A stretch of 64,000 nucleotides of DNA from Micromonospora olivasterospora (lineage in GTDB: Bacteria > Actinomycetota > Actinomycetes > Mycobacteriales > Micromonosporaceae), in contig NZ_VLKE01000001.1 of assembly GCF_007830265.1 (NCBI RefSeq), forward strand, positions 310,001 to 374,000, in the 5' to 3' direction. Below are positions 1 to 64,000 of the stretch, in pieces (the first letter of the stretch is position 1; each line of letters starts with the position of its first letter). The notes beneath the pieces are model-generated. The model saw nothing but the letters and a program-made list of their open reading frames with translations. It ran no database searches and was not told the DNA's origin. Both the position numbers and the translations under genes were made by a program.

Positions 1-58
1 CGCGCACCCAGGGAGAAGTGCGCCGAAAGCTCGCCGGCAACACGCAAGGCTGCGCCCC

Positions 59-75
59 ATTCCGGCAAGCGGAAC
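59..75. promoter_or_regulatory. Cluster operator site 1 (17-bp inverted repeat)
   Basis: ATTCCGGCAAGCGGAAC matches the recurrent GTTCNG-N5-CGGAAC palindrome. It ends 43 nt before the ATG of the hydratase gene and is the likely regulator site for the hydratase/dehydrogenase/aldolase operon. Confidence 0.7.
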
Positions 76-118
76 ACTTCGCTCGGTAAATGGACCTGTG
101 ATCGCCAAAGTGTGCAGC

Positions 119-937
119 ATGGACGTCACCCTTGCCGATCCCAGGACACCGGTCGGTGCGGCCGCCGAGCGCCTCCGCGCGGCCGCGCGTGACCGGATTC
201 CCTGTCCACCGTTGCGCGACCTCATCGATCCCGACGACATCGCCACGGCGTACGCCGTGCAGGAGCGGTTGAGCGAGTTACGTCTTGTGAACGGGGCCAG
301 GGTGGTCGGCCGCAAGATCGGCCTGACGTCCCCCGCCGTCCAGGCTCAGCTCGGCGTCGACCAGCCCGACTTCGGCGTGCTGTTCGACGACATGGAGTTC
401 GCCACGGGGGCCGAGTTGCCCACCGAGCGGCTGCTGCAACCCAGGGCAGAGGCCGAGATCGCCTTCGTCCTCGGCGCCGACCTGGCGGACGGCCCGCTCG
501 ATCCGGCCCAGGTGCGGGCGTCTGTCGCCTACGCCGTCGCGGCACTGGAGATCGTCGACAGCCGGATCGCCGGATGGGAGATCACCTTCGCCGACACCGT
601 CGCCGACAACGCGTCCAGCGGGCTCTACGTGCTCGGCTCGGAGCGCCGTACGCTCGCCGAGGTCGAGCCGGCCGAGGTCGAGATGCGGATGCTCGTCGAC
701 GGCGAGGTCGTCTCCACCGGAAACGGCGCCGCCTGCCTCGGCGACCCCCTGGAGGCGCTGGCCTGGCTCGCCCGCACCGCCCGGGAGTTCGGGGAGCCGC
801 TGCGAGCCGGCCAGGTGGTGCTCTCCGGCGCGCTCGGCCCGATGCACCCCGTCCATCCCGGCGCCCTGGTGACGGCCGAGATCAGCGGCCTCGGCAGCGT
901 GACCACCACGTTCTCGGCACAGGAGGAGCGAGCATGA
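119..937 (+). CDS. mhpD: 2-keto-4-pentenoate hydratase (2-hydroxypenta-2,4-dienoate hydratase)
   Basis: Adds water to 2-hydroxypenta-2,4-dienoate to give 4-hydroxy-2-oxovalerate, the first step of the lower meta-cleavage pathway. The 272-residue product is close to the roughly 270 residues of MhpD. It has the family motif GRKIGLTS (residues 64-71) and the acidic metal-binding residues E111 and E113 (in RAEAEIAF) and E144 (in LEIVDSRI). I chose ATG 119 over the in-frame GTG at 98. That start gives the family length and puts the upstream operator 43 nt away, as for several other genes here. No strong ribosome site is seen for either start. Its stop overlaps the next start (ATGA), so it begins a three-gene operon. 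Confidence 0.9.
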
Positions 938-1881
938 GCAAGACCAAGGTCGCGATCATCGGGTCGGGCAACATCGGCACCGACCTGATGATCAAGATAA
1001 TTCGGCTCTCCGACACCCTCGAGATGGGCGCCATGGTCGGCATCGACCCGGCGTCCGACGGCCTGGCCCGCGCTCGTCGCCTCAAGGTGCCCACCACCCA
1101 CGAGGGCGTCGACGGGCTCATCGCGATGGACGGCTTCGACGACATCGAGATCGTCTTCGACGCCACCAGCGCGAAGGCCCACGAGGCCAACGCGGCCCGG
1201 CTGGCACCGTACGGAAAGCGTCTCATCGACCTGACGCCTGCGGCCCTCGGCCCGTTCGTGGTGCCGGCGGTCAACCTCGGCGAGCACCTCGACGCCCGGA
1301 ACGTCAACATGGTCACCTGCGGCGGCCAGGCGACCATCCCGATCGTCGCCGCGGTCTCCCGGGTCACCCCGGTCGCCTACGCCGAGATCGTCGCCTCGAT
1401 CGCCTCCAGGTCGGCCGGGCCGGGCACCCGGGCCAACATCGACGAGTTCACCGAGACCACCTCGCACGCGATCGAGACCGTCGGTGGGGCGGCGCGCGGC
1501 AAGGCCATCATCATCCTCAACCCGGCGGAGCCGCCGCTGATCATGCGCGACACGGTCTTCTGTCTGATCGGCGCCGACGATCCGGCCGTGCACGACCGCA
1601 TCCGTTCCTCCATCGAGCAGATGGTCGCCGACGTGGCCGCCTACGTGCCGGGGTACCGGCTCAAGCAGCAGGTACAGATCACGGCGATCCCCCAGGGCCA
1701 GCCGGTGCACACGCTGGCCGGCACAGCGCCGCTGAGCCATCAGGTGTCGGTGTTCCTCGAGGTGGAGGGCGCTGCGCACTATCTGCCGGCGTACGCCGGC
1801 AACCTCGACATCATGACCTCCGCGGCCCTGCGCACCGCGGAGCGCCTGACCACTCACAAGCCCACGGAGGTGGCCGAATGA
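934..1881 (+). CDS. mhpF: Acetaldehyde dehydrogenase (acylating)
   Basis: Oxidises the acetaldehyde released by the adjacent aldolase to acetyl-CoA using NAD+ and CoA, normally inside an aldolase-dehydrogenase complex with substrate channelling. The 315-residue protein starts with a Rossmann motif ([12 protein letters not shown], residues 6-17) and has the catalytic cysteine C129 in [10 protein letters not shown]. The frame is open far upstream, but ATG 934 is correct: it follows AGGAGG at -12, overlaps the hydratase stop by ATGA, and gives the family length. The stop again overlaps the aldolase start by ATGA, suggesting coupled translation of the two partners. Confidence 0.93.
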
Positions 1882-2900
1882 CCGACATCTTCCTCCAGGA
1901 CGTCACCCTGCGCGATGGAATGCACGCCGTACGCCACCGCATCGCTCCCGCCGACGTCGGCCGGATCGTGGCCGCACTCGACGCGGGCGGCGTCGACGCC
2001 ATCGAGGTCGCCCACGGGGACGGGCTCGCCGGCAGCTCGGTCAACTACGGTCCGGGCAGCAACACCGACTGGGAGTGGATCGAGGCCGCTGCCGCCAACC
2101 TCTCCCGGGCTCGGCTGACCACGCTGCTGCTGCCGGGCGTGGGCACGATCGCCGAACTGAAGCACGCCTACTCGCTGGGCGTCCGCTCGGTGCGGGTGGC
2201 GACCCACTGCACCGAGGCCGACGTCGCCGCCCAGCACATAGCGACTGCCCGCGAGCTCGGCATGGACGTGTCGGGCTTCCTGATGATGAGCCACCTCAAC
2301 GACGCCGCCGGCCTCGCGCGGCAGGCGAAGCTGATGGAGTCGTACGGCGCCCACTGCGTCTACGTCACCGACTCCGGCGGTCGGCTCACGATGGATGGCG
2401 TGCGCGAACGGATCCGCGCCTACCGGGACGTGCTCGACCCGGCCACGGAGCTGGGCATCCACGCCCACGAGAACCTCTCGCTCTCCGTCGCCAACTCGGT
2501 CGTGGCCGTCGAGGAGGGTGTGCGCCGCGTCGACGCCTCGCTCGCCGGCCACGGCGCCGGAGCCGGCAACTGCCCGATCGAGCCGTTCGTCGCCGTCGCC
2601 AACCTGCAGGGCTGGAAGGTCCGGGCCGACCTGTTCGCGCTACAGGACGCCGCCGACGACCTGGTCCGGCCGTTGCAGGACCGGCCGGTACGGGTCGACC
2701 GGGAGACGCTCACCCTGGGGTACGCCGGCGTCTACTCCAGCTTTCTCCGGCACGCCGAGGCCGCGTCGGAGCGCTACGGCATCGACGTACGCACGATCCT
2801 GCTCGAGGTCGGCCGGCGCCAACTGGTCGGCGGCCAGGAGGACATGATCGTCGACATCACGCTCGACCTGCTCGCGGCGCGGGAGCCGGCGGCATCATAG
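1878..2900 (+). CDS. mhpE: 4-hydroxy-2-oxovalerate aldolase
   Basis: Cleaves 4-hydroxy-2-oxovalerate to pyruvate and acetaldehyde; acetaldehyde passes to the dehydrogenase encoded just upstream. The 340 residues form a DRE-TIM aldolase: the RDGMH motif (R12, D13) lies at the N-terminus and the metal-binding HxH is at about H195/H197 (GIHAHENLS), followed by the C-terminal communication domain of the BphI/MhpE/HsaF type. A second, decayed copy lies at 10,240-11,071. The gene closes the operon; the next 190 bases hold no convincing gene before transposon debris begins. Confidence 0.93.
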
Positions 2901-3093
2901 GGCTGGTGTGTCGCCCTCACGGGCGTGGCGCGACCGCATTGCCGCCCGGATCGCGGCCTACCGTTCGGGATCGGGCGGCACGGCGAAGGCGCACATTGGT
3001 CGTCGCCCCGGATCGTGCGCAGCGCCGCCTGCCGGTCCGGTCGGCGAATGAGTGTGGACCAACCGTGCTTTCGCAGATACAGACGTTGAATGG

Positions 3094-3380
3094 TCAGATT
3101 GTGTCGGGTTCGAGTGTCAGTCCGGTCTGAGCGAGGAAGCCGTCGAGCAGGTCGGTGCGGTACTGGACGCTCTTGAGTCGGTTCTTGATGACCGTGAGGA
3201 GATGATCGACGCCGGTCACGGCGAGGTTGCCGATGCTGCGTTTGTGGTGGGACCAGACGCCCTCGGTCGGGTTCAGGTCCGGGGTATAGGCCGGTAGCCG
3301 GATCACGGTCAGCCAGTCCCGGCCGGCGATAATCTGCCGCATCGCCGCGCTGATGTGGGTGTGAAAGTCGGCCCGAAGCG
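3094..3380 (-). pseudogene. IS630-family transposase C-terminal remnant
   Basis: An 82-residue minus-strand frame carries the end of a DDE transposase: the segment LPAYTPDLNPTEGVWSHHKR contains the last catalytic acidic residue in the family context (TPDLNPxE). Upstream in the same frame the text fades (FHTHISAAMRQ where a conserved aspartate segment is expected) and there is no start, N-terminal helix-turn-helix or first catalytic Asp. It is a truncated, non-functional element beside a group II intron remnant. Confidence 0.75.
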
Positions 3381-3490
3381 CGGTGCTGGTCTTTCGACCG
3401 GTCCGTTTCTTCGGGCCGCTTCCCGCACCCGGCGTGCCACTTTCACGGCACCGGGCGCTCCACAGGTCCCGGGTGGGCGGGCGTTGTCGA

Positions 3491-3935
3491 TCAGGTGCTT
3501 GGCCAGGGGGTGGGGATGACCGTTCCCCGGTAGCGGTAGCGGATGATCGCGACCGTGGCCGGGTTGAACAGTTCCCTTCCTGGCTGGTGGGCCACCAACC
3601 GCCGCCGCAGTAGCGGCGTCGGAGGTCTTTCCAGGTGATCCGGCGGTGTTTGCGGCGTAGCCATCTGATTACCCGGTCATGCCTGCTTTGAGGAACGCCT
3701 TCACCAGTGCCAGGACGCGGCGGTCCGCGATTCGTAGCCGTACCCGCGCCATAAGCGCCGGGTGCGAGATCTCATCGAAACAGGCCGTGATGTCGCCCTC
3801 CACGATCCACTCATACGACTTGGACGTGAAGTAGCGCACCTCGGCCACCGCGTCATGGGCTCGCCGTCCGGGACGGAACCCGTAGTTGCACGGGTGGAAA
3901 TCCGCTTCCCAGATCGGTTCGAGCACCAGCTTCAA
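3491..3935 (-). pseudogene. Group II intron reverse transcriptase/maturase remnant
   Basis: The minus strand encodes pieces of an LtrA-type intron protein. One frame (3669-3935) holds reverse-transcriptase blocks: PCNYGFRPGRRAHDAV followed by WIVEGDITACFDEISH. Further on, after frame changes, come the C-terminal maturase phrases WLRRKHRRITWKDLRRRY and IIRYRYRGTVIPTPW, with a stop at 3491. The middle (the YADD catalytic region) is missing and at least two frameshifts separate the blocks. It is a decayed retroelement, not a working gene. Confidence 0.75.
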
Positions 3936-4047
3936 GGGGCTTCGGCGCTTCCGCTAGACCGCAGCGCCCTGACCAGCGACAGGACCGGCAGACGTGCCAC
4001 AGGACCCCGATCATCTGTGGAACCCGACGGACGCGTCGCTTGACCTG

Positions 4048-4064
4048 GTTTCGTGCAGCGGAAC
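4048..4064. promoter_or_regulatory. Cluster operator site 2
   Basis: GTTTCGTGCAGCGGAAC is a copy of the 17-bp palindrome, 54 nt upstream of the first acyl-CoA dehydrogenase of the tandem pair at 4,119-6,391. Confidence 0.65.
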
Positions 4065-4118
4065 AACCGCGGGCACCGCTTTCACCGAGGTTCTACGGTC
4101 CTAGGAGTGATTTCCTTC

Positions 4119-5189
4119 ATGCCGACCGACGACGAGCAGGCGATCGCCGACGTTGTTCGAGAGTTCGCACGCACAGAGCTGCGGCCGATGGCGAGCCACA
4201 TCGAGGACGACCCCTCCGTGCTCGATGACGCGCTTCGGTCGTTCGGGCAGATCGGTCTGGTCCAGACGCTCGCGGAGGCAGGCCTTACAGGCGACGAGCT
4301 CTACCCGCGTGTTCTTTCGGCCATCGTGCTCGAGGAGCTGGCGTGGGCGGACGCGAATACGGCCGCCGCGTTCTCCGCGACGACCGCCTTCGTCCGCGCC
4401 GTAGCCGAGTTCGGCACCGACCACCAACGACGCACGGTGCTTGCGACGTACGCCGACTCGAGCCACGCGACAGCCGCGATCACGGCCACCGAGCTGGGCC
4501 TGCTCGATGATCCGCAGTCCCCCGCGACCGCCCTCACCACGACGCCCGACGGACTGGTCCTGAACGGCACGAAGACCCTCGTGCCGTTGGCGGACAGGTG
4601 CCAGCACTTCCTGGTGACGGCGCGTCACAACGAGCGACTCGTCGCGGTGATCGTGCCGGCGGACCGTGCGGGGCTCGAAATTGGACCCACGCGCGAGACC
4701 ATGGGACTGACGGCTCAGAGATTCCGAGACATCACCTTGCGCGACCTCCCGATTGACCCGGCGGACCTGCTCGGCGAGAGCGACATCCCCGCACTCGTCA
4801 ACAGCTCGTGGACCGCCGCCAGCGCCATCCTCACGGGTCTGTGTCGCGCGGTGCACGAGCACTCCGTCGAGTACACGAAGATGCGGTCGGCCCACGGCAG
4901 CCCGCTCGCCCGAAAGCAGACGGTCGCCCTGCGGCTCGTTGACATGCTCATCGACGTCGAGTCGATGCGATGGATGAGCTGGCGCGCCGCCACCCACATC
5001 GACAAGGGGATCGGTGGCGCCCGAACACCTCGCCTCGCCCACGCCCTCGCGGTGAAGAGGTCGAACTGGATCGTCGACGAAGGCGTCCAGCTCATGGGCG
5101 GCCACGGCTACATCACCGAGAACCCCGTCGAGGCGTGGTACCGGAATGCCAAGACGACCGCCACGTTGAGCTTGACGGTCGGCGTCTGA
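4119..5189 (+). CDS. Acyl-CoA dehydrogenase family protein, probable non-catalytic partner subunit
   Basis: A 356-residue acyl-CoA dehydrogenase-fold flavoprotein subunit. The middle domain (TAAITATELGLLDD) and C-terminal helical domain ending GGHGYITENPVEAWYRNAKT are clear. However, the usual segment with the catalytic glutamate (YEG followed by E-I/V-x-R) is absent; the chain ends shortly after YRNAKTTATL. It lies 23 bp upstream of a 392-residue dehydrogenase that has the glutamate. This matches actinobacterial alpha2beta2 dehydrogenases such as those of cholesterol side-chain degradation, where one subunit is catalytic. Start ATG 4119 is preceded by AGGAG at -16; GTG 4107 is possible. Confidence 0.85.
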   Translation: MPTDDEQAIADVVREFARTELRPMASHIEDDPSVLDDALRSFGQIGLVQTLAEAGLTGDELYPRVLSAIVLEELAWADANTAAAFSATTAFVRAVAEFGTDHQRRTVLATYADSSHATAAITATELGLLDDPQSPATALTTTPDGLVLNGTKTLVPLADRCQHFLVTARHNERLVAVIVPADRAGLEIGPTRETMGLTAQRFRDITLRDLPIDPADLLGESDIPALVNSSWTAASAILTGLCRAVHEHSVEYTKMRSAHGSPLARKQTVALRLVDMLIDVESMRWMSWRAATHIDKGIGGARTPRLAHALAVKRSNWIVDEGVQLMGGHGYITENPVEAWYRNAKTTATLSLTVGV

Positions 5190-5212
5190 CGAGCACTGGA
5201 GAACGAGACAAC

Positions 5213-6391
5213 ATGATCAACTTCGACCCCAACCCGTTCGAAGCCGAGCTGCTCGCAGAGACGGCGCGCCAGGCGACGGTGTACCGCCGCTACGCTCGTG
5301 AGTTCGACCGCCCGCAGGACCACGACCTGAACGGCTCGGTCACGATGCCGGTGCCCGAGGAGGCGGAGTTCCTCCACGTCCGCAACCTCCTGCGCCAGCG
5401 CATCGACGAGACGAGCGGCTACGACCTGATGGAGGCGCTGATCTATCTCGAGGAGTGCAAGGGTGCCAAGCCCTTCTACCCCCGGCCGGTCGACGCGGAC
5501 GCATTCGACACCAACCTCTCGAAGTTCCTGCTCAAGGCGGTCGGCACGCCTGAGCAGTACGAAAAGTGGGGCGACGGGTACGGCTTCCTGTCGTGGGGCA
5601 TGACCGAGCCCGGAGCAGGCTCCGACCCATCGTCGATGCGCATGACGGCTGTCCGGGACTCGGCCACTGGCGACTGGGTCCTGAACGGCGAGAAGATCTT
5701 CATCTCCCAGGTGCAGGAGGCCGCCGGCATCGTCACGATGGCTCGCGTGCCGGAAGAAGGCCCCCACAGCATCGGACTGTTCGTGGTCGAGAAGGATCGG
5801 CCTGGGTTCACCCTCGGCAGGCAGTTCAAGAAGCTGGGCATCCGCAACCGGGACCTCGCGAGCTTCGCGCTCGACGACTATCGCATCCCCGACGTCAATC
5901 GGCTGCGAGGCAGTCTCAAGGACGCCCTCAACGAGTTCAACGGCACCCGCTCGCTGATCGCCGCCGAGGCGCTGGGACTCATCAGCGCGGCGCTCGACAT
6001 CACCCGCGGGGCGCTGGAGGAGGCCGGCGTCGAGATCGACTACACGGCCTCGGCGGCCCGGTCCACGGCTGCGGCAGACCGGTTCATCGATCTCGAGGCC
6101 GAGTACGAGGCGGGCTACATGACGCTCCTGCACACCCGGTGGCTGCACCAGACGCAGGGCCGCGACAAGGTCCGGACCGCGATGGCCAAGGTTGCCGCGG
6201 CCGGCGGTGCGCGCCGGATCATCCGCGAGTGCATGGACATCCTCGGGCCCAACAGCACGTCGAAGGACTACTTCCTCGAGCAGGCGATGCGTGACTCGCG
6301 CATCACCGACATCTACGAGGGTCCCGGCGAGGTCCTGCGGCTCCTCATCGCCCGGGACATGCTGGGCTACTCCGCGCGCGAACTCAACTGA
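5213..6391 (+). CDS. Acyl-CoA dehydrogenase, catalytic subunit of tandem pair
   Basis: FAD-dependent alpha,beta-dehydrogenation of an acyl-CoA. The 392-residue protein has the flavin/substrate loop GFLSWGMTEPGAGSDPSSM (residues about 125-143) and the catalytic glutamate in ITDIYEGPGEVLRLL near the C-terminus. The ATG at 5213 follows GGAGAACGAGACAAC, and the open frame further upstream is the shadow of the preceding gene. It is cotranscribed with the shorter dehydrogenase 23 bp upstream and probably forms a heteromer with it. Substrate unknown; the cluster context suggests a CoA ester of a ring-bearing acid or its side chain. Confidence 0.9.
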   Translation: MINFDPNPFEAELLAETARQATVYRRYAREFDRPQDHDLNGSVTMPVPEEAEFLHVRNLLRQRIDETSGYDLMEALIYLEECKGAKPFYPRPVDADAFDTNLSKFLLKAVGTPEQYEKWGDGYGFLSWGMTEPGAGSDPSSMRMTAVRDSATGDWVLNGEKIFISQVQEAAGIVTMARVPEEGPHSIGLFVVEKDRPGFTLGRQFKKLGIRNRDLASFALDDYRIPDVNRLRGSLKDALNEFNGTRSLIAAEALGLISAALDITRGALEEAGVEIDYTASAARSTAAADRFIDLEAEYEAGYMTLLHTRWLHQTQGRDKVRTAMAKVAAAGGARRIIRECMDILGPNSTSKDYFLEQAMRDSRITDIYEGPGEVLRLLIARDMLGYSARELN

Positions 6392-6843
6392 CCCGTCCGT
6401 CTGGTCGGGGCGCGACCACCAGGCCGATCCGCCCGTGCTGGACGCGACGTCCCCCGGTGGTCGACGAGCTCGAACGATCGGTCGAGGATGCCGGCGCCCC
6501 TCGTGACGTCCTGCGGGCACCGGCGATTTCGACGCGACAGCTCACCTTGCCTGGGGCGGAGAGCGGGGCGACGAAGGCCCGGGCGTCGACGCCCAGCAGA
6601 GCGATCGAGCACTGCTCGAACGCGGTGAGCCGCGACGCGAATCCCATCGCCGTCGACAAACCGAGCAGGCCGTGAGTGATCGTCCGAACCGTCCACCGCG
6701 CGCGGCCACCGCGTCGGCGTGCGACGGGTTCGTGTCCCAGCTCCACGTCGGAAACGTGGTGATGTCGGACTCGGTGATGGTTTTCGCCGCGCGCAAAAGA
6801 CCTGACCGACGGCGAAGTCCTCAAACCACCAGGTCGTCAGCAT
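6384..6843 (-). pseudogene. MaoC-like acyl-CoA dehydratase, frameshifted
   Basis: Across three frames the minus strand spells a MaoC hot-dog dehydratase: start MLTTWWFEDFAVGQVF, then KTITESDITTFPTWSWDTNPSHAD (the hydratase signature with catalytic Asp and His), then GRTITHGLLGLSTAMG, and a C-terminal VDHRG-RRVQHGRIGLVV. At least three frame changes are needed (near 6,795, 6,690 and 6,460), so no full product can be made as the sequence stands. The intact gene would hydrate an enoyl-CoA and is the last member of the synthetase/hydratase/dehydrogenase operon read leftward from 10,084. Base-calling errors are a possible alternative to true decay. Confidence 0.75.
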
Positions 6844-6870
6844 GGGTATCGCCCCTCTCGATCGCGGGCG

Positions 6871-7653
6871 TCAGTAGGACATCGTGACGCCTCCGTCGAC
6901 GACGACCTCGGCGCCAGTGACGAACGACGCGTTCTCCGAGCAGAGGAAGGCGATGACCGTCGCGATCTCCCCCGGCTCAGCCATCCGCCGCAGCGGGGTG
7001 GTCTCGATGATGTGGCGAGCAGCGACCTCGTTGGTGCGCTCGTTCATCTGGGTGTTGGTGCTCCCTGGACAGACGGTGTTGACCCGCACGCCGAGCGTGC
7101 CGTACTCCGCTGCGGCTGAGCGAGACAGGCCGATGACTCCGTGCTTCGACGCGACATAGGGAGACATGCCGGGAAAGCCCTGCACGCCGGCGATCGAGGA
7201 GATGTTGACGATCGCCCCGCCTCCCTCGACCAGGAGTGGGAGCTCGTACTTCATACACAGGAACACGCCGGTCAGGTTGACGGCGATCACCCGATCCCAC
7301 ACCTCGCGCGGCTGCTTGATGACCGAGGCGAGCGTGCCGTCCGTGCCGGCGTTGTTGATCGCGAAGTCGAGACCGCCCAGCTCGGCCGCCGCCGAGTCGA
7401 CCATGGATCGCACCGATCGCTCGTCCGTGACGTCGCACCACCCGGCGACGGCCTGTCCACCGGCGGCCGTCACCTGGCGTGCGGTCTCAGCGGCCGCCTC
7501 GACGTCGACGTCGGTCGCGAGCACGCGCGCACCACGCGCCGCCAGCACCAACGCCGTCTGACGACCGATGCCGGCACCGGCGCCGGTCACGAGAGCGCGC
7601 TTGCCCTCGAAGTCACGCAGCAGGTGCGAGTGGTCGATCACGGTCTCGGTCAT
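6871..7653 (-). CDS. SDR family oxidoreductase
   Basis: A 260-residue classical short-chain dehydrogenase using NAD(P)H. It shows the cofactor loop TGAGAGIG, the NNAG motif, an active-site serine in NISSIAG and the catalytic YVASK. The closing G-AEVVVDGGVTMSY is typical of the 3-oxoacyl-ACP reductase/3-hydroxyacyl-CoA dehydrogenase branch. It lies between an enoyl-CoA hydratase gene and a MaoC pseudogene in the same direction, so oxidation of a 3-hydroxyacyl-CoA or a dihydrodiol is likely. The exact substrate cannot be read. Confidence 0.88.
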   Translation of the reverse strand: MTETVIDHSHLLRDFEGKRALVTGAGAGIGRQTALVLAARGARVLATDVDVEAAAETARQVTAAGGQAVAGWCDVTDERSVRSMVDSAAAELGGLDFAINNAGTDGTLASVIKQPREVWDRVIAVNLTGVFLCMKYELPLLVEGGGAIVNISSIAGVQGFPGMSPYVASKHGVIGLSRSAAAEYGTLGVRVNTVCPGSTNTQMNERTNEVAARHIIETTPLRRMAEPGEIATVIAFLCSENASFVTGAEVVVDGGVTMSY

Positions 7654-7693
7654 CGATCTCCTCAGCGAATCGAGGGCGGACGGACGGGTTGGT

Positions 7694-8487
7694 TCAGCGA
7701 CCCGCGATCTGCGGAGGTCGCCGCTCCAGGAAGGCGTGGGCGGCCTCGCGACTGTCGTCGGTGTGAGAGTTGTCGACGTAGCGCGTGATCTCGGAGTCGA
7801 GGTAGCGGGCCAACGGAAGATGCTGGCTGTCGAGGAGATTCATCTTCATCGCCTGCAGCGCCAGGGGCGCGAACCCGGCCAGACGTGAGGTCAGCGCTGC
7901 GACCTCGTCCACGAAGTCCGGGTCGTCGAACACGTGGCTCACGAGCCCGAAACGTTCGGCACACTCGGCGTCGATCGTCTCCGACAGCAGCATGAGCTCC
8001 GCCGCGCGGGCGCTCCCGAGGAGCCTTGTCAACGTCCACGGCAGGCCCATGTCAGCCGGTTGCCCGACTTGGCGAACGCCGTGGTGATACGGGACGATCG
8101 CGTGGCGATCCGAAGGTCGGTGGCGCAGGCCAGGGCGAGGGCTCCTCCGGCGCACGCTCCGTTGATCGCCGCGACCGTGACCGGTCTGGTCGCGCGGATG
8201 GCCTCGATCGTGCGCTGCGCCCCGTCGCACAGCAGCGACCAGGCATCACTGTCGGACATGCCCGCGGTGGCCCCGCCCTGACCAAGCACGCTCACATCTC
8301 CGCCGACGGAAAACGCACGTCCGGTACCGGTGATCACGACGACGCGCACCTCGGGGTCGTCCGCGCTCTGCTGCACCAGCCGCTCGATCTCGCCCACGTG
8401 GTCGAAACGGAAGGCGTTGACCTTCTGCGGCCGGTTCAGTGTGATGGTGGCGACGTGCTCCTTGACGTCGTAGAGGATGTCGGACAT
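7694..8487 (-). pseudogene. Enoyl-CoA hydratase with a single frameshift
   Basis: Starts MSDILYDVKEHVATITLNRP at 8487 and shows the crotonase oxyanion segments (GRAFSVGGDV and INGACAGGALALACATDL). At about 8,068 the frame breaks: reading AFAKSGNRL in one frame and VGQPADMGLPWTLTRLLG in the other. One missing G after AAG would restore AFAKVGQPADMGLPWTLTR and give a 264-residue product of normal length. The rest (to QIAGR at 7694) is undamaged, so this is either a very recent mutation or a sequence error. It sits between the synthetase and SDR genes in one operon. Confidence 0.8.
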
Positions 8488-8524
8488 ACCGGGAGTCATC
8501 TCCGATCGGGTCGGCGCGTGGGGC

Positions 8525-10084
8525 CTACGCGGTCGTGCCCGCGATCCGCGCCTCGGCCCACGGACGAAGCTCGCGCTTGAGCAGCTTGGCGTTGGCATTG
8601 CGCGGGAGTGCCTCGGCACGGACGAAGACCTGGCGTGGTCGCTTGTACTTGGCGAGCTGCTCCTCGCACACTCGGTGGACCTCCACCTCATCGAACTCGC
8701 CGTCCGCGACGACGATCGCGACCGGCGCTTCGCCGAAACGTTCGTCCGGCACTCCGACGACGGCCACCTCGACGACGCCGGGAAGCGTGTGGATCACGTC
8801 CTCGACCTCCTTCGGGTAGACGTTGAGGCCGCCCGAGATGATCAGGTCCTTGGTGCGTCCGACGACCGTGACGAAGCCGTCCTCGTCGAGGTCGACGAGG
8901 TCGCCGGTGTTCATCCAGCCGTCGCGGAAGGCCTCGGCGGTCTGCTCCAGCCGGTTGTGGTAGCCGCGCATAGTCGCGTTCGACCGGATCAACAGCTCCC
9001 CCCTTCCCGAGGACTCGACCTGTCCGGACTCGCCGCGCACCGCGACGTCGCAGTGCGGCAGGGGTCGTCCTGCCGATCCGTCGTGGTCGGCGACCTCGTG
9101 CGCCTCGAGCACGGTGGCGACAGCGGGGAACTCCGACAGGCCGTAGCCCTGCACGACGGCGACGCCGGGCAGTGCCTCGACGCACGGGTCGATGACCGAC
9201 CGCGGCACCGGCTCCGATCCGGTGATGATCCACTGCAACGAGCTCGTCCTGAGCTCCTCCATCAGGTCGGGCCGCTTGAGAAGCTCGCGCAGGATGCTCG
9301 GGACCAGCATCACGTGGGTGATGCGGTCGTCCACCAGCATCCGCACGATGTCGTCGGCGGTCGTGCTCCCGGTGCGCTTGATCTGGGAGTAGCCACCGAT
9401 CCAGATCAGCGGCAGGAACACGATGTGGAAGCCCGCGGCCCACGAGAACGACGGCACCACCGCGTACCTCACGTCGCGGGTGAGGTGCAGACCAAGCACC
9501 TGTCCGAAGGCGTTCCACAGCACGCCTCCGTGAGTGTGAACGGCAGCCTTCGGGCGGCCGGTGGTGCCCGAACTGTAGTAGAGGACGAACTCGTCATCGA
9601 GGTCGGAACCCGTCGGTCGGTCGTCGGGCGATCCGCTGGACAGCACCTTCTCGTACCCCACCGAGGTCACCCCCTCCGGCGCGACCGCACCGCCGACGGT
9701 GACGACCAACTCGAAGGCCGACGCCAGACCGGCGACGCTCTGCGACGCGATCTCGTCCATCACGAGCACGCGCGCTCCACTGTCGTCGCACACGTGCTCG
9801 ATCTCGGGCCCGACCAGCAGCACGTTAACGGGAACGCAGACGGCGCCCATCGCTGCGAGTCCGAAGAACACTTCGGGCCATTCGATACGGTTGCCCATCA
9901 TCACGGCGACTCGATCTCCGGGCTTGACGCCGTGCGCCTCCAGACCCGCCGCGACGGAGAGAGCTCTGTCTCGCAGCTGCCGGAAGGTCCTGGCCTCACC
10001 CTCGAAACCGAGACACTCATGATCGCCGTAGTATGAACGAGCAGAACGGTCGAGCATCGTGAACACGTTGCGTTGCAGACCCAT
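8525..10084 (-). CDS. Acyl-CoA synthetase (AMP-dependent, ANL superfamily)
   Basis: Activates a carboxylic acid to its CoA thioester through an acyl-AMP intermediate. The 519-residue product carries the P-loop VLYYSSGTTGRPKAA, the A5-type motif GYGLSEF, the ATP/hinge motif MNTGDLVDLDEDGFVTVVGRTKD and the C-terminal catalytic lysine region PRNANAKLLKRELR. ATG 10084 was chosen over more distal starts because AAGGTG precedes it and the protein then begins where family members do. It heads a leftward operon with the hydratase, SDR and MaoC genes, with an operator 64 nt upstream. Probable role: entry-point or side-chain acid activation. Confidence 0.9.
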   Translation of the reverse strand: MGLQRNVFTMLDRSARSYYGDHECLGFEGEARTFRQLRDRALSVAAGLEAHGVKPGDRVAVMMGNRIEWPEVFFGLAAMGAVCVPVNVLLVGPEIEHVCDDSGARVLVMDEIASQSVAGLASAFELVVTVGGAVAPEGVTSVGYEKVLSSGSPDDRPTGSDLDDEFVLYYSSGTTGRPKAAVHTHGGVLWNAFGQVLGLHLTRDVRYAVVPSFSWAAGFHIVFLPLIWIGGYSQIKRTGSTTADDIVRMLVDDRITHVMLVPSILRELLKRPDLMEELRTSSLQWIITGSEPVPRSVIDPCVEALPGVAVVQGYGLSEFPAVATVLEAHEVADHDGSAGRPLPHCDVAVRGESGQVESSGRGELLIRSNATMRGYHNRLEQTAEAFRDGWMNTGDLVDLDEDGFVTVVGRTKDLIISGGLNVYPKEVEDVIHTLPGVVEVAVVGVPDERFGEAPVAIVVADGEFDEVEVHRVCEEQLAKYKRPRQVFVRAEALPRNANAKLLKRELRPWAEARIAGTTA

Positions 10085-10148
10085 GAGCACCTTCCTCGAT
10101 GGCGGACACAGGGAGTCTGCATCAACGATCACGGCGGGAATTGGCTTC

Positions 10149-10165
10149 GTTCTGCCAAGCGGAAA
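10149..10165. promoter_or_regulatory. Cluster operator site 3
   Basis: GTTCTGCCAAGCGGAAA fits the palindrome with one change in the last base. It lies 64 nt upstream of the acyl-CoA synthetase start, and in front of the decayed aldolase copy on the other side. Confidence 0.62.
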
Positions 10166-10239
10166 GAGCGTTCGCTCCCCATCGCGCAGCCCGAACGATC
10201 GGCGCATGGTCAACTCGATCACGACACCGTCGTCCACCT

Positions 10240-11071
10240 GGCGAGACAGCCGAGTGGATCTCCGCGGTGGCCTACGTCGCCAGCAACGCCCGCCTGACCA
10301 CGCTCCTGCTGCCCGGCATCGGCACGGTCCACGATTTCAAGGCCGCCGCCGACCTTGGGCATCACCTCGGTGCGCATCGCGACCCACTGCACCGAGGCCG
10401 ACATCGCGGTCCAGCACGTGGGCACGGCCCGTGATCTCGGCCTCGATGTCGCGGAACTCCTGATGATGAGCCACATGGCCGATCCAGACACGCTTGCCCG
10501 TCAGGCTCTCATCAGGGGGCGGCGGGAGCCGAGTGCGTCTACGTGACCGAGTCGGGCGATCGCCTCACGATGACCGGCGTTCACTACCGCGTCCCCGCGA
10601 CGTGCTCGCCGCCTCGACGGCGATCGGTGTGCACGCGCACCACAACCTCGGGCTCGCCGTCGCGAACTCCGTGCTCGCCGCGGAGGAGGGGGCGCACCGC
10701 GTCGATGCCTCGCTCGCCGGCCTCCGGGCCGGAGCAGGCAACTGCCCCTCGAGGCCTTCGTCGCGGTCGCCGATCTGACGGGCTGGAAGCACGGCTGCGA
10801 TCTGTTCGCGCTGATGGACGCCGCCGACGACCTCGTTCGGTCCCGGATGACCCGCCCGGTCCGGGTAGATCGTGAGACGCTCTCGCTCGGCTACGCGGTG
10901 TACTCGAGCTTCCTGCTGGACTCGGAGCGCATCGCCGCCGAGCACGTTCTGAACGCACGCGACATCCTCGTGGAGGCCGGGCTGCGCAAGATGGTCGGCG
11001 GGCAGGAGGACCTGCTGGTCGACGTGGCACTCGACCTGGCCCGCGAGGGAGCGGCCCTCGTGCCCTCGTAG
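10240..11071 (+). pseudogene. 4-hydroxy-2-oxovalerate aldolase, decayed second copy
   Basis: A 5'-truncated, multiply frameshifted relative of the intact aldolase at 1,878-2,900. Recognisable pieces in order are [64 protein letters not shown] (with the metal HxH), [16 protein letters not shown] and a C-terminus ending LLVDVALDL. At least four frame changes are needed and the N-terminal RDGMH catalytic segment is absent. The similarity is high enough to place both copies in the same subfamily, so a second lower-pathway module once existed here. No dehydrogenase or hydratase copy accompanies it. Confidence 0.88.
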
Positions 11072-11178
11072 CTCCGTGGCTCGGCGCTCACACACTTCCG
11101 ACCACACGGGCTGCTCGGACGCGTCGTCCCGGATCGAGAGGGCTGCCGGGCGGGATCGGCACGGGCTCGAGCGGCCGC

Positions 11179-12378
11179 TCAGAGTGCCGTCGGAACGAGG
11201 GCGGCAGTGAGCGCCTCGACCTGATGGCGCCCGGTCACGGCCTTGCGGCAGCGCATCAGCGTTCGCGGATCATCGAGCGCCACGGCGCCGACGACCAGAC
11301 CCCCGTCGTCGGCGTACACTGCGACGTAAGTGTCCGAGTCGACGCTGCCACGAGTCAACGCGACCGACCCCGCAGCCGGCCTTCCGACAATCTGGATGCG
11401 ACGGCCGTACTGATCGGACCAGACATAGGGAGCCTGAGGGCGCGGCGGCTCGCCGCCGGTGATGCTCGCAGCGACGATCGACGCGTGCTCGTTGGCATTG
11501 GTCCAGTGCTCGATGCGGAGCCGGGTGCCGTAAAGCGGATGCTGGCGAAGCGCCACGTCGCCGGCCGCGTAGATGCCGGTCCAGCCCGCGACCTGCAGAT
11601 CCTCGTCGCAGACCACCCCGTCGTTGACGGGCAGGCCGGACGACGTGAGCCACTCGGTGTTGGGCACGGCGCCGATGCCGACAACGACGAGGTCCGCCGG
11701 CAGCACGCGCCCGTCGGTCAGCCGTACCCCGGTGACGTGGCCGTCACCGACGAACCGTTCGAAGCCGACGCCGGTCTCGAGACGGACGCCGTTGGCGCCG
11801 TGGAGCCGGGCGAGCTCACGACCGACGTCCGCTCCCAGCACGTGCGCCAGGGGGACGGGCTGCGCCTCGACGATCGAGACGTCGACGCCGTGTCCCACCG
11901 CTGCCGAGGCGAACTCGGCCCCGATGAAACCCGCGCCGATGACCACCACCCGCGGTCGTCGTCCCAGGGCCGAGCGCAGCGCAGCAGCATCGTCCACCGA
12001 ACGGATCGTGTGCACGCCGGCGAGATCGCCGATCCCCGGCAGTGTCCTGGGACGCACCCCGGTGGCGATCACCAGACGGTCGAACGGGATCTGCGCACCG
12101 TCGGCCAGGGTGACCAAGCGGCTCGCCGCGTCGAGGGAGACAGCCGCGGAGCCCAGGCGCAGGTCGAGGTCCAGCGAGGCAAGCTCAGCCTTCTGCACGA
12201 GCGGAACCACGTCAGGTGCCCCATCGCGTTCGATCATTTCCTTGGAGAGCGGCGGCTTGTCGTACGGCACGTGCCGTTCGTCGCCCACCACCGTGATCGC
12301 GTCGCTGTAGCCGGCCATGCGCAGGGCCTGCGCGGTACGCACTCCCGCCACTGACGCGCCGACGATCAAGACTGTCAT
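11179..12378 (-). CDS. Ferredoxin reductase component of the ring-hydroxylating oxygenase (FAD/NAD(P)-dependent)
   Basis: A 399-residue FAD pyridine-nucleotide-disulfide oxidoreductase of the ferredoxin-reductase (BphA4/rhodocoxin reductase) type. FAD fingerprint VLIVGASVAG (residues 3-12) and PYDKPPLSKEM follow the start; the NAD(P)H site is VVVIGAGFIGAEFA; the flavin aspartate region is GWTGIYAAGDVA. It would pass electrons from NAD(P)H to the Rieske ferredoxin encoded 225 bp upstream and on to the dioxygenase. ATG 12378 fits the family N-terminus. It has its own operator 41 nt upstream, so it may be expressed apart from the long operon. Confidence 0.9.
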   Translation of the reverse strand: MTVLIVGASVAGVRTAQALRMAGYSDAITVVGDERHVPYDKPPLSKEMIERDGAPDVVPLVQKAELASLDLDLRLGSAAVSLDAASRLVTLADGAQIPFDRLVIATGVRPRTLPGIGDLAGVHTIRSVDDAAALRSALGRRPRVVVIGAGFIGAEFASAAVGHGVDVSIVEAQPVPLAHVLGADVGRELARLHGANGVRLETGVGFERFVGDGHVTGVRLTDGRVLPADLVVVGIGAVPNTEWLTSSGLPVNDGVVCDEDLQVAGWTGIYAAGDVALRQHPLYGTRLRIEHWTNANEHASIVAASITGGEPPRPQAPYVWSDQYGRRIQIVGRPAAGSVALTRGSVDSDTYVAVYADDGGLVVGAVALDDPRTLMRCRKAVTGRHQVEALTAALVPTAL

Positions 12379-12419
12379 GGCGTCAGTCTTCGTGCAGAGT
12401 CGACGGGCGCCAACGGCCG

Positions 12420-12436
12420 TTACCGGCAGACGGAAC
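12420..12436. promoter_or_regulatory. Cluster operator site 4
   Basis: TTACCGGCAGACGGAAC aligns with site 1 over 17 bp and keeps the conserved CGGAAC half. It is 41 nt upstream of the reductase gene in an otherwise featureless 225-bp gap. Confidence 0.55.
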
Positions 12437-12603
12437 GGCCGGCCGGGACTGATCGTCGACGACCGGCCTCTCGCCGGGGGCCGGGGCGGCAACGGCCGTC
12501 CCTCCCTGCCCGGCTCGCAGGCTACGTCGTCGTCATGGCTCCCGTCGCTCGATGCGGCGTCGGGGTCTCCAGCGGTGCGAGCACGCCTCGTCCTCGCAGG
12601 GGT

Positions 12604-12972
12604 TCACTCGACGAACACCTGGCCGTCCTCGATGACGACCGTGTAGGTCTGGAGCGCGATCGTGGCCGGGAGGCAGAGCGCCTTCCCCGTGCGAAGGTCG
12701 AAGCGGGCCATGTGCAGAGGGCACACCACCTCGTCGCCCTCCAGGTCGCTGTCCTCGCCCAGCGACCACTCCTCGTGGGTGCACGTGTCGCCGGTCGCGA
12801 AGAACTCTCCGGCCTCGGTCCTGAAGAGCGCGATCGAGTCGTCACCGGGCAGGACCATGGACGTCCCGGGTTCGAGGTCGTCGACCTTGCAGGCGAACCG
12901 GCGCGGCACCGCGCTCGTCCCGCTCCCCGTTTCCGGGCCGGAGCCCGTCGATGGCTCACCGTGCCTGACCAT
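12604..12972 (-). CDS. Rieske [2Fe-2S] ferredoxin component
   Basis: A 122-residue soluble Rieske ferredoxin that shuttles electrons from the reductase to the terminal oxygenase. The cluster ligands are visible as CTHEEWSLGE (C64, H66) and CPLHMARFD (C84, H87). The first 20 or so residues are low-complexity (GSGPETGSGTS) and may be a linker. It starts five bases after the alpha-subunit stop, so the two are cotranscribed and probably work as one electron chain. Confidence 0.93.
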   Translation of the reverse strand: MVRHGEPSTGSGPETGSGTSAVPRRFACKVDDLEPGTSMVLPGDDSIALFRTEAGEFFATGDTCTHEEWSLGEDSDLEGDEVVCPLHMARFDLRTGKALCLPATIALQTYTVVIEDGQVFVE

Positions 12973-12977
12973 CGTGC

Positions 12978-14288
12978 TCAGGCCTCGGTGACGGCCGGTG
13001 TCTTCCGGCGACCGGCGTACGTCTCGTTGAGCGGCTCGTGGATCTCCTCGGGCTGCTTCTCACCGGTCATCAGCTCGTTCCACCGGCGCCACCAGGCTCG
13101 CATCTGGAGCTCGTCCGAGCTGAACGGAATCGGCTTGTGCATGCCGCGCGAGATGTCCGACCATGGGAGCTCCTTTACGCCGGCGAAGCTGCGCTGGCAG
13201 CTTTCGAGCGCCTCCACGTCGTCCGGCGTCGCAAGTCCTCCCGGTCCCCAGAACGTCAGGAAGTTGTCGAGACGCTGTTTGCGCAGCTCGTCACCTTCCT
13301 CCGGGGGTGCCAGCTCCCACGACGTGACCTCCATGTAGTCGGGAGCGATCGGGTCGATCTTGCGGATGAGCACTCCCATCACGAGGTCGATAACGACGAG
13401 ATTGGGGAAGATCACGAGGTTGCGAGCGTTCGCCATCCGGTCGACCCAGGCGTCCCCGAGCTCGGCACGGAACTTCTCGAACCTCTGGTCGCGCTCGGCC
13501 TGCCCCTCTGCCGACAGCGGCCGGCCGAACAGCGAGGCGGTGCTGGCGCCTCCGGCTGCCACCGAGTGCCCGTTGCCGAGATCGATGCCTCGGGAGTCCA
13601 TCAGACCGGAGGCGTCGAACCCACCGCGAGCGGCGACGACCATCTCGAAGTAGCGCTGGTGCGTCGTAACGGCGTGGTAGGCGTCGTAGCTGTTCTCGAC
13701 GAGCAACTTCCAGTTCGCACGCACCGAGTACTCGTGCGTGCCATCGAGCACCTGCATGCCCTCAGCAGACTGGTCGCACACCAGGTCCAGGTACTCCGCG
13801 GCGCCGCCCAGGTAGGTGCGGAGATCGACGATGTCGGGATCGAAGCTGACGAACACGAAGCCTCGGTAGGAATCGATCCTGGCCGGTGCCACGAGCGAGG
13901 GCCGCTCGAAGTCGGGGCCGTAGCCGTCGTCGCCCGGGATCGAGACCGTCTTGCCGGCCGTCGAGAAGCTCCACCCGTGGTAGAAGCACGTCAGGAAGCG
14001 GGCGTTGCCCGCCGGCTCACGGCAGATGGTCGCCCCACGGTGCGGGCACGAATTGAGCCACACCTGGATCTGGCCCTTGGCGTCCCGCGTGAAGATGAGC
14101 GGGCGACCGCCCACCGAGCGTGTCTTGAAGTCGTTCGGCTTCTTCAGTTCGGTCTCGTGTCCGACGTAGAGCCAACTGTGGTCGAAGATCTCCGAGCGCT
14201 CCTTGGCGAAGATTTCCGGATCGATCATGGTCTTGCGATGAACCCGGAAGCGAGGCATCTGGCGGTCGTCGATGACGTACTCAGACAT
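12978..14288 (-). CDS. Aromatic ring-hydroxylating dioxygenase, alpha (catalytic) subunit
   Basis: Terminal oxygenase that adds two hydroxyls to an aromatic ring using O2. The 436-residue chain has the Rieske ligands C81/H83 (CPHRGATIC) and C101/H104 (CFYHGW). The mononuclear iron site is in ENSYDAYHAVTTH: D202 bridges the two centres in known enzymes, and H205 and H210 bind iron. It belongs with the beta subunit (15,118-15,639), ferredoxin and reductase nearby. Presence of CoA ligases and a CoA-transferase in the same cluster leaves open whether the ring is attacked as a free acid or a CoA ester. Confidence 0.93.
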   Translation of the reverse strand: MSEYVIDDRQMPRFRVHRKTMIDPEIFAKERSEIFDHSWLYVGHETELKKPNDFKTRSVGGRPLIFTRDAKGQIQVWLNSCPHRGATICREPAGNARFLTCFYHGWSFSTAGKTVSIPGDDGYGPDFERPSLVAPARIDSYRGFVFVSFDPDIVDLRTYLGGAAEYLDLVCDQSAEGMQVLDGTHEYSVRANWKLLVENSYDAYHAVTTHQRYFEMVVAARGGFDASGLMDSRGIDLGNGHSVAAGGASTASLFGRPLSAEGQAERDQRFEKFRAELGDAWVDRMANARNLVIFPNLVVIDLVMGVLIRKIDPIAPDYMEVTSWELAPPEEGDELRKQRLDNFLTFWGPGGLATPDDVEALESCQRSFAGVKELPWSDISRGMHKPIPFSSDELQMRAWWRRWNELMTGEKQPEEIHEPLNETYAGRRKTPAVTEA

Positions 14289-14345
14289 TGCTGTGCACCC
14301 CAGTTTCCTTCGTTGCTCCGTCAGTTGAATCCTGGACGCCGTCCA

Positions 14346-15089
14346 TCACCCGCTCTGCCGCCGTTCCCAGGCCTCGGCCAACGGCGTGGGTCGAGGCACG
14401 ACGCGCAGGTTGAGCCACTCGATGACCCGCTGCCACGAGTCGAACGACGCCGCCCGACCGCGGTAGTCGACGTGCTCGCGGTAGAAGGCGCCCGACAACG
14501 CGGGGTAGCGGACCACCTCGGTGTAGGCGGGCGAGCGCTCGTAGACCTGCGTGCCGAGGATCGAGAGCGTCCGCGGGCTGATGTGAGAGTCCTCTCCGCC
14601 GAACATCCCAAGCCACGGCGAGCGCAGGACGGGCATCTGGTCGGCGAGCGCCGGCGCCGTCTCCGCGAGCGGCTCCTCGATGCCGGACGGCGAGACGCTC
14701 ACGACCGCGCCCAGCGTGTGGCGCTCGGCCGCGAGCATGGCGGCCCGGCCACCCAGCTCGTACCCGACCACGCCGATCTGCTCCGGTTCCCAGCCACGCT
14801 GGCCGTGACATGCAATGAGGGCCTCGACGTCGCGGACGAGCTCCTCGTCGGACGGCGGGGACGTGCGGTCGCCACGCGGCGCGGCGAGATCCACGCAGAG
14901 CGACTCGTACCCGTGCTCGGCGAGGCTGTTCATCAGATCGACGGCATCGGTGTCGATGCCGCGGCTGTCGGTAAGCAGCAGGGCCGCTCCCCTCGGAACG
15001 CCACCGAGGGACACCGCAGCGACGGTCAGGTCGCCATCGACGACGGGCACCGACACGACGGTGGGCTCGATGCGGATGGTGCCGCTCAT
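14346..15089 (-). CDS. Dienelactone-hydrolase-like alpha/beta hydrolase lacking the catalytic cysteine
   Basis: A 247-residue alpha/beta-hydrolase-fold protein of the dienelactone hydrolase family, with GIDTDAVDLMNSLAEHGY early and the nucleophile elbow VGYELGGRA. In active family members the elbow is G-x-C-x-G; here residue 111 is Glu. The region where the catalytic His is expected (YPALSGAF versus YPxxxHGF) also lacks it. As written it should not hydrolyse dienelactones by the usual mechanism, though GGEDSH keeps an acidic residue. It lies between the dioxygenase alpha and beta genes, so a binding, assembly or altered catalytic role is possible. Function unproven. Confidence 0.75.
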   Translation of the reverse strand: MSGTIRIEPTVVSVPVVDGDLTVAAVSLGGVPRGAALLLTDSRGIDTDAVDLMNSLAEHGYESLCVDLAAPRGDRTSPPSDEELVRDVEALIACHGQRGWEPEQIGVVGYELGGRAAMLAAERHTLGAVVSVSPSGIEEPLAETAPALADQMPVLRSPWLGMFGGEDSHISPRTLSILGTQVYERSPAYTEVVRYPALSGAFYREHVDYRGRAASFDSWQRVIEWLNLRVVPRPTPLAEAWERRQSG

Positions 15090-15117
15090 CGCCCGCCCCC
15101 CGCAGCCTGGAGACCGC

Positions 15118-15639
15118 TCACAGGATGATGCTCACTTTCGCCTGCGGCCGCAGCGCATCGAGGTCGAGCACCGACTTGCGCTCGACGAACCGGAACCCCT
15201 CGGACGTGACCCGCAGCACGTGTCTGTAGGTGCCGACGTAGGTGTCCAGGATCCCCGAGCGCACGCGGAACACGGCGAAGTTGGCCTTGACGCGGACGTG
15301 ATCCGCGTTCTCCGGACGGGCCTGGACGTTTGTGATCATCCGGCGGGTCCGTGAATGCGGGTACTCCGCGTGCGCGGACCGGGTCAGCAGCGAGTTCACC
15401 CGGTGTTCGAGCAGAAAGCGGTCGTCCTGGATGAGGAAGAGGTCACGCCCGGGATCTCCGTTGGGCAGATCCGTGGACGGCATCAGGTACGTGCCCTCCG
15501 GGACGAACAGCTCGAGCCACTCGTGCAGACGCCAGTCGTCGAGGAGGTTCGCCTCGTCGAACAGGAACGCCTCGACGTTGCGCGTCAACGTCGTGTTGGC
15601 GGCGGCCAGCTGCGGCGACCATGTCTGGACTTGCTCCAA
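15118..15639 (-). CDS. Aromatic ring-hydroxylating dioxygenase, beta subunit
   Basis: Small (173-residue) structural subunit of the alpha3beta3 dioxygenase, with the SnoaL/NTF2-like fold: NVEAFLFDEANLLDDWRLHEW, then SLLTRSAHAEYPHSRTRRMITN and the C-terminal FRVRSGILDTYVGTYRHVLR. The frame is open upstream into a CoA-transferase, but TTG 15639 is the likely start. GGAGG (15,647-15,651) lies 7 nt before it, the resulting length is normal for the family, and a copy of the cluster operator lies 65 nt upstream. It has no catalytic metal; it holds the alpha subunits together. Confidence 0.85.
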   Translation of the reverse strand: MEQVQTWSPQLAAANTTLTRNVEAFLFDEANLLDDWRLHEWLELFVPEGTYLMPSTDLPNGDPGRDLFLIQDDRFLLEHRVNSLLTRSAHAEYPHSRTRRMITNVQARPENADHVRVKANFAVFRVRSGILDTYVGTYRHVLRVTSEGFRFVERKSVLDLDALRPQAKVSIIL

Positions 15640-16803
15640 GGTGTGCCCTCCCAAAGTAAGTCGGCCGCCAGCGTCGATCGCGCGGCTGCGTTCATCCAGC
15701 GAATGTTCCGGGCGGCGGAACCGACGTCGTCCGCCCCAGCGGCCCCGCGCAGCGAGCAGGTCCATCAGGGCCGAGTCCGCCGTGACGCAGGAAGCGGAAC
15801 GCGAGAAGCGCGGCGCAGGCGCTCCGGCGGGCCCACTCGGGGTCTCCACCACGCTGCGGCGTGCTGCCAGCTGCGGATGCTCGACGGCCTCGACGAACGA
15901 CAGGACGGGCGTCACGCACGCGTCGCTGCCTACGAACACTTCCGCCCACTCGTCCCGCGTGCGCTGCTTGAACCGCTCGGCGAAGACCGTGCTGAGCTCG
16001 CACCAACCCGACGTGTCGTTCTGCTCGGGGAGGTCGCCGTCGGTCAACGACAAGCCCTCAAGCAGGAGCGCGTAGAACTGGGGCTCGATCGCGCCGACGG
16101 CGACGAACCGACCGTCGGCGCACTCGTAAGTCCGGTAGAACGGCGCCCCACCGTCGAGCAGGTTGCTCTCCCGCTCGTCGCCCCACGTCCCCTCGGCACG
16201 GAGCTCGAGGATCTGCTGGCCCAACGAGGCCACACCGTCCACCATAGCGGCGTCGACGACCTGACCACGCCCGGAGACGGTCCTCTCCCAGAGCGCCGCC
16301 AGGATGCCGAGCAGCAGGTACATGGAGCCGCCGGCGTAGTCGCCCACGAGGTTGAGCGGGGGCACAGGGCGATCAGCGGGACCGATGGCATGCAGGATCC
16401 CCGTCACGGACACGTAGTTGATGTCGTGCCCAGCCGTGCTGGCCAGGGGTCCGTCCTGCCCCCATCCCGTGACCCGGCCGTAGACGAGTCCCGGGTGCGC
16501 GGCCAGGCACGTGTCTGGGCCGAGCCCCAGCCGCTCCGTGGTGCCGGGTCGGAAGCCCTCGATCACCACGTCGGCGGCACCGATCAGCCCGAGAACCTCG
16601 TCCCGGTCGGCTGGGTCCTTCAGGTTCGCCACGACCGTCGTGCGACCTCGCAGCACGTGTGTCGCGAGAGCAGCCGCGTCGGCGTGCGAGCGGACGATGC
16701 GCACGACGTCGGCGCCGAGGTCGGCGAGAACCATTCCGGCGTGGGGGGTGGGCCCGATGCCGCCGAGCTCGACGACGCGGAGTCCGGCCAACGGACCTGT
16801 CAC
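15118..16803 (-). CDS. Class III (CaiB/BaiF) CoA-transferase; open frame continues into the dioxygenase beta subunit
   Basis: Moves CoA between carboxylic acids. Residues 1 to about 330 are a CaiB/BaiF protein: start MTGPLAGLRVVELGGIGPTPHAG, ADVVRIVR, and the catalytic aspartate D155 in NLVGDYAGGSMYLL. It begins 18 bp after the upstream dehydrogenase gene. The frame has no stop until 15,118 and so reads through the beta-subunit gene (561 residues in all). The join around residues 340-385 resembles neither family, and an operator and ribosome site lie inside it. I therefore think the transferase normally ends near 15,690 and that its C-terminus has been altered by deletion or frameshift. Confidence 0.75.
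   Translation of the reverse strand: MTGPLAGLRVVELGGIGPTPHAGMVLADLGADVVRIVRSHADAAALATHVLRGRTTVVANLKDPADRDEVLGLIGAADVVIEGFRPGTTERLGLGPDTCLAAHPGLVYGRVTGWGQDGPLASTAGHDINYVSVTGILHAIGPADRPVPPLNLVGDYAGGSMYLLLGILAALWERTVSGRGQVVDAAMVDGVASLGQQILELRAEGTWGDERESNLLDGGAPFYRTYECADGRFVAVGAIEPQFYALLLEGLSLTDGDLPEQNDTSGWCELSTVFAERFKQRTRDEWAEVFVGSDACVTPVLSFVEAVEHPQLAARRSVVETPSGPAGAPAPRFSRSASCVTADSALMDLLAARGRWGGRRRFRRPEHSLDERSRAIDAGGRLTLGGHTLEQVQTWSPQLAAANTTLTRNVEAFLFDEANLLDDWRLHEWLELFVPEGTYLMPSTDLPNGDPGRDLFLIQDDRFLLEHRVNSLLTRSAHAEYPHSRTRRMITNVQARPENADHVRVKANFAVFRVRSGILDTYVGTYRHVLRVTSEGFRFVERKSVLDLDALRPQAKVSIIL
15705..15721. promoter_or_regulatory. Cluster operator site 5 (perfect palindrome)
   Basis: GTTCCGGGCGGCGGAAC has both half-sites perfect (GTTCCG and CGGAAC). 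It lies inside the CoA-transferase/beta-subunit join, 65 nt upstream of the beta-subunit TTG, marking an internal promoter. Confidence 0.65.
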
Positions 16804-16821
16804 AGGGATCTCCTTCGTGAT

Positions 16822-17985
16822 CTACCGGTCTGGGCGATCGACGAGATCACGGGCGATGATGTGCTTCATGATCTCGTTGGCTCCGCCGAAGATGCGTTGC
16901 ACACGGGCGTCCTGGAAGGCGCGTGCAACCGGGTACTCGGTCATGTAGCCGTATCCCCCGTGGAGCTGGAGGCAGGCGTCGACGATCTGGTTCTGGACGT
17001 CGGTCGCCCACCACTTGGCCTTCGCGGCGTCTACGGCGGTGAGCTCCCCGGCGTTCAAGGCATGGATCGACGCGTCGACGTACGCCTGGGTGACGTCCAG
17101 ACGGGTCGCGAGCTCAGCCAGCACGAACTGGGTGTTCTGGAAGTCGGCCAGCCGTCGTCCGAAGGCTCGCCGCGTCCGCGTGTACTCGAGGGTCTCGCGG
17201 AGAACCACCCGCGTCGACGCCACGGCATGGGCGGCGATCGAGAGGCGTTCACGAGGCAGGTGGGTTGCGAGCTGGTGCATTCCTGCGCCCAACTCGCCGA
17301 GAAGATTCTCGTGCGGCACCACGACGTCGTCGAAGAAGAGCTCGGCGGTGTCCTGGGCGTGCAGGCCGATCTTCTCGAGCTTGCGTCCCCGGGAGAAGCC
17401 GGGCATGTCCTCCTCGACGACGAGGAGGCTGAAGGCGTCACGTCCGCCTCCTGGGTCCGTCCGCACCACGACGATCACGACGTCGGACTGGATGCCGTTG
17501 GTGATGAAGGTCTTGGCGCCGTTGACCACCCAGCCGTCACCGGTCGGTCGCGCCGAGGTGGTGATGCCCTGCAGATCCGATCCCGTGCCGGGCTCGGTCA
17601 TGGCGATCGCGCCGATCAGCTCTCCGCTGCACATGCCGGGCAGCCAGCGCGCCTTCTGCTCGTCGGATCCGAGCGCCGCGACGTAGGGGATCGCGATGTC
17701 GTCCTGCAGCGAGAAGCCCGAGGACAGCGAGGTGGCGTGCACCTCCGCGAGCTCCTCCAGCAGCACGTTCCGGAAGCGGTAGTCGGACAGTTGGTCGGCC
17801 CCGCCGAAGTCCGACGGTCCGGACAGCCCGAGGATGCCCTGCGTGCCGGCGGCGACCCAAACTCCGCGGTCGATGAGCCGCGCTTCCTCCCACCGGTCCA
17901 GGTGCGGCAAGACCTCTCGGATGACGAACTCGCGGGCGGTGTCACGGAAGGCCTCGTGGTCGGCCTCATACAGGCCGCGGTTCAT
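16822..17985 (-). CDS. Acyl-CoA dehydrogenase
   Basis: A 387-residue acyl-CoA dehydrogenase. It shows GAIAMTEPGTGSDLQGITT (flavin loop), VNGAKTFITNGI, and a C-terminal YGYMTEYPVARAFQDARVQRIFGGANEIMKHIIARDL. The G-G in IFGGANEI, in place of YEG, is the pattern of the isovaleryl/long-chain branch, where the catalytic Glu lies in an internal helix. It overlaps the phosphotransferase gene by ATGA, so the two are translationally coupled, which recalls ACAD10/ACAD11 and the LvaA/LvaC levulinate enzymes that process 4-hydroxyacyl-CoAs by phosphorylation and elimination. Confidence 0.9.
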   Translation of the reverse strand: MNRGLYEADHEAFRDTAREFVIREVLPHLDRWEEARLIDRGVWVAAGTQGILGLSGPSDFGGADQLSDYRFRNVLLEELAEVHATSLSSGFSLQDDIAIPYVAALGSDEQKARWLPGMCSGELIGAIAMTEPGTGSDLQGITTSARPTGDGWVVNGAKTFITNGIQSDVVIVVVRTDPGGGRDAFSLLVVEEDMPGFSRGRKLEKIGLHAQDTAELFFDDVVVPHENLLGELGAGMHQLATHLPRERLSIAAHAVASTRVVLRETLEYTRTRRAFGRRLADFQNTQFVLAELATRLDVTQAYVDASIHALNAGELTAVDAAKAKWWATDVQNQIVDACLQLHGGYGYMTEYPVARAFQDARVQRIFGGANEIMKHIIARDLVDRPDR

Positions 17986-19058
17986 GAGGCTCCCCGCCGG
18001 CGGAGCCCCGGCAGCGCGAGACCGTCGGCCGCCTCCGCGAGGAGCTCCTCCACCATCGGCCCGACCCGTCCATGCTCGCCGTCGCCGACCGTGTTACCCA
18101 TGAGGTGGCGCGCGTGGATCTGCTCGAGGATGATGGCGAGCTTGAACTGGGCGAAGACGAGGTACCAGTCGAGGTCGTGTGCGATGTCGCGGCGCCGTCT
18201 CGCGTACCGCTCGACGACCGCGTCCTTGGAGAGGAAGCCGTCGACGGCCGTCAGCCCGCCGGTGATCGGGTTGAAGCGGCGGCCCGGCTCGTCGGTGAAC
18301 ATGACGAGCGTCGCGAGGTCGGCCAAGGGGTCGCCCAGCGTGGCCATCTCCCAGTCGAGCACCGCAGCCACACGCCCGTCGGCGGCCGCGATGACGTTGT
18401 CGATCCGATAGTCGCCGTGGACGATGGACACCTCGCTGTGTTGCGGAAGCCTCGCGGACAGCACGCGGGCGATCTCGTCGACCTGGTCAAGCTCGCGGAC
18501 CTTAGTGGTCGAGTACTGTCGCATCCAACGGGCCAGCTGCCGCTCGAGATAGCCCTTGGGGCGGCCGAGATCGGCTAGGCCCACCGCCTCGGGATCGACG
18601 TCGTGCAGATCAGCGAGCGTGTCGACGAGACCCTCGCCCAAGGTCCGGCGTGCCGGGACCGGGAAGGCCTCGACGAGCTCGGGCGTCCGCAGTACATGAC
18701 CGGCGACCTCGTCCATGAGGTAGCAGGGTGCGCCAGCCGACACCGTGCCGTCGTCGAGCAGCACCACGCGCGGCACCGGCACCTTCGAGGCGCTCAGTCC
18801 CGCCATCACCCGGTACTCGCGGATGACGTCGTGCGTGCCCTCCATGATTTCACCGAAAGGCGGCCGACGAAGGATCCATCGACGACTGCCATCGGTGACG
18901 CGATACGTGAGGTTGGAGCGCCCCCCGCTGATCAGCTCGGCGCTCAGCGGAGCGTCCCCAGCTGCCGCCCCGGCGTCGCCGAGCAACGTCGCCAGCGCGT
19001 CGAGGTCGAGGACGTCGGTCTCCCTTGACGATCCGGACGCGTCGGGCAACGTCGTCAT
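17982..19058 (-). CDS. Phosphotransferase family protein (APH/ACAD10-11 N-terminal type)
   Basis: A 358-residue kinase-fold protein of the aminoglycoside-phosphotransferase superfamily. The catalytic loop [10 protein letters not shown] and the metal-binding [19 protein letters not shown] are intact; the N-lobe has [13 protein letters not shown] and RRPPFG. Family members beside acyl-CoA dehydrogenases phosphorylate hydroxyacyl-CoAs, not antibiotics (shown for mammalian ACAD10/11 and bacterial LvaA). It overlaps genes on both sides by ATGA inside the leftward operon. A second copy is at 23,111-24,193. Confidence 0.88.
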
Positions 19059-19849
19059 CGCGCCTCCCAGACGGGAGGCCGCTTCTCGGTGAAGGCAGTC
19101 GCTCCTTCGTGGGCATCCCGCGTGGTGAGCAGGCGGGCCATCTCCTCGTCCTGCCGTCGCCAGAGCTCGACGTCCCAGGCCGCGCCCGTCCCGACCGCGT
19201 CACGCACGAGTCGTTTGCTGACCGCCAGTGCCAACGGGGCGTTCGCCGCGATGCGTCTGCCGAGGGCAAGCGCACGCTCGACGACATCGTCGGGTGCCAC
19301 CACGTCATTGACGAGACCCCACCGCAGCGCGGTCGCGGCGTCGATCGGGTCGCCCGTCAGGACGATGCGCATAGCGACCTTCTGCGGAATCTCGCGGGGA
19401 AGGCGCAGCAGTCCGCCCGCGGCGGCGAACAGTCCGCGCTTCACCTCGGGCAGTCCGATCACGGCGGTCTGAGCCATTACGGCCAGGTCGCACGCCAGCA
19501 CTATCTCGGCGCCCCCTCCCATGGCCGGACCATTGACAGCGGCGATCAGCGGTGTCCGCAGCTCGTGCTCGACCAGACCGGCGAAGCCCCACTCGGGGTG
19601 GTCCGGTGCTGTCAGGAGCTGTCCGGCGGCGATGCCCCTGAGGTCGGCTCCAGCACAGAAGGCGTCGCCCTCACCCGTCACGACGATCGCCCTGACAGTG
19701 GGATCGGCGTCCGCCTCCTCCAACGCGCCGCCCACGGCGGCCGACAGGTCGGCGTTCACCGCGTTGCGCACGGCCGGCCGTCGCATCGTCACCAGCGCCA
19801 CGCCGTCGACGAGGTCGAGGGTGGCCGCCGGGGCATCCGTGGTCGTCAT
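19055..19849 (-). CDS. Enoyl-CoA hydratase/isomerase
   Basis: A 264-residue crotonase. It has the oxyanion-hole segments [13 protein letters not shown] and [19 protein letters not shown], and a glutamate in [10 protein letters not shown] at the position of a catalytic acid. The end, [14 protein letters not shown], is typical of the family. It overlaps the phosphotransferase downstream and the SDR upstream by four bases, so hydratase, hydroxyacyl dehydrogenase and thiolase are made as one beta-oxidation set. Confidence 0.9.
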
Positions 19850-20607
19850 CGAGGTGCCATCCGGATCGCGCCGTCGAGGCGGATCGTCTCGCCGTTGAGC
19901 ATCGGGTTCTCGACGATCTGCTGCACGAGCTGCGCGAATTCGTCCGGTCGTCCGAGGCGTGCAGGGTGCGGCACCTGGACGCCGAGCGACTCGATCGTCT
20001 CCTGCGGCAGGGCCTCGAACAACGGCGTCAGGAACAGTCCGGGGGCGATGGTGTTCACGCGGATGCGGTGTTGAGCCAGGTCACGCGCGACCGGGAGGGT
20101 GAGTCCGACGATCCCGCCCTTCGACGCCGAGTAGGCGGCCTGACCGACCTGACCATCGAAGGCGGCGACGGAAGCGGTGTTGACGATGACTCCGCGCTCC
20201 TCGCCGCTGTGGTCGGCCTCGACCATGCGCGCGGACGCCAGACGGATCACGTTGAACGTGCCGACAAGATTGACCATCACGACCTTCGTGAAGTCCGGCA
20301 ACGGGTGAACGCCCCCGCGGCCGAGCACCCGCATCGGCGGGCCGATGCCGGCGCAGTTCACGACGATCGACAACCCGCCGAGCGCCGTCGCCGCATCGAC
20401 GGCGGCCTGCACCTGGTCCTCGTCAGTCACGTCCGCGGCGACGAACACGACGTCGTCGCCGAGCTCCTTGGCGACCTCACGACCCGCTGAGATCGGCAGA
20501 TCGAGGATCACCACCTTCGCCCCGGAAGCGTGAAGACGCCGGACCGTGGCGAGCCCGAGCCCGGACCCTCCTCCGGTGACGAGCGCGGTGCTGCCTGCGA
20601 TGTCCAT
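19846..20607 (-). CDS. 3-hydroxyacyl-CoA dehydrogenase of the SDR family (type 2/HSD10-like)
   Basis: A 253-residue SDR with TGGGSGLG cofactor motif, [35 protein letters not shown] (catalytic Ser, Tyr, Lys) and the C-terminal [21 protein letters not shown] typical of type 2 3-hydroxyacyl-CoA dehydrogenases. It would oxidise a 3-hydroxyacyl-CoA, including 2-methyl-branched ones, with NAD+. The ATG at 20607 gives the family start ([13 protein letters not shown]). It lies between the thiolase (43 bp) and the hydratase (ATGA overlap). Confidence 0.92.
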
Positions 20608-20650
20608 CTGGGCCGTCCTTGTTCGTCGGTGATGTCGGGATCGAGATGGG

Positions 20651-21829
20651 TCAGAGTCGCTCGATGATCGTGGCGTTCGCCATGCCGCCGCCCTCGCACA
20701 TGGTCTGCAGACCGAAGCGACCGCCGGTGGCTTCGAGGTGATGGACCATGGTGCAGAGCAGGCGGGTCCCCGAGCCTCCGAGCGGATGGCCCAACGCGAT
20801 CGCCCCACCACGCGGGTTGAGCTTGTCCTCGGCGACGGCGAACTCGTCGGCCCACATCAGCGGCACCGGAGCGAACGCCTCATTGACCTCGAAGGTGTCG
20901 ATGTCCGCGATGTCGAGCCCGGACCGAGCCAGCACCTTGCGCGTGGCCGGGATGATGCCGGTGAGCATCAGCAGCGGGTCGCTGCCGGTGACCGCGAAGG
21001 AATGGAAGCGGGCCCGCGGCGTCAGGCCGAGTCTGCCGGCGACGTCCTCACTCATGATCAGCGCGGCCGACGCGCCGTCCGTGAGAGGTGAGGAGTTGCC
21101 CGGCGTGATGATCCACTCGATCTCGGGAAAGCGCTCGGCGAGCGCGTCGTCGACGAAGGCCGACGGCAACCGTCCGAGGCCCTCAGCGGTCGTTCCCGGT
21201 CGGATGGTCTCGTCGGTGAGATGGTCGCCGGCACCCGGACGGGGCACAGCGACGATCTCGTCGTCGAATCCGCCCGCGGACGCGGTGGCAGCCGCACGCT
21301 CGTGCGACCGGGCCGAGAACTCGTCCAGTCGCGCGCGGTCGAGCTTCCAGCGTGCAGCGATGAGCTCGGCGGAGACACCTTGTCCGACGAGGCCGTCAGG
21401 GTAGCGCGCCGACAGAGGCTTCAGGGCGGCGCCACCGGCGCTGGCCATGCCCATCGGCACCCGGCTCATCGACTCCACGCCGCACGCGATCACGATGTCG
21501 TAGGCGCCGGCAGCCACCCCCTGGGCGGCGAAGTGCGCCGCCTGCTGGCTGCTGCCGCATTGACGGTCGACAGTGGTGGCGGGCACCAACTCGGGAAGCC
21601 CCGCGACCAGCGCTGCGGTACGGGCGATGTTGAGCGCCTGGTCGCCGGCTTGCCCCACGCACCCTGCGATGACGTCGTCGATTTGAGCGGGGTCGACGCC
21701 GGTGCGTCGCATCAGCTCGCCGATCACCACGGCGAGGAGGCCCGCCGGATGCACGTCCGACAGAGCCCCACCAGGCTTCCCCCGCCCGGAGGCGGTGCGG
21801 ACGACGTCGACGATGACGGCATTGGGCAT
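20651..21829 (-). CDS. Acetyl-CoA C-acyltransferase (thiolase)
   Basis: A 392-residue thiolase that cleaves 3-ketoacyl-CoA with CoA. The acyl-accepting cysteine is C91 ([11 protein letters not shown]), and the C-terminal active-site histidine and cysteine are in [16 protein letters not shown] and [17 protein letters not shown]. The frame is open upstream, but ATG 21829 preceded by AGGAG and the start [12 protein letters not shown] define the true N-terminus. It terminates the beta-oxidation set and lies 50 bp downstream of the extradiol dioxygenase gene. Confidence 0.93.
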
Positions 21830-21879
21830 GAGGAGTTCTCCTGAGGGCCGAGGTGAGACGACGAGCTGGTGAGCAGACG

Positions 21880-22944
21880 TCATCGATAGAGCGCGAACAC
21901 CTTGTTGGAGTTGAGCACCTCCGTGTGGACGAACGCACTGTGCTCCAGCGTCATGCCGAGCTCGTGCATCGCGCCCAACAGGCAGAACCAGTTGAGCATC
22001 TCGTGCTGACCGGCGTCGATGATCTCCCTGGTCGTCACCGAGGTCCAGGCATCGACCTCGCCCGCCACCATCGCGTCGTACAGACGGCGGTCGGCCTCCG
22101 TGTCGGGGCGCAGGTGCCAGTCCTTGTCGTTCAGGAACGCGTGCGACCAACTCGCCGACGCCACCAGCGCCACCCGCAGGCCGCTCTCGCGCACAGAGCG
22201 TCCCACGGCACGGCCCGTCTCAAAGCACCGCTTGGGGGTGGGACCGGGCGGATCGAGGTTCTCACCGGCCTGGATGTCCGCGAACCGGGCGATCCCGCCC
22301 TTGCGCGCGATGACGTGCTCGCCGTAGCAGTTCACGGCGATCGGCACGATCGGATAGGGGAACTTCTGGCCGACGTTGTCGTAGTCGAGGAAAATCTGCG
22401 TGTTCGCGAACGCGTGCGGGAAGTGCACGCCCTTGCGCTGCTGGTAGGAGTAAGCGGTTTCGATGCCGTCTGAGATCAGGTCCGCGGCGAGCCGCTTGGC
22501 GAACTCGGGTTTTCCCTTCATTGAGAAGGTGAGGTCGTCTGGTGCGCCCCAGGCGTTGGGAACACCGAGCATGTGCAGGACGGCGAAGGCCTCGACCTCC
22601 GTGTCGTCGTAGGCCAGGACGCAGAACGACGGAATGACCTCCTCGCGGAAGTTCTCGTACTGGTCATCGCCCCAGACGACGAGCAGGTCCGGCTGGAACT
22701 CGTCGAGGGCGGCACGCGTTTTCGCCAGCTCCGCGAGCAGCTCGGCGCGGTGAGCGGCCGCCGCCGTGGTGCCCTGGTCGTCACCCCACTCTCGCTGCGC
22801 CACCTCGCTCCAGTTCGCCGGGTCCTTGCGCTCGGCCGGGATGTCCGGGTCCTTGAGAACGGTCCTCATGAGGTTCGCCATGTGCGTGTCGGCACCAGCG
22901 AGCATCGGATAGTGGGTCATCCCGATACCGATCACGTTCGACAT
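21880..22944 (-). CDS. Class III extradiol ring-cleavage dioxygenase (LigB/DODA superfamily)
   Basis: A 354-residue LigB-superfamily protein, likely cleaving a catechol-type ring next to the two hydroxyls with Fe(II). H11 in IGMTHYPML is the conserved first metal ligand; PDLLVVWGDDQYENF and ALVASASWSHAFLND hold other conserved positions of the fold. No separate LigA-like small subunit is found next to it. It is the first gene of the long leftward operon and has an operator 68 nt upstream, consistent with a central role. The dioxygenase, this enzyme and the hydrolase at 37,638 form a dihydroxylation/meta-cleavage route. Confidence 0.82.
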   Translation of the reverse strand: MSNVIGIGMTHYPMLAGADTHMANLMRTVLKDPDIPAERKDPANWSEVAQREWGDDQGTTAAAAHRAELLAELAKTRAALDEFQPDLLVVWGDDQYENFREEVIPSFCVLAYDDTEVEAFAVLHMLGVPNAWGAPDDLTFSMKGKPEFAKRLAADLISDGIETAYSYQQRKGVHFPHAFANTQIFLDYDNVGQKFPYPIVPIAVNCYGEHVIARKGGIARFADIQAGENLDPPGPTPKRCFETGRAVGRSVRESGLRVALVASASWSHAFLNDKDWHLRPDTEADRRLYDAMVAGEVDAWTSVTTREIIDAGQHEMLNWFCLLGAMHELGMTLEHSAFVHTEVLNSNKVFALYR

Positions 22945-23012
22945 CCTGCACTCCTCCGCTGTCCGATGACGCGTCTGGTTCTACTCAGGGGTCACGCAGC
23001 AGGCGAGCCGGC

Positions 23013-23029
23013 GTTCAGCACCTCGGAAC
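23013..23029. promoter_or_regulatory. Cluster operator site 6
   Basis: GTTCAGCACCTCGGAAC, 68 nt upstream of the extradiol dioxygenase start. One of two sites in the divergent gap; centres are 38 bp apart. Confidence 0.7.
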
Positions 23030-23050
23030 CGTCCGTGCAGGCGTCGGCAT

Positions 23051-23067
23051 GTTCTCTCCTGCGGAAC
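23051..23067. promoter_or_regulatory. Cluster operator site 7
   Basis: GTTCTCTCCTGCGGAAC, 43 nt upstream of the phosphotransferase start at 23,111. It pairs with site 6 across the divergent promoter. Confidence 0.68.
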
Positions 23068-23110
23068 TTCCGCACGGAACGGCACGCGCGCTTGCCTAGG
23101 GTCCAGGCAC

Positions 23111-24193
23111 ATGACCTCAGAGCCGCCACGGACGACGGGCCGGTTCGACGCCTTCGCCACCGAGGCGCTGGTGTCGTGGATGGACGCGCACGGCATCGGC
23201 GAGGGCTGCCTGGAGGATGTCCGCGCTCTGAGCGGCGGCACCCAGAACGTCATGATCGCCTTCACCCGCGGTGGTGACTCCTTCGTCCTCCGACGCGGGC
23301 CGGTCGTGCCGCCGCCGAGCAGCGACGACACGATCCGACGGGAGGTGCGCCTGCTCACCGCACTCGCCGGAACCGACGTGCCCCATGCGCGACTCGTCAC
23401 CGCATGCGACTCCCCCGACGTGCTGGGGTCGGCGTTCTACCTGATGGAGGCCGTCGAGGGGTTCAACGCCGCCGAGGCCTTGCCACCCGCCCAGGCGCAT
23501 CGTCCTGAGCTGCGCCGTCGGATGGTGATGACGATGGTCGACGGCCTGGCGCACCTCGCACAGGTCGACCCGTCCGAGGTGGGACTCCAGGGATTCGGAC
23601 GCCCCGAGGGATTCCTTGAGCGACAGACCGAGCGTTGGCTCGATCAGCTCGCCCGCATCGAGTCCGCCGACCACGACGGTCCCACCGTCGTGACGATGCG
23701 CCCCATCGCGGACTGGCTCGACCGCCACCGGCCTCGTGCGTCGGCTCCGGGCATCCTGCACGGCGACTTCCACGTCGCCAACGTCATGTTCGACGAGCCG
23801 ACCTCTAGCCTCGCTGCCATCGTCGACTGGGAGTTGGCGACGATCGGGGACCCGCTGCTTGACCTGGGAACGCTGCTCGCCCTCTGGCCTGCCGCCGACG
23901 GCCAGCCGGACCTGCTCGGGTCCGCTCTGTCACTCGCGGGTGGCCTGCCGTCGGAGTCCGAGCTCGTCGAGCGCTACGCCGCGAGCAGCGGTCGCCAGGT
24001 CGGTGACATCGACTACTACTACGTGCTCGGCTGCTTCAGGCTCGCGGTCCTGCTCGAGGGCACCTGCGCCAGGGCCCGCGTCGGCCGAGCGCCGGCCGAG
24101 GTCGGCCGACGGCTCCACACCATGGCAGCCGAGCTCGTGCAGCGTGGCGCCCGGCGCGTCGCCGAGACCCCTGCAGATCGTCACATCCCCTGA
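23111..24193 (+). CDS. Phosphotransferase family protein (APH/ACAD10-11 N-terminal type)
   Basis: A 360-residue relative of the protein at 17,982-19,058, with GGTQNVMIAFTRGG (nucleotide lobe), the catalytic HGDFHVANVMFD and the metal-binding IVDWELATIGDPLLDLGTLL. Like its paralogue it is encoded just before an acyl-CoA dehydrogenase (14 bp gap), here the ACAD10/11-like one at 24,208. The pair may phosphorylate a hydroxyacyl-CoA and eliminate the phosphate to an enoyl-CoA. Controlled by its own operator in the divergent gap with the dioxygenase. Confidence 0.88.
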   Translation: MTSEPPRTTGRFDAFATEALVSWMDAHGIGEGCLEDVRALSGGTQNVMIAFTRGGDSFVLRRGPVVPPPSSDDTIRREVRLLTALAGTDVPHARLVTACDSPDVLGSAFYLMEAVEGFNAAEALPPAQAHRPELRRRMVMTMVDGLAHLAQVDPSEVGLQGFGRPEGFLERQTERWLDQLARIESADHDGPTVVTMRPIADWLDRHRPRASAPGILHGDFHVANVMFDEPTSSLAAIVDWELATIGDPLLDLGTLLALWPAADGQPDLLGSALSLAGGLPSESELVERYAASSGRQVGDIDYYYVLGCFRLAVLLEGTCARARVGRAPAEVGRRLHTMAAELVQRGARRVAETPADRHIP

Positions 24194-24207
24194 ACCGGAA
24201 GGCAGTC

Positions 24208-25467
24208 ATGTTCGACACCACCCCCCGCGCCGCCGAGCTCTCACGCCGGCTGACCTTGTTCCTCGCCGACTCCGTCTACCCCGCCGAGGAGGTGCACGAG
24301 CGTGAGCTCGCCGAGCTCGGATCGCATCGACAGACGCCGATCATTGAGAAACTCAAGCTGCAGGCGCGTGAGCTGGGTCTGTGGAACCTCTTCCTCCCGC
24401 ACCCGGAGGTGGGTCACGAACCGCTGACCAACCTCGAGTACGCACCGCTCGCGGAGCTGAGCGGCAGGAGTCTGCACGTCGCCCCCGAGGCCATGAACTG
24501 CTCAGCGCCCGACACGGGCAACATGGAGTTGCTCTCCTTGTTCGGCACACCCGAGCAGAAGGAGCGCTGGCTCCGACCCCTGATGGACGGCACGATGCGC
24601 TCGGCGTACGTGATGACCGAGCCCCAGGTCGCGTCGTCGGACGCCAGCAACATCCAGACCTCCATCGTCCGCGATGGCGACGAATGGGTCATCAACGGTC
24701 GCAAGTGGTGGATCTCGGGCGTCAACCGGGAGCGGTGCGAGCTGCTGATTGTCATGGGCATCACCGATCCGGACGGCTACCGGCACCGGCGCCACACGAT
24801 GATCCTCGTCCCCAAGGACACCCCGGGCATCGAGATCGTGCGCGATCTGTCGGTATTGGGCTACTCCCCGTCCGAGAGCCATGTCGAGATGGCGTTCACC
24901 GACGTACGGGTGCCGGCATCGAACCTGCTCGGCGACGTCGGCGCGGGCTTTGCCATGTCACAGGCGCGACTCGGTCCCGGACGCATCCATCACTGCATGC
25001 GGATGGTCGGCGCAGCCGAGCGAGCGCTGGAGCTGATGATCGACCGCGTGGGCAAGCGCGTCGCCTTCGGCAGTCCCCTCATCACTCAGGGTGTGATTCG
25101 TGAGTGGATCGCGGACTCCCGCATCGAAATCGACCAGGCCCGCCTCTACACGATGTACGCGGCGCACCTGATGGACACGGTCGGCAACCGGCGGGCCGCG
25201 AGCCAGATCTCCGGGATCAAGGTGGTGGCCCCCAACATGGCCGCGAAGGTGATCGACCGGGCGATGCAGGCTCACGGTGCGGCCGGATTGAGTCAGGACT
25301 TCCCCTTGGCACGAATGTGGGCCGAGAGCCGCATCATCCGTTTCGCCGACGGTCCTGACGAGGTTCACCGTCGAGCGGTGGCGCGCACCGAGATCGCCAA
25401 GTTCGCCCAGGCGACCACGCCTGCGCCGTCCGGCCTGCTGGCCCATCTGCCGGGCACCCTCGGCTGA
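24208..25467 (+). CDS. Acyl-CoA dehydrogenase, ACAD10/11-like
   Basis: A 419-residue dehydrogenase-fold protein with RSAYVMTEPQVASSDASNIQ, INGRKWWISGV and HGAAGLSQDFPLARMWAESRIIRFADGPDEVHRRAVAR. The ADGPDEVH phrase, with Asp in place of the usual catalytic Glu, is characteristic of the ACAD10/11 subgroup. Those proteins act with a kinase-like domain on 4-hydroxyacyl-CoAs, and a separate kinase-like gene precedes this one. The gene ends facing the SDR at 25,496 with a strong hairpin between them. Confidence 0.9.
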   Translation: MFDTTPRAAELSRRLTLFLADSVYPAEEVHERELAELGSHRQTPIIEKLKLQARELGLWNLFLPHPEVGHEPLTNLEYAPLAELSGRSLHVAPEAMNCSAPDTGNMELLSLFGTPEQKERWLRPLMDGTMRSAYVMTEPQVASSDASNIQTSIVRDGDEWVINGRKWWISGVNRERCELLIVMGITDPDGYRHRRHTMILVPKDTPGIEIVRDLSVLGYSPSESHVEMAFTDVRVPASNLLGDVGAGFAMSQARLGPGRIHHCMRMVGAAERALELMIDRVGKRVAFGSPLITQGVIREWIADSRIEIDQARLYTMYAAHLMDTVGNRRAASQISGIKVVAPNMAAKVIDRAMQAHGAAGLSQDFPLARMWAESRIIRFADGPDEVHRRAVARTEIAKFAQATTPAPSGLLAHLPGTLG

Positions 25468-25481
25468 GTGGTCCGCCATCC

Positions 25482-25512
25482 ATGGTGGGTGGCGCTCAGC
25501 GCCACCCACCAT
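25482..25512. terminator. Bidirectional stem-loop between convergent genes
   Basis: ATGGTGGGTGGCGCT and its exact complement AGCGCCACCCACCAT are separated by one base: a 15-bp perfect inverted repeat. It lies between the convergent dehydrogenase (ends 25,467) and SDR (ends 25,496) and overlaps the last SDR codons. It has no U-tract, as is common for actinobacterial terminators. Confidence 0.7.
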
Positions 25513-26239
25513 CGATGCGAAGGACCGCGCCCGTGACGTAGGACGAGGCCGACGTCGAGAGGTATTTCACGGCACCGACCACCTCGTGCGGCTCGGCGCA
25601 CCGCTGGAGGGCCACCTGGGACTCCATTTGCTCTCGCAGACCCTCCGGCCACCTTTCGGAGATGTCGGTGAGGAAGGCGCCGGGTTGGATCGTGTTCACC
25701 CTCACCCGGGGGCCGAACGCCTGCGCGAACCCCTCGGTCAGCACGTGCAGGCCCGCCTTGGCCGCGGCGTACGGCAACGCGAACTCATGCGGCCGGATAG
25801 CCTCGATTGAGCCGATGTTTATGATCGAGCCACCGCTGCCGGCAGCCATCCGGGTGCCGACGAGCGCGGTCAGCCGGAAGGGCCCCTTGAGGTTGACGGC
25901 GATCACCTTGTCGAAGAGCTCCTCGCCGACCTGATCCAGGCTCGGGTAGTGCGGCGACGACCCGGCGTTGTTGACCAGCACGTCGATGCCGCCCATCTCG
26001 TCGACGACACGGTCGACGACCGCGGTGCATGCGTCCCAGTCGCTCGTGTTCAACGCGACCGGAAGGGCCCGAACCCCGTGGGCCCGTCGCACCTCGTCGG
26101 CGACGATCTCGCACGCGGGCAGCCGTCGGCTGGCGACGACGACGTCCGCCCCTTCCGCCGCGAGAGCGTGGACCATCTCCCGTCCCATCCCACGGCTTCC
26201 ACCGGTTACGAGGACGACCTTGCCGGCCAGCTCGGACAT
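25496..26239 (-). CDS. SDR family oxidoreductase
   Basis: A 247-residue classical SDR: cofactor motif TGGSRGMG, NNAGSSPHYPS, active-site NIGSIEAIRPHEFALPYAAAKAG (Ser, Tyr, Lys) and a C-terminal VTGAVLRIDGGWR. ATG 26239 follows GGAGCAAGCT and gives the normal N-terminus (MSELAGKVVLVTGG). It is encoded 32 bp after another SDR in the same direction, both read from the operator-bearing gap at 27,025-27,206. Substrate unknown; a cis-diol or hydroxyacyl-CoA is plausible. Confidence 0.88.
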   Translation of the reverse strand: MSELAGKVVLVTGGSRGMGREMVHALAAEGADVVVASRRLPACEIVADEVRRAHGVRALPVALNTSDWDACTAVVDRVVDEMGGIDVLVNNAGSSPHYPSLDQVGEELFDKVIAVNLKGPFRLTALVGTRMAAGSGGSIINIGSIEAIRPHEFALPYAAAKAGLHVLTEGFAQAFGPRVRVNTIQPGAFLTDISERWPEGLREQMESQVALQRCAEPHEVVGAVKYLSTSASSYVTGAVLRIDGGWR

Positions 26240-26271
26240 AGCTTGCTCCTTGCCTGTGCACGAGAGACGAC

Positions 26272-27024
26272 TCACAGCATCGAGCTACCGCCGTTGACGC
26301 TGACGACCTGCCCTGTCACGAAGCTGGCCTCGTCGGAGGCGAGGTACGCGACCACCGAGGCCACCTCCTCGACCGTCGCGGCACGGCCGACCGGGATCAG
26401 GTCGATCATCCGCTGGATCAGCTCCAGCGCGGTCGGGTCGGTCAGGGCCGCGACGGCCTCGGTCATCACCGCCGACGGAGCCACCGCATTGACGGTGATG
26501 CCGTGCTCGGCGAACTCTCGGGCGAGTCCCGTCGTGAAGCCGTGCACCCCACCCTTGGCCGCGTTGTAGACGGCATGCCAGTACAACCCGTTGCGCACCG
26601 ACTCGGCGCCCAGGTTGACGATGCGTCCGTAGTGCTGGTCGACCATGGTGGGCAGCACGGCGAGGGTCGCCCGGATCGTCGTCCACAGATTGCGGTCGAT
26701 TGTCGTCTGCAGCGTCTCCTCAGTGTGCTCGAGCGTCGGCAGGATGACCCCACCGCCGGCGTTGTTGACGAGGACGTCGACGGACCCGAAGGCCTCCTGG
26801 CACTGCTGGACCACGCTCGCAGCGGCCGCCTCGCGGGTCAGGTCGCCGACCACCATCACCGTCTCGCCTGCGCGGGGCCCCTCGAGCACCGACCTCGCGT
26901 CGCGCAGCGCCTGCCCGTCGACGTCGGCCATCACGACGGCGAACCCGTCGGCGACCAGACGTCGTGAGATGGCCAAGCCGATGCCCCGGGCCGCACCGGT
27001 GACGATCGCCGACCGCTCAGTCAC
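26272..27024 (-). CDS. SDR family oxidoreductase
   Basis: A 250-residue SDR with TGAARGIG, NNAGGGVILP, NLGAESVRNGLYWHAVYNAAKGG (Ser, Tyr, Lys) and the C-terminal VTGQVVSVNGGSSML. The sequence does not point to a specific substrate. First gene of a two-SDR operon divergent from the alpha/beta hydrolase at 27,207; an operator lies 84 nt upstream. Confidence 0.88.
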   Translation of the reverse strand: MTERSAIVTGAARGIGLAISRRLVADGFAVVMADVDGQALRDARSVLEGPRAGETVMVVGDLTREAAAASVVQQCQEAFGSVDVLVNNAGGGVILPTLEHTEETLQTTIDRNLWTTIRATLAVLPTMVDQHYGRIVNLGAESVRNGLYWHAVYNAAKGGVHGFTTGLAREFAEHGITVNAVAPSAVMTEAVAALTDPTALELIQRMIDLIPVGRAATVEEVASVVAYLASDEASFVTGQVVSVNGGSSML

Positions 27025-27108
27025 GCCTCATCAGCCCTCTCTCCGAGTCTCCCGGGCACCATGCCCCGGGTGAGGGTAGGTCGACGAGGCGCTGCGCCCC
27101 GACGCGCG

Positions 27109-27125
27109 ATTCCGTGAAACGGAAC
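27109..27125. promoter_or_regulatory. Cluster operator site 8
   Basis: ATTCCGTGAAACGGAAC, 84 nt upstream of the SDR start at 27,024. The left half-site is TTCCG and the right CGGAA, a near-perfect palindrome. Confidence 0.68.
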
Positions 27126-27147
27126 GTGTCGCCGCAATGCCGCGGCG

Positions 27148-27164
27148 GTTCTGATGTCTGGAAC
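27148..27164. promoter_or_regulatory. Cluster operator site 9
   Basis: GTTCTGATGTCTGGAAC, 42 nt upstream of the hydrolase start at 27,207. Its centre is 39 bp from site 8, the same arrangement as sites 6 and 7. Confidence 0.65.
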
Positions 27165-27206
27165 CGCGAGATGCGCTGACCCTGTCTCGAGTGGTTGGCT
27201 GAGGCC

Positions 27207-28106
27207 ATGACAGCAACCACCGCTCGCCCACGGCCACGGCGCCCCGCGCCGACCATGCTCGAGGCCGGCGACGGCACGCGCGTGGCGCTGCACGATCTCG
27301 GGGGCGACGGACCGGCCGTGCTGTTCGTGCACGCCACCGGCTTCCACGGCTGGGCCTACCGTTCCATCGCCGGCCACCTGACGTTCCCCGCTCACTGCTG
27401 GGCCGTCGACCTTCGCGGGCACGGCGACTCCGACCCGCTGCGTCCGGACAGCCTGTCGTGGGACGAGTTCGGGCTCGATATCCTGGCGGTCGTCGACCAC
27501 CTCGGCGACGGGATCGTGGCCGTCGGACACTCGCTCGGCGGTGCGGCGGTCGCGATGGCCGCGGCCGCCAGACCGGAGGCCTTCGACCGGCTCTTCCTGT
27601 ACGAGGCGGGCATCGTGCCGCCGGCGGACAAGGTCGAGGACAGTCACCGTGTCTACCAGCAGCAGGCGGTGGATGTGGCCTCGCGGCGACGGCCGGTGTT
27701 CGGCTCTCGGGCGATCGCCTTGGAGAACTACGCGAGAAAGGCTCCCTACGCCGGCCTGCGCGCCGCCACGCTCTACGACTACGTGGACCACGGGTTCGCC
27801 GACCTGCCGGGCGGTGAGGTCCAGCTCAAGTGCACACCTGAGACGGAGGCCGCGATCTACCGCGAGACGTACCGCCAAACCACTCGCGACGGCCTGGGGC
27901 GGATCGCCTGCCCCGTGCAGGTCATGATGGGCAGTCGGACCGATCCCATGCAACGGGCATCGGCGCACGACCTGGCCGAGCGGTTCGGGGGTGATCCTCT
28001 CGTCCTCGACGGGGTCGATCATTTCGGCCCGCTCCAGGACCCCGCCCGCTTCGCGGCCGCCGTGGCACAGTCACTGGCACCCCACCACGAGCCCGTCCGG
28101 CACTGA
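27207..28106 (+). CDS. Alpha/beta hydrolase
   Basis: A 299-residue alpha/beta hydrolase: LFVHATGFHGWAYRSIA (oxyanion region), DLRGHGDSD, nucleophile elbow GHSLGG, an acidic residue in GSRTDPMQ and histidine in GVDHFGPL. Probable hydrolysis of an ester, thioester or ring-cleavage product. I prefer ATG 27207 to the in-frame start at 27,195 because the operator then lies 42 nt upstream, as for sister genes. Divergent from the two-SDR operon. Confidence 0.85.
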   Translation: MTATTARPRPRRPAPTMLEAGDGTRVALHDLGGDGPAVLFVHATGFHGWAYRSIAGHLTFPAHCWAVDLRGHGDSDPLRPDSLSWDEFGLDILAVVDHLGDGIVAVGHSLGGAAVAMAAAARPEAFDRLFLYEAGIVPPADKVEDSHRVYQQQAVDVASRRRPVFGSRAIALENYARKAPYAGLRAATLYDYVDHGFADLPGGEVQLKCTPETEAAIYRETYRQTTRDGLGRIACPVQVMMGSRTDPMQRASAHDLAERFGGDPLVLDGVDHFGPLQDPARFAAAVAQSLAPHHEPVRH

Positions 28107-28153
28107 CGTGCGACGATGGCCACGGATCGCGGACGAGGGACTAAGGTTTGAGC

Positions 28154-28804
28154 GTGACGGATAATCACGAAACGTCCTCCAAGGGGGTTGGTTCGACGCG
28201 GGAACGCCTCATCGAGGCGGCGATGAAAGCGTTTTCGGCATCCGGTTTCGACGGCGTCTCCGGTCGTCAGATCGAGCGGATGGCCGGTGTCGAGCGAGGG
28301 CTGCTGGCGTACCACTTCGACACCAAGCAGCGTTTGTGGGAGACGGTCGTCGACCTGGTGCTCGATCGATGGACGGACGAGATGTTCGCCCTGCACGAGG
28401 CGCTGCGCGACGTCTCCCGCAGTGAACGCGCCCGCGCCATGCTCATGGCGTACGCCCGCTACAGCATGAGGAACCCGGAGTTCTTCCGCATCCTCGTGCT
28501 CGAGGGCTACGTGCGGACGGAACGAAGTCGCCACCTCGCGAAGCACCTGTGGTCCGGCGTGCAGGTCTTCCGCGAGACCTCCCACCCCGACCAGACCTAC
28601 AGCCCGGCCGAGGTCATCCAGATCTTCCAGATCATCGGGGCGGCCGGTGCGATGTCGGCGATGACGGCCTATCTCGACGACGACCTGGCGGACAGGCTGA
28701 CCAGTCCCGACGTGATCGAGATGTTCGCTCGAACGCTCGCGACGTCCTCCGCTCCCCGTTCCCAGCGCGGCAACCAGGACGACCTCTCCTCGTCGTTGCC
28801 CTGA
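28154..28804 (+). CDS. TetR family transcriptional regulator
   Basis: A 216-residue TetR repressor: helix-turn-helix at about residues 15-58 (RERLIEAAMKAFSASGFDGVSGRQIERMAGVERGLLAYHFDTKQRLW) and a ligand-binding C-terminal domain with FFRILVLEGYVRTERSRHL. GTG 28154 is taken as start; TTG 28148 is also possible. The damaged TetR gene at 29,767-30,086 is related, as both end with a segment like AAGAMSAMTAYLDDDL. It may control the dehydrogenase pair at 30,210, whose promoter lacks the 17-bp operator. Confidence 0.88.
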   Translation: MTDNHETSSKGVGSTRERLIEAAMKAFSASGFDGVSGRQIERMAGVERGLLAYHFDTKQRLWETVVDLVLDRWTDEMFALHEALRDVSRSERARAMLMAYARYSMRNPEFFRILVLEGYVRTERSRHLAKHLWSGVQVFRETSHPDQTYSPAEVIQIFQIIGAAGAMSAMTAYLDDDLADRLTSPDVIEMFARTLATSSAPRSQRGNQDDLSSSLP

Positions 28805-28873
28805 GCACGACCGCGAGGCTGGGTGCACGGACCAGCTCGAGGCGAGCAGATGTCACCGGGACGCTCGCCACAG

Positions 28874-29659
28874 TCAGGCCAGCCACTCGGAAATCTCCTG
28901 GGCAGTACGCAAGACATCGCGCGCGTCGGTGGGCGCAAGGGCGCGAGCGTAGACGCGCGTGATGGAGACCGCGGCCACCACACGATCGTCGACGGCAACG
29001 GGGGCGGCCACACAGAGAACTCCCGGCTGCGACTCGTGAACGTCGTAGGAGAGCCCGGTCCGCCGGATGTCCGCGAACTGTTGGAGCAGCACACGCGGCA
29101 GGACGATCGAGCCGCGTGACACCTGCGGCAGCGGCTTGGACATCACCGACCGGATGACATCTACGCTGGAGTAGGCCAGCAGACACTTGCCGAGCGCGGT
29201 GCGAACGGCCGGCATAGTGCCGCCCACCCGGGTCGGCACGACCGTGCCACCACGCGCGGTGAGCTTCTCGAGGTACAGCACCTCCTCCTCGTCCAGCACC
29301 CCGAAGTGGATGGTGGCGTTCGTGCGCTCGAACAATCGCGCCAGAGGCTGGCGCGCCTGCTCAACGAGTCGCACCCACTCGGACGAGCTGAGCGCCGACT
29401 GCAGCTCGAACCATGCATGTCCCAGACAGTAACGTTGGCCGTTGCGCCCCACCAAGCCTTCTGCCATCAACTCTGCGAGCACCCGGTGCGTGGTGCTCTT
29501 CGGGAGACCCGCGTGCAGCGCGACGGAGGTCACGCCCACGTCGCTGCCTCCAGCCTCGGCCAGCGAGCGAAGCACGCGTGCCGCCTTGGCGATCGACGAC
29601 AGGTTCTCGTCGGAATGGATCGCACGCCCAGCGCTGAGTGTGGTCATGTCGTACCCCAT
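28874..29659 (-). CDS. IclR family transcriptional regulator, candidate master regulator of the cluster
   Basis: A 261-residue IclR protein. The N-terminal winged helix-turn-helix includes SIAKAARVLRSLAEAG, VTSVALHAGLPKSTTHRVLAELMAEGLV and GQRYCLGHAWFEL. The C-terminal effector domain carries LYLEKLTARGGTVVPTRVGGTMPAVRTALGKCLLA and QPGVLCVAAPV. ATG 29659 (AACGGAG upstream) or 29647 are the probable starts. It is the only intact IclR in the window, and IclR boxes in other bacteria contain GGAA/TTCC half-sites, so it is the best candidate to bind the GTTCNG-N5-CGGAAC sites. Its own promoter shows no such site. Confidence 0.9.
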   Translation of the reverse strand: MGYDMTTLSAGRAIHSDENLSSIAKAARVLRSLAEAGGSDVGVTSVALHAGLPKSTTHRVLAELMAEGLVGRNGQRYCLGHAWFELQSALSSSEWVRLVEQARQPLARLFERTNATIHFGVLDEEEVLYLEKLTARGGTVVPTRVGGTMPAVRTALGKCLLAYSSVDVIRSVMSKPLPQVSRGSIVLPRVLLQQFADIRRTGLSYDVHESQPGVLCVAAPVAVDDRVVAAVSITRVYARALAPTDARDVLRTAQEISEWLA

Positions 29660-29766
29660 CTCCGTTGCACCGATCGTCGCGCTCGGTGCGCATCGCCTTG
29701 TCGCCTGACGAATTACTGGTAGGCTACTACGGCATCTGGCAGGCCTCAATCGCCTATGATTTGGTG

Positions 29767-30086
29767 ATGCACGCAACATTTTCGGCGGGAGGGCTCATCA
29801 CGACGCACGACTACGCAGGCTCTGAGCCCCACGACACCCGCGGCCCGCTGCTCGAGTCCGCAACGACCGCCTTCGCGACCCATGGCTACGACGCCGCCTC
29901 GATCCGCTCCGTCGAACGCGCAGCCGGCGTCGAGCGGGTCTTCCACATCGCCGGAGTGGCGCTCTGCTCGATGGCCGCATCGGCGCACTTCGACGACGAC
30001 CTGATGCGCCAGCCCAGATCGAACCGTTCGATGACCTGTTCGCAGCCACTCTCGCGTCCCGTTTCATCGGACCGTCCCGGGACTGA
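29767..30086 (+). pseudogene. TetR family regulator, internally deleted and frameshifted
   Basis: Starts MHATFSAGGLITTHDYAG and shows half a TetR helix-turn-helix (LLESATTAFATHGYDAASIRSVERAAGVERV). It then jumps directly to a C-terminal segment (FHIAGVALCSMAASAHFDDDL), so roughly 100 residues of the ligand domain are missing. A frame change near 30,015 leads into IEPFDDLFAATLASRFIGPSRD and a stop. It cannot make a normal regulator. It lies directly upstream of the dehydrogenase pair it may once have controlled. Confidence 0.78.
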
Positions 30087-30209
30087 CGGCTTCGGCGAGG
30101 GACGGAGAGGAACGCCCGGCGGGCGCGTCGTCCCGCAGAGCTGAACGACGCGTTGCCCGGCGGTCACCGGCGATGCAACCATCGACCCGACTTCCAAAAG
30201 GGGGCAAAC

Positions 30210-31328
30210 GTGGTCGAATCGACTCTGACCCAGGAACAGCTAGCGGTGCGCGACCTCGCTGCCGAGATCGCACGCGACGTGCTGGCCGAGACGGCCGCTG
30301 CGTCGCAGTCGAGCCGCCGCGTGGACGACGGTGCGTGGAGGGCGCTGCACGAGAGCGGTCTCGTTGCGCCGGTCGCCGAGGCCTTCGGCGGCGATGGCGT
30401 GCCCGACACCGTCAGCCACCTGATGGCGGTCGAGGAGCTTGCGGCCGGCGATCCCGCTTCGGCCGCCGCCGCAGTGTGGAGCGGTCACGCAGCCGTCCTC
30501 ATCGGGGCCTGTGGAGACGACGACCAGAGAGCCCGCTACCTGCCTCGGTTCCTCGACCCGAGCACACGGTCCGCGGTGGCCCACCTCGAGGGCTTCGGGC
30601 GGCAGCCATCTGAGCTGCGCGCGACCATCACTGCCGAACACGGTGGTGGCTGGCGAGTGACGGGCCGCAAGGTGGCCGTCGCGTTCGCCGCAGAGGCGGA
30701 TCCGCTGGTCGTGGTCGGGACCGATCCGTCGACAAACGCGCTGCGCGCTGCGGTGCTCGAGGTGCCCGACAAAGCCCGCTGCCAGATCGAGACGTCCGAT
30801 CACCTGGGGCTCGACGCAGTGCCGCTGTCCAAGGTCACCCTCGACCTGGGCGTACCTCACAACCGCATCATCGGCGATACCCCTGCCGCCTCCCGCTCGC
30901 TGTCCGCAGCGATCACCCGATGCCGCCTGACCAACGCGGCATTGATGATCGGCGCGGCCCGCCGTGCCCGCGAGTACGCCGCCCGCTACGCGACCGAGAG
31001 GGTCGCCTTCGGCCGCACCCTGTCGGAGTTCCAGGGCGTCGCGTTCCTCATCGCCGACGCGGAGACCCAGCTCATGGCCGCGCGTTTGTCCATGCTCGAC
31101 GTCGCCTCCCGGCTCGACGCCGGAGTCACCGAGCTGGAGCGCCGGACCACGCACACCCTCAGCTACGCAGCGAACGTCTCGACGCAGGTCACGCGCGATG
31201 CGATCCAGGTCATGGGTGGGCATGGATTCATCACCGACCATCCTGTCGAGCGGTGGTATCGCGCGGTCGCCGGGCTCGCGTCGCTCGATCTCGACCCGCT
31301 CTGTTCCTCCTTCGCACCCGCTCTCTGA
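30210..31328 (+). CDS. Acyl-CoA dehydrogenase family protein, probable non-catalytic partner subunit
   Basis: A 372-residue acyl-CoA dehydrogenase-fold protein: STLTQEQLAVRDLAAEIARD at the start, RSAVAHLEGFGRQPSELRAT in the middle domain, and MGGHGFITDHPVERWYRAVAGLASLDLDP at the end. No YEG catalytic glutamate segment is present. GTG 30210 follows AAAGGGGG and gives the family N-terminus. It lies eight bases from the full-length dehydrogenase at 31,337 and likely pairs with it as an alpha-beta heteromer. Confidence 0.85.
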   Translation: MVESTLTQEQLAVRDLAAEIARDVLAETAAASQSSRRVDDGAWRALHESGLVAPVAEAFGGDGVPDTVSHLMAVEELAAGDPASAAAAVWSGHAAVLIGACGDDDQRARYLPRFLDPSTRSAVAHLEGFGRQPSELRATITAEHGGGWRVTGRKVAVAFAAEADPLVVVGTDPSTNALRAAVLEVPDKARCQIETSDHLGLDAVPLSKVTLDLGVPHNRIIGDTPAASRSLSAAITRCRLTNAALMIGAARRAREYAARYATERVAFGRTLSEFQGVAFLIADAETQLMAARLSMLDVASRLDAGVTELERRTTHTLSYAANVSTQVTRDAIQVMGGHGFITDHPVERWYRAVAGLASLDLDPLCSSFAPAL

Positions 31329-31336
31329 GGAGATCC

Positions 31337-32527
31337 ATGTCCGTCGGTCTCGACATCAGCAACGAACTGAAGGCGTACCGCGAGAGCCTGAAGGAGTGGG
31401 GCCGAGAGGCGGTGCGCCCGTATGCACGTGAAGCCGACGAGACCCATGCTCTCCCCGGACTCGCCGCCACCATCCTCGACTCGGCACCGGTGCCTCTCGA
31501 TCGCTACGACGTACCGACCGACGGACTGCCCCCCGTACCCGACGGCGACATCGTGCGCCGGAATGTCTGGTACGAAGCGGTCGCGTACTGCGATATCTGG
31601 CTCAGCGAGGCACTCAGCCGGGGCGTGGGTCACCTCGTCGTCGATGCCGTCGGCACGGCCGAGCAGAAGGAGCGCTGGCTCCGGCCCGTGCTCGAGGGCG
31701 GGCGGATCACGTCGCTCGGCCTGTCGGAGCCGGACGCCGGCTCCGACACGAGCCGCATCGCCACCACCGCCACGCGCGAAGGCGACGTCTGGCGGATCAA
31801 CGGCAGCAAGATGTACTGCAGCTACGGCGCCATCGCCGACTACGTCGTAGTCTTCGCGTCGACCGACAGGGAGCGTGGCCGCTCGGCCATCCTCCCCTTC
31901 ATCGTAGAGAAGGACACTCCTGGTCTGACCGTCCTCCGACACAACGAGGACAAGCTCGGCCTGCGCTGCTGGACCACCTCCCAGCTAGCCTTCGACGACC
32001 TGATCGTCCCAGCCGACCACCAGCTCGGCTGGACGGGCGAGGCGGCAACGTCGCTGACCGCCAACGGGCTCGACGCCGCTCTCGCGAGCCTGAACCACAA
32101 CAGACCCAACGTCTCGGCGCAAAGCGTCGGCCTCGCCCAAGCCGCGCTCGACCTGACCGCCGATCTCCTGCGGGACGACCGAGCATCGTTCTCGCCGAAT
32201 CGGTGGCGGCTGGTCGAGACCGAGCTCGAGCAGATGAACGCGGCACTGCACCGCTCCCGCACGATGAACCTTCATGCCCAGGCGCTGGCGGACACCGGCG
32301 TCCACAACAGGCTGGAGGCGTCGGCGGCCAAGGCGTACGGGCCGCCGACATCAGAGCGTGTCGTTCGTCGGTGCATGCAGCTGCTCGGACCGGACGGTTC
32401 GTCGAACGAACTGCTGCTGGAAAAGTGGTACCGCGACGTCAAGATCCTCGACATCTTCGAAGGCACCGGCCAGATCATGCGACTCCTGATCAGCCGTCAG
32501 CTGATGGGTCGCCGGGCCGCGAGCTAG
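31337..32527 (+). CDS. Acyl-CoA dehydrogenase, catalytic subunit of tandem pair
   Basis: A 396-residue dehydrogenase with ITSLGLSEPDAGSDTSRIATT (flavin loop), INGSKMYCSYGAIADYVVVF and DVKILDIFEGTGQIMRLLISRQLMG, where the Glu of FEG is the expected catalytic base. ATG 31337 is preceded by GAGGAG. It ends exactly where an IS630 remnant begins: the transposase stop overlaps the last bases of this gene, so the insertion sits at the 3' end without evident loss of coding sequence. Confidence 0.9.
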   Translation: MSVGLDISNELKAYRESLKEWGREAVRPYAREADETHALPGLAATILDSAPVPLDRYDVPTDGLPPVPDGDIVRRNVWYEAVAYCDIWLSEALSRGVGHLVVDAVGTAEQKERWLRPVLEGGRITSLGLSEPDAGSDTSRIATTATREGDVWRINGSKMYCSYGAIADYVVVFASTDRERGRSAILPFIVEKDTPGLTVLRHNEDKLGLRCWTTSQLAFDDLIVPADHQLGWTGEAATSLTANGLDAALASLNHNRPNVSAQSVGLAQAALDLTADLLRDDRASFSPNRWRLVETELEQMNAALHRSRTMNLHAQALADTGVHNRLEASAAKAYGPPTSERVVRRCMQLLGPDGSSNELLLEKWYRDVKILDIFEGTGQIMRLLISRQLMGRRAAS

Positions 32528-33215
32528 TGTGCTGAGTCGTTAGTTCGTTGGCAGTATGCGGCGATCGTTTCGAGGATGTCGTCTGCCGTCTTGGTCCACA
32601 CGAACGGTTTCGGGTCGGCGTTCCACGCCTCGATCCAGGCGGTGACGTCGGCTTCCAGCGCGGCAACGCTGCGGTGGGCCGAGCGGCGGAGTTTGCGGTT
32701 GGTCAGCTCGGCGAACCAGCGTTCGACCAGGTTGAGCCACGACGAGTACGTCGGGGTGAAGTGCAGGTGGAACCGGGGGTGCTTGAGCAGCCACTGCGCG
32801 ATGGCGGGCGTCTTGTGGGTGGCGTAGTTGTCCAGCACCAGATGCAACTCCAGCTCCGGCGGGGTTGCCCCGGTCGATGGTGCGCAGGAAGCGCAGGAAC
32901 TCCTGGTGGCGGTGTTTGCGCTGGGTTTGGCCGATCACCTTGCCGGTGGCCACGTCCAGGGCGGCGAACAGGCTGGTCGTGCCGTGGCGGACGTAGTCGT
33001 GGGTCACCCGGCCCGGGACACCGGGCATCATCGGGGCGGTCCGGTCGAGGGTCTGGATCTGCGACTTCTCGTCCACGGCGAGGACCATGGCGGCCTCGGG
33101 CGGCAGCTCTTCGAGCGTCTTCGTGATCACCGCCTCGACCTGGGTGTCGCCGATCTTCCGTGGCGCACTCGGACGCGGCTCGTGGTCGGTGATCTCACCC
33201 TCGAGGGCCGACTCC
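32524..33215 (-). pseudogene. IS630-family transposase remnant
   Basis: Reading leftward, the fragment has [19 protein letters not shown] (N-terminal region), then [17 protein letters not shown] (first catalytic Asp), [18 protein letters not shown], a frame change at about 32,860 (one extra G) and [18 protein letters not shown] with [19 protein letters not shown] (remaining Asp and Glu). The linker between [10 protein letters not shown] and the first Asp region is missing about 50 residues and there is no proper start. Dead element; it separates the dehydrogenase pair from the amidohydrolase. Confidence 0.82.
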
Positions 33216-33254
33216 ACGAGCGTCACGGCGGACGCGCCCGAGGCTTCGGCAGGC

Positions 33255-34298
33255 TCAACCCGTCTGCAGGCCACCTCTGATCCGCGCGACGAGCCTCTCG
33301 GCGTTGCTGCGGCCGACCGCGTCGAGGCGGTCGTCCGGCCACGCGCCGGCCACGGAGTCAAGCACGCGCTGCGAGGCCGTCTCACGCGCCGCGAACGGGT
33401 AGTCGGTCCCAAACATGACGTGGTCCTCACCGAACCGGGTGACCGCGAGCTCGAGGGACTCGACGTCGTACGTCAACGAGTCACTCCACAGTCGTCGGGC
33501 GAGTTCGACCGGTCGGGGACGCCCGGGAGTGCCCAGCGCCACGCCGCGGTCGATGCGGCCCAGAATGCCCGGCAGGGTCCCGCCCCCGTGCGCCAGGCAG
33601 ATCGTCAGGGCGGCCCGGTCGACCAACAGGTCCGAGACGAGCAGACCTGCGGCCGCGGCCCCCGTCTCGGTCGGCATGCCGACCCCGAAGGTCAGTCCCA
33701 TCGGCGCGAGGCGTGGATCGGTCGTCTCGTCGACGGGATGCACGAACACCAGCGCCCCCAACCGGTCCACGGCATCGAAGAACGGCGTCAGCGCCGGGTC
33801 GATGAGCTCCCGGTCCCCGACCCGGGTGCCGATCTCCACGCCCGCGAAGCCGAGCTCGAGCACACATCGCTCGAGCTCGGCGATGGCTGCGTCGACGTCC
33901 TGCAGCGCGACGCTGCCGAGCCCGACGAAGCGGTTCGGAGCGCACGACACCATCTCCCCGATCGCGTCGTTCACCGCCCGCGCCAGCTCCCGTGCACCAT
34001 AGGCCGGAGCCTCGTGGCACAGGATGGCGGGGATCGGCGACAACCACTGCACGGCCACGCCCTCGGCTTCCATGTCGCGCAGCCGTGCCTCGATTGACCA
34101 GCTGCGGTCGTCGACGGTGCGGTACGTCGCCGAACCCAGCCTCAGCTCCGCCGTGACGTCGTCGACCATCCGCACCGACGGCCAACGCCCCCAGGGCACT
34201 CGCTCCTCGAGGTCGGGCAGCTCGAGCGGGACGACGTGGGTGTGCACGTCCACGAGCCCCCCGACGGCGGGCCCGCGCTGCGCACCGATCGGGATCAT
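33255..34298 (-). CDS. Amidohydrolase family protein (ACMSD-like decarboxylase/hydrolase)
   Basis: A 347-residue metal-dependent TIM-barrel protein of the 2-amino-3-carboxymuconate-semialdehyde decarboxylase family. Metal ligands are visible as HTH in [11 protein letters not shown], a histidine in LVFVHPVDE, and the aspartate in [20 protein letters not shown] carries another conserved His. The family decarboxylates or hydrolyses ring-cleavage products, which suits this pathway. ATG 34298 overlaps the stop of the dehydrogenase upstream (ATGA); the open frame beyond it is a shadow. Confidence 0.87.
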
Positions 34299-35491
34299 GC
34301 CTTGGAAGCCATGCGCCCGATGTACGCCCGCGAGACTCCGATCCGGTGCATCTGGTTCGTCCCCTCCGTGATGTCGAGGAACTTGACGTCGCGGTGCCAC
34401 TTCTCGACCAGGTGCTCCTTGGAGGAACCGGCCGGGCCCATCATCTGCATAGCCCGGAAGGTCACGGCCTCGATCACCGGTACCGCGTGCCCCTTCGCGA
34501 CGTGGGCGAAGGTTCCGTCCGCTGTCCCGAGATCGTGTCGCCAACCCGCGCGCAGAACGAGGTTGCGGACACGGTCGAGTCCGTGGCGCATCTCCTTGAC
34601 CTGGTCCTCGAGAAGATCCCAGCGCTTGGACGAGTAGCCCTTCTCGTGCTCCTTGACCCAGCTCCACGCGTAGTCGAGTGCACCTCGCGCCGTGCCGATC
34701 CCGATCGCAGCGCAGTACGGCCGTGTGCCGTTCATGATCGCCATGATCTCGCCGAAGTTGTCACTCGGCAGGCGCCGGTCGTCGTCCAAACGGATGTTGT
34801 CGAACTGGAGCTGGGCCTGGGGGTACCACCGGGTGCCCATCTTGTCCTCCGCCCGCTTCACCACGCTCAGTCCCGGGTCGTTGCGATCCACGATGAAGGC
34901 GCGTATCCCTGCGAGACCGGACCCCGGGTCCGTCTGGGCGAACACGACCAGGTAGTCCGAGATCGCCCCGAGCGAGATGAAGCGCTTCTGCCCGTTGAGC
35001 ACCCACTGGTCGCCGTCGCGCGCGACGTTGGTCCTGATCTGCGAAAGGTCGGAGCCGCAGTGCTCTTCGGTCATGCAGATGGAGGTGAACTTGTACTCAC
35101 CGCGCAGCGTGCCGTCGGCCCACTTGTCGATCTGCTCGGGCGATCCGAGCAGCCGCACGGCCCGTTCGCCGAGGTTGTTGCCGGGGAGGGCCTGCCAGCC
35201 CCACCCGTCCCCGTACGCCATCTCCTCCATCACCAGCAAGCCGAGCAGGTCGCCCCCGCCCTCGAGCTTGCGCAGCACCTCGGGGTCATCGGTGTGCCCA
35301 GGCCCGGAGTAGCGGAAGTCCAGTGGGCTGTGCCGCACCGGGCACACGGCCAGCACCTCGTCGGTGTCCGCAGGGAACGCGCAGTTGTCGTCGACCTCAC
35401 GGGCGCGAGGCCGCACGTGCGTCACTGCCCACTCGTGCACGTCTGCGAGCAGATTGCGCGTCTCGGTGGAGATGTCCATTGCCAATGCCAT
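34295..35491 (-). CDS. Acyl-CoA dehydrogenase, catalytic subunit of tandem pair
   Basis: A 398-residue dehydrogenase: FTSICMTEEHCGSDLSQIRTN (flavin loop), LNGQKRFISLGAISDYLVVF and DVKFLDITEGTNQMHRIGVSRAYIG with the catalytic Glu in TEG. ATG 35491 or ATG 35479 may be used. It lies 30 bp after the shorter partner dehydrogenase and overlaps the amidohydrolase start, forming a three-gene operon under the operator at 36,698. Confidence 0.9.
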   Translation of the reverse strand: MALAMDISTETRNLLADVHEWAVTHVRPRAREVDDNCAFPADTDEVLAVCPVRHSPLDFRYSGPGHTDDPEVLRKLEGGGDLLGLLVMEEMAYGDGWGWQALPGNNLGERAVRLLGSPEQIDKWADGTLRGEYKFTSICMTEEHCGSDLSQIRTNVARDGDQWVLNGQKRFISLGAISDYLVVFAQTDPGSGLAGIRAFIVDRNDPGLSVVKRAEDKMGTRWYPQAQLQFDNIRLDDDRRLPSDNFGEIMAIMNGTRPYCAAIGIGTARGALDYAWSWVKEHEKGYSSKRWDLLEDQVKEMRHGLDRVRNLVLRAGWRHDLGTADGTFAHVAKGHAVPVIEAVTFRAMQMMGPAGSSKEHLVEKWHRDVKFLDITEGTNQMHRIGVSRAYIGRMASKA

Positions 35492-35521
35492 GATCGATCC
35501 TTCGTGCGTGGTGAATGGATG

Positions 35522-36619
35522 TCAGCGACCCAGAACCAGCGGGCTGAGGAGGGGGTCGAAGTCGATGGCCGAGAGCACGGCCGCACTGCGGTACACCCGC
35601 TCGGCCGGATGGTCGGCGATGACGCCGTGCACGCCCATGAGCTGGACGCCCTCGCGAGCGGCGTTCCGGTAGAGCTTGCCGATCTGTGCCACGCACCGCG
35701 ACACCTGCAGCTCCGCGTCCTCAGCATCGGGTGACCGGGTGAGGGCCTCCCACAGGGCGAGGCGAAGGGTCTCGATCTCCATGAACAGATCGGCGAGGAC
35801 GAAGGAGACACCCTGGAAGCCGACCAGCGGCCTGCCGAACGCGACCCGCTCGCGGCCCCAGTCGGCCGCGTACCGCGTCGTCGCCTCCGCGCTGCCGAGT
35901 GAGACGGCGGCCTGAACGAGGCGAGACACGGAGACCGCACCCACGAGACCATCTCGTCCGAGCTCGGCCGAGGCGGGCAGTCGCAGGTCGTCGATCCTCG
36001 CGGTGGTGGCCAACCCGAGGGCTGCCAGCGCGACGCGGCGATCATCCGTGCCTTCGAAGGTGACGGCCGACGGGGCACCTTCCACCACGAAGCCGACCAG
36101 CCGGTCGGTGTCGTCGCGGGCGATGATCACGGACACGCCAGACTCGCCAGCGAACGCGACCGCCGTCTTCTCGCCGGAGACGACCCACTCGTCGCCGTCA
36201 CGCCGGGCCCTCGTCTCGATCTCGGACGGAGCACGACCGTAGCCCTCGAAGAGCATCAGGCTCGCCGGGGCCAGGGGGGACTCCGCGAGCCTGGGCAGGT
36301 AGGTCTCGCGCTGGTCCTCGGTGCCGCACGCGGCGATGATCCAGGCGACCTGCCGAGAGGTCACCCAGCCCAGCGCAAGCGCGGGGTCTGCCCATGCGAG
36401 CTTCTCGGCCGCGATCGCGAAGCTCAGCGGGTCCCCCGTCCCGCCGGCGAACCCGTCCGAGCCGGGCATCGAGACCCGGCTGAGTGCACTGGCAAACTCG
36501 CTGGGCACCGAACCCTTCTCCTCCGCGATGGCGGCGAAGGGCCGCAGCGTCTGCGCCGCGAGCTCCTGCAGCTCGTCGCGCAGGGAGATCTGACTGTCGT
36601 TCAGAGCAAGATCGAACAC
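35522..36619 (-). CDS. Acyl-CoA dehydrogenase family protein, probable non-catalytic partner subunit
   Basis: A 365-residue acyl-CoA dehydrogenase-fold protein beginning with a GTG start (FDLALNDSQISLRDELQELA) after AAAGGG. It has ASLMLFEGYGRAPSEIETRA in the middle domain and ends MGVHGVIADHPAERVYRSAAVLSAIDFDP without the YEG-type glutamate. It closely parallels the subunit at 30,210 (same ending, ...DHPxERxYR...DFDP). First gene of the operon with the catalytic dehydrogenase and amidohydrolase. Confidence 0.85.
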   Translation of the reverse strand: MFDLALNDSQISLRDELQELAAQTLRPFAAIAEEKGSVPSEFASALSRVSMPGSDGFAGGTGDPLSFAIAAEKLAWADPALALGWVTSRQVAWIIAACGTEDQRETYLPRLAESPLAPASLMLFEGYGRAPSEIETRARRDGDEWVVSGEKTAVAFAGESGVSVIIARDDTDRLVGFVVEGAPSAVTFEGTDDRRVALAALGLATTARIDDLRLPASAELGRDGLVGAVSVSRLVQAAVSLGSAEATTRYAADWGRERVAFGRPLVGFQGVSFVLADLFMEIETLRLALWEALTRSPDAEDAELQVSRCVAQIGKLYRNAAREGVQLMGVHGVIADHPAERVYRSAAVLSAIDFDPLLSPLVLGR

Positions 36620-36697
36620 GGCCTGATGCCCTTTCCGGTGGATGCGAGGATCACATCCGTAGACGGTCGGCCACCGGCCCGTCAGTTTCCACTGGCT

Positions 36698-36714
36698 GTT
36701 CCGCGCACCTGAAC
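36698..36714. promoter_or_regulatory. Cluster operator site 10
   Basis: GTTCCGCGCACCTGAAC; the complement reads GTTCAGGTGCGCGGAAC, a full match. It lies 78 nt upstream of the dehydrogenase GTG at 36,619. Confidence 0.65.
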
Positions 36715-36722
36715 CTGCTTGG

Positions 36723-37530
36723 TCACGTGCTGCGTAAGGCCTCGACCGGCAACCGGTCGGCGATCTGTTGCACGGTGCGGCGGACCTCCGCGGCATCGCT
36801 CGGTGCGAGGACGCGGGCCGGCACGCCGGCCAGCGACACCGCGGCCACGGCCTGCGGCCTTAAAAGACGAGTGCCGCGACACAGAAGACCGCTTGGCGTG
36901 ACTCTTCTCGATCGTAGGCCAGCCTCGATCGCAGGCCAGCCTCGTCGTGCGGATGCCTCGATCCGCTGGAGCAACAGGCGAGGCAGCACCATGGACGACC
37001 GGCGGGCGCGAGGCATCGGCTTGACCAGGATCGTCCGCACCGTCGCGGCCCCGCTGATGGGCAGCAACGACTTGCCCACGGCCGTGCAGGTGGCCGGCAC
37101 TTGCCCGCCCACCCGTGTCGGCCCAGCGGCGCCTCCCCTGGCGGTGAGCTTCTCCAGGTGCACCACCTCGTCGCCGTCCAACACCCCCAGATGCACGGTC
37201 GCCCCGGTACGTTCGAAGAGTCCCGCCAGCGGCACCCTGACGTAATGGGCCCGCTGGAGCCGCTCCGACGAGCTGAGCGCCAACGCAGCTCGAACCAGCT
37301 CGGCCCGAGGCTATAGCGGTGTCCTGACCGCCCGACGAATCCCTCGTTGATCAGCTCCGACAAGACCCGGCGAGTTTCTTCGGCGGCTCAGCGAAGCTGC
37401 GCGAGCTCGGTGACTCCGGCCTCGCCGTCGCCCGCCACCAGTGACCTCAGGACGCGCGCAGCCTTCGCGATCGAGGACAGTCCGTCGTTTGGGAGAGCAT
37501 CGTACCCCGAGTCGCAGGCGTCACCGGACA
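36723..37530 (-). pseudogene. IclR family regulator, decayed paralogue
   Basis: A broken relative of the IclR gene at 28,874. Pieces in order: LSSIAKAARVLRSLVAG, then LSELINEGFVGRSGHRYSLGPSWFEL, then (other frame) VPLAGLFERTGATVHLGVLDGDEVVHLEKLTARGG and TAVGKSLLPISG, ending VLAPSDAAEVRRTVQQIADRL. Frame changes occur in the helix-turn-helix region, near 37,285 and at the 17-bp tandem duplication (36,908-36,941). No complete product is possible. A degenerate operator lies about 70 bp upstream, suggesting that the ancestor was in the same regulon. Confidence 0.82.
36908..36941. repeat. 17-bp tandem duplication inside the IclR pseudogene
   Basis: TCGATCGTAGGCCAGCC is followed directly by TCGATCGCAGGCCAGCC. 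Seventeen is not a multiple of three, so this duplication alone shifts the reading frame. Confidence 0.9.
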
Positions 37531-37598
37531 TAAGACCCATCCCGTCGACTTCGTCGGGCGGCGAAGCGGCGGCGCCGTCTCTATCGTCAGCAAGTCGA

Positions 37599-37615
37599 GT
37601 TCAGAAGCGCCGAAC
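37599..37615. promoter_or_regulatory. Degenerate cluster operator upstream of the IclR pseudogene (site 11)
   Basis: GTTCAGAAGCGCCGAAC matches the palindrome except for C in place of G in the right half. It is about 70 bp upstream of the pseudogene start. Confidence 0.45.
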
Positions 37616-37637
37616 TGTGACGATCTTCGTCATACCC

Positions 37638-38501
37638 CTACACTGCTCCTGCCAGGAATTCGCGGAGCACGGCGACGAACCGATCGTGATGCTCGATCTG
37701 CGCCCAATGACCGCACTTGCCGATCCCGTAGATGCGGGCGTTCGGGATGTGCGTGAAGTAGTAGACCCCGGCGTCAAACGTTACGAATCGATCGTCACGG
37801 CCGTGGATGACCAGCGTCTCCTGCTGGATCGCCGCGAGGTCGGACGGGGTGAAGTCCCACGGAACCTCGAAGGTGAACGTCGCCCGGTGCGATGCCTCGA
37901 CCTCGGGGCGCAACGCCCGCGGAAGACGCTCGGCGGCGATCTCGTGCAGGCGGTCACCGAACATCGACGGCTCGTAGACGAAGTCGGTCAGCAGCGCCGC
38001 CATTGCATCGACAGTTGGCTCGTCGTAGAACCCGATCAGCTTCGGCAGCGAAGGGCCGACCGGCAGTGGGGCACCACCGGAGCCCATCAGCACCAACCGA
38101 TCCACCCGCTCAGGGATGTCTCGCACCATGCCGAGCGCCCACATCCCGCCCATCGAGTTGCCCACGACGGTGAAGGTGTCGATCCCCATCGCGTCGACCA
38201 GTCCTACCAGCGTCTCGACCCGAAGCTGGGTGTACGGCCCGAGAGCGGCGGGGCGCGGATCGGGCTGGCTTGAGTCGCCGAAGCCGATCACGTCGGGCGC
38301 GACGCAGTGGAAGTCATCGGCCAACTCCTCGAGGATCGCCTGCCAGTTGGACGCCGCGGTCGCTCCTGGACCCGACCCGTGCAGGAACAGCAGCGTCGGC
38401 GAGCCTGGGTCACCCGACTCGTTGACGTTGAACTCCAGGTCGCCGACACCGACGCGCTTCACGCGGACCGCGGGCGCTGTCTGCTGCGCTGCGCTACTCA
38501 T
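37638..38501 (-). CDS. Alpha/beta hydrolase, probable meta-cleavage product C-C hydrolase
   Basis: A 287-residue hydrolase of the BphD/HsaD/MhpC type, which splits a carbon-carbon bond of a 2-hydroxy-6-oxo-dienoate. The oxyanion segment LFLHGSGPGATAASNWQ is diagnostic of this group. The nucleophile elbow is GNSMGG, the acidic residue is in HGRDDRFV, and the histidine is in GHWAQIEHHDRF. ATG 38501 gives the normal N-terminus. Its product, 2-hydroxypentadienoate or a homologue, would feed the hydratase at 119. Single-gene unit with an operator 42 nt upstream. Confidence 0.9.
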   Translation of the reverse strand: MSSAAQQTAPAVRVKRVGVGDLEFNVNESGDPGSPTLLFLHGSGPGATAASNWQAILEELADDFHCVAPDVIGFGDSSQPDPRPAALGPYTQLRVETLVGLVDAMGIDTFTVVGNSMGGMWALGMVRDIPERVDRLVLMGSGGAPLPVGPSLPKLIGFYDEPTVDAMAALLTDFVYEPSMFGDRLHEIAAERLPRALRPEVEASHRATFTFEVPWDFTPSDLAAIQQETLVIHGRDDRFVTFDAGVYYFTHIPNARIYGIGKCGHWAQIEHHDRFVAVLREFLAGAV

Positions 38502-38543
38502 GCTGCCCACTCTCACACGCGGACGCCCTCGGCGCGCAGAACG

Positions 38544-38560
38544 GTTCCACACGCCGGAAA
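38544..38560. promoter_or_regulatory. Cluster operator site 12
   Basis: GTTCCACACGCCGGAAA, 42 nt upstream of the C-C hydrolase start. Confidence 0.62.
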
Positions 38561-38599
38561 GGCCCTGGGCTCCGGACGGGACCGTCCTCCCTTCCGGTC

Positions 38600-39337
38600 T
38601 CAGCCTCCTACATAGTGATCGAACACGTCACCGGCCATGAGCGTCGCAGGCTCCCCGTCGAACACGATCTCGCCACGCCGCATGACGTACGCTGCGTCGG
38701 CCATGGCCATCGCCCGGTCCACGAACTGGTCGATGAGCAGGAGCGCCGTTCCGCCTGTTGCCATGGCTCCGAGGAACTCATAGATCTTGTCGACCATCAC
38801 CGGCGAGAGGCCCAAGGAGGGCTCGTCGACCACGATCAGCCGCACGTCCCTGACGTACGCCGCGGCCATGGCCAGCATCTGCTGCTCACCGCCACTCATC
38901 GTGCCGGCCTGCTGGCCGAGCCGATCCCCTAGGATCGGGAAGGCGGCCACTGCACGCTCGATCGCCTCGGTCTCACGGTCCGGCGAGGCCTGCAGCTGGA
39001 GGTTCTCCCGGACGGTCAGGGAGCGATAGACGGCCCTGCCCTCCGGGATGTGGCACAGACCCTGCTGCGCGCGCCGGAACGGCTCGAGTCGCGTGACGTC
39101 GTCGCCGAAGAACTGGACGCTGCCCTCCTTGACCGGCAGCAGCCCGCTGACGGCCCGAAGCAGAGTGGTCTTTCCCGCGCCGTTGGGTCCGACGAGGGCC
39201 GTCACCGACCCGGCGTCCACCCGCAGCGAGACGCCGCGCAGGACGTCTGTCTGCCCGTAGCCGACGCTCAGGTCCGAGACGAGCAGCGCCGCGTCGTTCT
39301 CGGGAGCACTCGTCGTGTCGATCGGGCTCTGGCTCAT
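38600..39337 (-). CDS. livF: Branched-chain amino acid-type ABC transporter ATP-binding protein
   Basis: A 245-residue LivF-type ATPase: Walker A GPNGAGKTT, signature TMSGGEQQMLAMA, Walker B RLIVVDEPSLGLSP. It energises uptake of the pathway substrate through the permease encoded upstream, to which it is coupled by an ATGA overlap (39,334-39,337). The start at 39337 gives the normal N-terminus; open frame beyond it is a shadow of the fused gene. Confidence 0.92.
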   Translation of the reverse strand: MSQSPIDTTSAPENDAALLVSDLSVGYGQTDVLRGVSLRVDAGSVTALVGPNGAGKTTLLRAVSGLLPVKEGSVQFFGDDVTRLEPFRRAQQGLCHIPEGRAVYRSLTVRENLQLQASPDRETEAIERAVAAFPILGDRLGQQAGTMSGGEQQMLAMAAAYVRDVRLIVVDEPSLGLSPVMVDKIYEFLGAMATGGTALLLIDQFVDRAMAMADAAYVMRRGEIVFDGEPATLMAGDVFDHYVGG

Positions 39338-42069
39338 GGTGTCCCTCCGGTGACGAGACAGTTGTCGGCCTTCGGCAGGTGCTGGGCGAAGGACGATCCC
39401 AGGTAGGCCGCCTGCACCACTGCGCTGGCCGCGACCTCGGCGGGAGTTCCCTCGAACAACGGCTTGCCGAAGTCGATGACGTACAGGTAGTCGCACACCT
39501 GCATCACGAACGCCATGTCGTGCTCGACGAGTAGGATCGCGCAGTTTCTCTCCTGCACGACCCGCTCAAGCACCGCTCGGAGTCGATCGCTCTCGGCGTG
39601 GTCCAGACCCGCCGATGGCTCGTCCAGCATGAGCACGTCGAAGTCGCCGGCCAGGCAGCGCGCCACCTCGACGAGGCGGCGTTCGCCCGTCGACAGGTTG
39701 CCTGCGGGTACCTCAGCCAGGGCGGCGATGCCACACAACTCCAGCGCCGACTCGGTCGCGGCCGCGACCACGCTCCGCTCGCCGGGAGCGACACGTACGG
39801 CCATCTGCGACAAGGGATTCCACCCAGCCGCCGCCGCCTCCCGCCCCATGGCCACGTTTTCCCGCACGGTCAACGAGCCGCAGAGCTCCGTGACCTGGAA
39901 CGTGCGCCCCAGACCCGCACGTGCCCGGCGTTGCGCGCTGAGGCCGCCGATGTCCTCCCCGTGGAGCAGCACGCGCCCCGTCGTGGAACGCACCAGGCCG
40001 CTGCAGGCGTTGAACATCGTCGTCTTGCCCGCGCCGTTGGGACCGATGAGGCCGGTGACCCGACCCATCGGTGCCGAGATGGTCACTCCGTCGACAGCAC
40101 GCAGACCGCCGAAGTGGACTCTCAGTTCGCGCACGTCGAGACCATCCGCCCCGGGCGGGCGCGGTGCCGCACCTGGAACCGACGGCAGGTCCGCCAGCGT
40201 GACGGACCGGCCCTGTGGCGACCATGCGAACCTGGCGAGGAGGTCGCTGAAGCGCTTCGGCAGCGGGGCCGCGCCGCCCTGCAGGGAGACCGCGACGGCG
40301 AACGCTCCGAAGAGGAGGTTCAGCCAGTTTTCGAGGCCCTCGCCGTGCAGGTAGGCCGGAAGGATCGCGACGGGCAGTCCGAAGATCGCGTACCAGGGCG
40401 CGCCCAGCGGTGCGATCACGAAGATCACCAGCAGGACGAGCGAGTGGAACGACGTGTAGTTCGCGTCGACGTAGGTCGCGTAGCTGACGGTTGTGCCGTA
40501 CAGGATCCCCGAGAGGCCAGCGAAGAAGCCCGATAGAGCGAACACGAGGACCTTGATGCTGCTCGTGGTGAGCCCCATCGCCTGGACCGCCGTCGGAGAC
40601 TCCGAGAGCCCACGCAGCATGCGCCCCAGTCGGCCGCGGTCGATCAGGTACATGAAGACGGCTGTCGCGACCGTGATCGAGAGTAGGAGGTAGTAGAACG
40701 CCTCGTCGGTCTCGGCCCACGATGGCCTCGGCATCAGACGGCCCACGCCGTCGTTCCCGAAGGCGAAGTCGAGCGGATAGACCAACCGCTCGACCGCAAT
40801 GCCGAACGCCAGGGTCGCCAGAGCGAGGAACAGTCCCCTCAGACGAATCGCCGGAAGGGCCACGAGCGCAGCCACGGGGACCACGACCAAGGCGCCCAGC
40901 AGCACGGCAGGGGCCCAGCCAAGCCCCGCCTGGGTAACGATCTGGGAGAATGTGAAGGCACCGATGCCCGCAAACGCGGCGTGACACATGGATACCTGAC
41001 CGGAGGTCCGCACAAGCAGCCCCAGCGACAGGAGCATGATCATCAGCGTCAGTCCGTGCATGTAGTTGATCAGCTCCAGCTCGGCGTACCGTGGAGCCAG
41101 GGCCAGCAGACCCACGACGATGACCGCCATGATCGCCATCACGGATCCCGGCGCTCGCGTCCGCACCACGATGCGTTGCTGGGTCTGACGCGCTTCGCCG
41201 AGCTTCCGCTTCGGAGTGACCATCAGCGCCACGAGCAGGACGATGAAGGGCAGGCTAATCGGCAGGCCCGACAGCCAGGAGACCTCGATCGTCCATCGCT
41301 GCAGCAGCGCCGCTACGACGCCGAGCACGAGTCCGCCCACGGACGTCAACGGAATGCTGGTGAAGCCGCCGAAGGCGGCTGCACCGATCGCGGAGACCAC
41401 GAGATAGGTCAGCGCGATCGACTCCAGACCGACCATCGGGGCCAGCAGGACCCCGGACGCGGACGCCAACGTCGATCCGATGATCCAGGCCGCGCGACGG
41501 ACCCGGTTCGGGTTCGTGCCGTGGAGACCGACGAGTGCGTCGTCGTCGACCACCGCCCGCATTGCCAGCCCCATGCGGGACCGACGGAAGAACGTGTAGA
41601 GAGCCGCCGCGGCGAGCACCGCCACGCACGTCACCTGGAGCTGATCCCAGCCGATGTTGACGCCGGCGAGGTCGAAGGTCGACTTGCCGCCCGGCAGGTA
41701 CTGATCCATCCGGAGCGGATCCGGGCCGAACTTTAGGGTGGCGAGCGCCTGGACCATGAGGATCATGCCGACCGTGCCGACGATCTGCAGCGCGACCCGG
41801 CGGTGCACAATGTGGCGTCCCACCAGCTCCAGCACCACCCCCAGGACGGCACCCAGCACCGGAACGGCGAGGGCGAACGCGATGGGCCATGGCACCCCGT
41901 GGACCTGCCAGAGCCAGTAGAAGAGGTACGCGGCGACCGCGGCGATGGCGCCGTGCGCGAAGTTGAAGATGCCCGAGGTCTTGTAGGTGATCACGAGTCC
42001 GGAGCCGGCGAGGCCGTAGACGGCACCCGTCGTGATGCCGGCGATGATGTAGGGCAGGAGACTGCTCAT
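39334..42069 (-). CDS. Fused ABC importer: permease LivH, permease LivM and ATPase LivG in one chain
   Basis: A 911-residue protein that joins three normally separate subunits. Residues 1 to about 290 are LivH-like (LLPYIIAGITTGAVYGLAG start, then GTNPNRVRRAAWIIGS). Residues about 310-615 are LivM-like (VRTSGQVSMCHAAFAGIGA, IRLRGLFLALATLAFGI). Residues about 650-905 are a LivG ATPase with Walker A GPNGAGKTT, signature NLSTGERRLVEVARCLAG, Walker B FDVLMLDEPSAGLDH. There is no stop or frame change between domains. Membrane complex importing the cluster's acid substrate, with LivF and the binding protein next to it. Confidence 0.92.
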   Translation of the reverse strand: MSSLLPYIIAGITTGAVYGLAGSGLVITYKTSGIFNFAHGAIAAVAAYLFYWLWQVHGVPWPIAFALAVPVLGAVLGVVLELVGRHIVHRRVALQIVGTVGMILMVQALATLKFGPDPLRMDQYLPGGKSTFDLAGVNIGWDQLQVTCVAVLAAAALYTFFRRSRMGLAMRAVVDDDALVGLHGTNPNRVRRAAWIIGSTLASASGVLLAPMVGLESIALTYLVVSAIGAAAFGGFTSIPLTSVGGLVLGVVAALLQRWTIEVSWLSGLPISLPFIVLLVALMVTPKRKLGEARQTQQRIVVRTRAPGSVMAIMAVIVVGLLALAPRYAELELINYMHGLTLMIMLLSLGLLVRTSGQVSMCHAAFAGIGAFTFSQIVTQAGLGWAPAVLLGALVVVPVAALVALPAIRLRGLFLALATLAFGIAVERLVYPLDFAFGNDGVGRLMPRPSWAETDEAFYYLLLSITVATAVFMYLIDRGRLGRMLRGLSESPTAVQAMGLTTSSIKVLVFALSGFFAGLSGILYGTTVSYATYVDANYTSFHSLVLLVIFVIAPLGAPWYAIFGLPVAILPAYLHGEGLENWLNLLFGAFAVAVSLQGGAAPLPKRFSDLLARFAWSPQGRSVTLADLPSVPGAAPRPPGADGLDVRELRVHFGGLRAVDGVTISAPMGRVTGLIGPNGAGKTTMFNACSGLVRSTTGRVLLHGEDIGGLSAQRRARAGLGRTFQVTELCGSLTVRENVAMGREAAAAGWNPLSQMAVRVAPGERSVVAAATESALELCGIAALAEVPAGNLSTGERRLVEVARCLAGDFDVLMLDEPSAGLDHAESDRLRAVLERVVQERNCAILLVEHDMAFVMQVCDYLYVIDFGKPLFEGTPAEVAASAVVQAAYLGSSFAQHLPKADNCLVTGGTP

Positions 42070-42096
42070 GAGGGGTTCCTTGGTCGTCTCGAGGCA

Positions 42097-42147
42097 GACG
42101 ATGTCTCTGAAGCACCATCGTCATGGCGGCGCTCCAGAGACATCGTC
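42097..42147. repeat. Intercistronic inverted repeat between binding protein and permease genes
   Basis: GACGATGTCTCTG (42,097-42,109) and its exact complement CAGAGACATCGTC (42,135-42,147) flank a 25-nt loop in the 82-bp gap. A stem-loop here could stabilise the upstream binding-protein message or partly stop transcription, giving more binding protein than membrane components, as in other ABC operons. Confidence 0.7.
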
Positions 42148-42151
42148 GCGG

Positions 42152-43387
42152 CTACAGGCAGGTCGAGGCGAGCTCGCCCGTCTCACCGTTGCCCGACTCG
42201 CCCTGTGCGGGGAGCAGCTTCGGCGATGCGTCACCGGCGGTATACTCAGCCATCCAAAAGCAGTTGATCTTCGGCTGAGGGCCGTTCTCCGTAAAGGTCA
42301 GGGGCTGGGGCAGGAGCCCGCCGAGCGTCTCGTCCTTCACGCCGCTCAGCGCCTTCTTGACCCCCGCGGGTGAGACGTCGGCCACGTCGGTGCCGTCCAG
42401 CGCCTTGCGGAGCAGCTCGAGCTGCACCCACGTGGAGGTGGCGACCGGCGTCCGGGTGACGGTCTTGCCCGCGTGCTTGCTCATCGCGTCGTTGAAGGCC
42501 TTGACGCCGGGGTGATCGATCCACCACGGGAACGAGTTGATCGGCCCGATGAACGTGACGCCCTTGACCTTCGACATGGAGTCCTGGTTGAAGCTGGCCG
42601 TCGTCGTGCCGAAGACGCCCGCGTATCCCTGGCGGATGCACGCCTCAGCCACGCGGCTGCCGGGCACCGGCGAGAGGTCGAGCTGGATCTCGTCGACCTT
42701 CATGTCGATGAGCTGCAGGCACTCGGCCGTATAGTCAGGGGCGGACGACGTCACCTTCGGGCCCGAGTCGTACTCGATGCCTAGCTTCTCGGACGCGGCT
42801 GAGTACACGTCGCTGACGCCGGCGCAGATCGGGGACTCGGCACAGTACACGTTCCCGAGCTTCTTGACCCCGTGTGACTTTGCGGCCGTGACGACCGCGG
42901 GCACATAAGTCTCGGCTGCTGTCGTTGCGGCGTAGAGATTGCTAAGCTTGCCCACGGCACCGGGTGCGTACGACAGACCGAGCACCGGCACGCCGGACTT
43001 CTCCAGGTACTCTAGCACCGGCGCCTCCGCCGTGCTGTCGGCGACGATGACGGCCGACACCTTGTCGCGTTGCACCAACTGCCGGGCCACGGTGAGACCC
43101 GCAGCGGGGTCCGCCTTGGTGTCTCCGATGACAATTTCGACCTCGTGGCCCCCGATGCCACCGAGCTCGTTGGCGTACTTGGCCCACGCCTCAGCGACCG
43201 GGGCCGTCATGCCGACGAGGCTTGCGCTGTGGCCAGTGACCGAGGTGGCCACACCGATCTTGATGGGCCCTGCCGAAGCCGTACCGCCGTCGTCGTTACT
43301 GCCGCCACACGCGGTGACTATGAGTGCCGTGGTCACGATGAATGCCGCAAAGGTGGACATTCGGCGATGAAAGGGTGCGTTGATCAA
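42152..43387 (-). CDS. ABC transporter substrate-binding lipoprotein (LivK type)
   Basis: A 411-residue periplasmic-type binding protein. The N-terminal signal MINAPFHRRMSTFAAFIVTT ends in the lipobox VTAC at about residue 27, so it is a lipid-anchored extracellular protein. KIGVATSVTGHSASLVGMTAPVAEAWAKYAN is the leucine/aromatic-acid binding protein signature. It is the first gene of the transporter operon, divergent from the acyl-CoA synthetase at 43,746. Ligand probably the aromatic or cyclic acid broken down by the cluster. Confidence 0.92.
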   Translation of the reverse strand: MINAPFHRRMSTFAAFIVTTALIVTACGGSNDDGGTASAGPIKIGVATSVTGHSASLVGMTAPVAEAWAKYANELGGIGGHEVEIVIGDTKADPAAGLTVARQLVQRDKVSAVIVADSTAEAPVLEYLEKSGVPVLGLSYAPGAVGKLSNLYAATTAAETYVPAVVTAAKSHGVKKLGNVYCAESPICAGVSDVYSAASEKLGIEYDSGPKVTSSAPDYTAECLQLIDMKVDEIQLDLSPVPGSRVAEACIRQGYAGVFGTTTASFNQDSMSKVKGVTFIGPINSFPWWIDHPGVKAFNDAMSKHAGKTVTRTPVATSTWVQLELLRKALDGTDVADVSPAGVKKALSGVKDETLGGLLPQPLTFTENGPQPKINCFWMAEYTAGDASPKLLPAQGESGNGETGELASTCL

Positions 43388-43515
43388 GGGACTTCTCCAA
43401 AACCTAGACGGACCGCTGGAGGTTCGCTCGTGCTATGTCGACCGCGTCGCTCGAGCCCTCGGCGCGTGATGTAATGCACGACACTAGGTATGGGGGCTTG
43501 CGCCGACCGACAGCC

Positions 43516-43532
43516 GTTCAGCACACCGGAAC
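43516..43532. promoter_or_regulatory. Cluster operator site 13
   Basis: GTTCAGCACACCGGAAC, 128 nt upstream of the substrate-binding protein start. It differs from site 6 (GTTCAGCACCTCGGAAC) at only two positions. Confidence 0.68.
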
Positions 43533-43623
43533 AGTCTGGCGCGCGTGGGCACGCCGCGACGGGCCAGACCGCACCTGATTCGTCCGCCGCCGCGCCCGGT
43601 GAGCCGAACAAGCGTGGGCCTCG

Positions 43624-43640
43624 GTTCCAGAGATCGGAAC
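43624..43640. promoter_or_regulatory. Cluster operator site 14
   Basis: GTTCCAGAGATCGGAAC, 105 nt upstream of the acyl-CoA synthetase start at 43,746. Confidence 0.68.
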
Positions 43641-43745
43641 ATCGTCTCGCAGGGATCAGGATCTGTGTTCAAAGTCACGATGCACACCCGAAGCGACCCT
43701 GCCCCGATCCCGCGCCACTGAAGAAGTAAAGGGAGCCGCGACGCC

Positions 43746-45350
43746 ATGAACGACCCGAAGGATGCTGGCGCATCGCACGATTTTGAGGACTTCACGCTGA
43801 CGTCGCTGCTGCGGCGACAGGTCGACGAGCGGCCGGGATTCAGCGCGGTCCGCGACGAGGCATGCGAGTTCACCTACGCGGATCTGTGGACAAGCGCCGC
43901 GAAGCTGGCCGGAGGTCTTTCGTCGTTGGGCGTCGCCGAAGGCGACCACGTCCTCCTCATGCTCGACAACTCCGCGGACTATGCGCTCGCCGTCATCGCC
44001 GTCAACTTTCTGGGTGGTGTGAGCGTCCCGGTCAACACGATGCACAAGGGAACCATCCTCGAGCATGTCATTCGTGACAGCGGAGCGACGAAGGCAATCG
44101 TCGAGGCGAATCACTTTGACACCTTCCTGGTCGCCTGCGCCGAACCGATGAAGACGATCGTCGTCCGCGGGGACCTCGGCGCCACGCCGGCGATCCCGGC
44201 GACGCGCCTGGCCACCTTCGCCGAGGTTGCCGCCGCCGAGGCGGTGGTCCCCTTGGAGCGCAAGGTGTGGGACACCCTGCTCATCGGATACACGTCGGGC
44301 ACGACCGGCAGTTCGAAGGGCGTCAAGCTGTCCAACGGGTACGCGCTGACCGTCAGCCATCCTGTGGAGCTCCAGAAGGTCACGTGGAGCGACCCGGTGT
44401 TCTACGTCGTCTGTCCCATGTTCCACATCACCGGGTTGGCTGGTGGCCTGTTCGCTGCGATCACGGCCGGAGGAACCACGCACATCGCGAGCCGCTTCAG
44501 TGCCAGTACGTTTGCCGAAGACGCGACTCGCGCCGGCGCGACCGCGACGACGCTGGTCGGCACCATGGCCGACTTCCTTCTGCGCCAGCCCCCGAAGCCG
44601 TCGGATGCCGACTGCAGCCTGCGCAGCGTGGCCATGATCCCGGTGCACCCGCGGGTCGAAGAGTTCGCCGACCGCTTCGGCGTGGAGGTTCGGACGTCGT
44701 TCGGCTCCACGGAGTCGAACGCCATCCTCACCGTGGACGACCGTGAGGGGATCGCTCGCAGGTCCTGTGGCAAGCCACGGAGGGGTTTCGACGTCCGCAT
44801 CGTCGATGAGCACGACATGGAGGTGCCTCCCGGAACGGTCGGAGAGGTCATCGCACGCAGCGACCGCCCTTGGCTCATCGGTGGGGAGTACCTCGGGAAC
44901 GTCGAGGCCAACGCGAGGGCATGGCGCAACGGATGGTTCCACACTGGCGACCTGCTCAAGCGCGACGCGGACGGCTACCACTACTTCGTTGACCGCACCA
45001 AGGACGCCATCCGTCGACGCGGAGAGAACATCTCCTCGGTTGAGGTGGAGCGCGAGGTGCTCGCCCATCCTGAGGTCGAGGTGTGCGCCGCGGTGGCGGT
45101 CGATGCCGAGCACATGGAGCAGGAGGTGAAGATCTACGTCGTTCGTCGCGCCGGCTCGACGCTGACCGAGGAGGTGCTGGTCAAGTTCCTCATCGACCGG
45201 ATGCCCCGCTACTCGGTCCCGCGGTACGTGAAGTTCGTCGAGGACCTCCCGCGCACCGCCACGGCGAAGATCCGCAAGGACCTCTTGCGCAAGGAGTCGA
45301 ACGACGACGTCTGGGATCGGGAGACCGCTGGAGTCCAGGTGCCTCGCTGA
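43746..45350 (+). CDS. Acyl-CoA synthetase (AMP-dependent, ANL superfamily)
   Basis: A 534-residue ANL ligase: DTLLIGYTSGTTGSSKGVKLS (P-loop), FGSTESNAILTV, WFHTGDLLKRDADGYHYFVDRTKDAIRRRGENISSVEVE (ATP binding and hinge) and catalytic lysine in PRTATAKIRKDLLRKE. The IRRRGENISSVEVE form is shared with crotonobetaine/carnitine- and aryl-acid-type ligases. Placed divergently from the importer, it probably activates the incoming acid to its CoA ester. It differs clearly from the ligase at 8,525, so the two likely act at different steps. Confidence 0.92.
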   Translation: MNDPKDAGASHDFEDFTLTSLLRRQVDERPGFSAVRDEACEFTYADLWTSAAKLAGGLSSLGVAEGDHVLLMLDNSADYALAVIAVNFLGGVSVPVNTMHKGTILEHVIRDSGATKAIVEANHFDTFLVACAEPMKTIVVRGDLGATPAIPATRLATFAEVAAAEAVVPLERKVWDTLLIGYTSGTTGSSKGVKLSNGYALTVSHPVELQKVTWSDPVFYVVCPMFHITGLAGGLFAAITAGGTTHIASRFSASTFAEDATRAGATATTLVGTMADFLLRQPPKPSDADCSLRSVAMIPVHPRVEEFADRFGVEVRTSFGSTESNAILTVDDREGIARRSCGKPRRGFDVRIVDEHDMEVPPGTVGEVIARSDRPWLIGGEYLGNVEANARAWRNGWFHTGDLLKRDADGYHYFVDRTKDAIRRRGENISSVEVEREVLAHPEVEVCAAVAVDAEHMEQEVKIYVVRRAGSTLTEEVLVKFLIDRMPRYSVPRYVKFVEDLPRTATAKIRKDLLRKESNDDVWDRETAGVQVPR

Positions 45351-45453
45351 TCTCGAGCGAGCTGCCGTCATCGGCCTGCAGGAACGCCTGTCCTCCGGCG
45401 CGACCGTCGTCGTGCTGAACGTCGTAGAGGCGGGACTGTACATAGCTCCTCTG

Positions 45454-45595
45454 TCAAGCTGGGGGTGTGGAGTCGGTGCGTAGGGCTTGGTAGACGACGT
45501 CGGATAGGCGTCGTTTCAGCACGCGGAGGGCTTCGAGGCCGCCGTCGCCGCCGGGAGGTTGCCCGTCCTTCGCTGGCTCCGTCACCCCACAGACA
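45454..45595 (-). pseudogene. IS110-family transposase C-terminal remnant
   Basis: The minus strand ends GGLEALRVLKRRLSDVVYQALRTD before a stop at 45454, matching the conserved tail of IS110 transposases (ALRxLKRRLSDVVYRxL). Nothing recognisable precedes it. It marks the border between the catabolic cluster and the kdp region. Confidence 0.6.
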
Positions 45596-45640
45596 TACCA
45601 ACCCGCACGCCGTTCCTCCCCCGGACCGCCGAACATGGCC

Positions 45641-46081
45641 TCAGGTGGACGCCGCCGCGGGCAGGTCCAGCACCAGGAGCTGGTCGTCCGGGCCGACCAG
45701 CACGCGGTGCCGCCGGGCGTACGCCTGCGCGGCCGGACCGAAGGCCGGGTCGCCCCGCGGGACCACCCGACCGAGGCCGGTACGGCACCGGCCGCCCCGG
45801 CACACCTGAACCTCGGCCGGTCGGCGGAAGTGCCGCCACCAGCACTTGTCCGAGGCGTCGCCGACGAGCACGACATACCGCTCCCCCGCCACGGCGTAAA
45901 GCACCGGGAGGCTCACCGCCCGCCCGTCGGCGGCGCGGTATCGCACCTCGCACAGTTGCCCGTCGAGCAGGCCATGCAGGCGCCGGGAACGCAGGACCGC
46001 CAGAATCAGCCGGTTGACCACGGCCGGCGGCCGATGGGCGTGCCGGTGCCGTCGGGCGGGACGGACGTCGCTGTCAGCCAT
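45641..46081 (-). CDS. Nitroreductase/quinone reductase-like split-barrel protein (deazaflavin-dependent family)
   Basis: A 146-residue protein whose core resembles the actinobacterial F420H2-dependent split-barrel reductases: GLLDGQLCEVRYRAADGRAVSLPVLYAVAGERYVVLVG followed by CWWRHFRRPAEVQV, similar to their KxWWRNL motif. No pathway link is visible. It is read in the same direction as, and 98 bp downstream of, the APC permease. Assignment rests on fold-level similarity; cofactor use is inferred. Confidence 0.6.
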   Translation of the reverse strand: MADSDVRPARRHRHAHRPPAVVNRLILAVLRSRRLHGLLDGQLCEVRYRAADGRAVSLPVLYAVAGERYVVLVGDASDKCWWRHFRRPAEVQVCRGGRCRTGLGRVVPRGDPAFGPAAQAYARRHRVLVGPDDQLLVLDLPAAAST

Positions 46082-46179
46082 GAGTTTCCTCCAGGTCCGC
46101 GTACCCCCTCGATGTTCGCCCCGGGCGGGCCCGGGTGCAGGGTCTTGCGGCCCGGTCCGTCGGACGCGTCGGGAGCGGG

Positions 46180-48138
46180 TCAGCCGGTGTGCACGTGCGG
46201 CCGCCGAGTCGGGTCGGGTTCCTGCCGACGCAGGATCTCCCGGGTGACGGGGGCGATCTCACCCTGACCGAAGACCAGGTAGCGCAGGAAATTGCCGGCA
46301 GGGTTGCCCTCGGTCCACTCGAAGTAGATGTGGGGGCGGCGATGGGTCAGGTCGCGGATGTGTAGCAGGAGCGCGGCGAGGGCGTTGGGCACGGAGGAAC
46401 TGGCCAACCGGAGCACCCGGTACCTGCCATGCACGATCGCCCCGCTGACGTGCAACTCGGTCTCGAAATCCGACGGATCGGTGACGGTGACCTCGACGAA
46501 GATGACGTCACTGTCGGCCGGAAAGTCATTGTCCTTCACGATCTGGGCCAGTTTGTCGCGATACTCGGCCGGATTCCCCGTGCTCGACTCGTGCGCGATC
46601 AGCCGGATGCGCCGCCGGGCGCAGTCGACGACGAACCGCCGGGCCGTCGCGTCCAGTTCGACCGCCTCGACCCGCAGCTCGAACGCCCGGAACAGCCGGG
46701 AAAGCAGGGACACCGCGATGATGCCGGCGATGAATGCGGCGGCGATCTTCACACCGTCGGGCCGCTCCACCACGTTCGCGATCGTGGTGTAGACGAAGAT
46801 CACCGCGATGATCCCAAACGCCACCGTACGACCGTGCTGGCGCCGGTGTCGGGCGGAGAGCGTCACCGCGGTCGCCGCCGACGTGATCAGCACCAGCACG
46901 CCGGTGGCGTAGGCGCCGCCCTGGGCGTCGACGCTGGCGTTGAAGATCACCGTGATCAGGAACGCCACCGCGGTGAACACCAGCACCAGCGGTCGCACCG
47001 CGCGGGCCCACGTGGGCGCCATGCCATAGCGGGGCAGGTAGCGCGGGACCAGGTTGAGCAGGCCGGCCATCGCCGAGGCGCCGGCGAACCACAGGATCGC
47101 GATGGTGGACAGGTCGTAGACGGTGCCGAACACCCCACCGAGGTGCTGGTGCGCCAGGTACGCCAGGGCCCGCCCGTTCGCCGGCCCGCCCGGCTTGAAG
47201 GCGTCGGCTGGGATGAGCACGGTGGTGACGATGCTGCTGGTCACCAGGAAGATGCTCATGATCACGGCGGCGGTGGTGAGCAGGCGACGCGCGCCCCGGA
47301 TCCGCCCGGCCGGCGTCGCGTCGGTGTCGTCCGGGTCGCCCTTGATGTGCGGCATGACCGCGACGCCGGTCTCGAAGCCGGACAGGCCCAGCGCGAGCTT
47401 GGGAAAGACGAGCAGCGCGATGCCGATCATGAGTAGCGGGTCGCCGTGCTGCGCGGTCAGTGCGGTGGTCCAGTCGCCGACCACGGTGGGGTGAGTGAGC
47501 ACCCGCCAGAGCCCGTCGACCACCACCACGGCGTTGAGTGCCAGGTATACCCCCACCAGCCCGACGGCGATGCCGATCGCCTCGGTGAATCCCTTGAGGA
47601 ACACCGCGCCGAGCAGCGCCACCAGCAGGAGCGTGACGATCACCGGGTGGCCGCGCAGGCTGTCTGGCCAGAACGGGTTCTCATCGATGTGCGCGGTGGC
47701 ATCGGCCGCCGACAGGGTGATGGTGATGATGAAGTCGGTCGCCGCGAAGCCGAGCAGAACCAGCACGAACACCTTGCCCTGCCAGTAGGTCAGCAGCCGC
47801 ACCAGCATCGCGATGGAGCCCTCACCGTGCGGGCTGTCGTGCGCGACCCGCCGGTAGACCGGCAGCGCCCCGAGCAGGGTGACCAGGACCAGCACCAGGG
47901 TTGCGATCGGGGACAGCACGCCGGCGGCCAGCGCCGCGATGCCCGGCTGATAGCCGAGGGTGGAGAAGTAGTCCACGCCGGTCAGGCACATGACCTTCCA
48001 CCAGGCGTGGCGGCGCTGCTGCGGCGGGCGGGCGTACGGGCCCTCCCGAGCCGGGCGGGCAGCCGTGTCGGCCAGCAACCAGCCCCGCAGTTGGCGTTTC
48101 TCCCGTTCCCGTACCCGGTCGCGCGCGCTGACGCTCAT
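46180..48138 (-). CDS. APC superfamily permease with cytoplasmic C-terminal domain
   Basis: A 652-residue membrane protein. A charged N-terminus ([19 protein letters not shown]) is followed by about twelve hydrophobic segments beginning at [20 protein letters not shown], and then a soluble domain of about 170 residues ([21 protein letters not shown] onward). APC carriers move amino acids or cations. Position beside kdp, and a shared direct repeat upstream (48,332-48,350), suggest a potassium-related role under KdpE, but this is inference. ATG 48138 has GGGGAGG at a good distance. Confidence 0.82.
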
Positions 48139-48331
48139 CGTGCCTCCCCAGTTCTCCGGTAACCGGAAGAGCGGGCCCAGCACGTACCTGCTGGCCGGGC
48201 AAGACCCAGGCGTTGCCGCACGGCTACCGGACCATCGCCCGGTCAACCACGACGTTCCGTCGCCCATGATCAGGCCCGCAGGGCGGACCGGCGACCGTCA
48301 CTACGCAGATTTAACGCGTAGCCACGTCTTT

Positions 48332-48350
48332 TTCACGCCGTTTTGACGCC
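48332..48350. promoter_or_regulatory. Candidate KdpE direct repeat upstream of APC permease
   Basis: TTCACGCC and TTGACGCC lie in direct orientation, 11 bp apart start to start, about 190 bp upstream of the permease. Response regulators of the OmpR/KdpE class bind such helical-turn-spaced repeats. The same pair occurs before the kdp operon. Confidence 0.45.
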
Positions 48351-48404
48351 GACGCCCTTGACCCGCCGCGAGGCCGAAACGCGTACGGTGCCGCCGTCAA
48401 GAAG

Positions 48405-49103
48405 TCAGGGCCGGTAGCGGTAGCCCATACCCGGTTCGGTGATGAGGTGCCGCGGGCGGGCGGGGTCGTCTTCGAGCTTGCGGCGCAGCTGCGCCATGTA
48501 CTGCCGTAGGTAGTTGGTCTCGTGCTGGTATTCCGGGCCCCACACGTCGTGCAGCAGCTGGCGCTGGCTGATCAGCTTGCCGGGGTGGCGCAGCAGCTTG
48601 TCGAGCATGGCCCACTGGGTGGGGGTGAGCCGCACCTCGGTGCCGTCGTCTCGGGTGACGGTGCGGTCGGCGAGGTTGACGGTGTGCCGGCCGACCCGGG
48701 CGGCGGCCGTCGTGGCGGGCGCCGCAGTGTCGGCCGGTGTCGAGGTGAGGCGGCGGGTGACCGCGCGGATGCGGGCGAGGAGTTCGTCGACGCCGAAGGG
48801 TTTGGTGACGTAGTCGTCGGCGCCGGCGTCGAGGGCGGCGACCTTGTCCTCGCTGCCGGCCCGACCGGAGAGCACGATGATCGGCACGGTGGTCCACCCG
48901 CGGAGTCCTCGAATGACGTCGATGCCGTCGAGGTCGGGTAGTCCCAGGTCGAGCACGACCAGGTCCGGGGGATGACTGACGGCGGCCTTGAGGGCCGCGG
49001 CGCCGGTGTCGGCGACCTCGACGTCGTAGCCGCGGGCGCGCAGGTTGATCCGCAGAGCACGCAGGATCTGCGGTTCGTCGTCGACGACGAGGATTCGGGT
49101 CAT
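48405..49103 (-). CDS. kdpE: Response regulator KdpE
   Basis: A 232-residue OmpR-class regulator: receiver with DDE-type acidic pocket (VVDDEPQILRALRIN), phospho-acceptor Asp in PDLVVLDLGLPDLDG, lysine in DYVTKPFG, and a C-terminal winged helix (LTPTQWAMLDKLLRHPGKLISQRQLLHDVWGPEY). Switches on the potassium pump when KdpD signals low K+. Overlaps kdpD by ATGA and is the last gene of the operon. Confidence 0.95.
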   Translation of the reverse strand: MTRILVVDDEPQILRALRINLRARGYDVEVADTGAAALKAAVSHPPDLVVLDLGLPDLDGIDVIRGLRGWTTVPIIVLSGRAGSEDKVAALDAGADDYVTKPFGVDELLARIRAVTRRLTSTPADTAAPATTAAARVGRHTVNLADRTVTRDDGTEVRLTPTQWAMLDKLLRHPGKLISQRQLLHDVWGPEYQHETNYLRQYMAQLRRKLEDDPARPRHLITEPGMGYRYRP

Positions 49104-51652
49104 TGCGGCGGCCCTTCTGGTGTCGTCTGCGCGGTGGCGGGCAGCCGCAGCACCATAGTCAGCCCGCCGCCCGGGGTGGTCTCGGGGGTGATGCTGCCAC
49201 CCATGGCCTCGGCGAGGCCGCGGGACAGGGCGAGGCCGAGTCCGACGCCGGTCTGGTTGTCCCGGTCACCGAGGCGCTGGAACGGCAGGAAGACGTGTTC
49301 CCACTGGTCCTCGGGGATACCCGGCCCGGTGTCGATGATCCGCAGCTCGACCTGCCCGGCGTGGGCGCTGGCGGTGATGGTGGGCGGCTGCCCGGGTGGG
49401 CTGTGCCGCAGCGCGTTGGCCACGATGTTGACCAGCACCCGTTCCAGCAGGCCCGGGTCGGCGGCGGCGGCCGGCAGGTCGGCCGGAATGTCGGTGGTGA
49501 CATCGGCCGCCATCGGGCCCAGTTCGTCCAGTGCCCGCGGTACGGCGTCCTCCAGCCCGATCGCGGTGGTGGAGACCCCGAGCGCGCCGGCCTGCAGCCG
49601 GCTCATGTCCAGCAGGTTCGCCACCAGCCGGTGCAGCCGGTCCAGGGACTCGTCGGCGGTGGCCAGCAGCTCCTCGCGGTCGTCGGCGTCGAACTCGACG
49701 TCATGGCTACGCAGGCTGCTCACCGCCGCCTTCGCCGAGGCCAGCGGCGTACGCAGGTCATGGCTGACCGCGGCGAGCAGCGCGGTGCGCATCCGGTCGG
49801 CCTCCGCGAGCGGCCTGGCGGTGGCCGCCTCCTCGGCAAGGCGTTCCTGGCGCAGCGCGACGGCGGCCTGGGCGGCGAACGCCTCGACCACCCGACGGTC
49901 GGCAGCCTCCAGTCGCCGGCCGGCGAGCACGACGGTGAGCCGGTCGTCGACCGGTACCGCCGTCTCTCCCGCGCTGGGACTGCACACCGGCGCCTCTCCC
50001 ACGCTGGCCACGACCCGCCAGGCGCCCTCCTCGCGAGCTCGGCCGGGCCGCCCCTCGGCGTCCGCGGCCAGTTCCAGGACGCTGACCGCGCGCAGCGCGA
50101 AGGTCTCCCGCAGCCGGTCCAGCAGCGCGGGCAGCGGACGTTGCCCGCGCAGCACGCCGCCGGCGACGGTGGCCAGCGTCTGCGCGTCGGCGGACGCGCG
50201 CGCCGCCTCTCTGGTCCGCCTCGCCGCCACGTCGACCACCCCGCTCACCGCGACCGCGACGCCGACGAAGACGCCCAGGGCGAGCAGGTTGTCCGCCTCG
50301 GCGATGGTCAGGGTGTAGTAGGGCGGGGTGAAGAACCAGTTCAGCAGCAGGGACCCGCCGAGCGCGGCGGCCAGCGCCGGCCACAGCCCGCCGACCAGCG
50401 CCACCCCGACGACTCCGGCGAGGAACAGCAGGATGTCGTTGGTCAGGGTGAGATCCGGCAGTGCCCACAACAGCAGCGTGAGCAGCGGCATCCCCAGCCC
50501 GGCCAGCGCGAAGCCGAGCATCCGGCGTCGGCGCGACAGTGCCGCCGGGACCCCGCTCGTGCGCCGGCCCCGACCCGCCTCGGGATGGGTCACCAGGTGC
50601 ACGTCGATCGCGCCGGAAAGCGCAGTGGTAGTCACCCCGACCCCGCGGGAGAACACCTGGGCGAGGCGTCCCCGCCGGCTCGCGCCGAGCACGAGCTGGG
50701 TGGCGTTGACCCCCTTGGCGAAGTCCAGCAGTGCTTGCGGCACGTCGGTGCCCAGCACCTGGTGGTACGTCCCGCCGAGGCTCTCCACCAGCACCCGCTG
50801 GCGGGCGAGCTGGGCCGGGTCCGCGCCGGCCAGGCCGTCGCTGCGGGCCACGTGCACGGCGAGCAGGTCGGTGCCCTTGCTGCGGGCGGCGATCCGGGCC
50901 GCCCGGCGGATCAGGGTGTCACCCTCGGGACCGCCGGTGAGCGCGACGACGACCCGTTCCCGGGCCTCCCAGGTGGCGGAGATGCCCTGCTGGGTCCGGT
51001 AGGCGTCGAGCTGGTCGTCGACCTTGTCGGCCAGCCAGAGCAGGGCCAGTTCGCGCAGGGCGGTGAGGTTGCCGACCCGGAAGTAGTTGCCCAGCGTTGC
51101 GTCGATCTTGTCGGGGCGGTAGATGTTGCCGTGCGCCATCCGGCGGCGTAGCGCTTCCGGGGTCATGTCGACCAGTTCGACCTGCTCGGCGGCGCGGACG
51201 ATTTGGTCGGGCACCGTCTCCCGCTGGGTGGTGCCGGTGATCTGGGCGACGACGTCGTTGAGCGACTCCAGGTGCTGGATGTTGACCGTGGTCAGCACAC
51301 TGATCCCGGCGTCCAGCAGGTCCTGGACGTCCTGCCAGCGCTTCTCGTTGCGCGAGCCGGGGACGTTGGTGTGCGCCAGTTCGTCAACCACGGCGACATC
51401 GGGTCGGCGCGCGAGGACGGCGTCGAGGTCCATCTCGGTGAATTCAACGCCCCGGTAGGTCATCGTGCGGCGGGGCACCTGCTCCAGGTCGCCGATCATG
51501 GCGGCGGTGTGCTTGCGGCCGTGGGTCTCGACGAAGCCGATCACTACATCGGTGCCGCGTTCCGCACGGCGTTGGGCCTCCTCCAGCATGGCGTAGGTCT
51601 TGCCGACGCCGGGGGCGGCTCCCAGGTAGATGCGAAGCTCTCCTCGTGACAC
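49100..51652 (-). CDS. kdpD: Sensor histidine kinase KdpD
   Basis: An 850-residue potassium/osmosensor kinase. Order: KdpD domain with Walker A GAAPGVGKTY and DELAHTNVPGSRNEKRWQDV, a universal-stress-protein-like domain, four membrane segments (LGFALAGLGMPLLTLLLWALPDL onward), GAF-type region, then histidine kinase with phospho-acceptor in AVSHDLRTPLASAKAAV and ATPase GPGIPEDQWEHVF. The GTG at 51652 gives the family start (SRGELRIYLGAAPG). Located after kdpC with a 127-bp spacer in which I see no gene. Confidence 0.95.
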   Translation of the reverse strand: MSRGELRIYLGAAPGVGKTYAMLEEAQRRAERGTDVVIGFVETHGRKHTAAMIGDLEQVPRRTMTYRGVEFTEMDLDAVLARRPDVAVVDELAHTNVPGSRNEKRWQDVQDLLDAGISVLTTVNIQHLESLNDVVAQITGTTQRETVPDQIVRAAEQVELVDMTPEALRRRMAHGNIYRPDKIDATLGNYFRVGNLTALRELALLWLADKVDDQLDAYRTQQGISATWEARERVVVALTGGPEGDTLIRRAARIAARSKGTDLLAVHVARSDGLAGADPAQLARQRVLVESLGGTYHQVLGTDVPQALLDFAKGVNATQLVLGASRRGRLAQVFSRGVGVTTTALSGAIDVHLVTHPEAGRGRRTSGVPAALSRRRRMLGFALAGLGMPLLTLLLWALPDLTLTNDILLFLAGVVGVALVGGLWPALAAALGGSLLLNWFFTPPYYTLTIAEADNLLALGVFVGVAVAVSGVVDVAARRTREAARASADAQTLATVAGGVLRGQRPLPALLDRLRETFALRAVSVLELAADAEGRPGRAREEGAWRVVASVGEAPVCSPSAGETAVPVDDRLTVVLAGRRLEAADRRVVEAFAAQAAVALRQERLAEEAATARPLAEADRMRTALLAAVSHDLRTPLASAKAAVSSLRSHDVEFDADDREELLATADESLDRLHRLVANLLDMSRLQAGALGVSTTAIGLEDAVPRALDELGPMAADVTTDIPADLPAAAADPGLLERVLVNIVANALRHSPPGQPPTITASAHAGQVELRIIDTGPGIPEDQWEHVFLPFQRLGDRDNQTGVGLGLALSRGLAEAMGGSITPETTPGGGLTMVLRLPATAQTTPEGPPQ

Positions 51653-51779
51653 GCAGAAGATCCTCTCTGGTGAGGGCGCTGGGGAAGTCGGCTTCTTCGG
51701 CGCCCGCTGTGTGGCGGACCGGCGGGACGGTGTCGGGCAGGGCCGGCACCGCAGCTCGGCCCTGCCCGTAGACCGAGCA

Positions 51780-52661
51780 TCAGCGGGCGGGGAACTTCTC
51801 GTCGAGGGCGAGGTTGAGTTCGAGGACGTTGACGCCGGGTTCGCCCATGAAACCCAGCGAACGGCCGGTGGTGTGCTCCTTGATCAGCTTACGGACCGCG
51901 GCCGGGTCCGCGCCGCGCTCGCGCGCCACGCGGGCGACCTGGATCTCCGCGTACGCGGGGCTGATGTGCGGGTCGAGGCCGCTGCCGCTGGCGGTGACCG
52001 CGTCGGCGGGTACCGCCGGCTCGGCGGGTGCGTCACCCCGGATGGGGGTGACCACGCCGCCCTCGGCGACGTAGTCGTGGCCCGACTGGGCCACCTCAAC
52101 CGGCACCCCCTGATAGCTGCTCATGAAGGGAGTGGCCGGCGCGACCTGGTTGACGCTGACCACCCGGGTGATCCGGCCGGTCAGTCCGTCGGCCCGGAAC
52201 ACGGCCAGCACCGCGCCGACGCCGTCCGGGGTGCAGTACGGGCGCCGCCCGTCGACGCCGTCGAGGTCGCCGATCGCCTTGCTGCGGGAGCAGACCTGGG
52301 TGAGCAGGCTCTGGGTGGAGTCGTCGGGGTTGGTGGCGATGGTGTCGACCACGCTCTCCGGGCCGAGGTTGCTGGCCGCGGTGGCGGTGGGGTCGTAGCC
52401 GCCGCCGGCCGCGGACGGCCGGGACTGGAAGTAGCGGCGGACGGGGTTGCCGTCGGCGTCGGTGAAGGACTGCCCGATCAGCGAGCTGCCGACCTTCCGG
52501 CCGCCGACGGTCACCAGCGAGCCGTCGGCCTTGCCGTCGAGGCCGGGGAGCCGGCCGACGGCGACGAGGGCGAGCGGGTACGCCAGCCCGAGCAGCACCG
52601 TGAAGACGAGCACCGCGCGCAGGGCGGCGAGGTGTTGGGCGAGCCAACTGGGAAGGCGCAT
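51780..52661 (-). CDS. kdpC: Potassium-transporting ATPase subunit KdpC
   Basis: A 293-residue single-span subunit that stabilises nucleotide binding by KdpB. N-terminal membrane helix (LRAVLVFTVLLGLAYPLALVAVG), KVGSSLIGQSF, YFQSRPSA and GSGLDPHISPAYAEIQVARVA are the family motifs; the end is NVLELNLALDE. It is longer than the E. coli protein (about 190 residues) because of an inserted middle section (residues about 90-190), seen also in other actinobacteria. One base separates it from the kdpB stop. Confidence 0.94.
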   Translation of the reverse strand: MRLPSWLAQHLAALRAVLVFTVLLGLAYPLALVAVGRLPGLDGKADGSLVTVGGRKVGSSLIGQSFTDADGNPVRRYFQSRPSAAGGGYDPTATAASNLGPESVVDTIATNPDDSTQSLLTQVCSRSKAIGDLDGVDGRRPYCTPDGVGAVLAVFRADGLTGRITRVVSVNQVAPATPFMSSYQGVPVEVAQSGHDYVAEGGVVTPIRGDAPAEPAVPADAVTASGSGLDPHISPAYAEIQVARVARERGADPAAVRKLIKEHTTGRSLGFMGEPGVNVLELNLALDEKFPAR

Positions 52662-52662
52662 G

Positions 52663-54855
52663 TCAGATCCCCGGGATGAACTGGATGAGCAGGTCGATGA
52701 GCTTGATGCCGACGAACGGCACGATGATCCCGCCGAGGCCGTAGATCAGCAGGTTGCGGCTGAGCAGCTGCGACGCCGACGCCGGCCGGTACCGCACACC
52801 GCGCAGGGCCAACGGGATCAGCGCGATGATCACGAGGGCGTTGAAGATGACCGCGGACAGGATCGCCGACTCGGGGCTGGCCAGCCGCATCACGTTCAGC
52901 GTGTTCAGGCTCGGGTAGATGCCGGCGAACATGGCCGGGATGATCGCGAAGTACTTCGCGATGTCGTTCGAGATGCTGAACGTGGTCAGCGCACCACGCG
53001 TGATCAGCAACTGCTTGCCGATCTCGACGATCTCGATCAGCTTGGTCGGGTCGGAGTCGAGGTCGACCATGTTGCCGGCCTCCTTCGCGGCCGACGTGCC
53101 GGTGTTCATGGCGACGCCGACGTCCGCCTGGGCCAGCGCGGGCGCGTCGTTGGTGCCGTCGCCGGTCATCGCGACCAGCCGGCCGCCCTCCTGCTCCTTC
53201 CTGATCAGGGCGAGCTTGTCCTCCGGAGTGGCCTCCGCGAGGAAGTCGTCCACCCCGGCCTCGTCGGCGATCGCCCTCGCCGTCCGCGGGTTGTCGCCGG
53301 TGATCATCACGGTCCGGATGCCCATCCGGCGCATCTCGTCGAACCGCTCACGCATGCCGGCCTTGACGACGTCCTTGAGGTGGATGACGCCGAGCGCCCG
53401 GGCCGGCCCACCGTCGACGTGCTCGGCGACGACCAGCGGGGTGCCGCCGCTGCCACTGATCGCGTCGACCAGCTCGCCGACCTGCTCGGTCGGGTGGCCA
53501 TCGTTGTCGCGTACCCACTTCATCACCGCTGCGGCGGCGCCCTTGCGGATCCGGCGTCCGCCCCCGTCGACGCTCTCCGCGCCCAGGTCGACGCCGCTCA
53601 TCCGGGTCTGTGCGGTGAAGGGCACGAAAGTGGCGTGCGGGATGAGTCCCGGCTCACGCTCATGCAGCCCGAATTCGTTCTTCGCGAGGACGACTACCGA
53701 CCGGCCCTCGGGCGTCTCGTCGGCCAGGCTGGAGAGCTGCGCGGCGTCGGCGACCGCCACCGCGTCGACGCCCTCGACCGGCAGGAACTCGGCGGCCTGC
53801 CGGTTGCCCAGGGTGATGGTGCCGGTCTTGTCGAGCAGCAGTGTGTTGACGTCACCCGCCGCCTCGACGGCCCGGCCGCTCATCGCCAGGACATTGCGCT
53901 GGACGAGGCGGTCCATGCCGGCGATGCCGATCGCGGACAGCAGCGCGCCGATGGTGGTCGGGATGAGGCAGACCAGCAGCGAGACCAGGACGATGCCGGT
54001 GACGCCGGCGTCGGTGACGGCACCGGAGTCCAGTGCGGCCGCCTGGTAGCCCTTGGAGAAGATGGCGAGGGGCTGGAGGGTGACGACGGCCAGCAGGAAG
54101 ATGATCGTGAGCGCGGCGAGCAGAATGTTCAGCGCGATCTCGTTCGGGGTCTTTTGCCGGTTGGCGCCCTCCACCAGCGCGATCATCCGGTCGATGAAGC
54201 TCTCCCCCGGCTTCTGCGTGATCTTGACGACGATCCGGTCGGAGAGCACGCGGGTGCCGCCGGTGACGGCGCTGCGGTCACCGCCGGACTCCCGGATCAC
54301 TGGCGCGGACTCGCCGGTGATGGCGGACTCGTCGACGCTGGCGATGCCCTCTACGACGTCGCCGTCGCCGGGGATGATCTGCCCAGCCTCGACCAGGACG
54401 ATGTCGCCCTGCTTTAGGTGCGGCGCGGGGACGGCCTCGTCGCGGTAGGCGTTCGCCGCCGCGCCGGGCATCCAGCCGACGAGCCGGGTGGCGATGGTGT
54501 CCTGCTTCGCCCGGCGCAGCGTGTCGGCCTGGGCCTTGCCGCGTCCCTCGGCGACCGCCTCGGCGAGGTTGGCGAAGAGCACGGTCAGCCACAGCCAGAC
54601 CGCGATCGCGATCGCGAACACCGACGGGTCGGCGACGGCGAGCACCGTGGTGAAGAGCGCGCCGATCTCGACGATCAGCATGACCGGGTTGCGCCAGAGC
54701 GTACGGGGGCCGAGCTTGCGCAACGCGTCCGGCAGCGAGCGGATCAGTTGCTTCGGGTCGAGCAGGCCGCCGCCGCCCCGGTTGCCCTGGGTGGCCGGTG
54801 TGCCGGCGGTGCCCGCGTCGGCGGTGCCGTGCGGTGCCGGCGTGGACGTGGTCAT
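52663..54855 (-). CDS. kdpB: Potassium-transporting P-type ATPase subunit KdpB
   Basis: A 730-residue P-type ATPase, the energising subunit of the Kdp pump. Phosphorylation site [14 protein letters not shown] dephosphorylation loop ([15 protein letters not shown]), KGAAAAV nucleotide site and [18 protein letters not shown] hinge are all intact. An N-terminal extension ([21 protein letters not shown]) is low-complexity. ATG 54855 is chosen; ATG 54870 in frame would add five residues. Lies 20 bp after kdpA. Confidence 0.96.
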
Positions 54856-54875
54856 GTCCTTCTCTCTCATGGTGG

Positions 54876-56531
54876 TCACAGCCCTTCGGCCAGCGGGCCG
54901 AGCGCGAGGGCGGGCAGGAAGGTGAGGGCGACGAGGATCACCGTGACGCCGACGACCATGCCGATGAAGAGCGGCTTGTGGGTCGGCAGGGTGCCCTCGG
55001 AGGCGGGGGTGGGTTGTTGGCGGGCCAGCGAGCCGGCCAGCGCGAGGACGAAGATGATCGGCAGGAACCGCCCGAGCAGCATGCACAGCCCCAGCGCGGT
55101 GTTCCACCACGGCGTGTTCACGGTGATGCCCGCGAACGCCGAGCCGTTGTTGTTGCTCGCCGAGGTGAACGCGTAGAGCACCTCGGAGAGCCCGTGCGGG
55201 CCCGCGTTGAGCGCGGTCGAGTTGTTGCCCGTGGCGAATGCCGCAGCCGCGCCGATCAGCACCAGCGCCGGCGTGACCAGGAAGTACATCGAGGCGAACT
55301 TGATCTCGCGGGCGCCGATCTTCTTCCCCAGGTACTCCGGGGTTCGGCCGACCATCAGGCCGGCGACGAACACGGTGATCACCGCGAGGATCAGCAGGCC
55401 GTAGAGACCGGAACCGGTACCGCCGGGCGCGACCTCGCCGAGCATCATGTTGACCATCGTCATCATCCCGCCGAGCGACGTGAACGAGTCGTGGAACGAG
55501 TTGACCGCGCCGGTCGAGGTAAGCGTGGTGGCCGCGGCGAAGGTGGCGGAGTTCGACACGTCGAACCGCACCTCCTTGCCCTCCGGGGCCGCGCCGACCG
55601 CCTGCGGGACCGTGCCGTGGCCGGCCAACTCGAACACGTTGGTCAAGGAGATGCTGGCCAGCGCGAGGAGGGCCATCACCGCGGCGATCGCGTACCCCTG
55701 CCGGTTCTGCCCGACCATCCGGCCGAAGACCCGGGGCAGGCTGAACGGGATCACCAGGATCAGGAAGATCTCCAGCCAGTTCGTCCACGCGGTCGGGTTC
55801 TCGAACGGGTGGGCGCTGTTGGCGTTGTAGAAGCCGCCACCGTTTGTGCCCAGTTCCTTGATGACCTCCTGGCTGGCCACCGGCCCGCCCGTGACGTGCT
55901 GCGTGCCGCCGGTCAGCGTGGTCACGTCGGTGCCACCGGACAGGTTCTGCACCACGCCGCCGATCATCAGCGCCAGCGCGCCCAGCACCGCGATCGGCAG
56001 CAGGATCCGGAGCACGATCCGGGTCAGGTCGACCCAGAAGTTGCCCAAGTCGCCGGTGCGGCTGCGGGCGAAGCCGCGCACCAGCGCCACCGCCACGGCG
56101 ATGCCGACGGCGGCGGAGACGAAGTTCTGCACCGCCAGGCCGGCCATCTGCACCAGGTGACCCATGGTCGACTCACCCGAGTACCACTGCCAGTTCGTGT
56201 TTGTCACGAACGACACGGCCGTGTTCCACGCACCGTGCGGCACCACCGGATCGAAACCCAGCGAGAGCCAGAGGTGGTTCTGCAGGCGCTGGAACGCGTA
56301 CAGGAACAGGATCGACACCGCGGAGAACGCCAGCACGCTGCGGGCGTACACGCCCCAGGACTGCTCGGCCGCCGGGTTGACCCCGACCAGGCGGTAGATC
56401 CCCCGCTCGAACCGGGACGGCCGCTGCCCGGAAACCGCCCGGAACATGTAGTCACCAAACGGCTTATAGACCGCGACCAGGGCGGCCACCAAGGACAGGA
56501 GGAAGACGACGCCTGCTGTTGTCATGGTCAT
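54876..56531 (-). CDS. kdpA: Potassium-transporting ATPase subunit KdpA
   Basis: A 551-residue potassium channel-like subunit with about ten membrane spans. Selectivity-filter regions are visible: [46 protein letters not shown]. It binds K+ and passes it to KdpB. Its ATG overlaps the kdpF stop by one base (TGATG), so translation is coupled. Confidence 0.96.
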
Positions 56532-56620
56532 CAGAACCGCTCCGGGAACAGCAGGGCAACCACCAGGAACACGGCCAGGCCGATCGCCAGCACCAAGCCC
56601 ACGGCATTGACAGCACTCAC
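56531..56620 (-). CDS. kdpF: K(+)-transporting ATPase subunit KdpF
   Basis: A 29-residue single-helix peptide starting at GTG 56620: [14 protein letters not shown] then a hydrophobic run ending FPERF. Same size and pattern as KdpF, which stabilises the KdpABC complex in the membrane. Its start overlaps the stop of a second tiny membrane gene upstream (GTGA) and its stop overlaps kdpA. Confidence 0.88.
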
Positions 56621-56700
56621 AGCTTCTCCACCGCCCGCACCATTAGGGCGAGCGCTGCGAACAGCGCCACCGTCAACACCACGAACACCACGTCAGACAC
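56617..56700 (-). CDS. Small membrane protein upstream of kdpF
   Basis: A 27-residue ORF from GTG 56700, preceded by GGGGAG at a good distance: [20 protein letters not shown] followed by VRAVEKL. It is one hydrophobic helix with a positively charged tail. It is translationally coupled to kdpF by a 4-base overlap, so it is very likely a real operon member and possibly an accessory Kdp subunit. I know of no assigned function. Confidence 0.7.
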
Positions 56701-56826
56701 GGCTGGCTCCCCTTACCGGCAATGAGTTCGTCACGACCGCCATCCGGTCGCGCCGGGCAATCAAAGCGCCTCAGGCGCTCGCCGGACAGGGCCGTTAACG
56801 CAACCATGACGCCGGCCGGTGGTTTC

Positions 56827-56845
56827 TTGACGCCCTTTTGACACC
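56827..56845. promoter_or_regulatory. Candidate KdpE direct repeat at the kdp/IS junction
   Basis: TTGACGCC and TTGACACC, 11 bp apart, about 127 bp upstream of the first kdp ORF. The last two bases belong to the end of the adjoining IS element, so the site is cut or recreated by the insertion. Confidence 0.45.
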
Positions 56846-58206
56846 AGGGCCCCGGCAAGGTGGCGGTATGACCGTTGTGGGCGTTTGGGTGCAGACGCTC
56901 CGGATCATGGTGGTATAGAGACGGGCGTGGCCTTTCGATGATCATCCAGGTGTCGAGTCTGGGAAGATCAAAGAGGACCACGCCCGTTGGGATCGTCATC
57001 GCTGATTGACGTGTTGGCCGTGCACGCGGACCGCCTGGACGAGTCGTTGCCGGCGCAGCGCCGGTCGAGCCTGGTCGCGGCGTTGAGTGCGGTGCCGGAC
57101 CGGCGAGATCCCCGCGGTGTCGTCCATGCGTTGCCTGGGGTCCTGGCCACGGCGGTCGCGGCGGTGCTGACCGGTGCCCGTTCCGCGGCGGCGGTCGCGG
57201 AGTGGGCCGCTGACGCGCCGCAGCAGGTCCTTGCTGAACTGGGCGTGTTCCGGGATCCGTTCACCGGGCTGTATCGGGCTCCGGACGAGTCCACGTTCCG
57301 GCGGGTCCTGGCCGGTGTCGATGCTGACGCCCTGGACGACACGGTCGGCCGGTGGGTCCTCGCGTGCCGGCCGGCGGCGGACACCGAGCGGCGGGTGTAC
57401 AGCGTGGACGGCAAGACCTTGCGAGGCAGCGGCCCGGCCGGCGCCCAGGTGCATCTGCTCGCGGTGCTGGACCAGCACACCGGGACGGTCCTGGGTCAGG
57501 TCGACGTCGACGGCAAGACAAACGAGTTGACCCGCTTCCGGCCGCTGCTGGGCCCGCTTGACCTGACCGCGGTGGTCATCACCGCCGACGCCATGCACAC
57601 CCAACGCGAGCATGCCCGCTGGCTGATCGACGACAAGAAGGCCGCCTACGTCTTCACCGTGAAGAAGAACCAGCCGCGCCTGTATCGCCAGCTCAAGACC
57701 CTGCCCTGGGCGAAGGTCCCGATCCAGGACGAGACCAGCACCCGCGGGCACGGTCGCTACGACATCCGCCGCCTGCAGGCAGTCACCTGCACCGGGCCAC
57801 TCGCCCTGGACTTCCCGCACGCCACCCAAGCACTACGGATCGTCGCCGACGACTGAGCCTGACCACCGGCCGCTGGTCCACCGTCACCGTCTACGCGATC
57901 ACCAACCTGAGCGCCGCCCAGGCCGGTCCCGCCGACCTAGCCGACTGGCTGCGTGGGCACTGGGCCATCGAAACTCTGCACCACATCCGCGACACCACCT
58001 ACGCCGAGGACGCCAGCCGCCTGCGCACCGGCAACTCACCCCGCGTCATGGCCACTTTGCGCAACACCGCGATCAGTCTGCTCCGACTGGCTGGCGTCAC
58101 CGCCATCGCCGCAGCCCTACACCACAACAGCCGAAACCCGCACCGGCCACTCCAACTACTCGGGATCACCTGAAACGGTCATATAGCTACCTTGCCCGAG
58201 CCCTGG
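56844..58206 (+). mobile_element. ISAs1-family insertion sequence, copy 1 (1,363 bp)
   Basis: Left end CCAGGGCCCCGGCAAGGT and right end (complement) CCAGGGCTCGGGCAAGGT form imperfect terminal inverted repeats that extend to about 33 bp (both reaching TATGACCGTT). The element contains one transposase gene. An inverted copy of the same length lies at 58,718-60,080. No flanking direct repeat is seen at either copy (left flank TTTTGACA, right flank GCCGCCTG here), so rearrangement after insertion is likely. Confidence 0.85.
56987..58173 (+). pseudogene. ISAs1-family transposase, frameshifted (copy 1)
   Basis: The first frame (to 57,856) has VPDRRDPRGVVHALPGVLA, the catalytic VYSVDGKTLRGS and [16 protein letters not shown], ending ALRIVADD. 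The second frame continues as [20 protein letters not shown], then [19 protein letters not shown] with the last catalytic Glu, ending LQLLGIT at 58173. A -1 shift near 57,845 joins them. Both copies in the window carry the same shift and no classic slippery run is present, so a shared inactivating change is likelier than programmed frameshifting. Confidence 0.85.
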
Positions 58207-58357
58207 GCCGCCTGGCCGCACTGCACCAACTCGTCCTCCAATCCCCGGCACCGGTCGTCGCCCAGGCCCTCGGCTTCCACCACACCACCACCCACCGCCA
58301 CCACGCCGCTGCCGGTGGAACCTGGAACCGCTACAGCCCTAGCCGCAACGCACTGTG
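58207..58357 (+). pseudogene. Tyrosine recombinase/integrase C-terminal fragment
   Basis: Directly after the IS end the frame reads GRLAALHQLVLQSPAPVVAQALGFHHTT, then GGTWNRYSPSRNAL and a stop at 58,357. This resembles the tail of actinobacterial phage-type integrases (LRELVLQAPAPVVAxALGF). All upstream parts are gone, replaced by the IS element. Confidence 0.55.
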
Positions 58358-58507
58358 ATCAGCGGACAGGGAATACAGGACAGTCGGATTACCGCACCCT
58401 GCCAGTCGGGCGGACCCTAAAGATCAACTAAATGATTCCGGTGACATGAGCGCTAGGAAACCCCTAAGGCCCGTGAAACTCAAGAACTAAAACTAAGGCA
58501 GAAGGTG

Positions 58508-58717
58508 TTAATCAAATGGCAACTCAAGACCTTGACCCGTTCCGGGTGGCGGTGGAGGGGGCGGCGGCGCCGCCTCCCGCCAATATTTCCCGACCGATTC
58601 TTGGGTGATCAGTTTGCCGGATAGTGTGGCTACCTCATCCTCGGTGTAGCGGTGGCCGTCGGGGGCGGTCTTACCCTGTAGTCCCTGTGCCCAGGCTTTC
58701 ACCCATGCGGCCATCCC
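58508..58717 (-). pseudogene. Fragment of an unrecognised gene cut by the second IS copy
   Basis: A minus-strand frame reads GMAAWVKAWAQGLQGKTAPDGHRYTEDEVATLSGKLITQESVGKYW, then an eight-proline run and GTGQGLELPFD before the stop. Its 5' end runs into the IS end at 58,718, which by chance supplies a start codon. I do not recognise the family. The spacer between this and the integrase tail (58,358-58,507) is less GC-rich and shows no gene. Confidence 0.4.
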
Positions 58718-60080
58718 CCAGGGCTCGGGCAAGGTAGCTATATGACCGTTTCAGGTGATCCCGAGTAGTTGGAGTGGCCGGTGCGGGTTTCGGCTGTTGT
58801 GGCGTAGGGCTGCGGCGATGGCGGTGACGCCAGCCAGTCGGAGCAGACTGATCGCGGTGTTGCGCAAAGTGGCCATGACGCGGGGTGAGTTGCCGGTGCG
58901 CAGGCGGCTGGCGTCCTCGGCGTAGGTGGTGTCGCGGATGTGGTGCAGAGTTTCGATGGCCCAGTGCCCACGCAGCCAGTCGGCTAGGTCGGCGGGACCG
59001 GCCTGGGCGGCGCTCAGGTTGGTGATCGCGTAGACGGTGACGGTGGACCAGCGGCCGGTGGTCAGGCTCAGTCGTCGGCGACGATCCGTAGTGCTTGGGT
59101 GGCGTGCGGGAAGTCCAGGGCGAGTGGCCCGGTGCAGGTGACTGCCTGCAGGCGGCGGATGTCGTAGCGACCGTGCCCGCGGGTGCTGGTCTCGTCCTGG
59201 ATCGGGACCTTCGCCCAGGGCAGGGTCTTGAGCTGGCGATACAGGCGCGGCTGGTTCTTCTTCACGGTGAAGACGTAGGCGGCCTTCTTGTCGTCGATCA
59301 GCCAGCGGGCATGCTCGCGTTGGGTGTGCATGGCGTCGGCGGTGATGACCACCGCGGTCAGGTCAAGCGGGCCCAGCAGCGGCCGGAAGCGGGTCAACTC
59401 GTTTGTCTTGCCGTCGACGTCGACCTGACCCAGGACCGTCCCGGTGTGCTGGTCCAGCACCGCGAGCAGATGCACCTGGGCGCCGGCCGGGCCGCTGCCT
59501 CGCAAGGTCTTGCCGTCCACGCTGTACACCCGCCGCTCGGTGTCCGCCGCCGGCCGGCACGCGAGGACCCACCGGCCGACCGTGTCGTCCAGGGCGTCAG
59601 CATCGACACCGGCCAGGACCCGCCGGAACGTGGACTCGTCCGGAGCCCGATACAGCCCGGTGAACGGATCCCGGAACACGCCCAGTTCAGCAAGGACCTG
59701 CTGCGGCGCGTCAGCGGCCCACTCCGCGACCGCCGCCGCGGAACGGGCACCGGTCAGCACCGCCGCGACCGCCGTGGCCAGGACCCCAGGCAACGCATGG
59801 ACGACACCGCGGGGATCTCGCCGGTCCGGCACCGCACTCAACGCCGCGACCAGGCTCGACCGGCGCTGCGCCGGCAACGACTCGTCCAGGCGGTCCGCGT
59901 GCACGGCCAACACGTCAATCAGCGATGATGATCCCAACGGGCGTGGTCCTCTTTGATCTTCCCAGACTCGACACCTGGATGATCATCGAAAGGCCACGCC
60001 CGTCTCTATACCACCATGATCCGGAGCGTCTGCACCCAAACGCCCACAACGGTCATACCGCCACCTTGCCGGGGCCCTGG
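58718..60080 (-). mobile_element. ISAs1-family insertion sequence, copy 2 (inverted, 1,363 bp)
   Basis: An inverted copy of the element at 56,844-58,206 with the same length and same ends. The two copies are apparently identical in their transposase reading frames, indicating recent duplication. They enclose 511 bp. Confidence 0.85.
58751..59937 (-). pseudogene. ISAs1-family transposase, frameshifted (copy 2)
   Basis: Same protein as copy 1, in the opposite direction, with the same break after ALRIVADD and the remaining C-terminal part ([19 protein letters not shown]) in another frame. One complete catalytic set would need frameshifting. Confidence 0.85.
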
Positions 60081-60199
60081 CCGATCGCCCAGGTGAGTGA
60101 ACGCGCGTTCGAGTTCCAGGCGCCCCATCAGGACGCCGTCTGACCCGCTCATTGGTGCACCCTTGTCTCACTCGAGCTGACGTTGGTTCGAGTGCACCG

Positions 60200-60391
60200 G
60201 TGACCGTCGGGCCATCGCCCAGCTCGCTCGACCTTCGAGGTCCAGCGTGAGTTCTGCGAGGCCCGGCGGCCCGGGACACCCCGACTGGCAACAGGGCTAT
60301 GCGCCATCGAGCGCCGCTCAATGAGCGACCGGCAGTGGTGTCCCGGAACCGCCAGGTGCTTCCCCACTGGTAGCGCAGCGGAGAGGCAACT
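60200..60391 (+). ncRNA. Candidate bridge RNA/leader of the IS110 element
   Basis: The gap between the ISAs1 end (60,080) and the IS110 transposase start has no gene. It contains a strong long-range stem, CCGGGACACC (60,271-60,280) with GGTGTCCCGG (60,337-60,346), enclosing about 56 nt with a smaller hairpin CGCTCA-A-TGAGCG (60,315-60,327). IS110-type elements are known to express a bridge RNA from the non-coding end upstream of the recombinase, with loops that pair to donor and target DNA. Boundaries and loop assignments are not established. Confidence 0.45.
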
Positions 60392-61636
60392 ATGAGTGTG
60401 ACCGACACCGCCGCGTCGGCGCGAGGGAACTCGGCCGGGGTGGACTGGGCCAAGGACGACTACGCGGTCTGCGTGGTCGACGCCGACGGTGAGCCGTTGG
60501 AGCGGCTGACGCTGAAATACACCAGGACCGGCCTGAGACGGCTGATCGACCTGCTCGACCGGCATCGGGTGGACGCGGTCGGCATCGAACGCCCGGACGG
60601 GCCGATCGTAGATGCGTTGCTGGCCGCCGAGGCGACCGTGTACGTGATCCCACCCTCGCAGGTCAAGGCACTGCGCCGACGGTACGGCTCGGCCGGGAAC
60701 AAGGACGACCGGTTCGACGCCTACGTCCTGGCCGACACCGTCCGCACCGACCGGCGCCGGCTGACCCCGCTCGTGCTGGACAGCGAGACAACCACCGGGC
60801 TGCGCAAGCTGTGCCGCGCTCGCAAAGACCTGGTCGCCCACCGCATCGCGGTCGCCAACCAGCTGCGCGCCCACCTGGCCACGGCGCTGCCGGCCACCGT
60901 CGAGCTGTTCAACGAGATCGACTCGTCGATCAGCCGGCAGTTCCTGACCCGGTTCACCACCCAGGACGCCCTGGACTGGCTGTCGCCCAAGCGCCTGGCC
61001 GCCTGGCTGAAGAGCGTGAGCTACTGCGGCCGCACCGACCCAGCCGTGCTGCACACCCGCATCAACGCCGCGCCTCGCGGCGCCACCGGCGACTACGGAC
61101 AGACCCTGGCCGGCATCACCCGCGCCTACCTCGCCACCCTGGCCGCCATCGTGGCCCAGATCGACACCCTGAACCAGCAGATCACCGAAGCCCTCGACCT
61201 GCACCCCGACCGGGACATCTTCACCAGCCTGCCCCGCTCCGGCACCGTCCGCGCCGCCCGGCTGCTCGCCGAGATCGGCGACGCCCGCGGCCGGTTCCCC
61301 ACCCCAGCGTCCCTGGCCTGCCTCGCCGGCGTCGCACCCTCGACCCGCGAATCCGGCAAAGTCCGCATCGTGACCTTCCGCTGGGCCGTGGACAAACAAC
61401 TGCGCGACGCCGTCTGCGACTTCGCCGGCGACAGCCGCCACGCCAACCCCTGGGCCGCCGACCTCTACCAACGAGCCCGAGCCCGCGGCCACGACCATCC
61501 CCACGCGGTCCGTATCCTGGCCCGCGCCTGGCTGGACATCATCTGGAAATGCTGGACCACCAACACCCCCTACGACCCGGACCGCCACCGAGCCCTCCAA
61601 CACCTGCTCAAACAAGATCATCAAGTGGCGGCTTGA
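60392..61636 (+). CDS. IS110-family transposase (DEDD recombinase)
   Basis: A full-length 414-residue IS110 recombinase. N-terminal RuvC-like domain: D18 in AGVDWAKDDYAV, E66 in VGIERPDG, and acidic residues D105-D109 in NKDDRFDAYVLAD, followed by KDLVAHRIAVANQLRAHL. The C-terminal domain has SLPRSGTVRAARLLAEIGD and CLAGVAPSTRESGK with the serine used in strand exchange. ATG 60392 follows GGAGAGG. The ORF is intact, so the element may be active. A C-terminal scrap of another IS110 transposase lies at 45,454. Confidence 0.93.
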   Translation: MSVTDTAASARGNSAGVDWAKDDYAVCVVDADGEPLERLTLKYTRTGLRRLIDLLDRHRVDAVGIERPDGPIVDALLAAEATVYVIPPSQVKALRRRYGSAGNKDDRFDAYVLADTVRTDRRRLTPLVLDSETTTGLRKLCRARKDLVAHRIAVANQLRAHLATALPATVELFNEIDSSISRQFLTRFTTQDALDWLSPKRLAAWLKSVSYCGRTDPAVLHTRINAAPRGATGDYGQTLAGITRAYLATLAAIVAQIDTLNQQITEALDLHPDRDIFTSLPRSGTVRAARLLAEIGDARGRFPTPASLACLAGVAPSTRESGKVRIVTFRWAVDKQLRDAVCDFAGDSRHANPWAADLYQRARARGHDHPHAVRILARAWLDIIWKCWTTNTPYDPDRHRALQHLLKQDHQVAA

Positions 61637-61872
61637 CACAGGGCAACTCACGCCGCAGCCAGGTCGTGAACGGACAGGTACACGCCATGCTTTCGGAATG
61701 CAGCCGGGGCCCATGCCAGGGCGTCGGCCCGGTGGATGGCCAGTTCGGCCGGGAACCACGCCCGGCGCAGCACACGTGCGTCGACCCATGCGGGCGGACC
61801 AAGATCCGCCTGAGCTAGCAAATGCTCCGCGACCGCGGCAAGCAGCGCGTCCCACCGCGGGTCCCCGGTTAG

Positions 61873-63252
61873 TACTGCAACGGCGGGTCGTGGCTTCGGC
61901 TGCTGATCGTTCGTTGACTGGTTGTGGTGGATGCGCAGTTGGTCGGGTCGTGGGATGCCGGGTTGGAGGAGTTGTTCTTCCGGTTCTCGCATCGGTTTAC
62001 TCGAGTGGAGCCGCGGCGGCGGGCGTGGGCGTATGTGCGGGGGTTGCTGGCGCCGTTGGAGCGGCGCAACGGCTGGACCCTCGCGGAGCAGGCTGGGCAT
62101 GTCTCGCCGGACGGGTTGCAGGGCATGTTGTGCAGCGCGGCGTGGGACCGGGACGCGGTCCGCGATGACGTACGCGACTACGTCGTGGAGCAGATCGGCG
62201 ATGCGGCCGGGGTGCTCGTCGCCGACGAGACCGGGTTCGTCAAGAAGGGCCGCGCCTCGGCGGGGGTCCAACGGCAGTATTCAGGCACGGCGGGCAAGAC
62301 GGAGAACTGCCAGATCGGCACGTTCCTGTGCTACGCCACGAGTCGGGGCCGGGCGTTGATCGACCGGGAGTTGTACCTGCCCAAGTCGTGGACCGGCGAC
62401 CGGGACCGGTGCCGAGCGGCGGCGATCCCGGATGAGGTCGAGTTCGCCACGAAGCCGCAGCAGGCTCGGGCCATGCTGGAGCGGGCGATCACCGCCGGGG
62501 TGCCGTTTTCGTGGTTCACCGCCGACGAGGCCTACGGGCAGAACCCCGGCCTGCGGGGCTGGCTGGAGGAGCAGGACATCGCGTATGTGATGGCCACCCG
62601 ATGCGACGACGAGGTGCCCTCCGGGTTGCATACCACCACCCGCGTCGATGAGCTGATCGCCAGAGTACGTGCGGGCGCGTGGCAGCGGCTGTCGTGCGGC
62701 GATGGCGCGCACGGACCACGCCGCTACGACTGGGCCCGGGTGCCGATCCGCCGCACCTTCGCCCACGGCCGCCGCGGCTGGGTCCTGGCCCGACGCTCGA
62801 TCAGCGACCCTAGCGACATCGCCTACTACGTCTGCTTCGGCCCCCGCGGCATCCGACTGCGGGAACTCGTGCGGGTCGCCGGTAGCCGTTGGTCGGTGGA
62901 GGAATCGTTCCAGACCGCGAAGAACGAGGTCGGCCTGGACCAGTACCAGGTCCGCCGCTACGACGCCTGGTACGGCCACATCACCCTGGCCATGGCCGCT
63001 GCCGCGTTCCTCGTCGTCACCCGCGCCCGCGAAGCCGCAAAGGGGGCACCACCGGCAGCGAGGGCAGCCTGATCCCGCTGAGCAGCAACGAGATCCGCCA
63101 CCTGTTCGCCCACCTCGTCCTGACCATCCGCCACCACGCCAGCCACATCCTGCACTGGTCCAACTTCCGCCGCCTACGCCAGGAACAAGCCCGAGCCGCC
63201 CACTACCGCAAACGACTCGAACCGCCATAAGTCACGACCCGCCGTTGCAGTA
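61873..63252 (+). mobile_element. IS701-family insertion sequence with TTAG target duplication
   Basis: The ends carry the inverted repeat TACTGCAACGGCGGGTCGTG (left, 61,873; right end complement the same). They are flanked by TTAG at 61,869-61,872 and 63,253-63,256. A 4-bp YTAR duplication is the known target preference of IS701. The 1,380-bp element carries one transposase gene. Confidence 0.92.
61924..63230 (+). CDS. IS701-family transposase (frame break near the C-terminus)
   Basis: The main frame (382 residues, to 63,072) has catalytic acidic residues in GVLVADETGFVKKG, SWFTADEAYGQN and SRWSVEESFQTAKNEVGLDQY. After REAAKG it leaves the family sequence; the continuation GGTTGSEGSLIPLSSNEIRHLFAHLVL lies in the -1 frame and ends at 63,230. 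The break is at an A3G5 run (AAAGGGGG, about 63,040). It may be a lost G (inactivation or sequence error) or a -1 slip site producing the full-length protein. The catalytic triad precedes the break. Confidence 0.85.
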
Positions 63253-63576
63253 TTAGGCCGGGCTCATCGCTTAACAGGTCAACCCTGGTTTCGGCGGGTT
63301 CCCAGCGGTACTCCTCGAGAAACTCCCATACGAGCTTCCAGCGAGTCTGGTCGGTGTCCGCGGAGACCAGATGGGTGGCCAGCCTGGCCAGACTCATCGG
63401 TTCGTAGCTGGTACCCATCGGGCAAGCCTCACCTTCGAGCGGACAGCTTCATCCGTTGCAGACTATCGCGGCGCCGCTCGCGAACACCGCAGAGGTGAGG
63501 TGGCGACGGGGCCCGATTTTCTTGCTGCACCCCTGCTCGGACCGTTCACTCACGCTGCGCTTACGGCATCGCTCTT

Positions 63577-63876
63577 GTGATCTTGGTGGAAGGCGGCGCA
63601 GTCTGTGGCGTTGCCGTGAACTTACAGGGGGTGCATGCGAGCGTGACTCTCAGTCAGATTGCGATCGAGAAGACGACGAAGCTGGTCGAGTTTCTCGCGG
63701 ACGTGACGGCCGCAGTCGAGCGGGACCCAGTGTGCGACATTCTGGAGGACCCAGACGCGCCTGATCCGGTCATTTGGCTCGATGCCCTGCCGCGGGGTAT
63801 TCAGTGGATGGCTAGCCTCGGGCCTTCGGTAAGGCCTGTCCGCATCGCGGATCTTGAAAGAGGAAGTGCCTTCTGA
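63577..63876 (+). CDS. Hypothetical protein, unrecognised
   Basis: A 99-residue open frame (ILVEGGAVCGVAVNLQGVHA, later QIAIEKTTKLVEFLADVTAAVERDPVCDILEDPDAPDPVIWLDALPRGIQWMASLGPSVRPVRIADL). Its composition is protein-like and no family is recognised. The ATTG start at 63577 has no clear ribosome site; it could begin further inside. The remaining bases to the window end show no gene. Confidence 0.35.
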   Translation: MILVEGGAVCGVAVNLQGVHASVTLSQIAIEKTTKLVEFLADVTAAVERDPVCDILEDPDAPDPVIWLDALPRGIQWMASLGPSVRPVRIADLERGSAF

Positions 63877-64000
63877 TCTGGGATGATCTGACTTGTCTAA
63901 GCCTCGATCCACCGACGCAGTTGAGGGCGATCGCTAGTTGATCATTCCGATGTTGAGTGGTTCGGGGGCGTGCGGGAGTTGCCGATCACGTGATCGGTTT

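Follow-up and report, generated by a model that had tools for sequence, protein, structure and literature searches.

IclR-family regulators commonly control aromatic catabolism, as described in the survey by Suvorova and Gelfand (2021, PMC8222616). According to that survey, group 1 of the family contains a GTT-11-AAC subgroup with the operator GTTYCR...YGRAAC, in which 11 nt separate GTT from AAC and the majority of site centres lie 20 to 80 nt before the start codon. Tandem sites 18 to 22 nt apart, found in 94 of 181 orthologous groups, are common and not obligatory there, and aromatic-metabolism genes are underrepresented in the subgroup. Family members generally control themselves and one or two adjacent operons. 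GenR of Corynebacterium glutamicum, an IclR-family regulator of the gentisate pathway, is entered in Table 1 of the same source with the operator ATTCC-N7(5)-GGAAT.

We analysed a window of 64,000 nucleotides from Micromonospora olivasterospora, this being the whole stretch of DNA under study. A 17-bp palindrome recurs in it with a consensus close to RTTCCG-N5-CGGAAY, near-identical to the GenR operator in arms and spacing. The GenR system differs from the window in its pathway and in its smaller gene set. The column counts of 14 sites agreed with the GTT-11-AAC consensus as printed in PMC8222616. Site centres (gap plus 9) lie 50 to 77 nt before the start codon at 10 of 14 operators, also in keeping with the subgroup, and those at 36698, 27109, 43624 and 43516 lie farther away. 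Unlike the 18 to 22 nt tandem spacing of the subgroup, site pairs in the window are 38, 39 and 108 bp apart, and control of about 14 promoters would be unusually large for the family as described there.

Palindromic sites in the window

All 14 palindromes of the preliminary description were found where it had placed them, and the spacing of 38 and 39 bp that it gave for two pairs was correct. In these pairs 23013 (minus), on the side of the extradiol operon, faces 23051 (plus), and 27109 (minus) faces 27148 (plus). One more site, at 30130 (14.3 bits), precedes an acyl-CoA dehydrogenase operon and had been missed. When each site was scored with a leave-one-out matrix, 13 of the 14 reached at least 13 bits, the exception being 12420 with 9.2 bits. 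The sites and the regulator genes of the cluster are as follows; the gap is the distance in nt to the start codon.

59 to 75, plus: operator, hydratase; ATG 119, gap 43; -10-like CAAAGT 106 to 111
4048 to 4064, plus: operator, acyl-CoA dehydrogenase pair; ATG 4119, gap 54; -10-like TACGGT 4094 to 4099
10149 to 10165, minus: operator, acyl-CoA ligase operon; ATG 10084, gap 64; -10-like CAGACT 10119 to 10114
12420 to 12436, minus: weak operator, ferredoxin reductase; ATG 12378, gap 41; -10-like AAGACT 12390 to 12385
15705 to 15721, minus: operator, Rieske dioxygenase operon; TTG 15639, gap 65; -10-like GACGCT 15675 to 15670
23013 to 23029, minus: operator, extradiol dioxygenase operon; ATG 22944, gap 68; TAGAAC at +38, lacking the final T, scored unphased
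23051 to 23067, plus: operator, APH-like/acyl-CoA dehydrogenase operon; ATG 23111, gap 43; -10-like TAGGGT 23097 to 23102
27109 to 27125, minus: operator, SDR pair; GTG 27024, gap 84; -10-like TACCCT 27078 to 27073
27148 to 27164, plus: operator, alpha/beta hydrolase-TetR operon; ATG 27207, gap 42; TTGGCT at +39, lacking the A, scored unphased
30130 to 30146, plus: operator, acyl-CoA dehydrogenase pair; GTG 30210, gap 63; -10-like AACCAT 30177 to 30182
36698 to 36714, minus: operator, acyl-CoA dehydrogenase pair; GTG 36619, gap 78; -10-like GACCGT 36668 to 36663
37599 to 37615, no strand assigned: site ahead of the decayed IclR gene, lacking a phased -10 in both directions; excluded from promoter counts
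38544 to 38560, minus: operator, HsaD/BphD-like hydrolase; ATG 38501, gap 42; -10-like GAGAGT 38514 to 38509
43516 to 43532, minus: operator, ABC transporter operon; ATG 43360, gap 155, or TTG 43387, gap 128; -10-like TAGTGT 43486 to 43481
43624 to 43640, plus: operator, second acyl-CoA ligase; ATG 43746, gap 105; -10-like CAAAGT 43670 to 43675
28148 to 28804, plus: TetR-family gene, downstream of the 27148 operator in the alpha/beta hydrolase-TetR operon
28874 to 29647, minus: intact regulator of the IclR family, 257 aa counted from the likely start; presumed operator binder
36753 to 37507, minus: remnant of a second, decayed IclR gene: two pieces, an internal stop, 49% and 55% identity to the intact IclR

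As for the earlier statement that the sites precede catabolic transcription units, 14 of the 15 head apparent operons; 37599 instead lies before the decayed IclR copy, and no phased -10 accompanies it. With a threshold of 12 bits, the matrix detected 15 sites in positions 1 to 43,700 and none in 43,701 to 64,000; even at 10 bits or more, no site was found in the latter part. At the 12-bit threshold random host DNA gave 6 sites in 400 kb, or 0.66 expected per 43.7 kb. Equal density in unrelated regions, named earlier as grounds against a regulon, was thus not what we observed, the cluster exceeding random host DNA more than 20-fold at 12 bits.

Ten distinct places with exact GTTCNG-N5-CNGAAC are listed in the 7.07-Mb genome, and 5 of the 10 are in the cluster. 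Allowing one mismatch at most brings the genome-wide count to 262, against 91 for the reversed-reading pattern, so the loose pattern alone is weak evidence.

Promoter geometry

In 12 of the 14 window promoters a -10-like A-N3-T is placed 38 to 39 bp from the centre of the operator, compared with 0 of 14 when looking the other way and 0 of 5000 shuffles. The same phased element (+38/+39) was present in 19 of 24 pairs on Rhodococcus plasmid pRhX5, 4 of 5 pairs on Pseudonocardia pBCI1-2, 11 of 15 sites on Rhodococcus pR8L1 and 7 of 12 sites in Amycolatopsis methanolica; the exceptions, which speak against our reading, number 2 among the 14 window promoters and 5 among the 12 A. methanolica sites. 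In random DNA it occurred in 0 of 12 (host) and 1 of 19 cases. Among off-cluster host sites of at least 13 bits, from stretches mostly picked for strong matches and so biased, 1 of 15 had a phased -10. This site, at 6,306,028, precedes a truncated hydratase start which resembles the left end of the window. Additional chromosomal members of the regulon were rejected on this count of one in 15.

Since the -10 is fixed 38 to 39 bp from the operator centre, the operator spans about -58 to -42, which is an activator geometry. Relative to the predicted transcription starts, the operator holds a fixed place upstream of -35 and the core promoter is weak, as in activator-dependent promoters. The geometry thus points to activation, a reading absent from the preliminary description.

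With the likeliest start codons, which were chosen by hand and for most genes have alternative in-frame candidates, both distance classes described earlier were recovered: 43, 41, 43, 42 and 42 nt at 59, 12420, 23051, 27148 and 38544 (the 41 to 43 nt class), and 64, 65 and 68 nt at 10149, 15705 (TTG start) and 23013 (the 64 to 68 nt class). Their difference had been read as two helical turns. We abandoned this explanation, since the -10-like element keeps its distance from the operator and it is the start codon alone that shifts; the difference of 21 to 27 nt fits leaderless versus leadered starts better. The 41 to 43 nt class is better explained as probably leaderless, translation beginning right at the predicted transcription start, and the 63 to 68 nt class as genes with a predicted leader of about 21 to 26 nt. 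A Shine-Dalgarno-like run of at least 4 in 4 of 8 members of the leaderless class counts against the leaderless reading.

Tentatively, the cluster may run on a stereotyped promoter module that precedes many different catabolic genes. It would comprise a 17-bp IclR operator, 38 to 39 bp, a weak -10, and a start codon that coincides with the predicted transcription start or follows it by about 24 nt.

Regulators and homologous clusters

The intact IclR protein has both domains of the family, HTH_IclR (PF09339, 47.6 bits, cut-off 22) and IclR_C (PF01614, 94 bits, cut-off 24), and its 257 aa agree with the family size of about 250 aa. The recognition-helix string PKST-x-HR is common to the intact IclRs of the regulon and was found in 0 of 6 other alignable host IclRs. 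Sites precede both IclR genes on pRhX5, both on pR8L1 and the one on pBCI1-2. Counting against our reading, the best match before the intact IclR gene of the window scored just 8.8 bits, and in A. methanolica the nearest site is about 2.1 kb upstream of the IclR gene.

Close relatives of this IclR, with lineages judged from pairwise identity, are rare. In the host family 4 of 354 matched at 1e-40, own genome included, and the other three are 38-40% identical. The single match among 396 of the phylum sample at 1e-60 was the own genome, and the two among 397 of the order sample were the own genome and A. methanolica. With the own genome excluded, 1 of 297 in the family of A. methanolica and 1 of 19 in its genus matched, both times A. 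methanolica itself; another family of the order gave 0 of 301. A scan of genome contigs gave a single match, 24% identical. Around the three 38-40% relatives there were 2, 6 and 2 sites of at least 11 bits, and two Rhodococcus loci (L085 and L087, IclRs 35-39% identical) had 5 and 6 scattered sites of at least 11 bits. In one of the 38-40% relatives (G324) five sites reach at least 13 bits, none with a phased -10; two of them are strong, at 20.3 and 17.4 bits, and count against our reading.

The IclR-bearing cluster of A. methanolica has 11 sites in 60 kb compared with 2.0 expected. On pRhX5 there are 29 sites in 89 kb versus 4 in 100 kb elsewhere on the plasmid, on pR8L1 14 and 16 in two overlapping stretches, and on pBCI1-2 5 in 41 kb; 29 of 34 sites on these three plasmids are intergenic. 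Like the window, the three plasmid clusters have IclR genes, operators and -10 phasing, and their Rieske alpha and extradiol genes are 63-76% identical to those of the window. They differ in gene order, and two IclR types occur on each of pRhX5 and pR8L1. Either type may bind a given site there, which counts against our reading. Searches of the literature found no functional study of the pRhX5, pR8L1 or pBCI1-2 clusters, and no description of the window's regulon or its Rhodococcus/Pseudonocardia plasmid relatives.

Four other homologous clusters, in R. ruber, R. pseudokoreensis, M. paragordonae and Streptomyces NBC_01454, have FCD/GntR regulators. Their extradiol dioxygenases are 50-65% identical to that of the window, and a Rieske alpha homologue, 49-52% identical, is present in the first three as well. 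They differ from the window in having few or no operators: 0, 3, 4 and 1 sites at 12 bits and 0, 1, 0 and 0 at 14 bits. No IclR relative was found by tblastn in the 41-kb stretches of these clusters. The operator set follows regulator type, being present with IclR and rare or absent with FCD/GntR and no IclR relative. This co-distribution, together with the recognition helix and the published motif class, supports the earlier proposal of a cluster-wide regulon with IclR as the likely binder.

Candidate mechanism

From the computed sites, enrichment, phasing and IclR co-distribution, we infer that the palindrome probably serves the IclR-family regulator of the cluster as its operator, in the position of an activator site. 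The intact IclR (28874 to 29647) would be the likely activator, sitting at about -58 to -42 beside a poor -35. One inducer-responsive IclR could in this way switch on some 14 operons together, covering side-chain beta-oxidation, the Rieske dioxygenase, ring cleavage, the lower pathway and uptake.

That IclR binds the same sites as a repressor, released by a pathway intermediate, is unlikely. The family comprises repressors, activators and dual regulators (PMC8222616), and sites close to divergent starts could block the opposite promoter. However, blocking requires no fixed spacing to the -10, and the place upstream of -35 and the weak promoter elements also disfavour repression.

Binding by the TetR-family protein (28148 to 28804) or by another regulator is more doubtful still, even though its gene belongs to the operon that site 27148 heads and the A. 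methanolica cluster encodes a TetR with 40% identity. TetR proteins are also known to bind palindromes. Against this, the motif is a known IclR operator class, and every site-rich plasmid stretch encodes an IclR whose gene is preceded by a site, whereas the three plasmid TetRs compared, one per plasmid, gave at best 38% over 50 residues. TetR was rejected as the binder, as a cognate TetR did not accompany the sites and a clear counterpart was found only in A. methanolica.

Chance palindromes of GC-rich DNA, or a genome-wide feature, can practically be dismissed in spite of the 262 one-mismatch places, given that at 12 bits the sites are more than 20 times as dense as in random host DNA, that 12 of the 14 cluster promoters have a phased -10 versus 0 of 12 random host matches, and that the sites recur in four other replicons.

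Biological meaning

A search of solved structures gave no match for the extradiol enzyme and many dioxygenases for the Rieske alpha subunit, which points to no one substrate.

If the activator reading is right, a large aromatic catabolic regulon, and its plasmid relatives too, would gain a candidate regulator, operator, promoter positions and predicted transcription starts. The fixed distance from operator to -10 offers a testable promoter rule which helps to separate true sites from chance matches. The IclR types that seem to share the operator are only 29-37% identical. Tentatively, the stereotyped promoter module may be a conserved, inherited unit across several actinobacterial genera, in which the operator is fixed and the IclR regulators are interchangeable. 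If so, the regulators would be free to duplicate and decay, as seen in the window and on pR8L1, and two distant IclRs that seemingly share one operator would provide a route to study regulator replacement without promoter rewiring.

Operator sites and gene content of the cluster

The preliminary description had placed a 17-bp palindrome at 14 positions of the window (bases 310,001-374,000 of contig 1 in a two-contig genome of 7.07 Mb), and we found it at every one of them, with the approximate consensus RTTCCG-N5-CGGAAY. A symmetric scoring matrix built from these 14 sites gave 15 matches of at least 12 bits in the window, every one inside 59-43,640; the additional operator is at 30130. The same scan detected no site of at least 10 bits in the final 20.3 kb. 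With the identical matrix, 400 kb of random host DNA yielded 6 sites, which corresponds to an expectation of 0.66 for 43.7 kb against the 15 observed, so that unrelated host DNA did not show an equal site density. Because the matrix was trained on the same sites, leave-one-out scores are of importance: 13 of the 14 sites still scored at least 13 bits, and 12420 dropped to 9.2.

Judged from gene order, 14 operons would each have one site at their head. The fifteenth site, 37599, is located upstream of a decayed IclR gene. The cluster contains a Rieske dioxygenase together with a ferredoxin and a reductase, a class III extradiol dioxygenase and an HsaD/BphD-like hydrolase, and the hydratase, acetaldehyde dehydrogenase and aldolase of the lower meta-cleavage pathway. 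It also encodes CoA-linked enzymes (several acyl-CoA dehydrogenases, two acyl-CoA ligases, enoyl-CoA hydratases and a thiolase), SDRs, two APH-like proteins and an ABC transporter of the branched-chain type. The features discussed below are as follows.

15118-16803 (-), single 561-aa open frame that leads from a CaiB-like CoA-transferase across the 15705 operator and on into the Rieske beta subunit
28874-29647 (-), intact IclR gene, 257 aa from the likely start, both family domains far over the cut-offs
29638-30144 (+), fragment adjoining the intact IclR gene that matches the TetR N terminus weakly (20.8 bits, cut-off 24)
36,753-37,507, second IclR gene, decayed, in pieces and with an internal stop, 49% and 55% identical to the intact IclR

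As the 561-aa frame spans the 15705 operator, the predicted promoter there lies inside an open frame, and the CoA-transferase part seems to be without its own stop. The 29638-30144 fragment is possibly a decayed second TetR gene; the TetR gene of the window has a clear counterpart only in the genome taken to be Amycolatopsis methanolica. Some 6 Mb away, at G000:C1:6306028 in the host genome (L024 9960-10400), there is a copy of the window's left-end operator with its phased -10 and hydratase start, preceding a truncated hydratase frame. This copy looks like a remnant of a cluster end that was duplicated or relocated.

Operators follow the IclR gene in homologous clusters

Relatives of the intact IclR, up to 67% identical, occur in Streptomyces, Amycolatopsis, Mycolicibacterium and Rhodococcus, among other sources. 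Close relatives are rare in genome samples, which fits horizontal spread. The nearest IclR from a whole genome (64% identical) lies within a rearranged homologous cluster of A. methanolica (extradiol 59%, thiolase 62%, SDR 61% and Rieske alpha 50% identical to the window). The 60-kb stretch of this cluster had 11 sites of at least 12 bits with the window matrix, compared with an expectation of 2.0 based on 360 kb from the same genome. On the Rhodococcus plasmids pRhX5 and pR8L1, the Rieske alpha and extradiol genes are 70-76% identical to those of the window. The matrix found 29 sites in an 89-kb stretch of pRhX5 and, on pR8L1, 14 and 16 in two stretches that overlap; a pRhX5 control of 100 kb elsewhere, including another catabolic cluster, had 4. 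Pseudonocardia plasmid pBCI1-2 had 5 sites in 41 kb, one directly before its IclR gene. By a gene table that is incomplete and leaves 13-26% of the sequence intergenic, 29 of 34 sites on pRhX5 and pBCI1-2 lie between genes. The pBCI1-2 cluster (L091) is a compact version with its own IclR, and the source of this Pseudonocardia is given as Apterostigma dentigerum.

In R. ruber, R. pseudokoreensis, M. paragordonae and Streptomyces NBC_01454, the homologous cluster carries an FCD or GntR gene close to the extradiol gene, and tblastn found no IclR relative there. These clusters contained 0, 3, 4 and 1 sites of at least 12 bits and 0, 1, 0 and 0 of at least 14 bits, respectively. The more distant loci of Rhodococcus DMU1 and Sphingobium AntQ-1 had one site of at least 12 bits each. 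The operators track the IclR, not the enzymes.

Two distant IclR types, A and B, occur on pRhX5 and pR8L1. The IclRs of the window, A. methanolica and pRhX5 (A) share 29-37% identity with the B and pBCI1-2 type, with 63-71% of the aligned positions different. All intact regulon IclRs (window, A. methanolica, pRhX5 A and B, pR8L1 B, pBCI1-2) have the recognition helix PKST-x-HR in common, and the six alignable other host IclRs have different strings at this position. The string is not exclusive, since PKSTVHR is also present in the IclR of G179, which was not part of the tested set. On pR8L1 (L086 19935-20767) IclR-A is present as two overlapping frames and IclR-B is whole, a state that parallels the window, with one of its two IclR genes decayed. 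Many sites in the IclR-A half of pRhX5 have GAAAC at the end in place of GGAAC (L084 26354, 35909, 36838, 39061), and hardly any do in the IclR-B half; this bias may point to two specificities that differ slightly. The intact IclR gene of the window has no good operator upstream (best match 8.8 bits).

Promoter geometry

We compiled 43 site-gene pairs, of which the window gave 14 (30130 included, 37599 excluded), pRhX5 24 and pBCI1-2 5. Most sites that were weak, intragenic or had no start within reach were excluded by hand, and for some pairs of sites so was the second one. TAnnnT occurred 17 times in the 141-bp stretches of the 43 pairs, 9 of them at +38/+39 from the operator centre, which was equalled in none of 2000 shuffles. 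At this position A-N3-T was present in 12 of 14 window pairs (binomial P 7e-13; 0 of 5000 shuffles), 19 of 24 on pRhX5 and 4 of 5 on pBCI1-2, and in the opposite direction in 0 of 14 window pairs. A. methanolica, which had no part in finding the rule, had a phased A-N3-T at 7 of 12 sites, none in both directions, and 6 of these 7 point towards an ORF. On pR8L1, whose promoters are related to those of pRhX5, 11 of 15 sites had one in either direction. Chance matches to the motif rarely carry a phased -10: counted in either direction, none of the 12 matches in random host DNA had one, nor did any of the 9 in the pRhX5 control or of the 5 around G324, a host-family genome with a 38-40% identical IclR relative; it accompanied 1 of 19 matches in random A. 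methanolica DNA and 2 of 14 at the FCD, DMU1 and Sphingobium loci.

If the hexamer start is taken as -12, the operator would be centred at -50 or -51 and span about -58 to -42, a position predicted for an activator and not for a repressor that acts by blocking. No good -35 was seen in the 43 pairs; the strongest bias in that region was T at +15, G at +17 and C at +18 (22, 25 and 22 pairs, respectively). Transcription would start about 42 nt past the operator. Of the two operator-to-start-codon distance classes in the preliminary description, the first matches this predicted start exactly, and its genes (about 42 nt) should therefore be leaderless; genes of the longer class, here 62-70 nt, would have a leader of about 20-28 nt. 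Annotated starts on pRhX5 gave matching classes (41, 42, 44 and 62-70 nt). The mean Shine-Dalgarno run was 3.4 in the first class (n=8) versus 4.9 at gaps of 54-85 nt (n=18; P 0.02), which supports the leaderless class without proving it, since 4 of the 8 keep a run of at least 4.

Relation to known IclR systems

Control of aromatic catabolism by an IclR-family regulator with group 1 operators is a known kind of system, and the operator found here fits the GTT-11-AAC class of IclR sites given in PMC8222616. The same paper describes control of one or two adjacent operons as the general case in the family; the predicted regulon here has about 14 promoters. In the literature searched there was no description of this regulon size, of the rigid promoter geometry or of one operator for two distant IclR types. 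The sequences point to the IclR as putative binder and activator, and a single operator would be common to its two distant types.
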